NCBI GenBank assembly: GCA_036674765.1
Contig: JARVKI010000079.1
Location: 1-64,000, forward strand
DNA length: 64,000 nt
Source of the DNA: Seiridium cupressi
Lineage: Eukaryota; Ascomycota; Sordariomycetes; Amphisphaeriales; Sporocadaceae
Direction of reading: 5' to 3'
Part shown: positions 1 to 64,000 of the stretch, piece by piece
Layout: each line of letters begins with the position of its first letter
Numbering within the stretch: position 1 is the stretch's first letter
The notes under the pieces: generated by a model
Databases searched by the model: none
Told to the model about the DNA's origin: nothing
The model's input: only the letters and a program-made list of their open reading frames with translations
Made by a program: the position numbers and the translations under genes

Positions 1-3000
1 CAAATCCTTTGCCCAATCCTGGACGAAGTGTTAACCACAATCAATTTAAACGGCCCCTGGTTTGGGTGCCGTCAACGCCCTTTTTGGGCGCCGCCAGGAA
101 ACGGGGTATTACCCCCCCCCCCCCCCCCCCCCCGTCATTCCGCCCCTTGTACCGGGCTTGCTCAGCCATGCTTCTTAAAAACGTGCAAAGAGACACGAGA
201 CATGGTCTCTAATGCTAGCTCCAAAGTCAAAAATAGCGCCACGAGATCTAACTTGCTTCAGGCCAAACAGTGCGGAGAAGTATTAAATGCACTCAACGGT
301 GAAGGCAAATAGAAGAGTTTTGCCGCAGAGCTTGCTGCCGTGACCAACAGTCGCAAGTCAGTCGCTTCCAATGCGCGCAGATCTGCATGATCTGCCCTCG
401 TATAGATGTGCCAATTGAGACAGCCTTGTGCCTCGTCATGGTTCCTTCCCCGAAATAAGGCTCTCAGGGATAGCAGCTCTTCGCTTGACAGTTGGCACTC
501 GGTTCTAATGTGAAAAAGTTCTAGACCGTATGCAGAGGTGGTGTCATATCCGTGTGTTCTACCACAGCTAGACCCCATAACTCTCACCAACGCTAGACGC
601 AAAGCATGGATATTCCTCTGAAGCATTCTATCCTCGCTTAGAACCTTCAGACGGTATCTTTGCTTTATCATCAAGTGATTGGCATCTCCACTAACCAAGT
701 ATGATCTTCTGCTTCACGGAAGTTTTGCTATCTGACTAATTATGTACCACCCGATTGTACCGTCATTGCCGGGAGTTTTGTCGAAAAGAGGCATCATCTC
801 CTCTCGTTTCAAGGAAATCCTGCATCCCGCGGCAGCCTCCCGGCGATGGCGCGCTCCCGCTAGGCCGCTTTCCACTCGTAGAACATTCTACACATTAGGG
901 AAGCCATGAGAGTACTCCGCAGGACACAGTACTTCTAGCGGAAGACCTGATGAATTGTAGTGATGATGCGGGACAGAATTCATCCGCGTTCATTGAGTTC
1001 ATCTCGTAGCTGTGGAGAAGGCCGCAACACCTTTCATTGCTTCTCCACATATCTCACCATAAGTGGGCACCACGAAAGAGAAGTTTGACAGTGCCCAACT
1101 CTGGGTTGGGAAATCTCGATAGGAAAGTATGCAGCCACGGAGATTTTCGCTGTCAATGAAATCAGGTGAAAGCCAGTCTAGACCGTGGTCTCCGACGATC
1201 GTCTGGCCTGGAGTTTGACGAAGCCAAAGGGCTTGCATACTGTCTTCACTGTGTTTATGACTAGAGCTTGCTACATATGTAGATTGCGATACAATAAATT
1301 ACTCCATCACACAACGGGCCCGTGGTAGCCGAGCTCACCAGAGAGTTGTCGGATATGTCAGTAAGATCGACTAGCCCCTTGTACTCAGTATAATGGAAAC
1401 ATCTATAGTTGGCCAGAGACAGTCAGGAGTTTGAAGTTTCAAGTTGTTGAGTTTCGAACGCTAGCCTCTCTGCGGACAGTGGTCTATCACATCTACCGTG
1501 CCATTGCAATCAAGTCCGTATGTATTGAATAAATTGCCCGGTAAAGATGGCGTGAAACCAGGGGAATGATATTCCCCGGGAAATCTGACCCCGGCTCCTC
1601 ACGTCAAACTGGCATTCCCCTTCAAGGCATTCTCAGTGAGCTCCCTGGTCGTACCACGAGATGATCGTGAGGAATGGTTCCCGGCGGGCTGGTCATCATA
1701 TCATATCCTCGACGGTGTCGCAGCAGGGCAGTCCCTGTGTTCAGACTGGGGGCTTGGTGTACAAATATGTTCAGGGGTTCTATAACAACCCTCGCAAATC
1801 TTTATTGGTGACGACAACACTCATTCGCTTCGCGGACTGGAGTTCGAGACTATCTAACTAACTCTCAAACTCCCTCGTAGTAATTCCTCGGCGGTCCGTC
1901 CATACTGCCATCCACGCAACGCTGCGCTGGCGAGATGCCTCGGTCATGATCTCTGGCTAGTAGTATTTCGGTCGAGGAAGCCTCTCCTACCGCTGCAATT
2001 CTATACTCATTGCTTTTGTGTTCGCAGCAGCCACCTCGTAAAGTAATGAATACAGCGTGGTTGGTGGCTAACGACTCCAGGAGAAAAAGCAATCGTGACC
2101 AAGCCTCCATTCCTACCTCACTACATCTTCCTGCGCCTCCCCGAGCTCCAGAAATAGCCTTCACCGCATGTTCGATGTGTATTTCCAGCTCCCAGGCTAT
2201 CGGAACCCGACGTGGCAAATGTGATTCCTATCAGTTGCTGCATCTTCCTGCCTAACTGGAATGTTCCCGCAGATTGAACAAGTCACCTGCATACCGGCCC
2301 TCACCCGGTAGGAGAACTGGATTTGCTGCTTCTATCTTTACCAACCGGCCGACTTGTCAGGCGTATACTTCCTGCAGAGGCATGATGCGAACCTCTACCG
2401 ACCATAAAACCTCCACTCTAGAGCTGCACAATGTCTGTTACGCAACATACTACACTGACACAACATATAACGATTGGTCGGTGCAGATTCATGGCCATCT
2501 GATCAATCCAACGATATGTCGAGGTGTAGAGTATTACTATGTATGCATGCCGGGATTGCTGATGGACCCCAACTTCTTTCTATGAGCCTGGCTTTACATT
2601 GTCGGAGTGTTCAAGACTCGAAATGAATTTCTTATTCCCTGGGCATAACATCACCCCTATCTAAATGCTAGCCGGACAGTGAGTAGGTGAAATTATCATT
2701 GAAGATACTGAATGTTTGATCTGCTCTGTTGTTGGGACATTGTATACTCAAGCCGGGGTATGACCCCGGTTGCCTTCCGTTGGTTACTATGGGACTTTCA
2801 GCCCCCAGGACGACAAATACTGTGTACCTCTCACCAGGTCTTACTAGATGGCAAGTGTGTGTGCTCCAAATCAATAAAAGCTCCATTAGCTTGAACTGAA
2901 TTACGAATCTATTCCGTAACACGACGTGTAATTCGGCCGCCATGTGACTTTCATCAAAGGCATAGAGGTGTAATGAGATTAGACTAGGCAATACAGTTAC

Positions 3001-6000
3001 ATGGATCCACGGACCCGGAGCTAACTAGAAACACAAAAAATTCTCCGGCCACAAAAATACTTGTCTATCAAACCACATGTGCACCGGATAGATGAGTTCA
3101 CGAAACAGAAACAGATCCACGAAACTCCGGCGAATATTCCAAGTACCTACTATGCATTGCATCAAGCTGGAACTTCTCTATCGCCGAAATCCTTGCTTGG
3201 CAAGGTTCCTGATAAGGTCTTTTGTGGCTTCGTCCAGACCCAGAGGCTTCGGCATCTTGGGTCGGACAGGGTACGGGGGACAGGGTCGTAACCACGCACT
3301 CTGCTACCAGCAAGGATCAGGAGCCCCTGTCCTCGCATATCCACAGCACTACCACACCCACAGCTCTTCTCATCAGCAATTCCCTTGTCCCCTGCTCATT
3401 CGTCAACGGCATGGATGGGTGGAGGACAGGGTGGGATCACGACACCACAAAAAATCCTTGCTTTGCGTAATCGATCCATGCGTCTTGCAAGGGGGCCCGG
3501 CACCACGTAAGCGCGGGGAATGATCCCAGAGTTCCAAGGGACAATCCTCCTGAACCTTGCATGGAACCAAAATTCCCTTCCTCTCACTGTTCGCTTGTTT
3601 GCCCAGGCTGACCAGAATAACTACTGTATGTGGACGGCTGTTTCCGGTGACCAGGGAGGGAGTCTTGCGCTTGCAGCGCTGCTGGTGCTGCAAGCAGCTC
3701 CCACGCAAGGCGCGGTATCCTTCACCCCTTCCTCCACGCTTTCCCCCCTGCTCTGCTTTTCCGGTTGGAGATGCAGCAAGTGCTCCCACACACCCACGAG
3801 GTGGCATGGTCTGTTCCTCTCTACCGGTTTCCCACACAGTCTTTGTTTCCAGTGACGTTCCATTCGCTCGCCACGATTCGATGTAACCCCAATCTACTCT
3901 CTAACGGGACACCCGGCTCGGTCTCGGCTGGAGCACTTGGTCTTCTGTCGCCTCTTGGGAACCGTCGTTGCCTTTACATAAAAGCGCCGAGATGGGGGGG
4001 GGTGTTATGATATGTAAGCAAGACCAGGAGGATCAAGTACCGGAAGCTCAGTCCCGTGAAAGTCGCACGGTACGTACCCTTCTGAGTCGCTGCTATCGCG
4101 ATATCTGGACACCCCCTCCCCCGGTCCTGCCGGTCAACCTCTCTGGGTGGTCCTGGCGGGTTCGCGACGCGTGAAGCGAGTGAGTGGTGTTACTACGCAT
4201 GACGCGCTCTGTCGACCGACACGTTTGGGATAAGAATCATCAGGTTGCATTCGGGAGCACCTGGTTCCTGCATCAGCATTGGCAGCAGGCGAGGTCATAG
4301 AGACCTCCTTGAGGCTGCATCTCCCAGCGTTATGATTCTGTTTTGATTTCATTAACTCTTAATGTATAGTGCGGTAATGCCGCATATCTTGTGCATGAAA
4401 TTGCTAGCTCGGGTTGAAATCGTAACCCTTGCACGAATTGTCTGTGCAAGAATACGTACATAGCCGTCTGCTAAACTACTTGTTGCCGTTGACACACCCC
4501 TACAAGTCTATCCAATTTCGAACCATGGGTCCGGGCAAGCCTGCATTGCTAAAATTGAGTTTGGGCGCCGCGCAGGATTCAGGGGTACGGCTCAGGGGTT
4601 TTGACGAGCGGAAAGGACCAGCATCAGGGAGAGCCATGACGAATCCCGCAATTCGCAGACAGGCATTTTTCATCCGCTGTGGGGGCTCCTGTCAAGGCTA
4701 GTTCCGGATACTTGGACAGGGTGTGCCAAAGAGGAAAGTGATAGTCTTGTGGACGGCTTCGTTTGGGAGCAATGAGATTGAAGATATTTCTTGATTTCTC
4801 TGTAAATGAGCCGTGACGTTGAGAAATCGAGCGATCGAGACGCGGTATGGCTCGAGCTCTGCTCGTGGGCATCGATGAAATGATAACGCCAGGCGGAACG
4901 TTGGGCCGACAAACGTGTTTCTATTGAAAGATGAAACAAGCTATCGAGGAGTCGATGGCGATCAGTACTTGGTATTTGACAATTATGCGAAATATTATTG
5001 AAAGTCTTCAATTTTGTACTTATCTGCCATCGGATGTGCGGGAGGCATTTGTGCAAATTCATGCGCAGACCATGAAGCTGGATTTCTCGTTGCTTCGTCA
5101 ACGTCGGAGAATATGGGTTTCAATATCTAAATGATTCCCAATCGTATGACAGCCTCTATCATATCTAACGGTAAGATATGATGACGGTGAACATAAGTTA
5201 GAGAAAGCCGTCCATGACACCAGGAATCTTGAATGTAAGTACCGTGATATTATACAGAGATTTTGTCGGCAAACTGCAGAACGTAGACCGAGCACATGAG
5301 TGATGGGAGATGGCCAATGTCGGACAACGGCAGACATGCTACAGCATAAAGGGCCTCGATACTATAACGATGCCCTGCTGGTTCATCCACGTGAGATATT
5401 ATGTCCATCTGTATATTGTACAGAAGGCTTGCCATGGCTAGTGACCTTATACCAGGGTATCCGTGCGATATTCAGCCACGTTATGTATACCCATAAATCG
5501 GATCATATTGAGCATCAATTGTATAAGGATGTATCATATCACAAGGTAGATATAGCCGTTCTTACCTATAACATGAAGACGCATGAAGGCTAAGGTTCTT
5601 CTATGAGCTGTATGAAAAAAGAATCGCATGCCTACTTGAGCGACGGGTACCCATCAACGCGAATTACAATATCAACGTCTCTAGTATTAGATGTTGCACC
5701 ATGTCCTACGGATAGAGCAATAGTTACTACTCCCATTCGATTTACCTCGGTAGTCGAGTAGCTTAATGAGAAGCGGATATATATCGTATCCTATTCTCAC
5801 TAAACCATTCCGTAAATTATCAGCAGTGTGACCATCCATTTCTGCCACAGCAGACATAGAATCCTTATAGATCAAAAACAGAGACATCCTCTGAATGACA
5901 AAGACCGTTTGTTTGGAAGAGAGCTCGTGCGAACACGAGGGTGTTTTAGCCTATAGACAAAGATAGGCACGGGTTGTTTCGTGGCCGTGGGGAGACGAGA

Positions 6001-7319
6001 TTTGTGCCTGAACTTGACGAGTCAGTAATGTTAACTACAGGAAGCCATGTCCATATCCTAGAAACTATGCGGTGGATGCTAGTACAGAGAGGCCAGCTAG
6101 TGGTGATACTAAGTCATTGTTTAATTAGCGATGCTAGTCGCATCCTGGGCTGGGTCCAATTGATCTTACACTTTGGCAACAAATCAGGGGTTTATAGTCA
6201 TGGAAATTGAACACGGGTTGAGATAGTATCAAGAAAACAGTCCAAGCTAATGTGATAAAAGACTATCCAGTTATCTCATCTGAGAGTGACTCTCCCATCA
6301 ACTATACAATCTTATACCGAGCAGGTCATAGTAAATATCACTGAGATCGAGGTTTGTTAATGTAAATCAACCTATATCGGTATCAAATTCATCGAACTCA
6401 GCAAAAGGACGTAGTTGTTATGAATTCGCCGAGAGACAACCGAAAAATGAGCCTCGGATTCTAAGGATGGGTTATCGCAGTTGTCATGTGAATTGGGTCA
6501 CTTCTTCTATCTACATCGATGCCATGCTCGAGAAAGGCTTTGCTGCTACATCGAGGGATTTACCATTGTCTCTGATCTCGACTTCTCATCAAACCACACC
6601 AGACTATGCCCGTGTACCTAAGAAAAGACCATGCCCCTAGTCGGGACAGGTTGACACATTCTCCTTCGGCGAAAATTTCGAACCCTACTCCAGACGTGTT
6701 GAGCCGCCACGTCGAATATCAGGCACCAAGTCGGAAAGTAAATTGCCGCCTCTAGATACAGAGCGGACCTCAACTACCAGGTTCTTAGCAGTAAGCACTC
6801 TTCGTTGTGTATTAAGCAATAGCTGTTGGAGTCTTGGTGAGTGGTTGTAAGCACGCCAGGTTAACTGATTTCGGCGAGAGTGAGCACAGAGGTTGAGCTA
6901 GAACAATGTCAATATCCATAATCTAACCTAGCATATCGGGGCGGCTATGTAGCTTATGTATCATGGGGAGAATGACCCTAGAAAGGTAATGGCCACAGGG
7001 ACTAGTAATATGTTACACCCGACGGAACCGGACTCGCGTTCTCGACATAACCTATGACAACTTGACGCTTTCACACAAGGTAATTTATCGTATGAAAAGT
7101 AGGCAGTTCGGAGAGACAAGAAGGGCCTATGGATAAAGCCATCGTAAATACTTTCGGTAATGCTGTCACAATAGAGGGTATATGCATGCGGTTTCCTCAA
7201 AAAATTCACATCGAGCTCGTAAAATTATCATTCCATCAACAATAGGAACGATCACGTTACACCCAACAAAGACTGTCCCAACTTCAGATCGTCAAAACGG
7301 CATTTCCTGCGTCATCCCC
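1..7319. other. 7.3-kb stretch with no supportable gene
   Basis: All reading frames here are short (the longest is 146 codons, minus strand 258-698). None shows a recognisable domain or can be joined by plausible splice sites into a conserved protein. A run of 22 C lies at 112-133. Short minus-strand frames at 258-698, 999-1238 and 1865-2218 could be decayed exons, but I cannot name a family. No tRNA-like or rRNA-like sequence was seen. Confidence 0.5.
112..133. repeat. Homopolymer run of 22 C
   Basis: Positions 112-133 are uninterrupted C. It lies in gene-free sequence at the window edge, and its length is prone to sequencing or assembly error. Confidence 0.95.
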
Positions 7320-9069
7320 TTAGGCAAGTGAACCCATAGGGTCCCAGAGCGGGAGCACGACCGGCTCCTTCTTGAGCACATCCCTGACCTCCCTCGTCAA
7401 GAACCTTGGGTCCACGACCGCTTGGTAGGTGAACTCATCCATCCAGGCATCGCTCATGACGAACCAGCCTTTTTCGCCAGGAGCCTCGCCCCAGCTGTTC
7501 TGGACGCGCCACCTGATGGGCTTTCCGCTCTTCTCGTCGAGATGCACCGCCGTCAGAACCATGGCGTGCGTCATGGCGCTCTCGCCCACGCAGAGTCGTT
7601 CCGCCTTGGTCAGACCACCCTTCAGGATCTCGACGTTGAAGCCGAGCTCGTAATCAACGATGTCCAAATCCATGATGCCCCCAGTGCGGTCGCTGAATTT
7701 TCCGACGTCGCAGCCAAAGAATACGGGGACTCCTGATCTGAGCATGGAGATGACGGACTGCTTCAACGTATCCATCGCCACGTTTATATATGTCACGCCG
7801 CGGCCGCCGACGATGTTGCCTAGTCTATCTACGGACAACAGACTCAGGGGCTCATGTCGAGGGTCGTGAACAAGAGACACCATGCCTGCGATTGCGGACG
7901 AGGTGATGCGGTATTCGGAGGACGCAATGTCTTTTGAAAACTCAATAGGAGTGAGTGAGACGTTGCGCACCTTACCGTTCCTGTCGGCAAAGGTCCAGTC
8001 GAACTTCTCGGTCGCACTGGGTGGCGGGCCCAGAGTGAGTGTCAGAATGAGATGGATCTCGCGCATCATCTTCTGCTTGGCAGCGGATAAGGTCGCGGCC
8101 GTAGTGGACGATGACTTGAGGAGCTTTCGCAGAGTGATGGCATATTCTCGTAGTTTGGCCACGACAATATAGTTGACGCCGCGGCTGTTCATCGCATTCC
8201 AGCTGTCCGGGTAGAGTGTCTGCGGCACCAATCCGTATTTCTCAACGAGGTTGTATACCACTACGACATCTAGAGTCAGTATTTGCTTCTTCTAATATAC
8301 TTAATGAGTTGTCGGGAATCGAAACCCATATTTCAAGAGTAGAAACGCTAAATTAGGAACCGGTAAATTCCCAAAACAGGCTATACGGGGCATAAAATAA
8401 CTCCGGAAATTGCTTACTGTCCCATTGCCCACCGTCACTGATCGGTTCCCCAAGAAGGCGTTGGACGAGCCTTGACTCGAGGTCTTCGTCGGCAAGATCG
8501 ATGATGTTCTCCAGGAAGTAGTTTGCCTTCTCAAGCTTATCCCAGAAGAAGAGGTATGCTTGGGAGAGTTCAAAAGACTCAAGGTTATACTTCTTCATCA
8601 GCGCGACACGAAATACGTTCGTGCTCGCGAACAACCAGCACCGACCAGATGACCGTTGATTGGTGATAGGTGCGCCCTCAAAGGGGATCTGTACATTGAA
8701 GACGTGCTGGCCTGCGATCTTGGCAGAGCGCGAAGCTAAGACTTCCATTGGGTTGGCTGCGCTTAGGGCCGAGAGTGCAAGCCTGGAATATTTAGTCAGT
8801 AGAGCGTCCACATGTCAGACATCTTGATAAAACTATACAAACCTGTTCTTGGGGTCACGGAGCGCCCTGCTCTGCCACGAGCTAAGCAGCTGGACAGGCA
8901 GCCCTTCGGCCTGGCGAGATAAGCGTGCATCACTGCTCTTCTCATCATCGACATGTACGAAGTCCTCTTCGGCAGCTTCATCGCTCATCTCGAAAGACCG
9001 GAGTCTTTCCAAGACTGCCTTTTCATGCAAAGCCGATTCTGGCGTCACCTTCGATTGATATGAGCCCAT
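7320..9069 (-). CDS. lap3: Bleomycin hydrolase / cysteine aminopeptidase (Gal6/Lap3/Blh1, peptidase C1B)
   Basis: Cytosolic papain-like aminopeptidase that hydrolyses bleomycin and homocysteine thiolactone in characterised homologues and forms a hexameric barrel. Model: exons 8843-9069, 8418-8782 and 7320-8269; 1542 nt, 513 aa. The splice joins restore the conserved reading [16 protein letters not shown] and [18 protein letters not shown]. The catalytic triad is visible: Cys124 in [10 protein letters not shown], His432 in SAMTHAMVL, Asn455 in RVQNSWGEA. The C-terminus (LWDPMGSLA) matches the family, whose tail is self-trimmed and reaches into the active site. The start was chosen at MGSYQSKV; an upstream in-frame ATG-like extension adds nothing conserved. 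The first ~65 residues are acidic and family-variable. The second intron (8270-8417, 148 bp) is a copy of the repeated intron family described separately. Confidence 0.95.
8270..8417 (-). repeat. Introner-like intron copy A (148 bp)
   Basis: Intron 2 of the bleomycin hydrolase gene, GT-AG, phase 1. In sense orientation it aligns almost without gaps over its whole length with the intron at 49899-50045, and with both ends of the intron at 52129-52223. Shared landmarks are the start GTRAGYAATTTYYGG, a central CTCTTGAAAYATG block, and a CTRAC branch site within a few bases of the acceptor. Most differences between copies are transitions. Confidence 0.85.
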
Positions 9070-9779
9070 TATTGCACTGGTAAATGCGGGTAGATCAGTG
9101 TGCATATACGGGTAAAGAACAGTCAAACGATCCTATATCTATACACAATAGTCACGATGACCTCGAGCGTTAAGATGAGCTGTACAACAAGTAAAAGCAG
9201 TAAACATCCTACAGCTCGACAAGAAGAAACGGCGAGCTATGCTTGAGCTATGTCGTGACGAATGTAGGCTAAGTCCGAGTCGAGCAGGTAGATAGCTTAT
9301 CAATTCGCGGGTGATACCATCCAACACCGAACCCCAAGCGGGGAATCCATGTCGTGATTGGTCGGACTTATGAGCATTGTCTCAGTGTTGAACCATGATG
9401 GCCTACCTTGAAGGCCTACCCTGAAGCTTGGTGGCAGGCCTGTGATTAGGCAAAAATAATTATCGAGTATACATGCGATACCGAACTCCGAAGCCGAGTC
9501 CGCGGCGCTGGTAGTGAGGTCTTCATATTCACATGCGGCACAGAAACAAATGCGGACAACGTTGAACAATCAATTACCAGTCATTTACAGAGATACTATC
9601 TACTGAACAACCCGACAACAAATTTTCCAATCTCACAAGATAACCGCGACACCTGCCCCAAGTATAGCGTGAAGCGCTAACCGTTTGATTCATGTGCAAG
9701 GTCATGTCCCTATGTAATGCAAGATATTTGACTCCGTTTATAATCCATACATCGTGAGTAGCAATAGGCTGTTGCACAT
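9070..9779. other. Intergenic spacer: 5' of bleomycin hydrolase, 3' of hexA
   Basis: No coding frame of interest. It should hold the promoter of the bleomycin hydrolase gene and the 3' untranslated region of hexA. I see no repeat or RNA gene. Confidence 0.5.
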
Positions 9780-11299
9780 TTAAAGGCTGGAAGCGTGGAT
9801 GGTCTTGACATCAACGACGAGCTCACGGCCACCGTCGTTGAGGACAAGGACGCGGACGCTGCCGCGGCCAGACTCGAAAGCCTTGGACAGGCGGGTCCAG
9901 AGACCAGACTGGTCAGTGACGGGGATGCCGGTCTTGACGTCGCCAGTCTCAGTCATGGCAACAACGCTGCCGTCCTGAATGTCCAAGACACGGTACTGCT
10001 TGAAGACAGGGCCGAGCATGGTCTGGACGACAACGCTGGGGGCGGGGTTGGAGACGAAGGATGACTCCTCGTGGAGCTGCTTGGTGAACAGGTCGACACC
10101 GAGGTAACGGTGCTGGCCAGTAGCAGCCGAAGTGGAGATACGGATGACCTGGCAAGGGCGGCCTTGCAGCATCAAGATATCTCCCATGCGGACGTGGTGG
10201 CAGGGGATGGTTACTGTGTTGGGGATGGCAGAAGGCTCTGAGTGGCGGGGAGCACGCTCCCGGACCTGGCTGACCTCAACATGGTCGTGGTGGAATACTT
10301 TGTCGGCCATCTTGTGAAGACCGTGACGGAAAGAATGATAGTGTCCTAAGATATCAATTAGCTATCATTGTTGAATAGGAACAGGTGAATCTAAGCTTAC
10401 CACTTTCGTCGTAATATCCCATTCTAGACTTTTGAGCGCCTGAGTGGTAGGATCGAGGATACTCAACGGTTTCCTCGGTGACCTTGGTTTCCTTGTGGTA
10501 GGAAGGAGCTGGCTTGGATGCGTCGACGGTAGTCTCGACACGAACGTGCTCGTCGTACGAAGGACGGGCGTGAGAGCTGGCGGGTGGGTCAATGGTGGTT
10601 CCGCTTACGCGAACTTCCTCCTGGTAGGTGGGCTGGTAGCGGCTGCGGTACTCGCGCTCGATCTGATCGATTGCAGAGTATGAAGGGCGGTGCTGGCGGT
10701 CAACCTCGACGTAGGTCTCGGAAAAGGCGCTGGCAGGTCTGGGGCTTGTTAGTTGATATAACTATGGACGGAGAATAAACAATGTGTTAGGGAATGAGAA
10801 GGGGGCCCAAGCTTCCGCAGATCGCCGGAGGAGCTGCAGGGTGCGATACAGCTAACGTACGAGTCCCGAGGCTTGAGCTCTCAGGAAACATCAGACGCTG
10901 CGGATTGCCGGGACTCGGAAAACAGCTCGTTCTCTGCGCGCCTCTCATAGCTCAATCCTCAGACTCCATGAGTTTGATGTGGCGCGCCCAAACCACAAGC
11001 AGGAATACCAGATGGAACAGCTTAAACGAGTAAATACTGACCTGCGGTTCTCGGCGTAGTAGTCGTGGTGGACACCGGGACGGCGGTAACGTTCCTCTTC
11101 ACGTGTGATGCGGACCTCTTCTTCGCTGTAGCGGTGCTGCTCGTGGCGAGGAGGAAGGTGGACAGAGGCCTGAGATGAGGAGTATTGACCTTCCCGTCCG
11201 GCTTTCTTCTCGGGGAGCTTGATCTCAACCTCCTCGTGGGTCTGGGTTGTCGTCTGAACCTCAGCGGTCTTGTCGTCTTTGTAAGACGAGGGGAAGATG
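9780..11299 (-). CDS. hexA: HexA/HEX-1, Woronin body major protein (long N-terminal form; 5' end unresolved)
   Basis: HEX-1 self-assembles into the crystalline core of the Woronin body, a peroxisome-derived plug that seals septal pores of wounded hyphae. Model: exons ~11042-11299, 10401-10738 and 9780-10345. The core form starts at MGYYDESGHYHSF (ATG at 10422) and gives 195 aa, close to the 176 aa of Neurospora HEX-1. The eIF5A-like fold region is plain (IPCHHVRMGDILMLQ, then TETGDVKTGIPV). The two upstream exons join in frame (AG then A CCT across 10739-11041, 303 bp) and encode a charged, Tyr-rich extension, as in Aspergillus HexA. An in-frame stop lies just upstream of the first extension exon, so its true start needs another 5' exon. 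11299 is only the best acceptor (TTCCCTTCAG). The C-terminal tripeptide is SSL, not the canonical SRL peroxisomal signal. Confidence 0.9.
10739..11041 (-). other. 303-bp intron inside hexA long form
   Basis: Donor GTCAGT after GAACCGCAG and acceptor CCCCAG before ACCTGCC. It is several times longer than most introns in this window. It separates the optional N-terminal extension exon from the exon that carries the conserved MGYYDE start. Alternative splicing of hex1 is known in Aspergillus oryzae, so this intron may mark the isoform choice; that is inference. Confidence 0.65.
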
Positions 11300-11949
11300 C
11301 TGAAGGGAACGGGTACTCTGGCTTCAAAATCCAGATTGCCGACCTTTTAGGGCGCGAAGAGTCCTCTCCTCGACAACCTTTCACGCGTGAACGGAAAGGA
11401 AGACAAGAAGATTCCTCTTGCTCTTCTTTCTATATCTGAAAGAAAAGAAGGGAGAGAAGCAGCGGGCGGGATGGGCGCGCTTCTTGACCTGTTCTTTCAG
11501 TTGAGGGAAGAGAGGAAGAGGAGGATGTTGGTTTTTGGGTAGTGATTGGGTTGAAAAGCGGTCTGGCAGTTTATTGGAAGCAGGAGGAGAAAGGAGAGGA
11601 CGCACTGCTGGGGGGGAGGAGCATTGGTGCTGGCTTTTCAATGGTTCAGTTGATGCGTGGCACCTCAATGCAGGGTTCCTGTGGTCCAACGTTGTTTACA
11701 CGAGGTGGGCCTGTGTTTATCCCAGCCCATTTGCAGCTAGCCCACAGGCCGCGACCTCCCCCAACCTGGCCCAGCTCCACTTGGCCTGGAGACCAGATCC
11801 ACCGCTTACCGCTCACACACGTCGCGGATGCACCCGGCATGCGAGCCCAGCGCGAATACTGGGCTACGGGCAGAGCTGTCGGTGCGCACCATTTGCCAAC
11901 CTCATTTGAGCAGCCCGTCACCGATCAGCAGGCGCATGAGCCGCCCAAC

Positions 11950-11996
11950 TCTGGACCTTCTGGACCTTCTGGACCTTCTGGACCTTCTGGGCCTTC
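11950..11996. repeat. 9-bp tandem repeat, about five units
   Basis: The unit GGACCTTCT is repeated in tandem four times, then once with a one-base change (GGGCCTTCT). It is in non-coding sequence upstream of hexA. Confidence 0.9.
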
Positions 11997-12856
11997 TGTA
12001 CGGGCCCTCAGCCCATTGAGAATCGCAAATCCACACAGGGAACGTCATGTCTGGGCCACTGATAGACCTGCGAGCACAGGAAGCTTGTGCAGCTCCTATG
12101 GGGGCTTTCTATCGGTGACACAGGCCAGAGGCTGGCATGGTGCGGAGGAAAAAAGGTGGATGGGATGGGAACATGGAAGGAAGCTGGACGCGCTGGGCCG
12201 CTAGCTACCTTGCTCTAACCATTGAGAAGCTCGGATTGGCGCCACCACCAACTGTCACATCGACCACAATAGATTAGATATCACTCTCCTGTGCCTGCTG
12301 AAGCTGTCACTTTGGAGGTATGAGGCTACAGTGCATCAATTGGCCTGCACTGATCTCGCACCTCACATTGCAAATGCGCTCAGATGCCGAATTGGAAGGT
12401 TGGGGGGCTAGCACGGCTTCGAGACCGCCTGTGGAGGTTGGGAGCTCCCCGGGTGCCGCTTTGGTGGATGGCTGGGTAGCAGCACTGATCGAAGATCGCT
12501 CCATGTGCAACCCAATTGGATCCTCAAGCAGCGAGAACAGCCTGCCGATTCGACCATTTCCCAATTCCCAACCACGTCGTTGACCAGTGCTGCAGGTGGG
12601 CAGAAAGCATCTTCCATGGACGCGACGAGCGTGGACCGATCCCATTGGATCGACCCGGGGAGCATCTGCGGCTTATGCAAGCCAGAGTGTAGGTGTAGAG
12701 CTGATTGCTTTTTCTGCCCGGGGGACACGACCCTCACTCCACAGATCCTCATGTCTCTAAATTCTTAGTGCTTAGAGACCCAATGCGCTTCGTCCTCTTT
12801 GGATACTGCGACTCTCGAATCAGATGTTTCGAATGGTCACGATGAGTGCTTGCTTG

Positions 12857-12884
<28 letters not shown>
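12857..12884. repeat. (CTTT)7 microsatellite
   Basis: Seven perfect CTTT units followed by imperfect continuation. The minus-strand frame across it reads as a KKER repeat and is an artefact. Confidence 0.95.
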
Positions 12885-12888
<4 letters not shown>

Positions 12889-14518
12889 TTTCCAGATCCT
12901 CAACACTGGTGTCGATGCACTCCAAACCCCATTCATTGATCTCCAAATTACCCCTGAAATAAGAGCTGCGTGTTGCCATGACGACCGGGACCATTAATGC
13001 GCTAACGACGTCGGGGTTCTGGGCTTCTTCCCCAATGCGGAGTGGCGGAGCCTCGGCTTCTATTTAGACAGACCATCATGCTCCTCGGGTCATTCCCAGC
13101 GCATATCGAGTATCAGCACCCTTCACATGACAAACCAGAAACCTGAGACCTTCCGCCGTCTCCGGAGCGACGGGCGCGTCCTGACGGTAAACATCTTTGT
13201 CCGCAATTTTTGCCGTGTGCCGACGTCTTCGCCGTGTGGAGGCGGCCGATTAACACGAATTGGGCACGCCAAGTCCTGATGTACCAGCTGAAAATAAGAT
13301 TGGATAGCCTGCAGTATCATGATCCAAGCTCTCTTGGGTCGGCCTAATTGCGATTTGCCAATGGCGCGATAGTCGGCTACCACAATGCAGCGAAACGGCG
13401 AATCCACAACGCTAATATTCTCTCTGATTGGCGACCATCACGTGTAGAATAAGCCTCGAGAGCAGCGTTATGATCAATATTCATTGACGGCCTACTGTCC
13501 CTGCATTATATACGTGGTGTGGTACAGTAATTCTTGTATTTGAATGACTCTGGTGCGATTGTGAACTGTTTGCTTCCCAGGATGTTGGATGAGTACCGCG
13601 CTTCAAGATGGCAATGCCCCTAGTATGGATAGAGTTCTGGATGGTCCAGGGCGTGCTCTGGTACATGTACAATTGTAGTGAACTGCACATAATTGCCAAA
13701 GCAATGGGAAACGTGTGAAATTCATCAACTTGGGAATTGCAGGGTTGTACTTGCACTTAGACGAGTTGAAATTCGATCTGTTTGTAAGCAAGTTAGCTCG
13801 GCCCACACCGAGGACATGGGAGAAGTCATAGTCATTCTTTTGGACCTATGTATAGCCAGTGAATATACACACCTATCTCTAGCCTTGGGTCCGGCTACTT
13901 GGTTGCCTATATGGGTCGATAATCTGTCAAGCAAACTTTACAAAGCGACTGATATGTGTCGATGGTAGTTTTCAAGCGTTGTGTACGAACGACAAATTGA
14001 AACCACTCGAATCAAAAGTCAATCCTCTCATATCCTAGTATAAGCGTTACTCGATCTGTATTTCTTGAACTATCCATTAACCTTCATGTCCAACTCCAGT
14101 GCCCGAAAGTTGTTGTCCAATGTTATACTCATCACACCTCTGATACAATGTACAGTAAACTCGACTATAAGTGATGTGGGGCAGCACCTAGAAACACTAG
14201 TGGCCAGGCGATCCGGATGACGAGGAATGGCTACACTAGAATCGCCATGGGCTTTCATTGTGCTTTGCTCTGTATAGGCGCTGGCATGACTTCTATTCAG
14301 AGCTAAACTGGCTATTTTTTACGCTAAATAGTTCATGATGTTGTATATATGGAACGGGCACGTGACGTCATTGCCGAATGTGTCATCACCGAAAAAATGC
14401 CCCGCCATTTCCGTCTTTCGCAATCCAGCGCCCCGCGATCTTCATGCAGAATTTCCGTCAGCAACACCTTCTGCTGTCCATCTCTCACATGAACGCACAC
14501 GGAAGGTGAACGGTCAAG

Positions 14519-17500
14519 ATGAAGCAGCGTTTCTCTTCTTTAGACGTCAAGGTAAGTCCGCCCTCAAAAGTTACTGTTTGCCGGAGCTGACGTTCCCTGG
14601 CACTCAGGTCATTGCCCATGAGCTTTCGGCAAGCTTAGTTTCACTCCGAGTATCGAATATCTACGACCTGTCCTCCAAGATCCTACTCTTCAAGTTCGCC
14701 AAACCGGACAACAAGAAGCAGCTTCTTATTGACTCGGGCTTCCGATGTCACCTCACAGACTTTGCGCGAACGACCGCCGCCGCGCCTTCCGTCTTTGTTC
14801 AGAAGCTGCGGAAGTACCTCAAGACCAGGCGCTTGACTTCCGTTTCGCAGATCGGTACCGACCGCATCATCGAGTTCCAGTTCAGTGACGGCCAATACAG
14901 ATTATATCTGGAGTTCTTTGCGAGCGGAAATGTCATTCTGACGGACAACGAGCTGAAGATCCTGACGTTATTGCGCAATGTGCCAGAAGGCGAGGGCCAA
15001 GAGCCGCAGAGGGCCGGGCTACCATACTCCCTGGAGAATCGGCAGAACTTTGGAGGTATTCCAGCTTTGACGAAGGATAGGGTACGAGCCGCACTCAAGA
15101 CGATAGTAGACAAGAATGCATCCGCAACCGCGGCGGGCAAGAAAGTGAAGAAGAAGCCGGGGGATGAGCTGAGAAAAGGCCTGGCCACGACTATCACTGA
15201 ACTTCCCCCGATCCTGGTCGATCATGCGATGAAGACCAACGGCTTCGATTCTGCTTCTCAACCGGCGGCCGTGCTTGAAAACGAAGAATTGCTGGATCAT
15301 CTTCTCCGTTCTCTCGAGCAGGCGCGGAAGATAGTAGAGGATGTAACCAGTTCAGACACGTGTAAGGGATACATCTTTGCTAAGAAGCGACCGAACGCTT
15401 CGCAGGAGGGTACCGAGCAGAACGAAGGCCAGTCTCAATCTAGCGGGCTACTTTACGAGGACTTCCACCCCTTTATCCCACAACAATTCCAGGAGGATTC
15501 GCAATACGCCGTCGTCGACTTCGACAACTATAATTCTTTGGTGGACGAGTTCTTTTCCTCCATAGAAGGACAGAAGTTGGAATCAAAACTATCAGAACGC
15601 GAGGCGGCAGCAAAGAGGAAGCTTGAGGCTGCCAAGGCAGACCAAGCAAAGAGGATAGAGGGGCTGCAAGAAGCTCAAACGCTGAACATGCGGAAAGCCG
15701 CCGCCATACAAGCAAATGTGGAACGTGTTCAAGAAGCCATTGATGCGGTAAATGGTCTCATCGCTCAAGGAATGGACTGGGTTGATATTGGGAAGCTCAT
15801 CGATCGAGAGCGTTTACGCAATAACCCTGTTGCCGCAATTGTCGCATCACCACTGAAGTTGTCAGAGAACACAATCACGCTATTGTTGGGAGAGGCCGAG
15901 GTTGACGAAGATGAAGATGAGGCATATGAAACGGATTCATCTGACTCTGATTCGGAGAGTGGGTTTGGCGGTTCGGTCTCTTCGAAACAGAACAACAAGA
16001 AATTGTCCGTCGATGTCGACCTTGGCCTTTCGCCATGGGCTAATGCGCGCGAGTACTACGGGGAGAGAAAGCAGGCTGTCGTCAAGGAACAGAAGACTGC
16101 CGCCCAATCTGAAATTGCGCTGAAGAATGCCGAGCAAAAAATTGCCATTGAGCTGAAGAAAGGGCTGAAGCAAGAGAAGCCGCTTTTGCATCCAGTGAGG
16201 AGGCAGATGTGGTTTGAAAAGTTCATTTGGTTCATCTCATCAGACGGTTATCTCGTTCTGGGTGGTAAAGATGCAGCTCAGAACGAGATCATCTATCGTC
16301 GGTATTTAAAGAAGGGTGACATCTACGTCCACGCAGATCTCCATGGGGCCCCCAGTGTGGTTATCAAGAACAATCCGCAAACGCCCGACGCGCCCATCCC
16401 ACCCTCGACACTATCACAAGCGGGCCATCTCTCTGTTTGCGCATCATCTGCTTGGGACTCGAAAGCGGGTATGGGGGCCTACTGGGTCAACGCAGATCAG
16501 GTGTCCAAGTCCGCGCCCACGGGCGAATTCTTGCCATCAGGCAGCTTCATGATTCGTGGGAAGAAGAACTTCTTGCCGCCAGCTCAACTCATTCTCGGAT
16601 TTGGCGTCATGTTCAAGATCAGCGAGGAGAGCAAGGCCAAGCATGTGAAGCACCGACTTCATGGGGATTCCGGGAAACATGAAGCCCTAGAATCTGAAGA
16701 ACATGTTGACACAGCTGCTGGTGAGACTACAGGTCAAGATGACCAGAGCGATTTTGGTGATCAAACTGATCCCGAAGAAGACGTCGGTGATGACAAGGAC
16801 AAGGATCATGAGGACAGGGCTAATCCTCTGCAATCATCTGGGGAGGCCGATAAAGAGCTCGAAGCGGTAGAAGAGGAGCCTTCACCAAATGAGCAAATGG
16901 ACAAGCTTGATATACAAGAACCAGAGGCCACGGAAGTTTCCCCCAAGACGGAGAACGAACAAGCCGGCGACGATCACGTGGAGGGAGAGTCCGAAGAAGA
17001 AGAGGAAGAACACACCGGGCCTTCAGCAAAATCGACTCCGACGGCGGTATCTGGTACGGCGACCCCTCAATCTCAAACACAGAAGAGGCAGCAGCCCAAG
17101 CGCGGCCAACGAGGTAAAGCCAAGAAGATTGCAGCCAAATACAAGGACCAAGACGATGAAGACCGTCTCGCGATCGAAACCCTCATTGGCTCTAGTGCAG
17201 GTCAGAAAAAAGCTGAGGCTGAAGCTCAAGCTAAGGCAGAGCGAGAGGCTGCTCAAGCAGCTGCCAAGGAACGTCGCCGTGCTCAGCATCAGAGACAGCA
17301 GCGAGAGACGGCAGAGCATGAAGAAGTCCGCAAGATGATGCTCGAAGAAGGTGTGGATGTCCTGGAACCTGACGAGGCTGAAAAAGCTACCCCACTCGAT
17401 AGCTTGGTCGGCGTGCCGATGGTCGGCGATGAAATATTGGAGGCCGTGGTAGTCTGTGGTCCGTACTCTGCACTGGGAAAACTAAAGTACAAGGTCAAAC

Positions 17501-17784
17501 TTCAACCAGGTTCTCTGAAGAAGGGCAAAGCGGTCAAGGAGGTCCTAGAGGGCTGGAAAGCAGTGAGCACCAGGAGGGGCGTTCTCGATGAGAAGAGCCA
17601 GGATAAGGAGCGAATGTGGCCACGCGAGGTGGAATTGATCAAAGCCCTGAAACCCGAAGAAGCGGTTAACACCATACCGGTTGGGAAGGTGAGAATCATG
17701 GGTTTCCCGGGGAGTTCAGGAGGTGGCGGAGGTGGTGATAAAAGCAAAGGTGGGAAAGGGGGTGGGAAAGGAAAGAAGAGGTAG
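14519..17784 (+). CDS. rqc2: Rqc2/Tae2/NEMF, ribosome-associated quality control subunit
   Basis: Binds 60S subunits that carry stalled peptidyl-tRNA, recruits the Ltn1 ubiquitin ligase and elongates the nascent chain with C-terminal Ala/Thr (CAT) tails. Model: exon 14519-14551 (MKQRFSSLDVK) joined to 14608-17784 across a 56-bp intron; 1069 aa, the family's usual size. The short first exon is required: it supplies the conserved N-terminus with Asp9. Asp96-Arg97 (in IGTDRIIEFQF) correspond to yeast Asp98-Arg99. These three residues are needed for tRNA-dependent tailing in yeast. The order is NFACT-N (~1-500) with a coiled-coil segment, NFACT-R from ~545 (MWFEKFIWFISSDGYLVLGG), an acidic Glu/Asp-rich stretch (~710-820), a basic Ala/Arg coiled coil, NFACT-C from ~939 (TPLDSLVGVPMVGDE), and a Gly/Lys tail ending in GKKR. 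An in-frame ATG at 14335 is not conserved. Confidence 0.95.
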
Positions 17785-18477
17785 ACAGAGCTTTAAATCA
17801 GAGCAGAGCACCAAATATATAAATAATATCCGAATTCATATGAGGCGGTTGGTTTGAAACCCACATGAAACGTGGTAACTTGTACAAGCACAAAGAAGCT
17901 GATTATTAAAACTTACTCCTTTGGCGTGGATGGCTGTCAATACCTGCTGATTTCATGTGGGACAGCTGTATCTTTAGCTTGTTTGAAAGACAGATTGACC
18001 GAATAAGTTTCTCTATAGCGCTGCATAATATAGAATGAAGGAAGCTGTCTTCAAGCTACAGAGTTTACTATCTCCAGAATCACTGCTTTCATATCCCAAA
18101 GAATTTCTCAGACTTCCAATATAGATGGTCTCTCCTTCATAAAATTTTCTTCGCTATGAATCGGTCATGGTTTTGATTCTGATCTATTTATTCTCTTCGT
18201 TCTCGTCTATTCTAGCGTACTAAAAATAGGCCTCAATATATTCTCATTCGCCGTATGGGAAAAACTACTCCAGAAAACCATAGGTTTCCTTATAGGGGGA
18301 AAAGTGCCACCAGCTTATACCACAGACGGATATTCCACAAGATAAAAGTCCTCAATAATAAGATTCTCAAAAAGATTCTGATCTATGATGTTACCTATTA
18401 ATAACTGACACAAAGAGCTTGCCTCTGCTTCCTTAGATACTGGAATGGAATAGCTAGAGGAGGGATTAGATCTGTAT
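17785..18477. other. AT-rich spacer downstream of rqc2
   Basis: Visibly A/T-rich sequence, especially 18050-18470, with no coding frame. It holds the rqc2 3' end and then low-complexity sequence next to a glycosidase relic. Confidence 0.5.
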
Positions 18478-18675
18478 CTAAGCGATTGTGGCATTCAACG
18501 GCGCGGCAAGGTCGCTTGAAGCAGAATTCGTCCCAACGTAGAAGCTATACAGCGCCTTATCCAACCGGAATCGACCATCTACGAAGTAAACCAGCCCGAC
18601 TACTGGAATGGTTGTGCCTGCTGTGCGCTGATCACCGGGTTGCAGGTCCACCTTGATAAAACCTACCACGCGCTT
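18478..18675 (-). pseudogene. C-terminal relic of a GH3 glycosidase (Fn3-like domain)
   Basis: The frame from about 18675 to the stop at 18478 reads like the last part of a GH3 fibronectin-III-like domain: KRVVGFIKVDLQPGDQR, then YFVDGRFRLDKALYSFYVG, then NSASSDL. Fungal GH3 enzymes end with the pattern LVGF..V.L.PGE...(W/F)V...Y...VG.SS.D(I/L). The upstream part of the frame does not continue the domain, and no catalytic GH3 domain lies within the next 2 kb upstream. I infer a decayed, 5'-deleted copy. It is too diverged in the joining region to be a direct duplicate of the GH3 gene at 23494-26216. A very short real gene is possible but unlikely. Confidence 0.6.
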
Positions 18676-19474
18676 ACAGAGTGAGGGTGGGCATGGTGGT
18701 AGGCGGTGCAGTAGTACTGGTGAAGTCTCTAAACTATTAACACCATGGCATCGTTGATATACATGTATATACAAATAATTCTACCCAGCGATTCATTCAT
18801 TGAATTCGTATCCTTGCTGAAGATTGACCCGATGGAGAGAGGCTTGGGCTGAATCTCTCGATTATCATCAACAGACTGTTACTCAAAGTGGATTGTGGGG
18901 TATTGGGGTATTAGATCTGTGATATACACGATGCGGTGTAACCGCCCATATAGGGAATCAACAAGAGCAATGACTTGGCTATTTACACCTGTATACTGCA
19001 AGCGAAGGGCTGAAGCAAGTCGGAATATTACAGAGCGAGGATGACTTGTACGTATGTTGTTGTTCCATAACTGAAAACTGCGGCGCGATGTTGAGCTGAG
19101 TGTGCTCGGCAGCATGAAGAATTTGTGGAATTGGGTCTTCGGTTCATGGAAGAAACCATGTTGGGTGATCCAAGCCCGACATAATTTCTTTCGGGGTAAA
19201 ATTAATCATGCCACACTGGCTTTGACCCCACTGTGAATCGACGGGAGATCACATGGGAGTCAGTCCAGTCCAGAGTTCAGATCAGCAGTGTGGATCTGTC
19301 TCCCAGTATAGTATTAGGGACGGAGTATATCCCATGTGCCTATGGTCCGTGCACGACAAGCTTGTGGTTACACCATGCTCAATAGGCAACCTATCTTAGT
19401 ACACATGTATTGTTCTTTGCTTCAAATTACTGCTATGTATGGCCATGAAGCAGCGAGGAAATGTGACTCCTCCT
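18676..19474. other. Spacer between GH3 relic and SDR gene
   Basis: No coding frame with recognisable content. It includes the SDR 3' flank. Confidence 0.45.
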
Positions 19475-20294
19475 CTAGGCGTCTTTATATTTGGGATCTA
19501 TCTCATTGTACCAAAGGACACGGCCCTGAGCGGGTATCTCTATTGTAGCGGCAGCAAGCTTTGCAGTCACATTGGCTGTCCACTTAGGCGGCTCGACTTC
19601 GCCCTCCTGGTCGCGGCGGATAAATTCTTTGACATCTTCGTCCTTCATCTTGCCCACAAACTTGCCCGCAATCAAATCCGTCACCATGGGAGTCCTTGTC
19701 AGGCCAGGGTAGATCCCGAGCACCTTGACCTCTGGCTCCTCGATGCCTAGGATTTCGATGAAACGCGTCAGTGCAGCCTTGCTAGATGAATACGGGCCCC
19801 AGGCACTCCAAGAAATATCTCGATCGACTGCAGAAGACAGGATCAGCAAGGAGCCCTTGCTCTGTCGTAACAATGGTAAGTACAGTTGTGCCTATCATTG
19901 GTTAACGCAACGTATTTCTCAGAGTAGAGTCTGGCTGCCTCACCTGCTGCACGGGCGCAAAAACGTTGATCTCGAAAGTGCGACGCATCGAGTCAATATC
20001 CACCTTCTCAGTCCTCTCAATTTGGCCCATGACTCCTACGGTGACCACGAGAGAATCCAAACCACCAAGATACTCTTGAGTCGCTTGATATGCCTGTTGG
20101 CTCACCTCGGGCTTGGTGGCGTCGCCCTTCACTATGTGCAGTTTGCCCTGGTCTTCCCATTCTTGTACCACCGGCGCCACATCCAAACTGAATACTAGCA
20201 CTTTCGCGTTGTGTTTATGAATCAGGTTGTCTGTGATATGTTGGCCGATACCTGAGCCACCTCCCACGACGAGAACTCTTCGCTGGTTGGTCAT
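19475..20294 (-). CDS. Short-chain dehydrogenase/reductase (classical SDR)
   Basis: NAD(P)-dependent oxidoreductase of unknown substrate. Model: exon 19944-20294 joined to 19475-19891 across a 52-bp intron (GTGAGG...ATAG); 768 nt, 255 aa. The join restores FAPVQQ-AQLYLPLLRQSKG, a typical SDR helix. The cofactor motif is GGGSGIGQH near the N-terminus. The catalytic set is Ser137, Tyr151 and Lys155 (YSSSK), with correct YxxxK spacing. The usual NNAG motif is replaced by VTVGVMG. No signal peptide is seen. It is divergent from the deacetylase gene at 21170, with 875 bp between the starts. The start MTNQRRVLVVGG puts the Rossmann strand at the usual distance. Confidence 0.92.
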
Positions 20295-21169
20295 GATGAT
20301 ATGAGGATTGATAGCACCTGTAGATAGAAGTCTGAATCTAGTGATGTGATTTTGAAGTACGGTTGCGCCAGGCTGACCTTTTAGAGTGTCCAATGAGCTT
20401 GTGGAGTATTGCCCCGGTATCTCTATGATAAGGCCAATCGTGATACCAGAAACCGTCCAGCGTTGCGCGGTTCTCGGAATCTTTATGTGCCTATTTCAGA
20501 CTCGTTTGAGCGTAGGAAAGACGTGGTTCTGCTGCCGCTTGGCTCGATGTCGAAGCCCGTGTAGACGATTAGCTGTTGCGTACATTGCAGATTGTAGTAT
20601 AACCTGCCGGTACGCTAACGATATCCCCCACGAGCCTTGCATATGTGACGTTTGTAAAAGCGGGGAATGAGTGTACAGTCGGAGTTTTAGGAAAATGATA
20701 AACGTCTCCAAATATCTCCAAGCCATGGATTTTTGGTAAGACAATGGCGGGCATTGCAGATCTATGGCCAAGCTAGTCAAGGACATGCCGGTCTCCGGTA
20801 CGGCTGCCTCTGATTGACTTGAGACGACCGGTCTTAGGGATATGAACCCCTCTATCAAGAGAAGTGGCTTCTTCTATTCACGATTTGCCACTGCGGTGTT
20901 ATTTGCCGTATTCTGTACCTGACTGCCCTAGCTTGTCAGCACGACGCTGGCACGTACAAGATGGTGTGGGGACGGCGACGTAGTTGCTACAGCAAGCCAG
21001 TGCAAGCCGAGCAAACTTGCAGCAAATCCAAACCCTCCCCTTTCCCGCCATCGTATCTGAGACAGCGAGAGATAAGGCCATTGTTTACCTACTTGAACTA
21101 CGCATTTTACCCCCAAGGCCACAATTTGACGACAGCAAAGGCTGTTACTACCAAATTCCAGCTCGTACG
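20295..21169. promoter_or_regulatory. Divergent spacer between SDR and deacetylase genes
   Basis: 875 bp between two starts that face away from each other, so both promoters must lie here. I see no coding content. Shared regulation is possible but is not shown by any motif I can point to. Confidence 0.5.
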
Positions 21170-22184
21170 ATGACAAAAAAGGTTCTTTGCGGCTTCGGAA
21201 TCGACCTTGACGCTGTCAGTGGATGGTATGGAGAGCACAGGTATGGCTTGTCAATTATGGAGTTGACAATTCTCCAGGATCAATACTGCCGGGGCAGCAC
21301 CGGCGAATGCGACCAACGTCTCTCGTGGAATATTCGGCGCCACGGTCGGACTCGACCGAGTGTTGACGTTACTTCACAGACACAATATCAAGGCCACGTT
21401 CTTTATTCCAGCACACACCCTAGAATCATTCCCGCAGCAGGTCGCAAAGGTCCACGAAGCAGGACACGAAATGTGCGATATGACCATGAAAGGCTTATAC
21501 TCGCTCAGTTTTAACTAATGCATACTCAGAGGGCTACATGGCTATACCCACGAGCACGTTTCTGCTCTATCGGAAGAGCAGGAGCGTGCTGTATTGGTGA
21601 AGAGCATTGATGTTATCACCGAGTTCACCGGAAAACACCCTCGGGGCTGGACCGCGCCAGCATGGACTACTTCGCCTAAGACTGTTCAGCTATTAGAGGA
21701 GCACGGTCTGATTTACGATCACTCTTTTATGCATCACGACTGCCAGCCATACTACCTACCATACAATCCTTCGTACATCGAAACAGACCACAGCCTCGAG
21801 GCTGAGGAGTGGATGTGGCCAATGTCACAACTCGAGCTGTCAAAAGTCGTCGAGATCCCTGCTAACTGGCATCTTGACGACTGGCCTCCGCTGAATATCG
21901 GTCAGGGCGTGGGCAACGGGTTGATCGATCCGGACGTGGTCTTCAAGCTGTGGACGGCTCAGTTTGATTTCTACTATCGCGAATACGATAATTTCATTTT
22001 CCCGATTAGCATCCACCCCCAGGTTTCCGGCAAGGCCCAAGTACAACTGCTGTTGGAGAAGGTGATTGCCCACATCAACTCCCACGAGGGGGTGCAATGG
22101 GTTCCATTCGAGGAGATGGTAGGGCAATTCAAGGATGGTGAAATTCGTGGGCATGAAGTACATGGCGGAGCTAAACCTACATAA
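21170..22184 (+). CDS. Polysaccharide deacetylase-family protein (NodB fold, PuuE-like)
   Basis: Metal-dependent carbohydrate esterase 4 fold. Model: exons 21170-21225, 21278-21472 and 21530-22184; introns 52 and 57 bp (the latter with branch site ACTAATG); 906 nt, 301 aa. The splice choice is set by conservation: DAVSGW-INTAGAAPANATNVSRG and GHE-IGLHGYTHEH. An alternative 37-bp first intron would add a few codons but is shorter than fungal introns normally are. Metal and catalytic residues: Asp12/Asp14 in GIDLDAV, and His87 and His91 in HGYTHEH; TFFIPAH and RGWTAPAW motifs are also present. No signal peptide is seen, so the protein is probably cytosolic. This fits the PuuE/allantoinase-like branch, acting on small amides or sugars, better than secreted chitin deacetylase. 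Confidence 0.88.
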
Positions 22185-22581
22185 GGTACAGATGTAGAGC
22201 ACAGGCTGCATGATTATCAGAATTGACGAGGTTATCTACAATAGCACGTCATGATATGCGCCAGTGTCTAGATCTTGTGACAAGGTCTTTACTCCGAGTA
22301 TGATTTTCAAACCCGCGAAGTTTTTCTTTTTCCATGCCTATCAATTTTGTAGTCGCACATATACGACCGAGTGAGCTAGACTTGGTCAAAGGACCGACGT
22401 CATGGCAAGTCTTTGTATGATGAATATTGTCAAATAAAGAGCCTCGAGTGACTCGATACAAAGACGTTTACATCATAATGGCCACAATTCTTAAAATAGA
22501 ATATTCCTCACCTCTGAAAGCGATGCGTCGTATCATGCGAACCACACTCTCACCATCAACCGTGGCTCAGGGCACAGGGCC
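22185..22581. other. Spacer before the small four-Cys gene
   Basis: Non-coding as far as I can tell. It holds the deacetylase 3' end and the promoter of the next gene on the same strand. Confidence 0.5.
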
Positions 22582-23046
22582 ATGGCATTACCTAGCACCA
22601 CTCGACCTTCTGCTACTGTGCAATGCGTGATCTGCTCCAGGGATTACAGCGAGCCCACGGGACGCAGATTCATGTGCTCCGACTGCGCAGCCGACTTCAA
22701 GAGGCGGAAAGAGAGAGTCATCGATCGGGTCCGGCATTCAACCTCGATGGACACCAAGCCCCATCACAATAGAACGATGAGTTATGAAAGCCAGTAGGTA
22801 CTTCTGATGTATCCCCATCCAAGAATATGCGAGGCCCGCTGAACTATGCTGACCGGGCCATGTGGTAGGGTTCGTCCCCGAAGGAATAGAGCCGGTAGTT
22901 ACGATATGTATAGGAAGGGAAAACTTGAGTCGGACAAGAAGAGAAGTTGGGACCAAAGAGAGGTGGAATATTTGAAAAGAGTTGAAGACAGGAAGGGAAC
23001 GAAATCAAATTTCTTGGAACGGTTGTTGAAGAAGGCTTCATGTTGA
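22582..23046 (+). CDS. Small four-cysteine (putative zinc-binding) protein, 129 aa
   Basis: Unrecognised family. Model: exon 22582-22793 joined to 22869-23046 across a 75-bp intron (GTAGGT...GTAG); 390 nt. The join runs one basic hydrophilic frame into another without a stop (MSYES-QVRPRRNRAG). The N-terminal part has two CxxC knuckles, CVIC and CSDC, 17 residues apart, which suggests a single zinc-ribbon-like site. The C-terminal half is very basic and Trp/Tyr-containing (YDMYRKGKLESDKKRSWDQ), helical and probably nucleic-acid or partner binding. The ATG lies in CCATGGC context. Function unknown. Confidence 0.6.
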
Positions 23047-23493
23047 TCGTCACCGAGCGAGACTAGAATTGTCATGTGAAGGACTGGAATACAAGTGTTT
23101 ATTGGCTGGCGTAGACTTGGGTTTATCATTGCATATCAATCAGTTCTTTGAAATTGTACATACAGTATACTCAAAGTAGCATGGTACCCGAGTGAATCAA
23201 CATCATGCTGTGTTATTTGAGAATACGAGATTTGGGCAAGGTTTGTTATAAGGATTATTGTTGTTGGCTAAATAATGGTTCTTGCTGCTGGAAAATCCTA
23301 TATATGAATGCAAACCCTTTGCCCGGCCAGTTTGTACAATTTGACAACTAATTCCCGATACAGTGCGACGCTGGGTCAAGCGGGCGCGAAAATCTCATTC
23401 ATTAGGGAAAAGCTTTACATTGAATACCAACGCTAAGGGTAAGCACACATTCCGCTCAACTGGAGTGCTAATCACGTGGCATTAATGCCATGA
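23047..23493. other. Convergent 3' spacer
   Basis: Between the 3' ends of the four-Cys gene (+) and the GH3 gene (-). No coding frame or repeat seen. Confidence 0.5.
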
Positions 23494-26216
23494 TTACGGC
23501 GCAGATGTCAACTCCTGGTCCACCGTAACCTTGACTGTCTGGATTATGTCCGCGGCAGATTGACCCAAAGAGAAATCATACTGCCCGGCCTGCACGACCC
23601 ACTTGCCCTTCGATTCGTCAAAGAAACCAATGTCCCTAGCAGCGACTGCTAGCTGGACCGTTTGCTTCTCGCCAGGCTCCAACCTGATCTTCTTGAAGGC
23701 CACGAGGTTTTTCACCGGGTGTTCTGGGCTTGTCTCTGATTTTCCAGCGTAGAGCTGCACCAGGGTACCGCCCAGTGTTTTTCCAGTGTTTGCGACATCT
23801 ACACTCACCAAATATTCTCCTTCAGATTTCGACGAGACCTGGAGATGACTAGTTTCGAAGGTTGTGTATGATAAACCATGCCCAAAGGCGAAGTTGACCT
23901 TGTCCCGATCGATGCGGTCGTAGTGGCGGTATCCAACGAAGACACCTTCCTTGTACTCCACCTTCAGCTGCCCGTTGACGTATTCGCCGGGGAAGTTGCC
24001 ATGTGCCGGGGCGTCCTCGATTCGCTTGGGGAAAGACATTGGCAGACGACCCTCAGGATTGACTGCACCAGTCAAGACGTCCACGATGGAATTGCCACAT
24101 TCTTGGCCAGGGAATCCGGCGTGAACTAATCCAGCGACCTGGTCCAGCCAGGGGAGCGCAATAGCGACACCGGTAGAGTTGACTACAACAGTATTAGGGT
24201 TCGCAGTAGCGACGGCGCTCACCAGAGCGTCTTGAGTGCCATTCCTAGACAGGTTGAAAGAGGCCTGGTCCTGACCCTCCGTCTCCCACTGGGTTTCATG
24301 GCCGGTGAAAACAATAGCATAGTCGGCATCTTTTGCAATCGCGACTGCTTCGCCTTGCAAATCAGCGTCATGTGCAGACGCGAGCTGAAAGCCAAGGCGG
24401 ACACCGGTGCGCCCGTTCAAGATCTCCAGACCAGGAACGTCGATCGGTGGCAAGCTGCGCAACTTGATTCGGTATGTCGTGCCGGCAGTAAAGGCGTAAG
24501 TAAACTCGGGCTCAGAGATAGCGCCGAACAAAAAGCCCATAGCGTCAAGGAAAGGCTTCGTCTGATCATGCACAAGCTTGTCGTTGATGTATACCTGGCT
24601 TGGTCCAAGACCAGTACATCCTAGGTAGTGAGAGCCACTCTCGGCGGGTGTAAAATCACCGATGAATTCAACCACCTTGAACAAGGTTGGCTCACTGCTA
24701 ATGGGCGAAACAGACGATGATGGGTAACCGTTGGTAGTCTTTTCCACCTCATTCGTGTCCTTGTTGGAAAGTTGGAGCGTAAAACCTGGCTTCCCGTCCA
24801 GTCCAACTATAGATCCAGCGGATTTGTCTTCGCCAATTGGCAGAAGAAGACGTTGGGTATGAGCGCCTTGTGTGTAAACCAACTCTGATGAGTTACCGAG
24901 AGCTTCTTGTAGCGCATCCCAAGGGGCGATCTTGTAGTGTGCGTTCACACTAGCACTACCGCCACCATGCGCAAGTGGAGTCTTCGCAAGGCCAATGACG
25001 GCAATCTTCTTGCCCTTGACCTTGTCTTTGGTGAGAGGCAGCACTGTGTTTTTATTCTTGAGCAACACACAACCCTTGGCGCCGGCCTCACGGATCAGCG
25101 CCTGATGTTCGGGCTTGTTGATGGCCTGCTCAGGTGGGATCGTCGGGTCCTTGAACGCCTTGAGCTTATCGATGAACTCGAGGACGGCTCGTGCTCTGGC
25201 ATCGATGATGCTCTCTGATGTCCTGCCCTCTTTGATGGCGGCAAGAACATCGGGGATTTTCCTCCTGTTCGTCGGACCAGGCATCTCCAAGTCGAGGCCT
25301 GCATTCAAGGCTTCCGCTGTGGAGTTTGTGCCGCCCCAGTCGCTCATAGCAAGACCTTTCCATCCCCAATCTTCCCTCAGCACTTTGAAGAGGAACGAAT
25401 TGGAATCGCAGTGCTCGCCATTGATGCAGTTATAGGCAGTCATAATAGCCCATGGCTTCGCTTCCTTGGTAGCAATCTCAAATGGTCGAAGGTAAATCTC
25501 ACGCAAAGCTCTCTCGCTGATGGTCTCGTCCACTGACAAGCGCTGAGTCTCTTGCTCATTGGCAGCGAAATGCTTAATGGTGGCAGCAACGCCTTTCGAC
25601 TGGACGCCTTGAATCACTTGAGACGCGAGCTTGCCTGCCAGCAGGGGGTCCTCGCTGAAGCTCTCAAAGTTGCGACCGCCGAGAGGATGTCGATGAATGC
25701 ATGTCGTCGGTGCGAGCAGACAACGGGCGCCTTTGCTATGCGTCTCTTCGGCAAGAGCCTGACCAATTCGATGTGCGATGTCCAAGTCGAAGGTAGCTGC
25801 TACGTTACTGGCCGCAGGGAAACATGCAGCTTTGGTGCCACCTGTGAAGTCGGCACCTCGAGCACCATTGGGACCATCTGAAGTCTGCTAAAATGTTAGA
25901 TACCTCTCCATGAACTTGAGAGGTGGCTGCGGACCTTGATGTGTGGTACTTTTCCCGGGATAGTGACGGTTTCCCAGAAGTTCTGACCGGCAAGAAGAGA
26001 GATCTAGTATTGAAGGAAGGTTAGCAATGAGCTGGCTAAAATGGGCCAGGTTGAGAAGGGAGCTCGTTATTTCCAAGGGACTGCCTAGGAATGTCTCTTC
26101 GACATTTTCTGGAAACTAGGCCTGAGACTTGATAGATTCACTCTGGCCAAGACTAAGCTCACCTTCTCCTCTAAAGTCAGAGACTTGAGTACTGCTTCGA
26201 TGTCTGTCTTCTGCAT
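23494..26216 (-). CDS. GH3 beta-glucosidase with inserted PA14 domain, no signal peptide
   Basis: Hydrolyses beta-linked glucosides; this subfamily resembles the Kluyveromyces marxianus BglI type. Model: exons 26163-26216 (MQKTDIEAVLKSLTLEEK), 25935-26003 and 23494-25884; introns 159 and 50 bp; 837 aa. The first two small exons supply the conserved SLLAGQNFWETVTIPG and, joined to exon 3, SDGPNGARG. The order is GH3 N-terminal TIM barrel with the nucleophile Asp223 in GLAMSDWGG, a PA14 insert from about 400 (SGSHYLGCTGLGPSQVYIND) inside the second domain, the acid/base region ETQWETEGQDQ, then the Fn3-like C-terminal domain (NLVAFKKIRLEPGEKQ). There is no secretion signal, so the enzyme is predicted intracellular. 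The downstream relic at 18478 is a different, decayed GH3. Confidence 0.95.
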
Positions 26217-27553
26217 ACTGGCTGAGTTTCGAGAAGACGTTTGCTGAATGAGCTGAAATTTACCACGAAAGACAAACGGCGAGAGGGGTATTTATGTTTG
26301 TCAGGACAACCACTCCATTGAGACACCTCCGCCCGAGGCAGGCCCGGAGCCCGTCGCCTCGAGCTTCGTCGGCCCCGGTCGAGGTTGACGTGAATGAGAC
26401 CCCAGCTAGCGAATTGGTGATCCACCTCCCCATAGTACATCTACCCAAAGCAGCTTACAGAACCAATGGGAGTTGCAGCCTAGCCCGAGTAGAAGCCGAC
26501 GACGACATTGTCATCCGAAGATCTAGCGAACTGCCCGTAGTTTCTGCGACGTCTCCGCTTTGTGGATCGAGGGGTGTTCAGCCGACTTCAAGATGTCTAC
26601 AATCGGCTGAAACGAACTACAGGCACAACATTCTGTATTCCTGCCTGGTTTGGTTCCAGTCAATATAGACACATTTGTGTACTCGAATGTCTGGTGTTCT
26701 ACAGGGGATCTAGATGATGACAGGCTCCTAGTGATAATCTCGCCAGACTCCACCGCATTCAAGTTAGGCGTGCCGCTCTTAGTTGCCCCAAAATAGTAGT
26801 ACGCGAAATCGATCTGAACCGCGTGTGGAACGTGACTTTGATATACCTCAGTCTAGGGTCTTCCCATCAAGTCTTACATGCTAAGAATGACATGGATCGC
26901 TTTCGCAGCAGGGGACTCGGGCGAAGCTGGAGACGGAATGAAAGGATTCTTAGCAATGAAATCGTAAGACGATTACCATCACTCAATGAAGGGAACATTC
27001 TAGTTGCATTTGCCATTCGCAAGATGGATCTAAACAAACACCTGTTCTTCTCAAAATTCGACACTTCATCACAAAAATTGCTGTAAAATGACTAGAGGCT
27101 GGACTGTACCAAAAAGACGACATGCTTACAGTATAGAACAATTTAACTACAAGCACCTTGAGACGCATTCCTTCGTGCTTAATATGGCCCAAATGCTGGA
27201 AACTGATGAAGGACATCTTGAACCGCAAAATGACACCGAGTTTTGCTTTTCCTCAGCGGCATGGAAATCCATCCCACACACAATGCTTTGTGGAGAACGA
27301 CAGAAAAGGTATAACATGATATACTTGAAATGCACATGGATGCCTGTCTTTAAATTAAGATCGCTACTATACTTAGCGTTGACCAGGCTTTGCCGCCAAG
27401 CACTATACCCTAGCTCTCAACGCCTTAAAGTCCCCACCATTGACTCGGTCTCAGTGGTCTAGGACGATGATGACGTGCCAAAGCCGACATTTGTTGTTTT
27501 ACAATCCCAAACACTCAAACCCACCCATAGCCTTACAAGGACACTCGAGCATC
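26217..27553. promoter_or_regulatory. Divergent spacer between GH3 and GH16 genes
   Basis: 1.3 kb between two carbohydrate-enzyme genes that face away from each other; both promoters lie here. I found no convincing coding exon. The short frames at 26294-26668 and 27088-27462 carry no recognised motif. Confidence 0.5.
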
Positions 27554-28654
27554 ATGTCGTTTCGGAATCATTTCAATCAGCTCAAAGCAAAGGCCGAGGA
27601 GCTGAACAGAAAGCACAACCTCATCCCAATTGGCCAAAATAACTCGCAGGAAAATGCCCAACAGGCTCACCAGAACTACTACCCTGGACAGCAGCAGCAA
27701 CCATATCAACCACAATGGCAGCCTCAGGGTCAGTCGCAAGGCCAACCACAGCCAAATTACTACAACCAGCCCGCGGCAGCACCGCCGATTCCCATGCACT
27801 CTCACCCCTCATACTCGGGAGCCCCTCCTGCGCAACAGCAGCAGTCCCCCCAGGTCTACTGGCGTATGAACACGGGCGCGCCGGTCAGCCAGGACTTTGA
27901 GCAGAAGCAGGGCCACGGCGAGCCTTACGGCTGGGGCAACAACGAGCTGGAGAACTACACATCCCATCCGGAGAACAGCTTCTACACGCCCGATGGAAAG
28001 CTGATCCTGCGTGCTGTTGCGCGGCCGGGGCATCCCGACCCAGAGTCCCGCTTCACGTCGGCGCGCCTGGTGACGCGGCAGACGCTCGGGCGACCGCGGG
28101 GATGCCTCACGGCCTGGCTTACCCTGCCTTCGGCGGAGGGGATCTGGCCCGCTTTCTGGATGCTGCCGCGGGAGCCGTTCACCTGGCCCCATGAGGGCGA
28201 GGTTGATATCGCCGAGAGCTGGAATGGGGAGGTCGATAATCACTCGTGTCTGCACTGGGGCTTTTTTACGCCCGAGGACGCGCAGAAGCACCTCGTGAGA
28301 ACGACGCCGGTTCCTGACAAAGCCCACCGCGCTGTACGCTTTGATTTCGTCTGGAATTGTGAGGGCATGCCGACCCGCCAGGATGGCAAGAGTGCTGGGG
28401 GTGGGAGGCTGATGTGGTATATCGATGGACGACCGGTCATGAAGAACTTGATGCCTGCGGGCACTCGGCCTATTCAGGACTGGTGTGTGCTGCTGAATAT
28501 TGCGATGGGAGGTAATGTTTGTCAGGGAAAGCAGCCTAGGGATGGGCAATACGACATGGTGGTACATGGCTTGCAGATGAGTGACGAGCTGGAGGGCGGG
28601 TCGGCAAGATTTGACGGTGAATGGCATAGCTGTCCTGACGGAGCTGTCATGTGA
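27554..28654 (+). CDS. GH16 endo-glucanase-like protein, cytoplasmic type with Gln/Pro-rich N-terminus
   Basis: Single exon, 366 aa. The GH16 jelly-roll catalytic signature is EGEVDIAESW, in which the two Glu and the middle Asp (ExDxxE) are the nucleophile, assisting and acid/base residues. Supporting strands include GCLTAWLTLPSAEGIWPAFW before it and NHSCLHWGFF after it. The first ~100 residues lack a signal peptide: a short basic helix (MSFRNHFNQLKAKAEELNRK) is followed by a Gln/Pro/Tyr-rich low-complexity stretch. The start at 27554 was chosen because it begins that conserved-looking helix; an upstream in-frame ATG-less extension is 5' leader. Substrate (beta-1,3 or mixed-linkage glucan) is inferred from the family only. 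Location is probably cytosolic, or exported by an unconventional route. Confidence 0.88.
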   Translation: MSFRNHFNQLKAKAEELNRKHNLIPIGQNNSQENAQQAHQNYYPGQQQQPYQPQWQPQGQSQGQPQPNYYNQPAAAPPIPMHSHPSYSGAPPAQQQQSPQVYWRMNTGAPVSQDFEQKQGHGEPYGWGNNELENYTSHPENSFYTPDGKLILRAVARPGHPDPESRFTSARLVTRQTLGRPRGCLTAWLTLPSAEGIWPAFWMLPREPFTWPHEGEVDIAESWNGEVDNHSCLHWGFFTPEDAQKHLVRTTPVPDKAHRAVRFDFVWNCEGMPTRQDGKSAGGGRLMWYIDGRPVMKNLMPAGTRPIQDWCVLLNIAMGGNVCQGKQPRDGQYDMVVHGLQMSDELEGGSARFDGEWHSCPDGAVM

Positions 28655-29317
28655 ACTGCGATGCTGTTAGTATCAATACTTGTGTTTAGTGTAAAGGCTG
28701 ACTATGCATCAACAATACTTTCCTGGAAGAAGAAGAAAAAAAAAAAAAAAAAGAGTTCTTAATCTGGGCACGAAGATCCAAGAAAAGGTTTCTACTGTAA
28801 GCACTACCCTTATACATCCACACATAGCAAAGACAGATTGCAGGTATTGGATGCTGGATAGGTCTAGCTTCAACAATTACCACATCACCACTCAAAGGTA
28901 TAGGTCGCGCACGTAATCTAGGCACTGTGCTTTATCAGCTACAGAACCATGTAACAGGAGTGGTCAACTCTGATTCACATGATAGATAATTGTCGGCCAT
29001 AGTGATGAACCGTCACTCCCTCTGGGCTTCATGCCAAAGCACGAGTTATTCACGGCCAGTCCTTTCCTATTTAAAGCGTTTCAGTTCTCCTGAGTTCCTG
29101 ACTACAACGAAAACTTACACGGCCCAACCATAACACCAGTGAGTGCGAGAATAGTCACATAGAAAACCTCAACACAGAACTGTTCGGAACTAAGAGTCTA
29201 GCACTGCGCTCGACTTTTGCGGCATCAACACAGCACATATCAGAGATACCCACTGTGAGTACCAACATCGATTTAATATCAATGAACTTTTACTTATTGG
29301 ACCAGTACAGAAACACA
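28655..29317. other. Spacer and probable 5' leader intron of the 29.3-kb gene
   Basis: Includes a candidate leader intron at 29255-29309 (GTGAGT...TACAG) just before the chosen start of the next gene. No other feature seen. Confidence 0.4.
28736..28752. repeat. Poly-A run of 17 after the GH16 gene
   Basis: An A17 homopolymer follows GAAGAAG about 80 bp past the GH16 stop codon. It could be simple slippage. No retroposed gene copy precedes it, so I do not read it as a retroposition tail. Confidence 0.85.
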
Positions 29318-29896
29318 ATGTCGCGGTCGAGAAGCACGATGCCACATCCGAGGGACATGCTCACAGATGACCTAGCCTACCGCGTGATGAAGAATGGTTA
29401 CTACCGAAGAAATGCCCGAAGCATACTCCTCAACAACCCGGAGGAAGTCGATTTGGAAGTGCCAGACACATATTTTGGCCTCGTTGACGCAGATGAGTGG
29501 CGAATGATGGCGCTTTGGATCAACTACAACAAGAGAATCTATAAGCACTGCGGTGATATGAGGGCAAGCGGGTTGCTGACTTTCCCCGTTACAAAAGACT
29601 GGGTATCACTCGAAGTCGCTGTGGGTCTTCGCTGGGAGGATTTCGAAGACATTCCCGTGCAACTAGAGATATACGATTCTCACGATGAGCAGGCAGGCTC
29701 CATGGCTTTCATTGAAATCCAAAACCAGATTGAGAACCTTGTCGTGGCGGAAACTGAGTGGATCCCTGGGGTCGCTCTGGGACCGAGCTTTACCATTGAC
29801 ATGTATACCCCAAGAAGGACAATCAACATTGTATGTTGTACCCGCCCACTGCCACAGGAGCAGTCGGGCAGTACTGAGGTAGAAGAAGCAGCATAG
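29318..29896 (+). CDS. Uncharacterised acidic protein, 192 aa
   Basis: I do not recognise the family. The frame opens at MSRSRSTMPHPRDML after a likely leader intron (29255-29309) and runs to a stop at 29896. No signal peptide or membrane segment. The composition is that of a folded protein: Trp-rich (EWRMMALWINYNKRIYKHCG, then VSLEVAVGLRWEDFEDIPVQLEI) with an alternating strand pattern in the second half. The C-terminus is Gln/Ser/Glu-rich. An open frame at 30210-30557 on the same strand may be a further exon of this or another gene. An in-frame ATG at 29282 lies inside the putative leader intron. Confidence 0.55.
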   Translation: MSRSRSTMPHPRDMLTDDLAYRVMKNGYYRRNARSILLNNPEEVDLEVPDTYFGLVDADEWRMMALWINYNKRIYKHCGDMRASGLLTFPVTKDWVSLEVAVGLRWEDFEDIPVQLEIYDSHDEQAGSMAFIEIQNQIENLVVAETEWIPGVALGPSFTIDMYTPRRTINIVCCTRPLPQEQSGSTEVEEAA

Positions 29897-30209
29897 AGAG
29901 AATTGATATGAGCCCACTCTGAAGAATCAGCTCGTTATTATCAAGAATGAAATTCCCTATTTGACGTGACTTTTCAGGACTATGTATGGTCTTGCTTTGG
30001 GTTAGGTAGGAGGGAACACTCCTTGACTAACACTAGAGTCTAACCCGAGTCTCTCGTTTCTACTCAATAGAACGAATCGTCACAATGACCAGCAGTTCAA
30101 CCAGCCACATCAGTATGATCAGCCTCACATTCTTATGATTCCATCGAAACCAGGTCGAACTACTCTTTAGAAGGTCTAATTCTCATTTGAATAGGTTTAC
30201 AATGTTACG

Positions 30210-30557
30210 AAGTCCGCTTGATCCTGTGCTGCTAGCCCCGCTAGAGAGCAGTCGTTTGAGGAGCCAGAATACCATGATTCTGACCTGCTGCCAAATGCTG
30301 GCATACTAAAGGGAGGCGCCCACTCGGACAATTGGCAAGTATTCCTGTATAGAGATATCCAATCGCCACTGTCGCTCAACATGAAGACTGATGACGGCAT
30401 TCTCTTGCTTGTGACATACAGAATCACTCATCAAGCACCGGAGTGCAATATAGCCCGATTGACCTACCGTAGTGGCTTTCACTTCCAACCTTGTATATAT
30501 ATCGGTCTTGAAGCCTTGATTAATTACGCATTACAATATATTATGTATTGGGCGGTA
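30210..30557 (+). other. Orphan open frame, possible 3'-terminal exon
   Basis: On the plus strand, just after a TGA, a frame stays open for about 110 codons and reads like protein: SFEEPEYHDSDLLPNAG, then SDNWQVFLYRDIQSPLSLNM, then GILLLVTYRITH. It has no ATG near its start, which suggests an exon. A preceding block at ~30071-30165 (NRHNDQQFNQPHQYDQPH...) joins it in frame if the intron ends at CTAGAG before AGCAGTCG. I could not connect these two to the gene at 29318 with clean splice sites. It may be a separate small gene or a decayed one. Confidence 0.35.
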
Positions 30558-30641
30558 TGATGACTTTAGATGCGAAGTCAAATCAATACACGCGCCCGAT
30601 AGTCAATCTGCTCCCCGCTTTCAGGCAGGAAGTAGCTGCAG

Positions 30642-32520
30642 CTAACCATTGCGGATAACGTCTACGAGACCTTCAACCATGCCTCCTATGCCCAGACTAT
30701 AGCCCAGCCTCACAATGCCTCTAGCAAACCTCCACGCACCATCTTGATTCTTAACAGGATACCTGGCAGGAGGCGGTATTGCCGTTCGTACTCCCAACCA
30801 TCCGAATCGATCTTCACAGACACTCTTGGTGTTGCATAGACCTCTCAGTCCCTCCTCTCCTGCAAATCTTCCGTATCCGGATCCGCCTACGCCTCCGAAT
30901 GGGAGCTGCACTGCATAGTACACGGCGAAATCATTCACAGCAACACCACCGGCACGAATCCCCTTTACCACAGCTCGTAAAACGGGATCCGAGTCGCTTC
31001 CATACACGGAAGAGCCCAGTCCGAAGTCGGGGGCATTCGCCAGGCTCAACAAGTCCTCAGCAGAGCCTGATGACGCGCGCATGATTGTCATGATGGGCCC
31101 GAAACACTCTTCTCTAGCGATTGCCATGTCTGGCGTCACATCTACCAGAAGCGTAGGCGTAAAGTAGAAACCGGATGGGTGATCAGGGTGCTTGTGTCTC
31201 TTTCCGCCGGCAAGTAATCGTGCACCCTGGTCTACTGCCCCTTGGACGAGGTCCTCGAGACGCATAAATGAGTTGTCTGATACCATGGCGCCGACATCCT
31301 TTTCAGTGCCGATTCTCAATGCCTCAACTTTTGGTGCTAGCATGCTGACTAGTTCATCATACACGCTTGGTGCGCAAATGATCCGCTCAATGCCTATACA
31401 ATTCTGGCCCGCAGCCTGGAAAGAACCGCGCATCATGATGTCTGCAATACGCTTCAGATCACTCTTCGCCGAGCCACAAATCACGGCGGCATCCTTCCCG
31501 CCCAGCTCGGCAAGCACTGGCGTAAGACTCTTTGCCGCGCTGAGAGCAACCTGCTGGCATACCGGCCGGCTTCCAATGAAGGTAACATGGCTTATACCTG
31601 GGTGACTCGTCAAATGCCCTGCCGTCTGCGGCCAGCACACTGCACTCTGGATGAGGGCGGGATCATGGCCATGTGCAACGAGCGCGCCGCGGGCAATGCT
31701 CGTATAATATGCCGCACTCCAGCATGTCTGCTCGCTGACCTTGACTATGATACCATTTCCGGCAAAGACGGCACTAATGATTGGCCCAATCAAGTTATGA
31801 AACGGATAGTTCCAGCTCACAAGGGCTGCAACAACTCCCAGAGGCTCATAAACCACCTTATTCTTCTTGTAGCACATTAAAAGATTCGTCGGTCTCTTCT
31901 CTGGCGTCAGGGCCTTCTCGCCGTGCTTGATTGTCCACTGCAGCTTCTCCGTTGTGACCAAAATCTCGCCCAGCTGTGCGTCGAGCATCGTCTTGCCCGA
32001 GTCGAGACTGCTAATGCGGCAGATCTGTTCCTGATTGTCCAGCACGTGCTGGAGCATAGTCCGTAGGACCGCCCTCCGCTCCCGAAACGTGGTGTCCTTC
32101 CATTTCCGTTGTGCCTCGGCGGCTGACGCGATTGCACGGTCGAGACCAGCGGGAGTTGATGGGTTCACGAGTCCAAGGAGCTGGCCGGTTGCCGGCGCAT
32201 AGCATTGGATCGCGGAGCTACCAGGGACCTTGATCGAGCTATTCTCAAGGAACTTGGGTTCTCCTTCGGGAAGTTTCGGTGCAGGCACCTTGTAGCGGAT
32301 GGGCTTATCCGAAGACTGTGAGCGGAGGAATAGAAAGACGAAGAGGAGCGCGATGCTAGAGTACAGAGCGGGAGTGATGAAGGGCCGGAGATGTTGAATG
32401 CTGTGTGTGAGACTGTCAGTCAGAGGTAATCATGGAGATGGTTGAAGATTGTTCCTACGGAAAGTCCTGCAGGAGAACCTGGAGCCGGCTGAGCCAGCTC
32501 TCCAGGTCCTCAGCAGCCAT
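30642..32520 (-). CDS. Membrane-anchored aldehyde dehydrogenase (Msc7-like)
   Basis: NAD(P)-dependent oxidation of an aldehyde of unknown identity. Model: exon 32459-32520 joined to 30642-32400 across a 58-bp intron (GTAGGA...ACACAG); 606 aa. The splice restores MAAEDLESWLSRLQVLLQDF-PIQHLRPF, followed by one N-terminal transmembrane helix (PALYSSIALLFVFLFL, ~28-43), as in yeast Msc7. The ALDH core has Cys355 in GQNCIGIER as the catalytic thiol and Glu319 in AELGGKDAAV as the general base; FGPI and LPFGGVGGSGYGRF motifs follow. The anchor suggests the endoplasmic reticulum, with the catalytic domain cytosolic; location is inferred. All key residues are intact. Confidence 0.93.
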
Positions 32521-33754
32521 GCTCGAGTTTTGGGAGCACCGTCCACAATAGCTTCTGCGTAGCTAAGTACTTCGATGCTGTTGACTTGAAGGGGAAACCA
32601 TGCGCATTGGATAGGGCACAAGAAGGAGCCACAAATGCACAGGCGAGAGGCGCAATGGCTCAGCGCACCCTCCTGCTGGTGTCGTACGGTTGAAATTAAA
32701 AGTTGAGGTCGCGAATCCGGGGCCCTGGTTCCCTAACTAGTGTCGCGCTAAAGCACCAACAGCGCTCCTGCACTTTGGCAGTCTGCAGCCTGATCATCAC
32801 CAAGAACAATGATGTATAGAAGCGTGCCAGCCAGGAAGATACTCATTAATTCAGTGGATAGCCACTTGAGTATCGGCTCGTGTAAGCAAAATATGAGGCA
32901 TTCGTGTAGTCGACCATCATGTCTCTAGTAGTTGAAGAATCACACGCATACACGTCTTTCCCCTTTTCTTATTGCAGTGCTCATACACTTATCCATTGGC
33001 CAGGTAGGGATTCAGCATGATTGTATTTATTCTACTTCCCCAACATCCATAGTCAGAGACCACTCCAACTGCATATATACACAGGACATCGGCTTGAACC
33101 CATCCTATTGACACTTCGTCTCTGCAACTTCCTCCTGCTGATGCTGTCCCAATCCAGGCTGGACTCCCAATCCTCCCTTTTCGGTAAAACGCCAAGAAAT
33201 TCCAGATGCCCAGTGGGTGTTATCGAGATCATTGAGGGAAAAAAGGAACAAGTAACACAAAAAAGAAACAAGCCCACGACGTTGTGGACGGCGCATTAGT
33301 CAGTCATCTCGTACAATGCGTCTCTTCTCGCTGTGTTTCCCCCATGCGCTCCAACGCCAAATCCAAAAACCCGTCGAGGTTGTCGTGCTATGTTCTGTAC
33401 GAGGTAGTGTGCTTATTCGCTCGGTCGCCAAAGAAACAAAAATGCAGCCGCAGGCTCGCGGCCTGACTGTGAGAACCTGTCGGTTCGGGGAATCTCTTGT
33501 ATAGTACAAGTAGAGGAAAATCTCAAGGCTCGTATTCGTATTGGAAGGTCAAGTTTTGGATGTGTTTCCAAGTTCAAGGCTGCTCAATATCTACACACGA
33601 CCTGGGACGGCGCCTTGGTCGAGATTTCGACGACCGCTTTTCCTCCACGTCTGTCAAAGGGAAGCCCTCAGAGAAATTGAGAGCTTTCCGCTAATGACGA
33701 GCCGGGCGAATCGTGGAGGTTTCATGAACCATGTATCGAAGAGGAATATGAATT
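32521..33754. other. Spacer between ALDH start and P4-ATPase 3' end
   Basis: Holds the ALDH promoter (next to 32520) and the 3' untranslated region of the flippase gene (below 33755). Short frames here have no recognisable content. Confidence 0.5.
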
Positions 33755-36700
33755 CTATTCATGCTCGGCGATATGATTGTCCTTGTGATGGAATTGAAAA
33801 GCCGACTTGAAAGACTTGCCTCTAGTGCGCCTCCTTATCCGGCTCACGATGCCTCCTCCTTCGGCAGAGGCCTCTGGCGGTGGGCCAGAGCGGGTAGATT
33901 CGTAGCGACCCAGCATTGCAGCCGAAGTGAAGTCGTTGGATTGTTCGTAGCTGGGTCGCATCCGGTCCATTGATGCCCTCATACGGTCATAAGATGGCCT
34001 TACCCGGTCGAGCGACGGTCTCACCACTATTTCGGTTGAAGGCTCATGCCTCGTGTAGTTGGTACCGTCGCTCCCATTCTGGCTGCGGGCATTATGCGTC
34101 GTAGTGGAGTGCAATGTTGGTGGGTAGATAGGTCGGCGGTCCTCGTCAACACTAGGAAATTGCTGGTGACGTTTAACGGCAGATGTCGTAGTTGACTCCG
34201 ACGAGTCGGTCTTGACCGATTCCTCGCTGGTATCATGGTGATCAATGTGCTTGAATTTGCCCATCGAGACTTGCTCTCGGATGATATCGACGTCGTACGG
34301 GAAGTATACCTTTTGGATGGCCTTGATGGCATATCGCGGAAGGATGCAAATAACGGGGGTAATGACAAAAACAGCCCAAAAGCTTGCTTGCCCGTAAATC
34401 TGTGCAGCTGCTCCGTAGAAGCTGAAGGAATATGTCGTCGAGGAGTAAACGCCGGTCCAGAAGAAGATGAAGAGATCACTAAGGACGACAACTAGCAGCA
34501 TAATCCAGTCCCATCGGTACGTGTTGATAAGGATATACAAGTTGATCGTAAGGACGGCGGGATGGGCGACGTAACAGCCAAGCCGGATCCGGTCTTCAAC
34601 GTCTAACCCATTGCCAGTGATGAACCCAGCATTGATGAATGTGAGGTAAGGAATGAAGAAGACCATGACACTTTGATAAATGCCATCGACCATGTAGAGC
34701 CTGTAATTCTTTGTTAGTCGTCAAAGTAATATGCACCCAGGTATCAATCAAAGCTTACCAGAACTTGGTTTGTGTCCATTCAAGACGTTCAATGCCGCGG
34801 CGGTACAGTTCCGGTACTGCCAGGGAAACGGCACCGGACACGTCCTGATCAAGGACACCCATGAGAACGACCGGTACCGATGTGAAGAACAGGTTGAACA
34901 TTAGAATATACGTGTACTCCATCAGATAGGTAATGTCGAAGTCGCAAAAGCATTGGAACCAGAAAATAGACCACGTCCAAATCATGTTCTTGTAAAAGAA
35001 GTTGGATATCGACTCGGCCAAACGTCTGTAAGACCACCGTCCGTGGACTAGAACCAACCGTTGTAGGAAACGGAATTGTCCAATGGCATAGTCGGAAGAC
35101 ATAACGGCTTGGCGACCTTCCACACCGGCAATACCAACACCGACATCGGCCTCTTGAATCATGGCTACGTCGTTGGCACCGTCGCCAACGGAGAGTGTCA
35201 TGACGTCAAGTCCAGTCTTGACCATGGCAACGACGGCAGCCTTCTGAGCGGGACTTACACGGCAGCAGAGTACAGACTTGCATCGCTTGCAGAGCAGCAG
35301 GAATTTTTGCACGAGGCTATCGTGCAGCACCCATCGAAGAGTGAAACCATCAATGACAATGGCATGGGTGGGCGCGGGAGCTTCGTGGTTCTTCCTGGCT
35401 TCTTTCAGATCCTCATCACTTCCTGTGATACCAAAGACCTGTAGATATTTGTCAAGCTCTTTCTCTACGGTCGTCAAGAATTCTTCGTCGGGTGTTGCGC
35501 CGGATTCGTCTTCGGAGACCTTGATATGAATCAATTCCATGTCATTGTTGAGCAGGTTGCAGGAGAAACCGATGTTGATGGCAGTTTCAACTTTGTCACC
35601 AGTGAGGACCCAGAGCTTGATACCGGCTTGACCGAGCAGAGCAATAGTGTCAGGGACACCATCCTGGAGACGATCTTCGATGGCTGTTCCGCCGAGTAGG
35701 CTGAGCTCCTGTTCGATCTTATTGGCCACTTCTTCCAACTTCTCTTCTCGATCTTGTAAAGCGGTGGCGGCTTTGTCGTGCTCCTTCCGCCATTCGAGGT
35801 ACTCGGCTTCGGGAAGGACGCGTTCTGCGATACACAATGTTCGGAGACCCTCTCGAGCAAACATCTCTAAATGTTCGGCAGTGGTCTTGCGAAGCTCTTG
35901 TTGCTCTCCTCGCTTCAGGCGGGAGTAAATAACGCTGTCGGCGCCCTTGCAAAATAGGCGAATCGTGCCGTCGGGGAATTTGATAATTGCACTCATTCTC
36001 TTGCGGCTGGAGTTGAACTCAATTGTGTTGAGAATGGGATATTGCACCTCCTTGCCCATAATATTGAGCTTGATACCGTCACTTGTGGACCCGAGTACAG
36101 TGAACCCCATATCGCGTGCTGTAGCCACTAGCGCGGCCTCATCGGGAGACTGAGCCTTGAAGACGATCTTGGGAGGGTCGCCTGGGACATGCTCGGATAT
36201 GACAGTGTGGCATAGAGCAAGCGCAAGCATGAAATGCTCATTGGCTTTTGCCTGCGTCTGTCCGAATTCGCCATTGCCTGCCAGGTCCTCGACGAAATCA
36301 GGCGCGATGAAGGTAACCTCCTCGTCGTGCAGAAAAGGGTTGTCATGAATGCGTCGGAGACCCTGTATGGCGCGAACTTTGGCCTCTGCGATCTCCCTCT
36401 TGGCTTTCGCAGCCTCCGCCACAACGTCAATGCCCAAGCGCTTCTGCATACCAGCTTGTGCTTCGGTATATGCTTCGCCATAAGGCTGCCCGTTAATGGT
36501 GGCTTTCTTGAACTCCATGACGTTCTGGGTCAAAGTACCAGTCTTGTCAGAAAAGATGTACTCGATCTGGCCAACATCATCTGAGATGTTCCAAGACTTG
36601 GGCACACATGGCTGGTCGATCACGTCATAGTACATCTCGACGTCGCTGTATATGAAGATGGCCTGTAAGGTTCGAACGATTTCCAGCGAAATGTAGAGGG

Positions 36701-38521
36701 AAATAGGGACCAAGTTCTGGAAAACAATGACAGCGGCCCAGAATGTGATGAAGCCAGTCAAGCCAGCTGTTCCGCCAATGGAACCGAAGTCGAAGTAAGC
36801 CTGGGAAGCATCCGACTTACCCCAGGCAATGCCGTTGACAATGGCAGCAATGAGACACATGATCAGGAGGATGCCAAAGTTGCAGATGACGTTGAAGTTG
36901 AGCTCTCGGGCGATTCGTGCACGCTTGCTGGGAGTAATTCCGGCATTCATCATGATCTTGGTGTCATGTCCAGTAAAAACAACGATACCGAGAACCCAGT
37001 CCGTGTTACGCAGGTTACACCCACGAAGAAGCACATTGTCGATTGAAATCGGTTCAGACATCTCCTTTGCGGAACCGTGAACGTCTTGTGTCCAGTTGAT
37101 AGCCCCGTTGTACTTGTACAGATTTGGCTGGGGTGCTTCACTTTCAATGGAGAACTCGGCCTTCTCGCAATCTCGTGCATGCCTCAAAGTCCGGCCGCAT
37201 CGCAGGGCAGTTCGCACCTTCAAGTTCGTCTCACCATCCAAGTTCTTAGTTTCGACGTAGCATGCGCCGTCAGGATCCGAAGTGGACAGAACAATGATAT
37301 CAGCAGGAAGCTCGTCGTCATTGTACAACCGGACAAAATCTCCAACTTGCACATTTTTCCAAGCATCCTTGTGGAATCGAGCGCCACCGTTGGTAGGCCT
37401 GTTGTGGTTGATGAGGTCGCCACGGACCCTTTCGAGAGCCTCGGGCTGATCAGCACTGTAGGATAATCTTGTATCCGGCCGGGATCCTGGGACTGGAAGC
37501 GTATCTGTAGGTTGCGCCGGAGGAAGAGGCGAGGACATGGGCGTCATCTGGATATCCTCTCGAGCCGATATGAATGACGTACGATCCGTCCTGGGAGAAA
37601 CGATCGACTCTCTGTGTGTTGCATGAGTTTCGATGGACGGTCGTGGATCGGCGATTCCTGCCATGACACTCTTCTTGGTATCTTTTTTCCATAGACTTTC
37701 GATGGCATGCCAAATAGCACCGAAGAATTTGGAGCTGGCCTTCTTGAACTTGCGCCATGAGGAAACGTTATCCTCCTGCACGTTGATGTTCTCCCAGCCA
37801 ACTAGGCGATGCACCGGAGCGTTATTTAACTCGATGTCGAGAACGGTTCTTCTGTAATCTTCTATGGCATCTTTGATGGCTGTCACAGCAATGATAAAAA
37901 TCAAGGGTACAGCATTCAGTCCCGGGTTGCTACCGCCAAAAATGGGGAAAATCTGTATACAAATCAGAACACGTTTGTGCAATCAACGGGGTCATGCCAT
38001 AGGCGAAGAAGCAGAGGTTCTGCGAGACTCGTAAGAATAGCGAAAGTACGTACCACAAGGATAACCAGAAACAAGAAGAATATGTTGGCGATATTATGGA
38101 ATTGAAACCACAAATTCTTTGGTATAAAGGACAAAGGCGTATACTTGGCCGTCCTAATTTTGTTTCGCGTAAACTGTTGCCGTGGATGGCCTTCCTCGTC
38201 TGTGAAGTCGGGCGGTAGCGAAACGTTGAAAAACAGTACCCGGCCCTCAGAATCTTCACTCGACGCGTTACTGTTGGCGTCATCTTGGCCCTCTTGGTCT
38301 GCATTGTACGACTCGTCGCCTTCCTCCTCTTCTTGCCGCAATGAATTGCTCCCGCCCGAGTGTCTCTTCTTCTCACCCGACCCCGTTCGCTTGTGTATCC
38401 GGTCTATTATGGAAACCCTCTTGAGCCCACTGCTCTTGGTTGTCAATTTTCGGGTTGCCCATCTCGACCGCTTCGGGGCCTTATCGGGACCATTGCCGTG
38501 CGCGCTGTCGCCTTTTGCCAT
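33755..38521 (-). CDS. dnfA: P4-type ATPase, phospholipid flippase of the Dnf1/DnfA class
   Basis: Flips phospholipids from the outer to the cytosolic leaflet of plasma and endosomal membranes, with a Cdc50-type partner. Model: exons 38054-38521, 34759-37952 and 33755-34700; introns 101 and 58 bp; 1535 aa. The splice joins restore FLFLVILV-IFPIFGGSNPG (membrane helices 1-2) and TKFW-LYMVDGIYQS. Visible signatures: actuator-domain DGET at 395-398, membrane helix 4 with PISLYISLE, phosphorylation Asp625 in SDKTGTLTQN, nucleotide-binding KGADSVIYSRL, and hinge GDGANDVAMIQ. The long acidic N-terminus (SRWATRK, then LPPDFTDEEGHPRQQF) and the large A-domain insert with Ser/Pro are typical of Dnf1/2 rather than Drs2 or Neo1. 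The C-terminal tail is Arg/Ser-rich (RVRPSYDRMRAS). Confidence 0.95.
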
Positions 38522-38787
38522 GATGCCTCTGAGAGACGGGCAAAGCCCGTTCAACCCACTGGTTCCGCCAGAGTGGCCCTATGGCCTCGTGCGCTCCTTC
38601 CTGTCCAGCTTTATGCTGTCGTCTGGTTGAATGATTCTGGTCCCGGCTAGCTGTTTGCGGTAGCGTGGGGTCTCCCTCGACGAATCCGCGCGGTAGTCGG
38701 CCTCCACAAATCTGGCTGCTTGGAGTAGTGCGTAATTTCTCGTCGTTGAAGATGTCGACGTCTTGTTGTCAATGGTGAGGTGGAAGA

Positions 38788-38802
38788 GGGGGGGGGGGGG
38801 GG
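38788..38802. repeat. Homopolymer run of 15 G in the flippase upstream region
   Basis: Uninterrupted G15, about 270 bp upstream of the flippase start (C15 on the sense strand). Confidence 0.95.
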
Positions 38803-41654
38803 TTGTGCTGTCTCGAACTTTTTCCTGCGGTCAGCGCAACAGACGGGGTCCACGGGGTTGTTGATGACAGCGAGACCGAAGAGGAAAAGGGTCGGGCTGC
38901 TGCTTATTGGAAAGTTCAAGTGCTAGATCGCTAATATCGGATGGGCCGGGGATAACGAAGAAGCGGGACCCGACGCCCACTGCTAGGTTACACTGGACAC
39001 CCTAGCACTCCTAGTTACTGTAGCACTCCTGCTCGGGTACTTTAGTTGCAGGTTGCAAGTGCTGTGCACAAATGCTGCACCCCCTACACAACTGGCCTAG
39101 ATTGCGGCGCACTGTGTTGAGCTCTCGGATATTACAGACATGCGCCGCATCCTCCAACCTGAGCACATTTCTTATCCTAGATCGGCGCAGAGTATACCAA
39201 CAGGACAGCAGCATTACTGCATGGACTGGCCTCACTATGAATCCTGATGTTCCTTTGTGCTCGGCGAGATTGACGGTCGAAAATCCCCATCTCGTGCGCA
39301 GCAAGGATACAGTGGTTCGGTGGCCGAATCGCCCTCAGACGGTTGTTACCAACACACGGATTCGGCAAGCACCCAATTAGGCACAGGCATAACTACGGTG
39401 CGGCTAGGTTTCGCTGTAGGGATCCTTCCCTTGCCAGCCCGGCCAACGGCCAAACACTTCCAAGGCGGACGATTGGTAAGCCCATGGCGACCCAGCCATT
39501 ACAATGCTGGCTGCACCAGCTCGAGGAGCCACACTGGCAGTGATTACAACGCCTGGGCGCAATCTACTGTCCCAGAAGTCGAGGACTTTGGGACTCACAG
39601 AGTCACAGCTGATCCAGCTTGTGCTACTATGCATTACACGCAGCGCCCTGTGTATCATTGAAGGGACAAATTCACATTATGGGCCCCTGACATGCTGGCG
39701 CCACATAACTCACCCGCCCTCAAAGACCTCATTCTTCAGCCCAAGACAACTCGACTTGGCACAAGGGATGTCCTTGTTCCCGTCGATTCACATTCGAACG
39801 GGACATTCCTTCGGTATGCCGTTCAACTCGAGAACTCAATTGTACCACCAAGACGGCTCCCATCGTGGGTTCGACTGCAAGAACACACAGCCTCTATTAT
39901 GGTGTTACCTCGAGGCTGCTGAATCAGCAGCCTCAATCTGGTTGCGCTAAGAAAATGCCGGTTAGTAGACCATCGTCATAAATGACTAGAAAGACACAGA
40001 ATTTTGCCATTCGCCTTGACGTCCCCAGTATAACTTTGACTGAGGTCAGTCTGCCGATACAACCGATGCAACCGTGATCATCTGCAGGGCTGTGATAGGA
40101 CTCTGACTTCCCGGCCGGGGGCTCGCTGACAGCGATTGCTTTTTGGGCTGTGCCCGCTGACGTACAGTAGAAGTCAGATCCATCAAGGACTGCGGCTTTT
40201 TTCAGCCTGTTTGACACCAGTGGTCAGAAACACTTATAATCCTTAGCTGCGATTTGATGGCAGACGAGCACATCATCCTGTTCCTCCGGGCGGGGGGAAA
40301 CCCACGTTTTGGTGTTTCTATTCTTAAATGCTTACTGAACCTGAGGCTCGGAAACGTGGTGCTGCGCACGTCCATCACTGCCGAATAAAGGCCCAGCACA
40401 TCGCCGGAGCGATGAGAGGATGAGATCTGCTTAGCTGCACGTAATCACCTATTGAAGTTTACTCTGCCACCCCCATGTAACAGACGGCATAGTGTCTCCG
40501 CACTGTGCGCTAACCTCGGGTCAAGTGTCAAAAACCCGCTGCATCTCATAGTTTTGGTTGGCCCGCTCTCTCCACGAGATGGGGTCCTGTGGACGCACTA
40601 CTGTTTTCCATTCGGGGTCTTGCTGGAGACCGAGATGTAAATCTCTTGGCCTTGAATGACATGGTCGCGACGACGCGAAGGGGGCTCTTCGCTTACATGA
40701 TTCTTTGCAGCGATTGACGGCGCGACGAAAATGTAGTGGGGCCAAAGGGGGCCTTCGCCCAGAATCAGTCACCACTTTCCCAACGTTGATATACTTGGAG
40801 CCTCGACGGTGCGCATCCACAACCCTCATGCACTATCGAGCAGCATGGACGCAGCCTCGTCATACTCTATCTCGGCTCTGACGATACGTGCAAAGCTAAC
40901 CTGTTCGTCGCACTTGGAACACCTGAAGCTGGCTTAATTTAGAGGCAATCAGGTCCTAGGTCGCACCAATGGCATCTGGCTCGCGGCCGCTATTTTATGC
41001 CGCTAGCCTGCTTTCAGATCTACACGAGATCCATGGGCGTCACTGGTGCAACGGGCACGAGAAGCTTACCAAGCCGGCGCGAGGAGCGGGACACAGGGAA
41101 CGCCATCTCAGCGCAAAGTCGAAGCGGATTGGACCGCACATACGAACACGCTTTGATGCTTCTTCTGGACGTAGTCTTTCCCCGTCACCCCGTGAACTCA
41201 AAACCGGCATCGGTCTAGTTATGCAGATCTGGAAACAAGGGGGATCATCAGGGTTGGTCTGACAGGAAGTCTGCGAACCACGCCTCGGCAACATCCGGGC
41301 GAGATTGAGTTGTTTCGTAAGCGAAGCCGTCTGATGAATTGGTTCAAGATCTTCTAGTTCGCAATAGCATCCAAGGAAGACGTGCTTCTTCACAATGGGC
41401 AGCTGTTTCTGAGCGGTTGCGCTCGTGACCATCCGAATTCCCTCACACGAACCTGGAAGACGGAATCTGGATGCCGGGAGATCTCCTATAATGGAAAGAG
41501 GATTTAGACAAAACTGCAGGGCTGCAATTGTCCAGGGACGCGACTAGCAGTTTGTGGCCCACCTGCAGCATATTAATATGGTCTGCCGCGTCCGCCCTGA
41601 TCCGTAAATTGAATGACCATGGAACTGACGTGTCTAGACTCTAGACTACGAGTA

Positions 41655-41692
41655 CACTGAATTGGCCTGAGCGCACTGAATTGGCCTGAGCG
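41655..41692. repeat. 19-bp direct tandem repeat, two perfect units
   Basis: The unit CACTGAATTGGCCTGAGCG occurs twice in tandem, followed by a partial CACTG. It is in non-coding sequence. Confidence 0.9.
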
Positions 41693-42334
41693 CACTGGAC
41701 ACGTCTGCTTGGGTGCAGTACATTATCTACGTTATTCCAAAACCTTTTGCAATCAAAGGATTCGGGTGGGTTGCGCTTGAAACCCCCCCTTTGACGAATG
41801 CAGTGTTTCCTGACGTCTTTGGAGGAAACAAAGCACCAGAAGATGCGGAGGGTTATCTACACCTGATTGGGCGAGGGTGCCACACATTTGCACAACAGGA
41901 TTGACAATGCAGATTTCGAGGTGCATTCAATGATGGGGTCTAACATTGGCTGTACGCCCCACGCCCCTGACTGAGCGAGGAGCACAACGAACCCCGCCAA
42001 CGCCAACGTGAAGCGAAAACATCCATAGATAATGTACCATAGCACAGATACTGTAGGGGCAGCCAATAGCTTTGTCGACCTGGACCTTGCGGGGAATATG
42101 ATGATCAGCTACCTAACACCAGCTGGCTCCGCTTGCCAAGACCACTGACAAGTGCCCGGTGCCCAGAAACTCGTGTAACCTAATTGACGTTGAGTTCGTG
42201 TCATGTGATATTGCGCTTGCTGCATCACGTCCAGTCGCGCAGCCGGAGCACAGAGCCGCGTAAAGAGGGAACGATACATGCCGAGCGCCAGCCTATTTTG
42301 GGCATGACATGGTACTGCGCCGAATCTAGCCAGC

Positions 42335-44325
42335 ATGTCTAAAAATCGAGATATCAGAGCCTTCTTTGGCAAGAAGACAGCTCAACAAACTGCACCATAC
42401 ACCAACAGCGTCTTTCAGCTGGCCCCTCAGCCTGAGCAAACGCACCAGCCAACACCACCGGTGCCGTCCCGGGAACCGTCTCTGGACCTGCCGTCTTCGC
42501 CAGTAACCCCGCAAAAGAAGAATGTGAGAACACCTCTTACTCGGGACGTTGAGATTAAGGGGTCGGATGACGATGATTCGGATGCTTCGTTGGAGTCGCT
42601 GGGTGAGCTCATAGGGCGCAAGTCTGGACCGTCTTACCAGCGACCGCCAACCTTGGCTACTACCCCAAAGGCAAAGAGAATTGCATCGGGAAACTTCCAC
42701 CGCTCTCCTCTCACACTTCAGCAACAAGCCAAACACAAATTTGACCTCAAGACTCTGCTCAGTCATGTAAGACAAGACGACGCCACAGATGAAAGCGCCC
42801 GGAGGGCCGACCAGGCCAAGGCACAGGCTGAGAAGGAGTTGGAGCCTGAAGCCGATCCTGATAGAATGGCCGGAGAAGCCTTCAGTGACGAGGATGAGGC
42901 CAGGGGTGACAAACTTGCTATGGCTATCGACCGAACCACCGCCGGTGAGGAGTCTCGCCCAAGAGCCTATTTCTTCAACCCAGAGGGAGCCCCACCCAAG
43001 ATCCTTAGACGACCATTTCCCAAGAAGGTTGCCAAGGCAAAGCCATGGAACATTCTGCAAGACGCCAGCTCGAGAAGTCAGATGTTTATCCATGGATTGC
43101 CCACAGCCCTGGCACGAAGAGGAAAAGAGTTGCCTGATGAGTTGTACTTGTGGATCCTGGACGAAATATGCGTAGAGAGTGACCTCCTTTTACGGAATCA
43201 GTACATCAAACTAGCCGCCCTTTGTCATGAGGACACAGGCAATCTAGTAGATGAGGAACTGTTGTACCACATGCTGGAGAAGATAGGGGGCCAGGAGCAC
43301 TCCACCGCCAGCGACCGGTTCGAATTATCACCTGCACTGCCGAATCAATATTCTGGGAGAGACTGGTCACCACTCAGATCCTTCCTCGAGCTGCTTGCTC
43401 AAATAGGAGCTGATCTTACTCCCGAAGACAATGTCTCTGCAATAAAGTTGCTGCTACGACTAAGTCTTGATCCCATTATCACGACTGTGGCAGGGCTTCG
43501 AGTGGCTTACTCCAAAGCCATGCTCGCTTTGATTTCGGCGTTACCCGAACCCAAAGAGCTGTGGAGCGACTATGTAAGTGTCTTGTTAGTCGACCACTGT
43601 CGAAAGATTACTAATATCCACAGTGTATGAAGATATGCAACTATCTCTACGGAGGTGTAGATCAAGCATCACAGCGCAGCATTGCCATAACGCTGCTTCC
43701 AACATCAGCACCCCGCACGGTTGAATTGCAACGGAGACTAGCATTGGAAGCCTTACTAGACGAGCCGAATCTTGGTGCAAAGCATCCAGACGAGGCCATC
43801 AACATGCAGGATCTTTTCAATCGCCTATCGAAGCCGGACTTCCAGGTCACCAACTCGACAGACTTTGGTGAACTCAACGCACTCATCACACTCCTCGATA
43901 TTGTAGTCCACGATGGCTCTTATCTCTACCATGCCCGCCTTTCCCCTCCCACTGCATCATCGTCCACATCTGCCCTCACTCCGATCCCAACTCCCTCAAC
44001 CCTCGCCTCACCCTCCATAACCCCGTCCCCAGCATCAGAAGCCGAGGCAAGGGCGAAATACGACGCTGATATTGATCGGCTCGTCGTCCAGCTCAAGGTT
44101 CTGCACGACAAGATCAGCGATAACACGCTCGTCTCTAAAAAGGAAGCCAAGCTTGCGCTCGATGGCATGATGAAGCGGCTTACAAACACGGTCAGGTCGC
44201 GGCCACCACCCAAGACTAGTATTTTTGATGGCATACTCACCAGTAAGGAGGATGTGAACCTACCGAAGCAAAAGGATTTTATGAAAAAATGGACCACTGG
44301 AAAAGCATCAAGAGAAGGAAAATAG
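42335..44325 (+). CDS. Nuclear protein with PIP-like N-terminus, possible Nse6/CANIN (SLF2-like) member
   Basis: Model: exon 42335-43573 joined to 43624-44325 across a 50-bp intron (GTAAGT...CACAG); 646 aa. The N-terminus MSKNRDIRAFFGKK resembles a PCNA-interacting box: Ile-x-x-Phe-Phe followed by basic residues, like the start of RFC1. Residues ~20-220 are disordered, rich in Ser/Pro/Asp. A helical block follows (FDLKTLLSHVRQDD..., Glu/Ala/Lys-rich). The second half is an all-helical fold (LPDELYLWILDEICVES, LLLRNQYIKLAALC, DWSPLRSFLELLAQIGAD). This arrangement reminds me of the CANIN domain of SLF2/Nse6, which binds Smc5/6 complex subunits. That assignment is from memory of the pattern, not a search. 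It is convergent with the V-ATPase subunit E gene. Confidence 0.7.
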
Positions 44326-44644
44326 AAGCTCTCATCCAATGTGATGAGCAGAGTATCAGCTACACGAGCGCACGTACGCTGGTAGGATAGTGATAACGCA
44401 TGGAACGAGTGAGAGAACATTGATGTATTGATATAAACCTGCTTCTTGCGGAACGGCCCCTTCTCCGCTGTATGATACATCGTCCGTCCAGACGACCAGA
44501 TACCCATAGACGCTAGTTAGAGCCGCAGAACTCGGGGGGAACAATGATGCATGGCAGACAACCTCTTCTTCCTCGTAATCTTCGCCCAGCCTTTGCTCCA
44601 AATGTTGCAGTTTGGCAGACAGTCTTCCGACGTATGGCATCCTC
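44326..44644. other. Short convergent 3' spacer
   Basis: 319 bp between two tail-to-tail stop codons; it should contain both polyadenylation regions. Nothing else seen. Confidence 0.5.
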
Positions 44645-45604
44645 TTAATCGAAGAACTTGCGGTTCGGGTTATCACCAAATAGAGTCTTTCGCACAGCAG
44701 GCAAGCCCACTTCTTGCAATAGCTTCAGGCGCTCCTCGAATGTGTTGTTGATGTCGATTTTGCCCTGACCTCCAACAATGACAACACCTCCGGCACTGGA
44801 AATCCACAATGTCAGCATTTCATAAGCCCCGAGCCATATGCCGGCCCATTGAATCGGACGGTGCAACAAGATGGTAACCATGACCTCAGATCGGGGAACT
44901 CACCTTTGCTCAGGCAGAGCATTCTCCTCGTCCACGTTGACCTTGGTCTCCTTGCCCGTCTTCTCCTTGTACTCCTTCTCGGCATCCTCAATGGCGCCCT
45001 TGAGGACCTTGGCATCCTTCTTCCGGCCCTTGACGCTGACCTCCTTCTCGCTCAGCGCATATAGGCCCTCCAGTATCAAGTTCTTGAGGATGCCCCGGTA
45101 CTTCTTCTCGTCCTTGGCGCCGTCGGTGAGCTTCTTGCCGGCGGCCTCGAAGATCTCGTCGAGCAGCTCCTGCCGGGCGCCCAGGACCTTGAGCCGCGTC
45201 TTGTTGGCGACGGTGGAGCGCGTGATCTGCTGCGTCATGGAGGCCTGCTTGAACTTCTTGGCGTACGAGGCGTCGATCGAGTCCGTCTCCTGGCGCACGA
45301 GCTTGGACTTCTCGATCGAGAACTCCTCATTAGCTTTTATCTCGATCTCGCGTGCCTTCTCGAGCGCTTCTTGCTTGATGAAGGCCGTCATCTTCTTGAG
45401 CTCCTGGTCGACCTAAGGGGGGGAAGCAGATTCCATGTTAGCTGCCTGTTGTCACTCCTTCGAGGCGGGCATAGAGGATTATGGTTGACAGGAAGCTCCC
45501 AAAGTGGTGCAGTCAAGTCCATCATAATTCATCATGTATGCGGGACAAGTACAAGGTGTGGAATAACGCACCTGAGCGTCCGACATGGCGTGGACTTGCG
45601 ACAT
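44645..45604 (-). CDS. vma4: V-type H+-ATPase subunit E (Vma4)
   Basis: Peripheral-stalk subunit that, with subunit G, holds the catalytic V1 sector to the membrane sector during vacuolar acidification. Model: exons 45572-45604 ([11 protein letters not shown]), 44904-45412 and 44645-44795; introns 159 and 108 bp; 693 nt, 230 aa, the family's standard length. The tiny first exon and the join to [19 protein letters not shown] reproduce the conserved N-terminus. A long helix rich in Glu/Lys/Ala (residues ~15-110) forms the stalk, followed by a globular C-terminal domain with [19 protein letters not shown] and an ending in NRKFFD. Confidence 0.97.
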
Positions 45605-46761
45605 CTTGCCGGCTTTGTATGCGTGATATGGGGAAATCGGGTTGTTCTAGGTTGAGGAATCGGGGAGTATCTGCTTGGGGGTAAGCAGTCGAAAGGGTCG
45701 GACAAATCGCTTTGCGATGCAGTAGCCTGGCAGAGCTCTCGAGGATGTTCCGGGCTCGATATCGAGGGAGTATGTCGTAGGATGTCGTCGTTGCTGAGGA
45801 TATGGTGGGTCCTCGAACTTGGAGAGCTTCAACTGCAGCCAGCAACGGGTCGCTGACGACGTCGGTCTGCAGCAGCACAGCACCTGGGCAGCTAGCGAAC
45901 CAACGAAGAGAAGCGGGCCTAGCTCGGGGAGCGCGGTCAAGCCACACCTATCCGCCACGAGACGCCACGTTTGCCTGAAGATGGGAAGTTGGAGCGTCTG
46001 ATCCGGCCCACTGTGAACTACCAGGAGCCTCCCATGGCCTGGCCAGCGCCAACAGCGGGCCGAGCAATAGCAGCAGGCTGGCCGCTAAGAAACAGGCAGT
46101 ACTGTGGTACTGGAGATTGGCGCTGGCAGGTCCCTGCAGCGTGGATGATGCCTTGTGACCGTGGGGACTGGATCTTAAGACTCTTGATGCTTCAATGCAA
46201 CCGTCTGTCAATTGTTTCAATTTGACGCTTTGGGGCATTCATGTAAATCCGTCTGTAGATTGCGAATTCGGACACTTCTGACCGGCTATTATGCTACTGC
46301 TTCAGAGCTGCACCCTGCGAAGTGGCTGAACTGGCAGACGTGTTCCTGTCTTGGACAAAGGTTTCAAGGTACATACTGGCTTTAGGTGCTGTTGGGAATC
46401 ACCACCCACGCTTCCATCGAATCGCATCCTCCATCCCGCCCATTTCGGCAGGGCCCTGGTCGGCTTTGGCGTCATTGAGCACACACCCGTCATCTGCCGT
46501 CATCAGTTGACTGTGTGCAGTCCGCATGCGATTCTCCCGCCGACGAAGGAACATGTTCCTAGATTAACGTCCTATTTCTTGCAGAACAGCTGTTGCCGCG
46601 ACCTCACCGCCACCTTTACACTAGCGAACACGAAGCTCAACGAAATCGCATACGAGGGAGCTGGGCAATAACAACAACGCAACGACCGATGCGCAGCCGA
46701 GGCTCGACATCATCAGCGATTCCCCTCGCTAGATGATCTTGGACTGTGGAATACTGCTGCT
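45605..46761. promoter_or_regulatory. Divergent spacer between vma4 and the NIPA-like gene
   Basis: 1.16 kb between two starts facing away from each other. It contains both promoters and no supportable ORF. Confidence 0.5.
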
Positions 46762-48562
46762 ATGGGATCGCTGGGCGGTCTCTCTCCCGGAGGGAGTATT
46801 GCGGTATGCCCATGAAATCTTACATCCCCAATCTCCGGCCTTTAAGAGCTCCAGCTGATTTACAAACGACGTACAGATCGGCGTCTTGGTCGGCCTAATA
46901 TCTACCAGTGTACAGTCCTTGGGGCTCACCTTGCAGCGGAAATCACATATACTCGAAGACGAGAAAGGACCGCACGATGTCCGCCGACCACCGCATCGAA
47001 GGCGCAGATGGCAGTTGGGCATGGGCATGTTCGTAGTGGCGAATATATTGGGAAGCAGTATACAAATCTCGACACTGCCTCTACCGGTCTTGTCAACACT
47101 ACAAGCGGCCGGGTTGGTGTTCAATTCGATATGCGCCACCTTGATACTGAGCGAGCCTTTCACGAGATGGAGTCTATGGGGCACCTTGCTGGTATCCGGA
47201 GGAGCTGTGCTGATCGGGATATTCGGCGCTATACCATCACCGGCTCATAGCTTGAGAGAGTTGCTGGATTTGATGGGCAGATGGCAGTTCATTCTATGGA
47301 TGGCGCTGCAGGCTGTGCTCGTCGTGAGCGTTGCTGTTGCGACAGATCTGGTCAGCCATTTCACGAACCTGTCGCAGAACTCGCGCTTCCGCTTCATTAG
47401 AGGACTAGCATACGGATGCATAAGTGGCATACTATCGGCCCACTCCTTACTATTCGCCAAATCAGCCGTCGAGTTGATCCTCAGGACTATTGCCGACGGC
47501 GACAATCAGTTTGTACACTGGCAGGCATGGATGATCGTTCTTGGACTGATCATATTGGCTCTGAGCCAGTTGTACTACCTTCACCGCGGATTGAAGCTTG
47601 TCTCAACCTCCGTCCTATACCCTCTTGTATTCTGCATCTACAACATCATCGCCATTTTGGATGGTCTCATTTATTTTAACCAAACAAATCTCATTTCAGC
47701 TCTGGATGCCGGTCTAATAGCAGTTGGTACCGTCATCCTTCTTGCTGGCGTCTTGGCCTTGTCGTGGCGTCTTAGCGATGAACAGCACCCACCCGCGGTG
47801 GGCCAGTCAACCCTCACGCCAGGTCTTGGGTTTGTGGAGGATACCGACGGCGAAGAAGAGTCGCTCCTAGACTCCGATACCATCACCGATGACGAGGAAG
47901 CCGTTCCACCGACATACAATACTTTTGCGCCTGGCACAGGCGAGTCTACGCCATTGGCACCCGGACGAAAAACATCGAAGCGGTGGCATGAGCGGGCAGA
48001 GATATGGGGTGAGCTGGAGGATCAAGAACAACCCAGTCCTCCGCTTCATCCTCGCCGATCGATGACTCTTCCTGCAGGCGCAGACGAGACAACCGCATTG
48101 TTAGGCGGAGGAAAGCGACACGTGTCGAACGCTTCTGTAGGCTCACTTTCAACAGTGGGGCCTTCATCAGCAACGGGCGATGGGCCACAGAGGAAATCAC
48201 TGCGCCGGAGGAGGAAGTCGACCGGCTTTCCCGGCTTCACAGCACGAAAAATGCCCGGGAGAAGGAGTAGCACCAGTGGCGCTGGGGTACAGGATGCCCT
48301 CGGTGGTATTTTAAAGATGAGATGGTTCAGGGGCCGGCAGCGCGGTGATAGTACAAGCGCTGTGGAGGACTTCTTGCCTAGTGGCCGTAGAAATTGGAGC
48401 TGGAGCCGCTCGCCGAGGTTTAGGGACGAGGAGGAAGCGGTGGGAGAGACGAGGGTGCAAAGTAGAGATACAGATCCTGGGCCTGGAGGTGGCGCAGGGG
48501 AGAATGGCGAGGGAGGAAGTTCAAGAGAAAGAAACAGAGAAGGTGGCGATGATGTTGTATAG
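46762..48562 (+). CDS. NIPA/DUF803-family membrane protein (putative Mg2+ transporter)
   Basis: Model: exon 46762-46803 (MGSLGGLSPGGSIA) joined to 46877-48562 across a 73-bp intron; 575 aa. The join completes the first membrane helix (IGVLVGLISTSVQSLGLTLQ). About nine membrane helices follow up to residue ~315 (for example FVVANILGSSIQI, LLVSGGAVLIGIFGAI, LVFCIYNIIAILDGLIYF), the topology of the NIPA family, members of which move Mg2+ in animals. The last ~260 residues form a cytosolic Arg/Ser/Gly-rich tail with acidic-dileucine candidates (EEESLL, ETTALL) that could direct vacuolar or endosomal sorting. The NIPA assignment rests on helix pattern and remembered family motifs. Confidence 0.85.
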
Positions 48563-49194
48563 GCTATAGTCCTATCATGAATGAAATACCCACTTGGACT
48601 GAGCAGGAGTCTCAGATCCAGGAAGGAATGGCGGTTCTCATTTGTTATACCATATTTTTAGCGGCCGTAGCACTTCATACCTCAAGACATGACTCTGGGC
48701 CACGCGCTATAGCAGGTATTATCGACGAGCTACAATTAACAATGCTACTCGTCTCGTGTGTGAAGTATCACTGCCTTCTTATGGGCTTGCCTTGAACAGA
48801 AGATTTCCTACAATTTAGTAGACGCTAGTTACTGTCCAATCTGAGCCGACTGCGACTTCCTGTGTTCAACATAATAAAACCAATTCAGCTTTGAAGCCAA
48901 GGTTTCGTAGGTTCAACAAAGACTACAGCATAGTGAGGCTCAGTACGTAGGGTTGCGGACAACAGGCTCGGAATGGCCTAAAATTGCAGTGCAGGATGAA
49001 TGCTCGATAGACCGGGAAGCGGTGGGCAATGAAGCGGTGAGTTCTCCGTTCGCAACCACGCACATGACTTCGTTCTTTGTTCGCTCAGTTATCTTGACTT
49101 ATACCGTCATCGAGCGGCTTCCTGCCATACACAACGTACCTATCAGGGAGTGTCAGCTGGGGTGATCTGATCCTACGACGCTCTTCTGGCCAAC
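48563..49194. other. Convergent 3' spacer
   Basis: Between the stops of the NIPA-like gene (+) and the methyltransferase gene (-). No supportable feature. Confidence 0.5.
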
Positions 49195-50641
49195 TTACAC
49201 GCCGAAACACCATGCATACTTGCGATTGAGAACATCCTTTCTACATTCCTCCAGCAGCTCCTCGATCTCTTCCGGGCTCACCCCGGCCAAGCTCAAGAGC
49301 GCCCAGCTCATGCCTCGCAGGCCAGCCATGATGCTCCGCAGCAAGTACCAACCGGATTCCTTGAGTCTGGGGTCCGAAGACCAAGGGCCCATGGGCCACT
49401 CGATATAGTGTTCTTCGACGTCAACAACTACCCGCGAGAGATCAGCCGCGCAATTGGCTTCATGGGAAGCACGGGAAGATTCTGCCTCTTTCCCCAAAAT
49501 AAGATGAGGTGGACTTACAGCCAACCTCTTCAAGCCACTCCTTGTACCGGCTCGCCTTGTAGAAATCGCGTTTCAGCTTGGCGGCTCCTGTGGCGACGTA
49601 GTCGTTCCATCTCTTCACTGCTGAACCTTTGCATGGAAAATTTTTCATCAGCAAGCTCTCCGATCTGGCATATTTTACCTTCGTCTACTCGGTGGTTGCT
49701 CTCTGACTTACCCTCTTCTCCCTTGTGTAGATCAATTATCGGCAACGTCGAGTCCTGGAACTCAATCCAGCCTCCAGGGTTCAGATACCGAAAGGCGTTC
49801 TCCATGACCTTTTTCGGCTGGTCGAAGCACGTCACCATGAACCGGAGATGTATGTAATCAAATCTGCTGTTGGGTGTCTGGAAGACCCACTTCAATGCCT
49901 TGGAGTTAGCGATTGCTTCTTTGAGTGTGCTTAGCAAACTATTGGGAGTTGAAGCTCATCTTCCAGAGCAAGATCGTTCAATCAGGGAACGGTCACTCAT
50001 ACAACAAGCTACAACGAGTAGAAAGTAGCTCCAGAAATTACTCACTATTTCTTCCTCGGCGTCATCCTTTTGAAAGCTGCAGTTGGCGATGGTGAACGGC
50101 GGCTGGATAGCGCTGAGATCTGTGCCTATCACTTGGGAGTCCGGGTGCTCCTCAGCTAGTCAAGGCGACCAGTTAAGAAATTGTTTCCTCTCTTCCACAC
50201 TCCTCTTTTCCAGACGGGTACACCGAGAGGCGACTTACCGAATTGGATCGCCCAGATTCCCGTCCCTGTGCCAATGTCTAGCACGTAGTGAGGTGACTCT
50301 GTAAAAGGGGCTAGAGCGAGCCTGCCGTCAAGGAGGAGTCGGAAGCTCACGTGCATGATGTCGAGGCGGTCTTGCTCTGCCTACATATGGTAAGTCTTGC
50401 GGAATTCCGGGCCTCAATCGAACAGACCTACAGCGTCATTTGGGAGAAGATATTTGCCCGGCTTATAGTTTTGATAGAGATTGCCGGATTCGCCCACGAC
50501 CGATTCGGCATCGTATACGGACTGGCCCGATGATTTACTGAAATCATCGTCGACGATCATGTAATTGGCCTTTGCTTCCAGAACTTCCATGTCCCACTGG
50601 CCCGCATCCTGATGCTCTAGCTTGGTTCTCGGCGCGGCCAT
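49195..50641 (-). CDS. SAM-dependent methyltransferase of the TAM/LaeA-like class
   Basis: Model: six exons 50432-50641, 50239-50380, 50046-50155, 49712-49898, 49519-49626, 49195-49427; 990 nt, 329 aa. Introns are 51, 83, 147, 85 and 91 bp. Each join restores family sequence: LPNDA-AEQDRLDIMH, WAIQF-AEEHPDSQVIGTD, the cap-region GSAVKRWNDYVATGAAKL, and EEVG-FVDVEEHYIEWP. Motif I (VLDIGTGTGIWAI) binds S-adenosylmethionine; the acidic post-I residue is in VIGTDLSAIQP, and motif III is RYLNPGGWIEFQD. Substrate unknown; many paralogues exist in each fungus, so this is not LaeA itself. Intron 3 (49899-50045) is a copy of the repeated intron family. An alternative acceptor 9 bp downstream would drop Ala-Leu-Lys. 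Confidence 0.92.
49899..50045 (-). repeat. Introner-like intron copy B (147 bp)
   Basis: Intron 3 of the methyltransferase gene, phase 0. It starts GTGAGTAATTTCTGGAG and ends in a CTAAC branch site followed by TCCAAG. It aligns end to end with the 148-bp intron at 8270-8417 and, in its outer parts, with the 95-bp intron at 52129-52223. Confidence 0.85.
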
Positions 50642-51599
50642 TCTGGTGCAGTCCAACTAGTGTTGTTTATTATAGTGGCCGTCAGGGTCGAGCTATGACA
50701 TGGGCGCGAACAAGCATGAGTTTTGGGAGCGGGCCGAACTGGCTTTACCCGAGTTTACACAGTCGTATCATGAGATGTGAGGAGGGCTTACCCGGGTTTC
50801 AGCTTGATGATGTGTGCTGCGTCTGCATTTGTGGATCTCAGGCCCCTGTCCCCTGTTGATGAACACGCACTTCTTATCCGATCGGGCACGCGTAAGCGAT
50901 GCACCCGAAGACAGGCTGGAGTCTGGACACAACCACCATACGACCGGGGGGGGAGGAGTATATTCGTAGGCGATCGATGGGTAGATGTCGGTATTATCTC
51001 TGAGAGTACGCACTCGCTCCCAGAGTGTTGATACCGACTACCCAGCTCGCGACACTAATACATATCCCCCAGGAACTACAACGCCAGAGAGGATGGAATC
51101 ATGGTGGTTGAATACAATCATGCTTTTCAGAACATCGACCCATCCCCCTTAAGGAGAGGCTGCAGCTTGTACTGCAGCCTATTCGGACGCATTCGCCCGG
51201 TGACACTATATCGCTCACCAACATGATAAGATTCACGATAGAGGCTATCACGAATCTTGCACTGATCACAGCTGATGTCCTTAGCTTCGAACAAATTCTG
51301 CGTGACTATAACAACACTACGACTTGGTGCCTTTAGACTATTGAGACTGACTTCTACTGTTGATCCACCGATTTCTTGTCAGTAGCCACGACAGAGCCAA
51401 CGGCACGGCACGCTGAACGGGGGATTGGGTTATTAGAATCATGGCAAACAGACCGACCATACATCACCATTCGTTTGTTCGAATGATCCCCCTCTCTGAT
51501 TCCCTGAGACGACGTATTTCTGGGACTGCATGCATTGGTCGGGAGCTTTGGTCTACTGCAAATGATGAGTTAGCTTGCATTGCTTATGACAGCCTCCCA
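50642..51599. other. Spacer upstream of the methyltransferase gene
   Basis: Methyltransferase promoter next to 50641, and the 3' flank of the next gene. No coding content recognised; frames overlapping 51441-51719 (+) are antisense to the next gene's 3' end. Confidence 0.5.
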
Positions 51600-52363
51600 T
51601 CACATCTTGGTTTCTGGCTCACCGAAATAGTAGCGGAGGATTACGTTCGGGCCTCTGTCTTCATCCTGAAGGAATGGTGCACGGCCAAAAGCGTAATACC
51701 CAATGGTCTGCATCAGTGAACTGCGATGCATGAAACATGCTCTTCCTGGATACGTCCTGATGGAGATTATTGTGATTGCTGGTCGTTTCTCATCTATGCC
51801 CACGTCATTAACGCGGTGAACGCACTGTTCTCTTTCTGAAATATATAATTGCTTGTTCGAATCCTTGCTGGTGTTCGGATACTTGTTGAGCATCAATTTG
51901 CAAAGCTCCTTTGCACAGTTGACTCTGCTGGCGAACCGTCGCCACTCTTCAGAAGATACGCCTTCTTCTTTCAGATCATCCGGGTCGCATAGGACGTCAT
52001 CGTCTCGGCTCAGCAGATTCCGCATGTCTTCATAGTCGAAATTCCTGTTCGGCCGACGACCCAGTTCCCAGTTCCGGAATTGCTGAGCCCATCGGGTTAC
52101 TTGTCTCGCTTCAATCTCACTATAACACCTGGGGTCAGCGATCTTTTCCTCGAGTGTGCTTGGCGACTTGTCTGGAGCTGAAGTTCATGTTTCAAGAGCA
52201 AAATAACGCCAAAAATTGCTTACTGGATGTGCTCAACTACAGCTGCCCATTCTTCTTTATTCAATGCGGAGCCGTCCACCGGAGTTTGTATAGTTAGAGC
52301 TTCCGATTCAGATGACGACGAATCGGCGCCATAATCACGAGGTGGCATCTCCGAGCTTTCCAT
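51600..52363 (-). CDS. Uncharacterised acidic protein, 222 aa
   Basis: Family not recognised. Model: exon 52224-52363 joined to 51600-52128 across a 95-bp intron; 669 nt. The join gives EEWAAVVEHI-QCYSEIEARQVTRWAQQF. The N-terminus is Ser/Glu-rich (MESSEMPPRDYGADSSSS); the middle is helical with regular Trp and Arg (FRNWELGRRPNRNFDYEDMR, then SSEEWRRFASRVN). No membrane segment or signal peptide. The last ~70 residues are less convincing and could include an unrecognised intron. The intron belongs to the repeated intron family, a copy of which also sits in the neighbouring methyltransferase gene. Confidence 0.6.
52129..52223 (-). repeat. Introner-like intron copy C (95 bp, internally shortened)
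   Basis: Phase-2 intron of the 51.6-kb gene. The first ~25 bases (GTAAGCAATTTTTGGCGTTAT) and the last ~70 match copies A and B; about 50 bases of their middle are absent. It ends in a CTGAC branch site followed by CCCAG. Confidence 0.85.
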
Positions 52364-53055
52364 GATGGGGGCCTAGCCAATGTGCGACCGAATGCAAAAT
52401 AAAAGGTAAGTGTTTTTGAAACAGACAAATCAACGTGCCCTTAACTATGATGTATGAGTATTGGAAGATACGAAGGCTGGACGTGCTCTGTATAATTGGG
52501 CCGGTGTTGCGAGAAGAAGAGGTCATTTGGTTGTCTGGCTGACTAGAACGCGGCAATCATTGCGTTGATGGGCGCCGTCAACTGTTCCTTCCCAGTATAT
52601 TTGTTTTTTTAGACGGGGGCTCGACCACCAGGTCGAGTCGAGCTCACATACAGCTGTCGTCGTACTTGAGCAAACCTCGCTAGTAATTGATTCATAGTCT
52701 TACGACACGATAGTTCTTTCCGACGAAGGATTATGTAGGTCAGTCGCGATCAGTGTGGCGGGGAGATCTCAATTCATTTTACTCAATCTGTGTAACTTAT
52801 TTACAGGGATTGTGGTCAGGTGCCAAATAGACCACGCTGATGAACCTGCCATTGCCATCTTATGCATTGCTACTAGCAGGAATGCTCCATTATCTCCCTG
52901 CCTAACTTATACCATCTGCTGGCTGGTCCAAGTGGTTGTCTGTCGGAGAAGAAGCGTCGATGGGTCTCGCTCCCACAGCCGGCAGAAACTAGACCATTTC
53001 CCGTGATACGATGCATGCGCCTACATCGCACTTGAGAGTTGGACGTGCCCAGCAT
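52364..53055. other. Spacer between unknown gene and DEAD-box gene
   Basis: Promoter side of the 51.6-kb gene and 3' side of the helicase gene. No supportable feature. Confidence 0.5.
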
Positions 53056-55195
53056 CTACCAAGCGGTAGAGCTAGTAGCGTCAACGCCAGCGCCCCAGCC
53101 ACCGGCATCGTCACCACCAGTAGGAGCAGTAGGAGCAGTAGCAGTGTTAGAGTCGCCGCTATTGCCCCAACCGCCGGCAGAGTCACCGCCGCCACTGCCA
53201 CCATCAACAGCCCAACCTCCAGCGCCAGCAGCATCGTCGACGCCCTCGTCCTCTTCGTCAGAGCCTGGCTCAAACTTGAGATTCTTCGCGTCTTCGCCCT
53301 CGGGAACGTATTGCTGGAGGAACTCGGGGATCTCCTGGTTGGTCTCAAGCAGTGTCTTGGTCAAGACCTCGGCGATCGGCTCATCCTTCTCGGTGTAGAA
53401 TGATATGGCCTTGCCCTTGAGGCCGGCTCGAGCAGTACGACCTACCGCATATAGTCAGCACAAGAACAATTAAGTCAAGGAGAACTAGACTCTTACCAAT
53501 ACGATGGGTGTACTCGGTGATGCCACCGTGTTCAGTGCTGGGCATATCATAATTGATGACATATTTGACATTGCGAACGTCAATGCCTCGAGCAGTTACT
53601 CCAGTCGCGATGAGAATGGGAGTGGAGCCATTTCGGAAAGCGCGCATGGCGTCCTCACGTTCACGCTGTGTGCGGTCAGAATGCATGGAGGTACACGGCA
53701 TCTCGTTGTGGAAGAGATAGTCGTCTAGCTCGTCAGCGAGACGCTTGTTGTTCACAAATATGATTGTACGGCCTGGCTCGAGTGAGTAGAGGAGATCCAG
53801 CAGGGCTCGCTTCTTCAGGAAATGATCAACCCAGATAACCTGTTGCTCAATGTTTGCATGGGTGCTGCCGATTCTGCCCACACGGATGCGAATGTGTGAT
53901 GCAGCAAGGTGGTCCTTTGCAAGCTTGCGGATCTGGGTCGGGAAGGTTGCCGAGAACAGCATGTACTTGACGTTTCCCTCTTCTTGTTCTGATTCCCGGG
54001 TCAGCTACTGCAGTTCCAAGTGAACTCAAAGCGCTGTGTTGAGCAAAATGGACTCACCACCACCAGAAAGGATCTTGTTGAATTCCTCTTCCCAGTCTTG
54101 CTGAAGCATCTCGTCAGCCTCGTCGATGACCATGTATCTGACTCTGCGCAGACTCAAGACTTGGGGACGTTCCATGAGGTCGATCAGGCGGCCTGGAGAG
54201 GCGATGAGAACGTCGCAGCCCTTCTGCAGCTGCTGAATCTGATCGCGCAGGGGTCCGCCGCCGTAGACAACAGCGGGACGCAGCATGGTTCGGTAGCAGA
54301 ACTTGCGCGCCTCGGTGAAAATCTGCACAGCAAGCTCTCGAGCAGGGCAGACGATGACAACCAGCGGCTCGGCTGTGACGCCGGCAGCAACGCCAGCATC
54401 GATCTCAGTGGGGTGAGGTCGAGGAGCTGCAAGCTTCTTGGCCTTGCCCATGAGTTTGTTGATGATGGGAATCAAGTAGGCGGCAGTCTTTCCCGAACCT
54501 GAAGCCTGTATCAGTATCTTGATAATACTAGATGGAGAGTTTGTGGGCAATGCGACATACCAGTCTGGGCAATGGCGATCATGTCGCGTCCTTGATGGAT
54601 TGCAGGAAGGCAGTATTGCTGAATCGGAGTCGGAGTGTTGAAGCCAGCGAGCTCAACGTTGCGTCTCATGGCTGGATGAAGACCAGCAGCGTCGAAAGAC
54701 ATGACCGGGTTAATGCGCTCAATGCTCTCCTGCAGAACATTGATCTCAGAGATGCTAGCTGCATTTAGCTGTGGTATTCTCGTCATCTTGTAATCGAGCT
54801 TACCTCTTGAAGTCAATGACTTCGTTGTCTCCTCGCTCCTCCTCTGTGCCGAAGAGAATTTTCTCGAGCTCGGCGGACTCGGGTCCAATGTCACCCTCTT
54901 CACCATCCCACTCGTAGACCTGAGCATTACCTGCCCACTCACCAGTGGAGCCAGTAGCATAAGCCTCATAGTCGTAGGCCTTCTTCTCCTGCCACTCAGC
55001 AATGGGAGCCTCGCGGCGCTCGAAGGGCAGCGGCGGGGCTGCCGGCTTGCTATCAATCGCGTCACCATCACCAGCATGAGGCTCATCACCAGTGCCCCAA
55101 GCATCGGCACCGGAATTGGTGTTGGTTGTGGTGTTGTCACCCCAACCGCCTGCATCAGCAGGTGTACCAGCTTCGTTGCCCCAGCCGTCAGACAT
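53056..55195 (-). CDS. DEAD-box RNA helicase (Ded1/Vasa-like) with WG-rich termini
   Basis: ATP-dependent RNA unwinding. Model: exons 54804-55195, 54561-54754, 54058-54498, 53497-53988, 53056-53441; introns 49, 62, 69 and 55 bp; 1905 nt, 634 aa. Acceptors were fixed by motif integrity, e.g. IAQTG-SGKTAAY (Walker A, residues 193-200). Other motifs: Q-motif TPTPIQQYCLP, PARELAVQI (Ia), DEAD at 321-324 (VIDEADEML), SAT (LFSATFPTQ), IIFVNNKR (IV), and HRIG-RTARAG (VI). The core is flanked by low-complexity tails with Gly-Trp/Trp-Gly repeats: SDGWGN, GGWGDN and DAWGTG at the N-terminus, and GGWAVDGG, GGWGNSG and GGWGAG at the C-terminus, ending STAW. These tails distinguish it from canonical Ded1, which has RGG-type tails. 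Confidence 0.93.
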
Positions 55196-57162
55196 GATGT
55201 CAAATTGGGATTGGGGATCCGCAGAAACGTGAATCTGTAAATGCTTCCATCAGTATGTCTTGCGGGAGGCGAGCGTTTGGGGCTCTGTGCCTTGAACCTT
55301 TGTCCAGAAGCGGGATAATGTGATGAGGCAGGGATAATGGGATCATAGATTTGAAGATGGGGAGGCAGATAGAGAAACTCAGCATGATGGGAACACCTCG
55401 GGAACCTACAGTGTCTTGGAGGCAGGCGTGTCCAAAAGAAGGTCGAAGTGCTGGAATTCACCGGGTCAAATGGATGAAGGCGAAATCCTGGATGAAATTA
55501 ACTGAAGGTCGAGGGTGGGAGCTGCACAAACAAGGCAGGTTTAATGGCTGGAAACCGACGCCAACGATTTTTCTGGTGAGGCGAACGTGTTGCCTACCGA
55601 GGGAACAAGGAAACTGAAAAAGCGTAACACGCGTGCTTGTGCCTTGTCAGTCAGATACTGAAGTACGTGGAGAATGCAGAAGTGAAAAGGAACAAACTCT
55701 TCGAGGGATGAGCTGGTGGAGGAGTGAAACCAGGTGGTGCTGGGATGAGTCCGTTGAGAGTGTTTGTTTGGTGCAAAGCACGAGGCGATAACCAACTGAT
55801 GCTGATGTGGGACGATGCAAGGAAAAAACAGATTGTTTCACCTGAACAACGCGTCCCTTTGTTGAGATGCGACTCTGGAGGCTTCGAGGTCACATATATC
55901 TTGATTACCTTGCGGTTGGATGGTGACGATAAGATGAAAATAGGTAGAGGTGTAGGGGCACTGAGGTAGTGGCTGGTGAGGGAGGATCACTCTGGGTAGC
56001 TTACCTCGAGATAGAACCACAATGGCTCAACCAAGAACTTCTGAATTCTTGGTGATGGTGGTGGCAAGTGCTGAGCTTCTTGATCCTCAAGAGACTCAAC
56101 TCCAAGCTGGTGTTGGAGGATGCGCGTGCGGTGTTCGAGGAAGGTGGTGAAGAAAAGCTGGGTCGGAAGTGGAGGAGCTTTTTGTAGTCAAATTGGGGGC
56201 ACTGAGATTTTGCAATAAGTCTGAGGAAGAAACTCAGGTTGGTTTGGAGGGCGCAGGATTATTCGGCTGCCTTATAACCGCATGGACAGTTTTGATTATT
56301 CGGCTGGGCTGATTTCGTGGCGGCAGATGCAGTCCAAGGGGCAACACCGTTTAGTACTGCTGGAGCAAGCCACTGTTGATTCAGCCCTGGGGATCTCTGA
56401 TACTCTGGATTAGATGTGGAGACTTTTGTTTCGCAAAGAACAGTTAGTTATTGCGCAAGCAGTAATAAAGGATGACCATGTTGATATCGTTGACTATGGG
56501 CTCAACGTTGGTATAGTTACTCCGTAGCGGCAAATCTCAATCGACATCAAAAGATATTCCTGATAAAGTCGCCAAAGGCAAGCCCTGGACCCGTTTAACC
56601 TGTGGTTGTACTTTATATGAGTTACGCCTCAGTCTGGGCCCTATCATGGTCTAGATTTACATCCCGCCGTATCATCGGGATGTTTCTGGTTGCCTTGTTT
56701 TGGTTTATTGGACCAGATTACGTGTTATGCCCACCTAAGGCTGTCCTAACATGAAGCAAAAAATGAATCCCATCAACATCTGATATCTGCTTCAGATCGT
56801 GAGCTATCAATTGGCATCCGGTCAGCAACCATCCTCAGAATCCCAATGTTCATAAGTCTATGCTTGTAAATTGATCGACCGTCAAAGACGCACCACAGCC
56901 CCAGAAACTGCCAGCCAAGATGTAGCCTTCACTTCATGCCTTTGGAAGGATGCCTCGACAACGTCACATCTCTAGGTTCGCTCCAGCCACATGTGGTTCG
57001 CCGATGCCATCGTACTTATTCAGTCTCTCTATGCCTGGTTATTATGTCTCAGTCTGCCATTGCGATTTCAGTGACGTCGTAGGCAGCTGGTCCCTCAGCG
57101 ATCTACTGTCTATCCTCAGCGGGGACTCCAAACAGTACACCATCAGTGCAGCCGAATATGCA
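55196..57162. other. 2-kb upstream region of the helicase gene, possible long leader intron
   Basis: On the helicase sense strand the sequence is CT-rich over ~55200-55800. A strong donor (GTAAGC at 55999-56004) and an acceptor 40 bp upstream of the start (TTTACAG, ending at 55235) could define a 770-bp leader intron. Above ~56300 nothing is recognisable. Confidence 0.4.
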
Positions 57163-57972
57163 TTACCATAAGACACCTAGGTAAGCGCCCCAAGACACAG
57201 AGTTTATCAAATGTTCTGGGGCCAAAACGACAGCCCGTGACTGCCTTCGGATCTTCTCGATTGCTTGTTGACAGCTCCAAAAACCGACAATTGAAGCGAC
57301 CTGGTTCAAGTAACCAACAAGATTGACCACTAATACGAAGACATGAACTAACAAGCATAATCGGCAGTCCGGAAAGGCCACACATAGTCGTGTAATGTTG
57401 ATTGAAGGGGGATATTTAGGGTCAGTAAGCTGCGAAAATGTAGTTGACGACTCGCGTCTGCAACCAGGGTAGTCCTCCTTTTTGCACGTTAGATTGGAAA
57501 GGTCCATACCGCGGCACAGCTTAGGTGCTTTCCTATTAACCATTCAGAGTACAACAAGCAAGAAAGCGAATAACAAGTCATCCTGGTCTGACATTGTGAA
57601 CGGCCCTTTGGTGAGCCGCTCCATGGATGCCTCTGATGATGGGGTCGGGGATCCGATACTACTTCGTCTGTAGATACGGGACAAGAAACGCAAGTTCTGC
57701 AAATATTCATTCATCAGGGCAATGACTAGTGACGAGTTCAATGTATAAGAAGAATCCTCCTGCCCAAAAGGCCACTCATCATGTACGACTGCTGACGGCC
57801 ACGTCTGCGAGCTAAAGATTATCCATTCAAACCACGTCCTCAACTCAGATGCAAGAGAGATGGACATTGAATACCTCAATTTAAAAAATTTGGACAATGT
57901 GCAGGCATCCTGGTTGGTGGGACTCGAATTTGACTGTATCTTTGTGATGCGATTCCATCTACCAATAAGCAT
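57163..57972 (-). CDS. Doubtful orphan gene: two same-frame ORFs across one stop or a 60-bp intron
   Basis: Two minus-strand frames (57544-57972 and 57163-57543) lie in the same phase, separated by a single TGA. Removing a possible 60-bp intron (57533-57592, GTCAGA...TTAATAG) deletes the stop and keeps the frame (GPFT-MKAPKLCRGM). The predicted protein is ~250 aa, starts MLIGRWNRI or MSISLASEL, and has a hydrophobic segment near the end (LLVHVFVLVVNLVGYL). No family recognised. It may be chance. Confidence 0.25.
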
Positions 57973-59119
57973 AGGCGCCGCTCGGCCTACATCATTTTAA
58001 CAGTTGGATTCGACACTGGGTGCTAGTGGATGACATACGTGAGCAGCTACATTTGAGCAAGGCACAAATCACTAGCGTTGTTTTGCCTCCATGAGACAAC
58101 CACTGCAAACACCGTCTAGTCCGTTACCGTTATGATGGGTAGCTTCCTGACGCTTATGGTCGTTGTCTTAGTCTTTTGTCTTTAGGTGGTGGCAGCCCTA
58201 CTTGGCGTCAACGGTAATTATCGGACTGCTCATTGTCATCCTCGTCGATTTGATCGAAATAACCAGACATACCTCTCATTGAACAGAAACGGAGTATTGC
58301 GCGACGTATTAACCACATCGAATCGGGAGGAGTCGGAATTACACAAGAGCCTCAACAGGTCGAGGCCTGCAATGACAATAGATTTGCCGAAGGAAACCTG
58401 GCGATGTGTATTCCTTCCAAGGATGAGAAGGATAACCCGAATCAAAATTCTCGAGGGCAGTGATGACGCTCGTATACCAAATCGGATGAAGCCCGCTTAA
58501 CGACGGCCCATTGCTCTTTGCATGCTGTTTCCTTACCGCGTGTACTGTTCACAGCGGCGCAGTTCGCTTCGAGCATATGCTGGTATGTGGTTGTCTCTGT
58601 CCATGATTCTTGATCTTCGCGGCGTCACCATATGACTTAGACGTCACTGCCTTTGATTACACGTTCAGAGGTCATTCATGAGTAGAATGCTTAGTACCTT
58701 AGTTATTACGAAGGACTACTTCTAGACTGGGCTGTTGTCTACTTTGCAGAGCATAATGGCAGTAGCTTTGAACCCGAGAAAAGGGTGTGTCTCTTCCTCT
58801 TCCAGGCTCTCGTCGCGATCCCTTTTTAGTGAAAGTGGGCCTTTGATGTGGCGCTGGGGTTACTGGGCACGGCGTGGACAACTTCGGCCTCGGATGCGAC
58901 TGCTGGTGTCGTTGTGGTATAAAATGCCTTTGTAATCTATATGATTTCCCTACTCGTTCTCCTGACAGAAACCTGACAGTATCACAACAGGATCCTGATC
59001 GAATCGGACGGGACCCCAAGACAGCGGCATCAGCAAAGAACAAACAAATTGGAGGACAAGTCGCACAATGGGGTATCTTGGTAGCAACTGGCGAATCTAT
59101 CTCCCGTCTATTCTTAAGG
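57973..59119. other. Spacer upstream of ipi1 3' end
   Basis: No supportable gene. The minus-strand frame 58699-59178 overlaps the ipi1 stop region and looks like 3' untranslated noise. Confidence 0.5.
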
Positions 59120-60278
59120 TCACATGATGTATCCATCCCAAAGCCCATCGTCCTCGTTATATCGTTTCGTGTCCTCATAATCGCTCATGCCTTCCTTGAG
59201 GGCTTTGTCCAGTCGGGCAGCTGCTCGTCCAGCCAGGCCGCCCTCCTTCTTGGCATCTTCGACTCCCTTGCTATAGGCGTCATAAAAGTTCTTTTGAAAT
59301 ATAGCTTGCCGTTCATCTCGATCTCGATACATCCTTCCATCCTCATCGCGTGGAGGAGCGAAAAGACCTATATATCCATATGGATCAGGAGTCGTGGGCA
59401 AATGTGTGAAATTGCTGAACCATTGGCCAGCGTCCCGGGGTGTCGGCTCCGGTTTCTTAAAACCGCACTCCAGGAACTTGGCTACAACACTCATCTGCCG
59501 TGGATACGAAGCACCGTACTTTTTCGCGCCAAAGGTGGTTCGTGGAGCCGAAGTCCAACCGCCCTTCCCAGACACTGGGGTGGTTGTCTTTGCCTTGACA
59601 TAGGTGGTCCAGCCCAGGATGGAAGTAAAGTCCTTCAAAGGCTTGACCCAACAGCCAGCGCTCTCGACTACTTGGTCTCCCGCTACATCTAAGAGCCACT
59701 CCATATAGTTCAAGCCGTCGTCCTTGATTTCCTGTGATATGTGCGTCATGGCGCCTCGGATATATCGCATAATCTTCTCGACTTCGGATCGTACTTCGGG
59801 GGCAGGGATGGCTCTTAGGAGCTTAATGAGTTGGTTGCGCACGGAGCCAGAGGCATCAATCATGAGGGGCAATAGCTTCATGAGTAACGTGGGTGTGCCG
59901 ACCGGATTGAATGGAGGGTTGGTCGACAGTTGACCTGTCAGGTATGCCAGCGCATCGCGGCGTTGGCTATCCGTCTTCGAGGTCAGGAGCGACAGATGGT
60001 GCTTGAAGCGCTCGAGCACATCTGGTGCATCTTCTTTGAGCTGCTCGTGGAGGACAATGGCTACGCATGTTGTAAGTAAATACTCCGTGTGTAAAATCCA
60101 TTATTGAATGGGAGCAAAAGCGCCTGTCCTGAGCAACTTGCGTAGAGGTTTACTCACCCTTCGACTTGAAGCTCGTATCGGTGAAGTTGGCCGGTTTGGC
60201 CTTGGCCTTTCCAACCTTCAACTTGGGCTTCTGGAAGTCCTTCTTCTTCTCCTTCTTCTTCTTTGTGCTGGACCCCAT
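59120..60278 (-). CDS. ipi1: Ipi1 (TEX10-like), Rix1 complex pre-rRNA processing factor
   Basis: Component of the Rix1 (Ipi1-Ipi2/Rix1-Ipi3) complex, which acts on pre-60S particles in the nucleoplasm for ITS2 removal and remodelling by Rea1. Model: exon 60158-60278 joined to 59120-60060 across a 97-bp intron; 1062 nt, 353 aa. The first exon carries a basic, Lys-rich leader (MGSSTKKKKEKKKDFQKPKL), then KAKPANFTDTSFKSK. The join gives AIVLHEQLKEDAPDVLERFKH. The Ipi1 N-terminal domain continues with LTSKTDSQRRDALAYLT and two helical repeats (LLPLMIDASGSVRNQLIKLL). It is divergent from the Roadblock gene. Confidence 0.95.
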
Positions 60279-60616
60279 TTTGGCTCGATCATCGCTATGA
60301 ACACACGCGAATCTCAAGGTGCCAAGCTAAAGTCCAGTGTACCAAGAAGCGCAGCTCGGTCTGTCGCATTCGTTCAGGCTTGATTCTCAAAAAATTGTTA
60401 TCGCTGATAAGATCCGGGTGCTATCTTAGCGCTAGGAGGGGGTGGGCCTACTGAAAGGCGGGCGCTGGTGATCATCGGGACTGTGGCTGAAGCTCCCCGA
60501 AAGTCAACAAACAGCCCCGCGAAGGCCAGGAGAACTGATCGTCAAAATCGCTGCGAAGAGCTCCGACGTCTACCTTCTTCCGCTCTTCAGTTTCCTGGCC
60601 ACCGCTAGTTTTCAAT
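60279..60616. promoter_or_regulatory. 338-bp divergent promoter between ipi1 and the Roadblock gene
   Basis: Only 338 bp separate the two start codons, so both promoters share this space and the leaders must be short. I could not assign a specific factor site. Confidence 0.6.
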
Positions 60617-61179
60617 ATGGCAGACAAGACTCTTGTGAGCATCCAGTATCTCAGACTATGATTCCGGTCACTGACATTCCCAGCCATCAAACGGCACTGA
60701 CTCCGTAGAGGAGGCGCTACATCGCCTATCCAAGAAGCCCGGTGTAAAGGGGTGGCTCATGCTCGACCGATCGAGCGGCGCAATCTTGAAGACGAATGGG
60801 CAGATATCGGAGATCCGACCTGCCAAATCTGCGAACAGCGACACGTCACTGCCTACACCCACCGGTGGTTCATTCTCGAACGATGTTGCAACGGCCAGCG
60901 ACAGCGATAGCGAGACGCAAGCAGCGCAGGAGTTGGGCAGCATGGTCTGGGGCTTCTTGAGTACGGCAGGCAGTCTAGTGCAGGAGATTGACACAGAGGT
61001 ATGTGCTACCGATAGTCCCGCTGGGCAGACTCTGAAAGCAAACCAGTGAAATGCTAACATTCATGGGACTAAAGGACGAGTTGAAGTTGTTGCGGCTGCG
61101 GACAAAGAAGCAGGAGCTAGTTATCGTGCCAGAGCCCAAATACATCTTGGTAGTCATACACGACACTCCACCAGCATGA
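60617..61179 (+). CDS. Roadblock/LC7-domain protein (dynein light chain-like), 145 aa
   Basis: Model: exon 60617-60634 (MADKTL), 60684-60998 and 61075-61179; introns 49 and 76 bp; 438 nt. The Roadblock pattern is split: the first half is EEALHRLSKKPGVKGWLMLDRSSGAILKT shortened to its signature GVKGWLMLDRSSGAIL, and the second half is DELKLLRLRTKKQELVIVPE then YILVVIH. Between them lies a Ser/Thr/Asp-rich insert of about 40 residues that standard dynein Robl proteins lack. Dynein light chain or a Ragulator-like role is possible; the family alone does not decide. Confidence 0.85.
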
Positions 61180-63200
61180 GCACACATGGACGCCCAGGAG
61201 CAAGAGTACAGATCTGATTGTGATTCGTGAACGGAATTTCGGACGTCAAGAGCCGAGGAAAAGCGAGGGATTGGCTGCTTGAGTCTCTGGGGAAGAAAAG
61301 GGCATCGTAGACGAAGATTGAAGCGAAAGTGTCCGATGCATCAGAATAGCGGCGTTAGGAGTTTTGGTCTTTAGAATGATACCCTTGCACGCAGGAATCG
61401 AGAAACAGGACATGACCGAGACTCGCTCTACATGATAAATAATTACTGATTGCGTGTCCGACCTGTATCATTCTCGTCCAACTGTCTGGGTTTTCTCTAT
61501 CCTCCCGGCATCGGTTTTCAGAGGTAATCAAGTAACTGCCGTGTTATCTTACATGCAATGGTCCAAGATAGACGCAAGCGCTGATACCTATCTTCCAGAA
61601 CCATATTTGCGAACAAGAAAGAGGCGCCTCACAAGAAAGAGGCGTCTCGCAAGAGAAGTGTTGAACATAGTACCCCTAATTAGCTGCAGGGAAGTGAGCG
61701 ATCGCATGGCTGCAGATTTAAGGGGCTCGACAACAACTCTAAGTCATTCCTGGATAGAGAAAAGCAAAACCACCCGGAAAAAGCCAAATCTTCAGCTTTC
61801 GACGCGTCTAACACATAGATCACCGTAGACCCTTACTAAAAGCCGACGCATTTCCGAAAGTAGAAGGACTAAGTACCACGAGGAAGCCAAAAGGAGATTT
61901 GTCGTGCTTCCTTGTGTCGCAAGCAGCATAGAGTTCAAGCTATTAGTCCGGCACATGCTTTTGTGGAACACGACTCCAGGACAGTCAGTTATTGTGAATT
62001 ACTATGTATCCACGCTATTGAATGGCAAGGCATGAGCTGGGACTGCCAAGACAGCCTTGTAACGAAAAGACGCCAAGCAGCTGCAGAATTGTTCATTCTG
62101 CAGCTAATGCCAGCATTCCGCGAACAAAGCTTGGGGGGAAAACCTGTTATTTGGGCTGCTTCAGTCTCCGGTGGGAACACGATAGTGAGCCACCCACGTT
62201 GGACGATACGGCACCTTTGAAACGGCCGCTAAATTGACCGAGGGGACGGACGACTAAGGTGGCGTCCTTGCTTAGATTGACGTGTTTCTTCCATCTTAAT
62301 TTATGCGAAATAACGATTGCGATGGTGAATCCGATGCCACGATGGCAAGACTAGCTAGCGTACATGATCTGACCCGGAGTGCTTCAAGCAACAAGGTACT
62401 GACTGACAGGGGCCGGGACTATCCTCTAGCACCGACCGCAAGGGCCTGTCTGGCGTCCGGGAAGCGATATTTGGTTAACGATATGCTGGACGAGGCCTTT
62501 ATAATAGAAACGCCAATGTCAGGCTTCGTCTGAAACGTTTCTAGCGACAAGCCACCTGCAATGGGCCCGCTGTGAGTGGCCCGGAAGCCCTATATGGTCC
62601 TCCACCTATGACGGAGGGCATCCAAGGATCCGATGGATCGAGGGATAACAACAGGCTTGCAGGCTTACCTTGCAAGGCAGCTCGCGTATTTCCGAACCGC
62701 CCTGGCTTGCCGTGCAGCAGTTGATGCGGGTTAGCATAACCACTCGGTGCGCGGCTGGAGCCAATGCTATAAGGCGACCAGCAGTAGACGGGCCCGGAAG
62801 CCTGTTTCATAAACCTGATTTCATGAAATTGGCCTGCTCTAACGTGCTGCGGGCATCGGGAGCATCCCACCCAGATAGCGACGAGGCATGCTCCGGGGCA
62901 TAATGAATGGGTGAACTTGTCTCAAACCTTGCTTGCATCTTGCTGGTGTTTTATTTCCTGGTAGCGTGCATTGCATACATCTGTTCGTCGTCCTGTCTCT
63001 GGGCTGTAGGACCGCCTTATGACGGTTCCGCGGAACCATTGCTTCTATTTACTAAGGTGACCCATCGCCATTGTTCTTCCGTTCTCCCAGGCCGGCGGCG
63101 CAAGCGTTCCAGTCCAAGTAGACGCAGGCGCGGTTACATCGTGTCTCGCTTCCCTCTGCGCATATACTCGACAGGCCAACAGGTTGAAAGATGCGGAATC
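61180..63200. other. 2-kb spacer with no supportable gene
   Basis: Contains a short imperfect direct repeat (ACAAGAAAGAGGCGYCTC, two units, ~61613-61650). Plus-strand frames at 61454-61828 and 61912-62220 have no recognised content. The promoter of the final gene should lie at the right end. Confidence 0.45.
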
Positions 63201-64000
63201 ATGCCGTCACTTTCAGGATGGAAACGTTCAGCCCGAGACTTTATTTCGGGGCCAAGAGACGGGACTCTGACGTCTGAAATTGGGAAAGATGAGGGAAGTC
63301 CAGATCGGCAGTCCGCGCGCGAGATACTCAAAGATCTCATTCGACGGGCGAAGCAAGGGAACAAGGCAACGTCAACCTCACAGAGTGCTGCCTCCACGAC
63401 GGCTGGCACACAAGGAAGAGGTGCAGCAAGTAAAACAGCTAATTCGGTAGGTGCAACCTCAGGATCCAGAATCCAGAATCCAGAATGCAGCATCTCCAAT
63501 CTCCAATCTGGCAACCACAGGTCCTAGTTAGGTCCAGGATCGAAGGGTCCCAGCTCCCATATCCCCGAGTCAGCTGTCGGCCATCTGCGCCCACACCCGG
63601 CCCAGCTGGTTGCCCCAACTCAAGTGAGGGGACGAAGCGTCTCATGATCTCGAACGATTCGCTGCAGAAAACCCAATTGCTGATTTTGTAATACTGGGGA
63701 TGTTTTGTGTTTTTAGGCGTCACGAGCTGTTCCTGTCGGTTTTCGAGGTTGTGCTATAAATAGCTTCACGCTTTGAGATTCGAGGGGTTACTGACACCAG
63801 TTTCCTTTAGCAATTGTCCAGCTCTACGCCGATTTCAGGAACAACTGCATCCACGCGGCCCACTGTCGACTCTAACAAGCCTTTGCCGTCTCCGCCGCTT
63901 CCAGGAACGGTAGATAAATCCGATGGACCGCCCAGGAACCCAGTCTTGAAGCTTGATCGCATCATGGCGACTCTGAGCAATGCCGACGTCGAGAAGTTGT
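63201..64000 (+). CDS. 5' part of an uncharacterised gene, cut by the window end
   Basis: Exon 63201-63446 (MPSLSGWKRSARDFISG..., 82 codons) joined in phase 0 to 63811-64000 across a 364-bp intron (GTAGGT...CCTTTAG). Both exons are hydrophilic: basic/helical SAREILKDLIRRAKQGNKA, then Ser/Thr/Pro-rich PLPSPPLPG and a helix beginning LDRIMATLSNADVEKL at the edge. No domain is reached before the sequence ends. The ATG at 63201 is the first in frame downstream of non-conserved leader; a longer form from 62907 is open but contains a poor hydrophobic N-terminus. Function unknown. Confidence 0.6.
63462..63486. repeat. 7-bp tandem repeat inside the first intron of the last gene
   Basis: The unit ATCCAGA is repeated three times, followed by a degenerate fourth unit and a CTCCAAT doublet. 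It lies within the 364-bp intron. Confidence 0.8.

Follow-up and report, generated by a model that had tools for sequence, protein, structure and literature searches.

The origin of new introns has long been debated, and the accounts considered here are split between transposons that duplicate their target site and fungal introns that appear at apparently random sites, perhaps by an RNA-based process. The closest described kind to the introns analyzed here are the sister stwintrons and cropped sister introns of Hypoxylaceae and Xylariaceae (PMC12403724). Both groups comprise sequence-similar introns in unrelated genes that are inserted seamlessly and without target-site duplication (TSD), both have terminal inverted repeats (TIRs), of about 45-55 nt, and in both a complementary pair is found close to the termini, its 3' partner placed between the branch site and the acceptor (PMC12403724). 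The introner-like elements of Dothideomycetes are likewise multiplied ascomycete introns gained at new sites; they belong to another fungal class, and the comparison with them is by description only (PMC4457414). According to Gozashti et al., ascomycete introner families lack both TIRs and TSDs (PMC9860276). In this work, we describe a family of introns of Seiridium cupressi (Sporocadaceae, Amphisphaeriales). Hypoxylaceae are placed in the same fungal subclass as Seiridium. Among the publication records listed in a literature search, none mentioned introners for Seiridium or Sporocadaceae. The Seiridium family joins seamless insertion, inverted-repeat ends, a clear target motif and copies up to 97.5% identical, and because these features are combined in one family the insertion step becomes testable.

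Three members of the family lie in the window (the whole stretch of DNA analyzed, 64,000 nucleotides of contig C79), all of them on the minus strand. Copy 1 (8261..8417, 157 bp) interrupts a bleomycin hydrolase gene in phase 1 at a CA^TG target (a caret marks the junction throughout); copy 2 (49890..50045, 156 bp) interrupts a methyltransferase gene in phase 0 at TA^TG, the Pfam match of this host (Methyltransf_23) covering the intron junction; and copy 3 (52120..52223, 104 bp) interrupts a gene without a Pfam match in phase 2 at CA^TG. Copy 3 is about 53 bp shorter, its middle being missing, as the first-pass annotation had noted and the alignment bore out, and it was left out of the 83 full copies counted below. 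That annotation had read the three introns as an introner-like family in codon phases 1, 0 and 2 whose differences are mostly transitions. The phases are right in the host frames, transitions do outnumber transversions (41:13, 27:6 and 22:6 in the three pairs), and a single related family is supported by global alignment scores of 38, 11 and 14, far above the maxima of -5.5, -14.5 and -14.0 reached in 500 shuffles for each pair, as well as by the many further genomic copies and their enrichment in sense exons. To call the introns near-identical was too strong, as they are only 66-73% identical (103/157, 73/106 and 77/105 positions). Measured against the consensus of a 32-row alignment, identity is 90% for copy 1, 67.5% for copy 2 and 74.5% for copy 3; copy 2 is a diverged, probably older copy.

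The acceptors had to be moved. In the alignment, conservation of the three window introns runs 9 bases beyond the acceptors first assigned, up to a second AG, and the lengths once given as 148, 147 and 95 bp become 157, 156 and 104 bp. Among 53 host frames, the earlier acceptor would bring a stop into frame in 15 and coincides with no AG in 13, which excludes it in 28 of the 53; the frame remains open in the other 25. The later acceptor yields GGQWD^MVYN in bleomycin hydrolase, ungapped and invariant in 12/12 aligned fungal proteins. Judged by these predicted joins, the acceptor is better placed at the second AG. In 73/83 full copies, 15 nt separate the branch A from the acceptor end, and the branch site is thus not tight against the acceptor, contrary to the first description.

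We searched the S. cupressi assembly (45.36 Mb in 228 contigs) for further copies. Intron 1 as query gave at least 41 matches including itself (40 of 97 candidates were scored), the others being 79-90% identical, while introns 2 and 3 gave 13 and 22 matches, each including itself. Across the genome, a 20-base donor-end pattern with at most two mismatches occurs at 168 places, compared with 11 for the reversed control pattern, and a 22-base acceptor-end pattern occurs at 112 places, compared with 0 for its control. The further copies that the first-pass annotation had proposed to look for are therefore present. A capture-recapture calculation on low-mismatch ends (90 and 61 matches, 46 of them shared) gives about 119 copies in contigs C1-C86, a figure that is probably a lower bound, and from the pattern counts the 45.4 Mb genome seems to hold considerably more than 100 members of the family. 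A profile search of 83 fetched loci and the window recovered 88 distinct copies, of which the 83 with full ends were analyzed; the loci had been chosen by their likeness to intron 1 and by the donor end, which biases the sample towards intron-1-like copies with well-kept donor ends. Full copies are canonical GT-AG introns with a typical length of 157 nt. Their conserved ends are the splice sites themselves, and the likeness spans the whole intron in genes that are not homologous, the mark of an introner. Within the set, the median identity to the nearest neighbour is 89% and the highest is 97.5%. In the 60 copies that lie within 16% of the consensus, transitions number 615 and transversions 310. 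C>T is commoner before A (94/717) than before T (28/596) or C (25/597), but T>C and A>G are frequent as well, and RIP as the sole cause of the transitions is rejected. Rfam returned nothing at the gathering threshold for the window and four loci. The Helitron protein PF14214 had no match in the genome, but 14 control genomes gave none either.

The copies occur in all three codon phases and are concentrated in coding sequence. When the exons are joined, the frame is open over about 60 codons in 64/83 copies, compared with 27 for the antisense strand, 9 when the intron is kept and 32-39 for frame-shifted joins. In an open-frame test of the sites themselves, 64/83 pass in the sense direction as opposed to 221/494 control positions 600-1000 bp away, an enrichment in sense coding exons. 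The remaining 19/83 sites fail it, some of them with a long open frame on one side, and the antisense frame is the longer one in 13/83. No clear sense coding frame was seen at four loci (L073, L076, L078 and L079). Codon-usage scoring was too weak to separate coding from non-coding sites. The joined frames, as predicted from the sequence, agree with splicing of the copies, and so does the deposited S. cupressi L-asparaginase, which holds all 408/408 exon residues of the intron-bearing gene. Twenty fragments (19 joined hosts and one antisense reading) were compared with Pfam. The first ten all matched (PALP, asparaginase, NUDIX, M28 peptidase, P450, aldo/keto reductase, DAO, short-chain dehydrogenase, IBR and GH2), with the match crossing the junction in 8/10. 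In the second ten, 7/10 matched (methyltransferase, HET, P450 twice, UbiD, Zn cluster and GH5 C-terminal domain) and 3/10 had no match. Three hosts aligned to PDB chains without a gap at the intron junction, and in the hosts compared with homologues no residue is gained or lost there. The bleomycin hydrolase is 98% identical to an S. cardinale protein and the serine dehydratase 99% identical to an S. unicorne protein.

Two host genes have paralogues in the same genome that bear on the origin of the intron. For the HET gene, 18/18 next-best paralogue rows cross the site without room for an intron, and for the aldo/keto reductase 4/4 best paralogue rows (E below 1e-30) cross it without one. By parsimony, and on same-genome paralogues only, a new intron would have been gained at a formerly empty site in both genes, gain being a simpler reading than the less parsimonious loss in the paralogues. 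The likeness of the introns might instead be secondary, arising from a repeat that landed in pre-existing introns, from chance or from the shared ancestry of old introns. Introns are indeed tolerant landing sites for repeats. Against such an origin, conservation starts and stops at the splice sites plus the TG of the target, the hosts come from many families, the paralogues lack the intron and the closest pair of copies, 97.5% identical, sits on different contigs; we consider it extremely improbable.

The insertion sites share a strong motif. Among 83 copies, position -2 is C in 53, position -1 is A in 55 and position +1 is T in 80; TG follows the intron in 70 and the whole CATG is present in 34, against a background of 6.9% for TG and 0.5% for CATG. 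The exonic TG lies outside both the intron-1 query and the donor-end pattern by which most loci had been selected. For copy 1, the half-sites are the exonic TG at the acceptor (8259..8260, minus strand), which forms letters 2 and 3 of a conserved ATG codon, and the exonic CA before the donor (8418..8419, minus strand). In 52 host frames, an ATG codon is interrupted at every one of the 18 phase-1 sites, and phase 0 occurs more often than expected from the TG available locally (18/47 TG sites, compared with 9.5).

This motif could be thought to belong to the element itself, with CACTA-like CA...TG ends, the TG (and CA) being left behind after splicing. TAGTG is a CACTA-type transposon end, and the conserved block does continue to TAGTG. 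The residues encoded at the junctions are, however, conserved in homologues. Among 120 listed homologues of bleomycin hydrolase, D^M is found in 119, one being without a match to the search pattern; the asparaginase junction has Cys in 96 of 120, Val in 18 and Thr in 2, with 4 unmatched; and the serine dehydratase junction has Cys in 56 of 120 and Ala in 39, with 25 unmatched, or, among the nearest 40, Cys in 37 and Ala in 1, with 2 unmatched. A minority of the listed homologues thus differ at the junction, through the Ala of the serine dehydratases and the Val and Thr of the asparaginases. The hosts compared show no extra residue at the junction, and the CA half-site is variable even in the best-scoring copies. 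We regard the idea as very improbable, TG or CA as element sequence being rejected on the conserved junction residues together with the variable CA. Because the junction residues are conserved among homologues, the target sites predate the insertions.

The same sites were inspected for TSDs. The exon end equals the intron end, or the intron start the exon start, over two bases in 0/83 copies, and at the other offsets scanned agreement was near chance in these copies. Insertion is thus seamless and without TSD in the 83 copies and in the hosts compared with homologues. A transposon introner that co-opts its TSD to supply a splice site would have the same outcome, an in-frame intron gain, and would share the terminal inverted repeats; it would also leave a splice site shared with the flank, and the absence of any such sharing over two bases, as of any TSD at the offsets scanned, refutes it for the 83 copies examined and makes it an exceedingly remote explanation of the family.

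The ends of the intron are partly complementary to each other. In the consensus, 30/47 positions are complementary in register, compared with at most 26 in 10,000 shuffles, over a span that was picked after a free search for local self-complementarity had been seen; this imperfect terminal inverted repeat exceeds the 99th percentile of shuffles in 61/83 copies. The free local search itself gave no significant value, either for the consensus (28 against a mean of 23.4, sd 5.4, in 200 shuffles) or for single copies (mean z of 0.40 in 30 of the 83 copies). The predicted RNA fold is a rod in which the sequence after the donor pairs with the stretch between branch site and acceptor. As to a conserved RNA structure, which the first-pass annotation had suggested looking for, the self-complementary ends speak for it, but folding is only modestly better than in shuffles (z -1.99, 5/200) and compensatory change in the stem is weak (the observed value is equalled in 25 and 36 of 500 shuffles, and 3/22 pairs covary), so that the structure is only partly supported. 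Weak covariation would be compatible with a symmetry important to the mobile source only, and of no consequence once the intron has been inserted.

As the ends of the element are the splice sites, the copies are biased to sense coding sequence, the joins are seamless and no longer partner was found in the 40 loci fetched by donor end, we favor movement through an RNA intermediate as the most likely route. We think it probable, with some reserve, that the mobile form of this introner family of S. cupressi is the excised intron RNA, joined into exons at CA^TG-like sites. The self-complementary ends would hold both termini of the intron RNA together and may protect it. The RNA might then enter a gene in one of two ways. 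Spliceosomal reverse splicing could place it in an mRNA, which would be reverse-transcribed and recombined into the gene; or it could be ligated to a sense strand that has been nicked or broken and then be copied by reverse transcription. In either case the site would be chosen by a step that reads CA^TG, and the new intron, if spliced cleanly at once, would make the insertion nearly neutral and be followed by decay of the copy. Among the observations that count against this account, inverted-repeat ends and a near-palindromic target would be expected of a DNA transposon, and reverse splicing offers no obvious reason for the T at +1 in 80/83 copies. The modest advantage of the RNA fold over shuffles, the weak compensatory change, the sites that fail the open-frame test and those with a longer antisense frame weigh against it too.

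A miniature DNA transposon without TSD, whose transposase cuts at CA^TG and whose ends happen to be splice sites, so that exonic copies survive by splicing, is favored by the strong near-palindromic target and by the imperfect inverted repeats, which are in register with the element's termini. We judge it a possible, if rather unlikely, source of the family. The element ends exactly at GT and AG, and the copies are enriched in sense coding exons where, by reasoning, many intergenic or antisense copies would be expected. Moreover, all 40 loci fetched by donor-end match (of the 168 matches) hold a whole short copy, with no longer partner element and no transposase-bearing relative with the same ends among them. 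Returning to the excised intron RNA, a bolder version of this reading is that a spliceosomal intron retrohomes with target choice, machinery that recognizes CA^TG placing the end-paired excised RNA in sense coding sequence. We put it forward as a speculation that is more doubtful still; if true, site-specific intron mobility, familiar from group II introns, would extend to nuclear introns.

Known systems share parts of this picture. Spy DNA transposons, which insert within AAATTT, also lack a TSD and have a strong near-palindromic target motif; they move by cut and paste with a DDE transposase and have a different target (PMC4482050), whereas no transposase partner was found with the Seiridium family in the 40 loci. 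Introners of Acanthoeca sp. have TIRs without TSDs like the Seiridium family, a likeness by description only and to a distant eukaryote (PMC9860276), and the imperfect TIRs of the Seiridium family set it apart from the ascomycete introner families as described by Gozashti et al. From the Hypoxylaceae introns (PMC12403724), which we compared by description and by the published NTIRE-10 word, the Seiridium copies differ in being canonical introns and not [D1,2] stwintrons. A [D1,2] stwintron structure was rejected for these copies, in which an internal AG^TRAGY occurs in 0/83 copies and a G before the GT in 3/83, and the NTIRE-10 word, GTATAAAAAC, occurs in 0/88. Exon borders are reported as unbiased for the Hypoxylaceae sister introns, in contrast to the strong CA^TG of the Seiridium family (PMC12403724). 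Altogether, the Seiridium family resembles the Hypoxylaceae sister introns, yet differs from them in sequence, intron type and target bias, and its strong CA^TG preference is a new clue to how introns spread.

Across the 52 host reading frames, the codon split by phase-1 introner insertions was ATG in all 18 cases, and none of these 18 insertions split CTG, GTG or TTG. The target bias of the introners, approximately CA^TG, may be insufficient to explain this exclusive splitting of ATG in full.

Beyond the CA^TG core, the exon flanks of the 83 copies with full ends carried weak additional biases, with C or G in 77% at position -6 (upstream of the donor) and A or G in 75% at position +7 (downstream of the acceptor). 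At one of the fetched genome loci (L025:1326-1660), two copies were consecutive, separated by a would-be exon of only 20 nt.

The P450 genes of loci L028 and L072 each contained an introner insertion, and the positions of the two differed; the reciprocal sites of both genes, judged by eye, were uninterrupted. Another copy (L060:2001-2159) lay in a UbiD-family gene, as assigned by Pfam, in which an in-frame stop was found a short way past the insertion. This copy was 97.5% identical to the one at locus L073.
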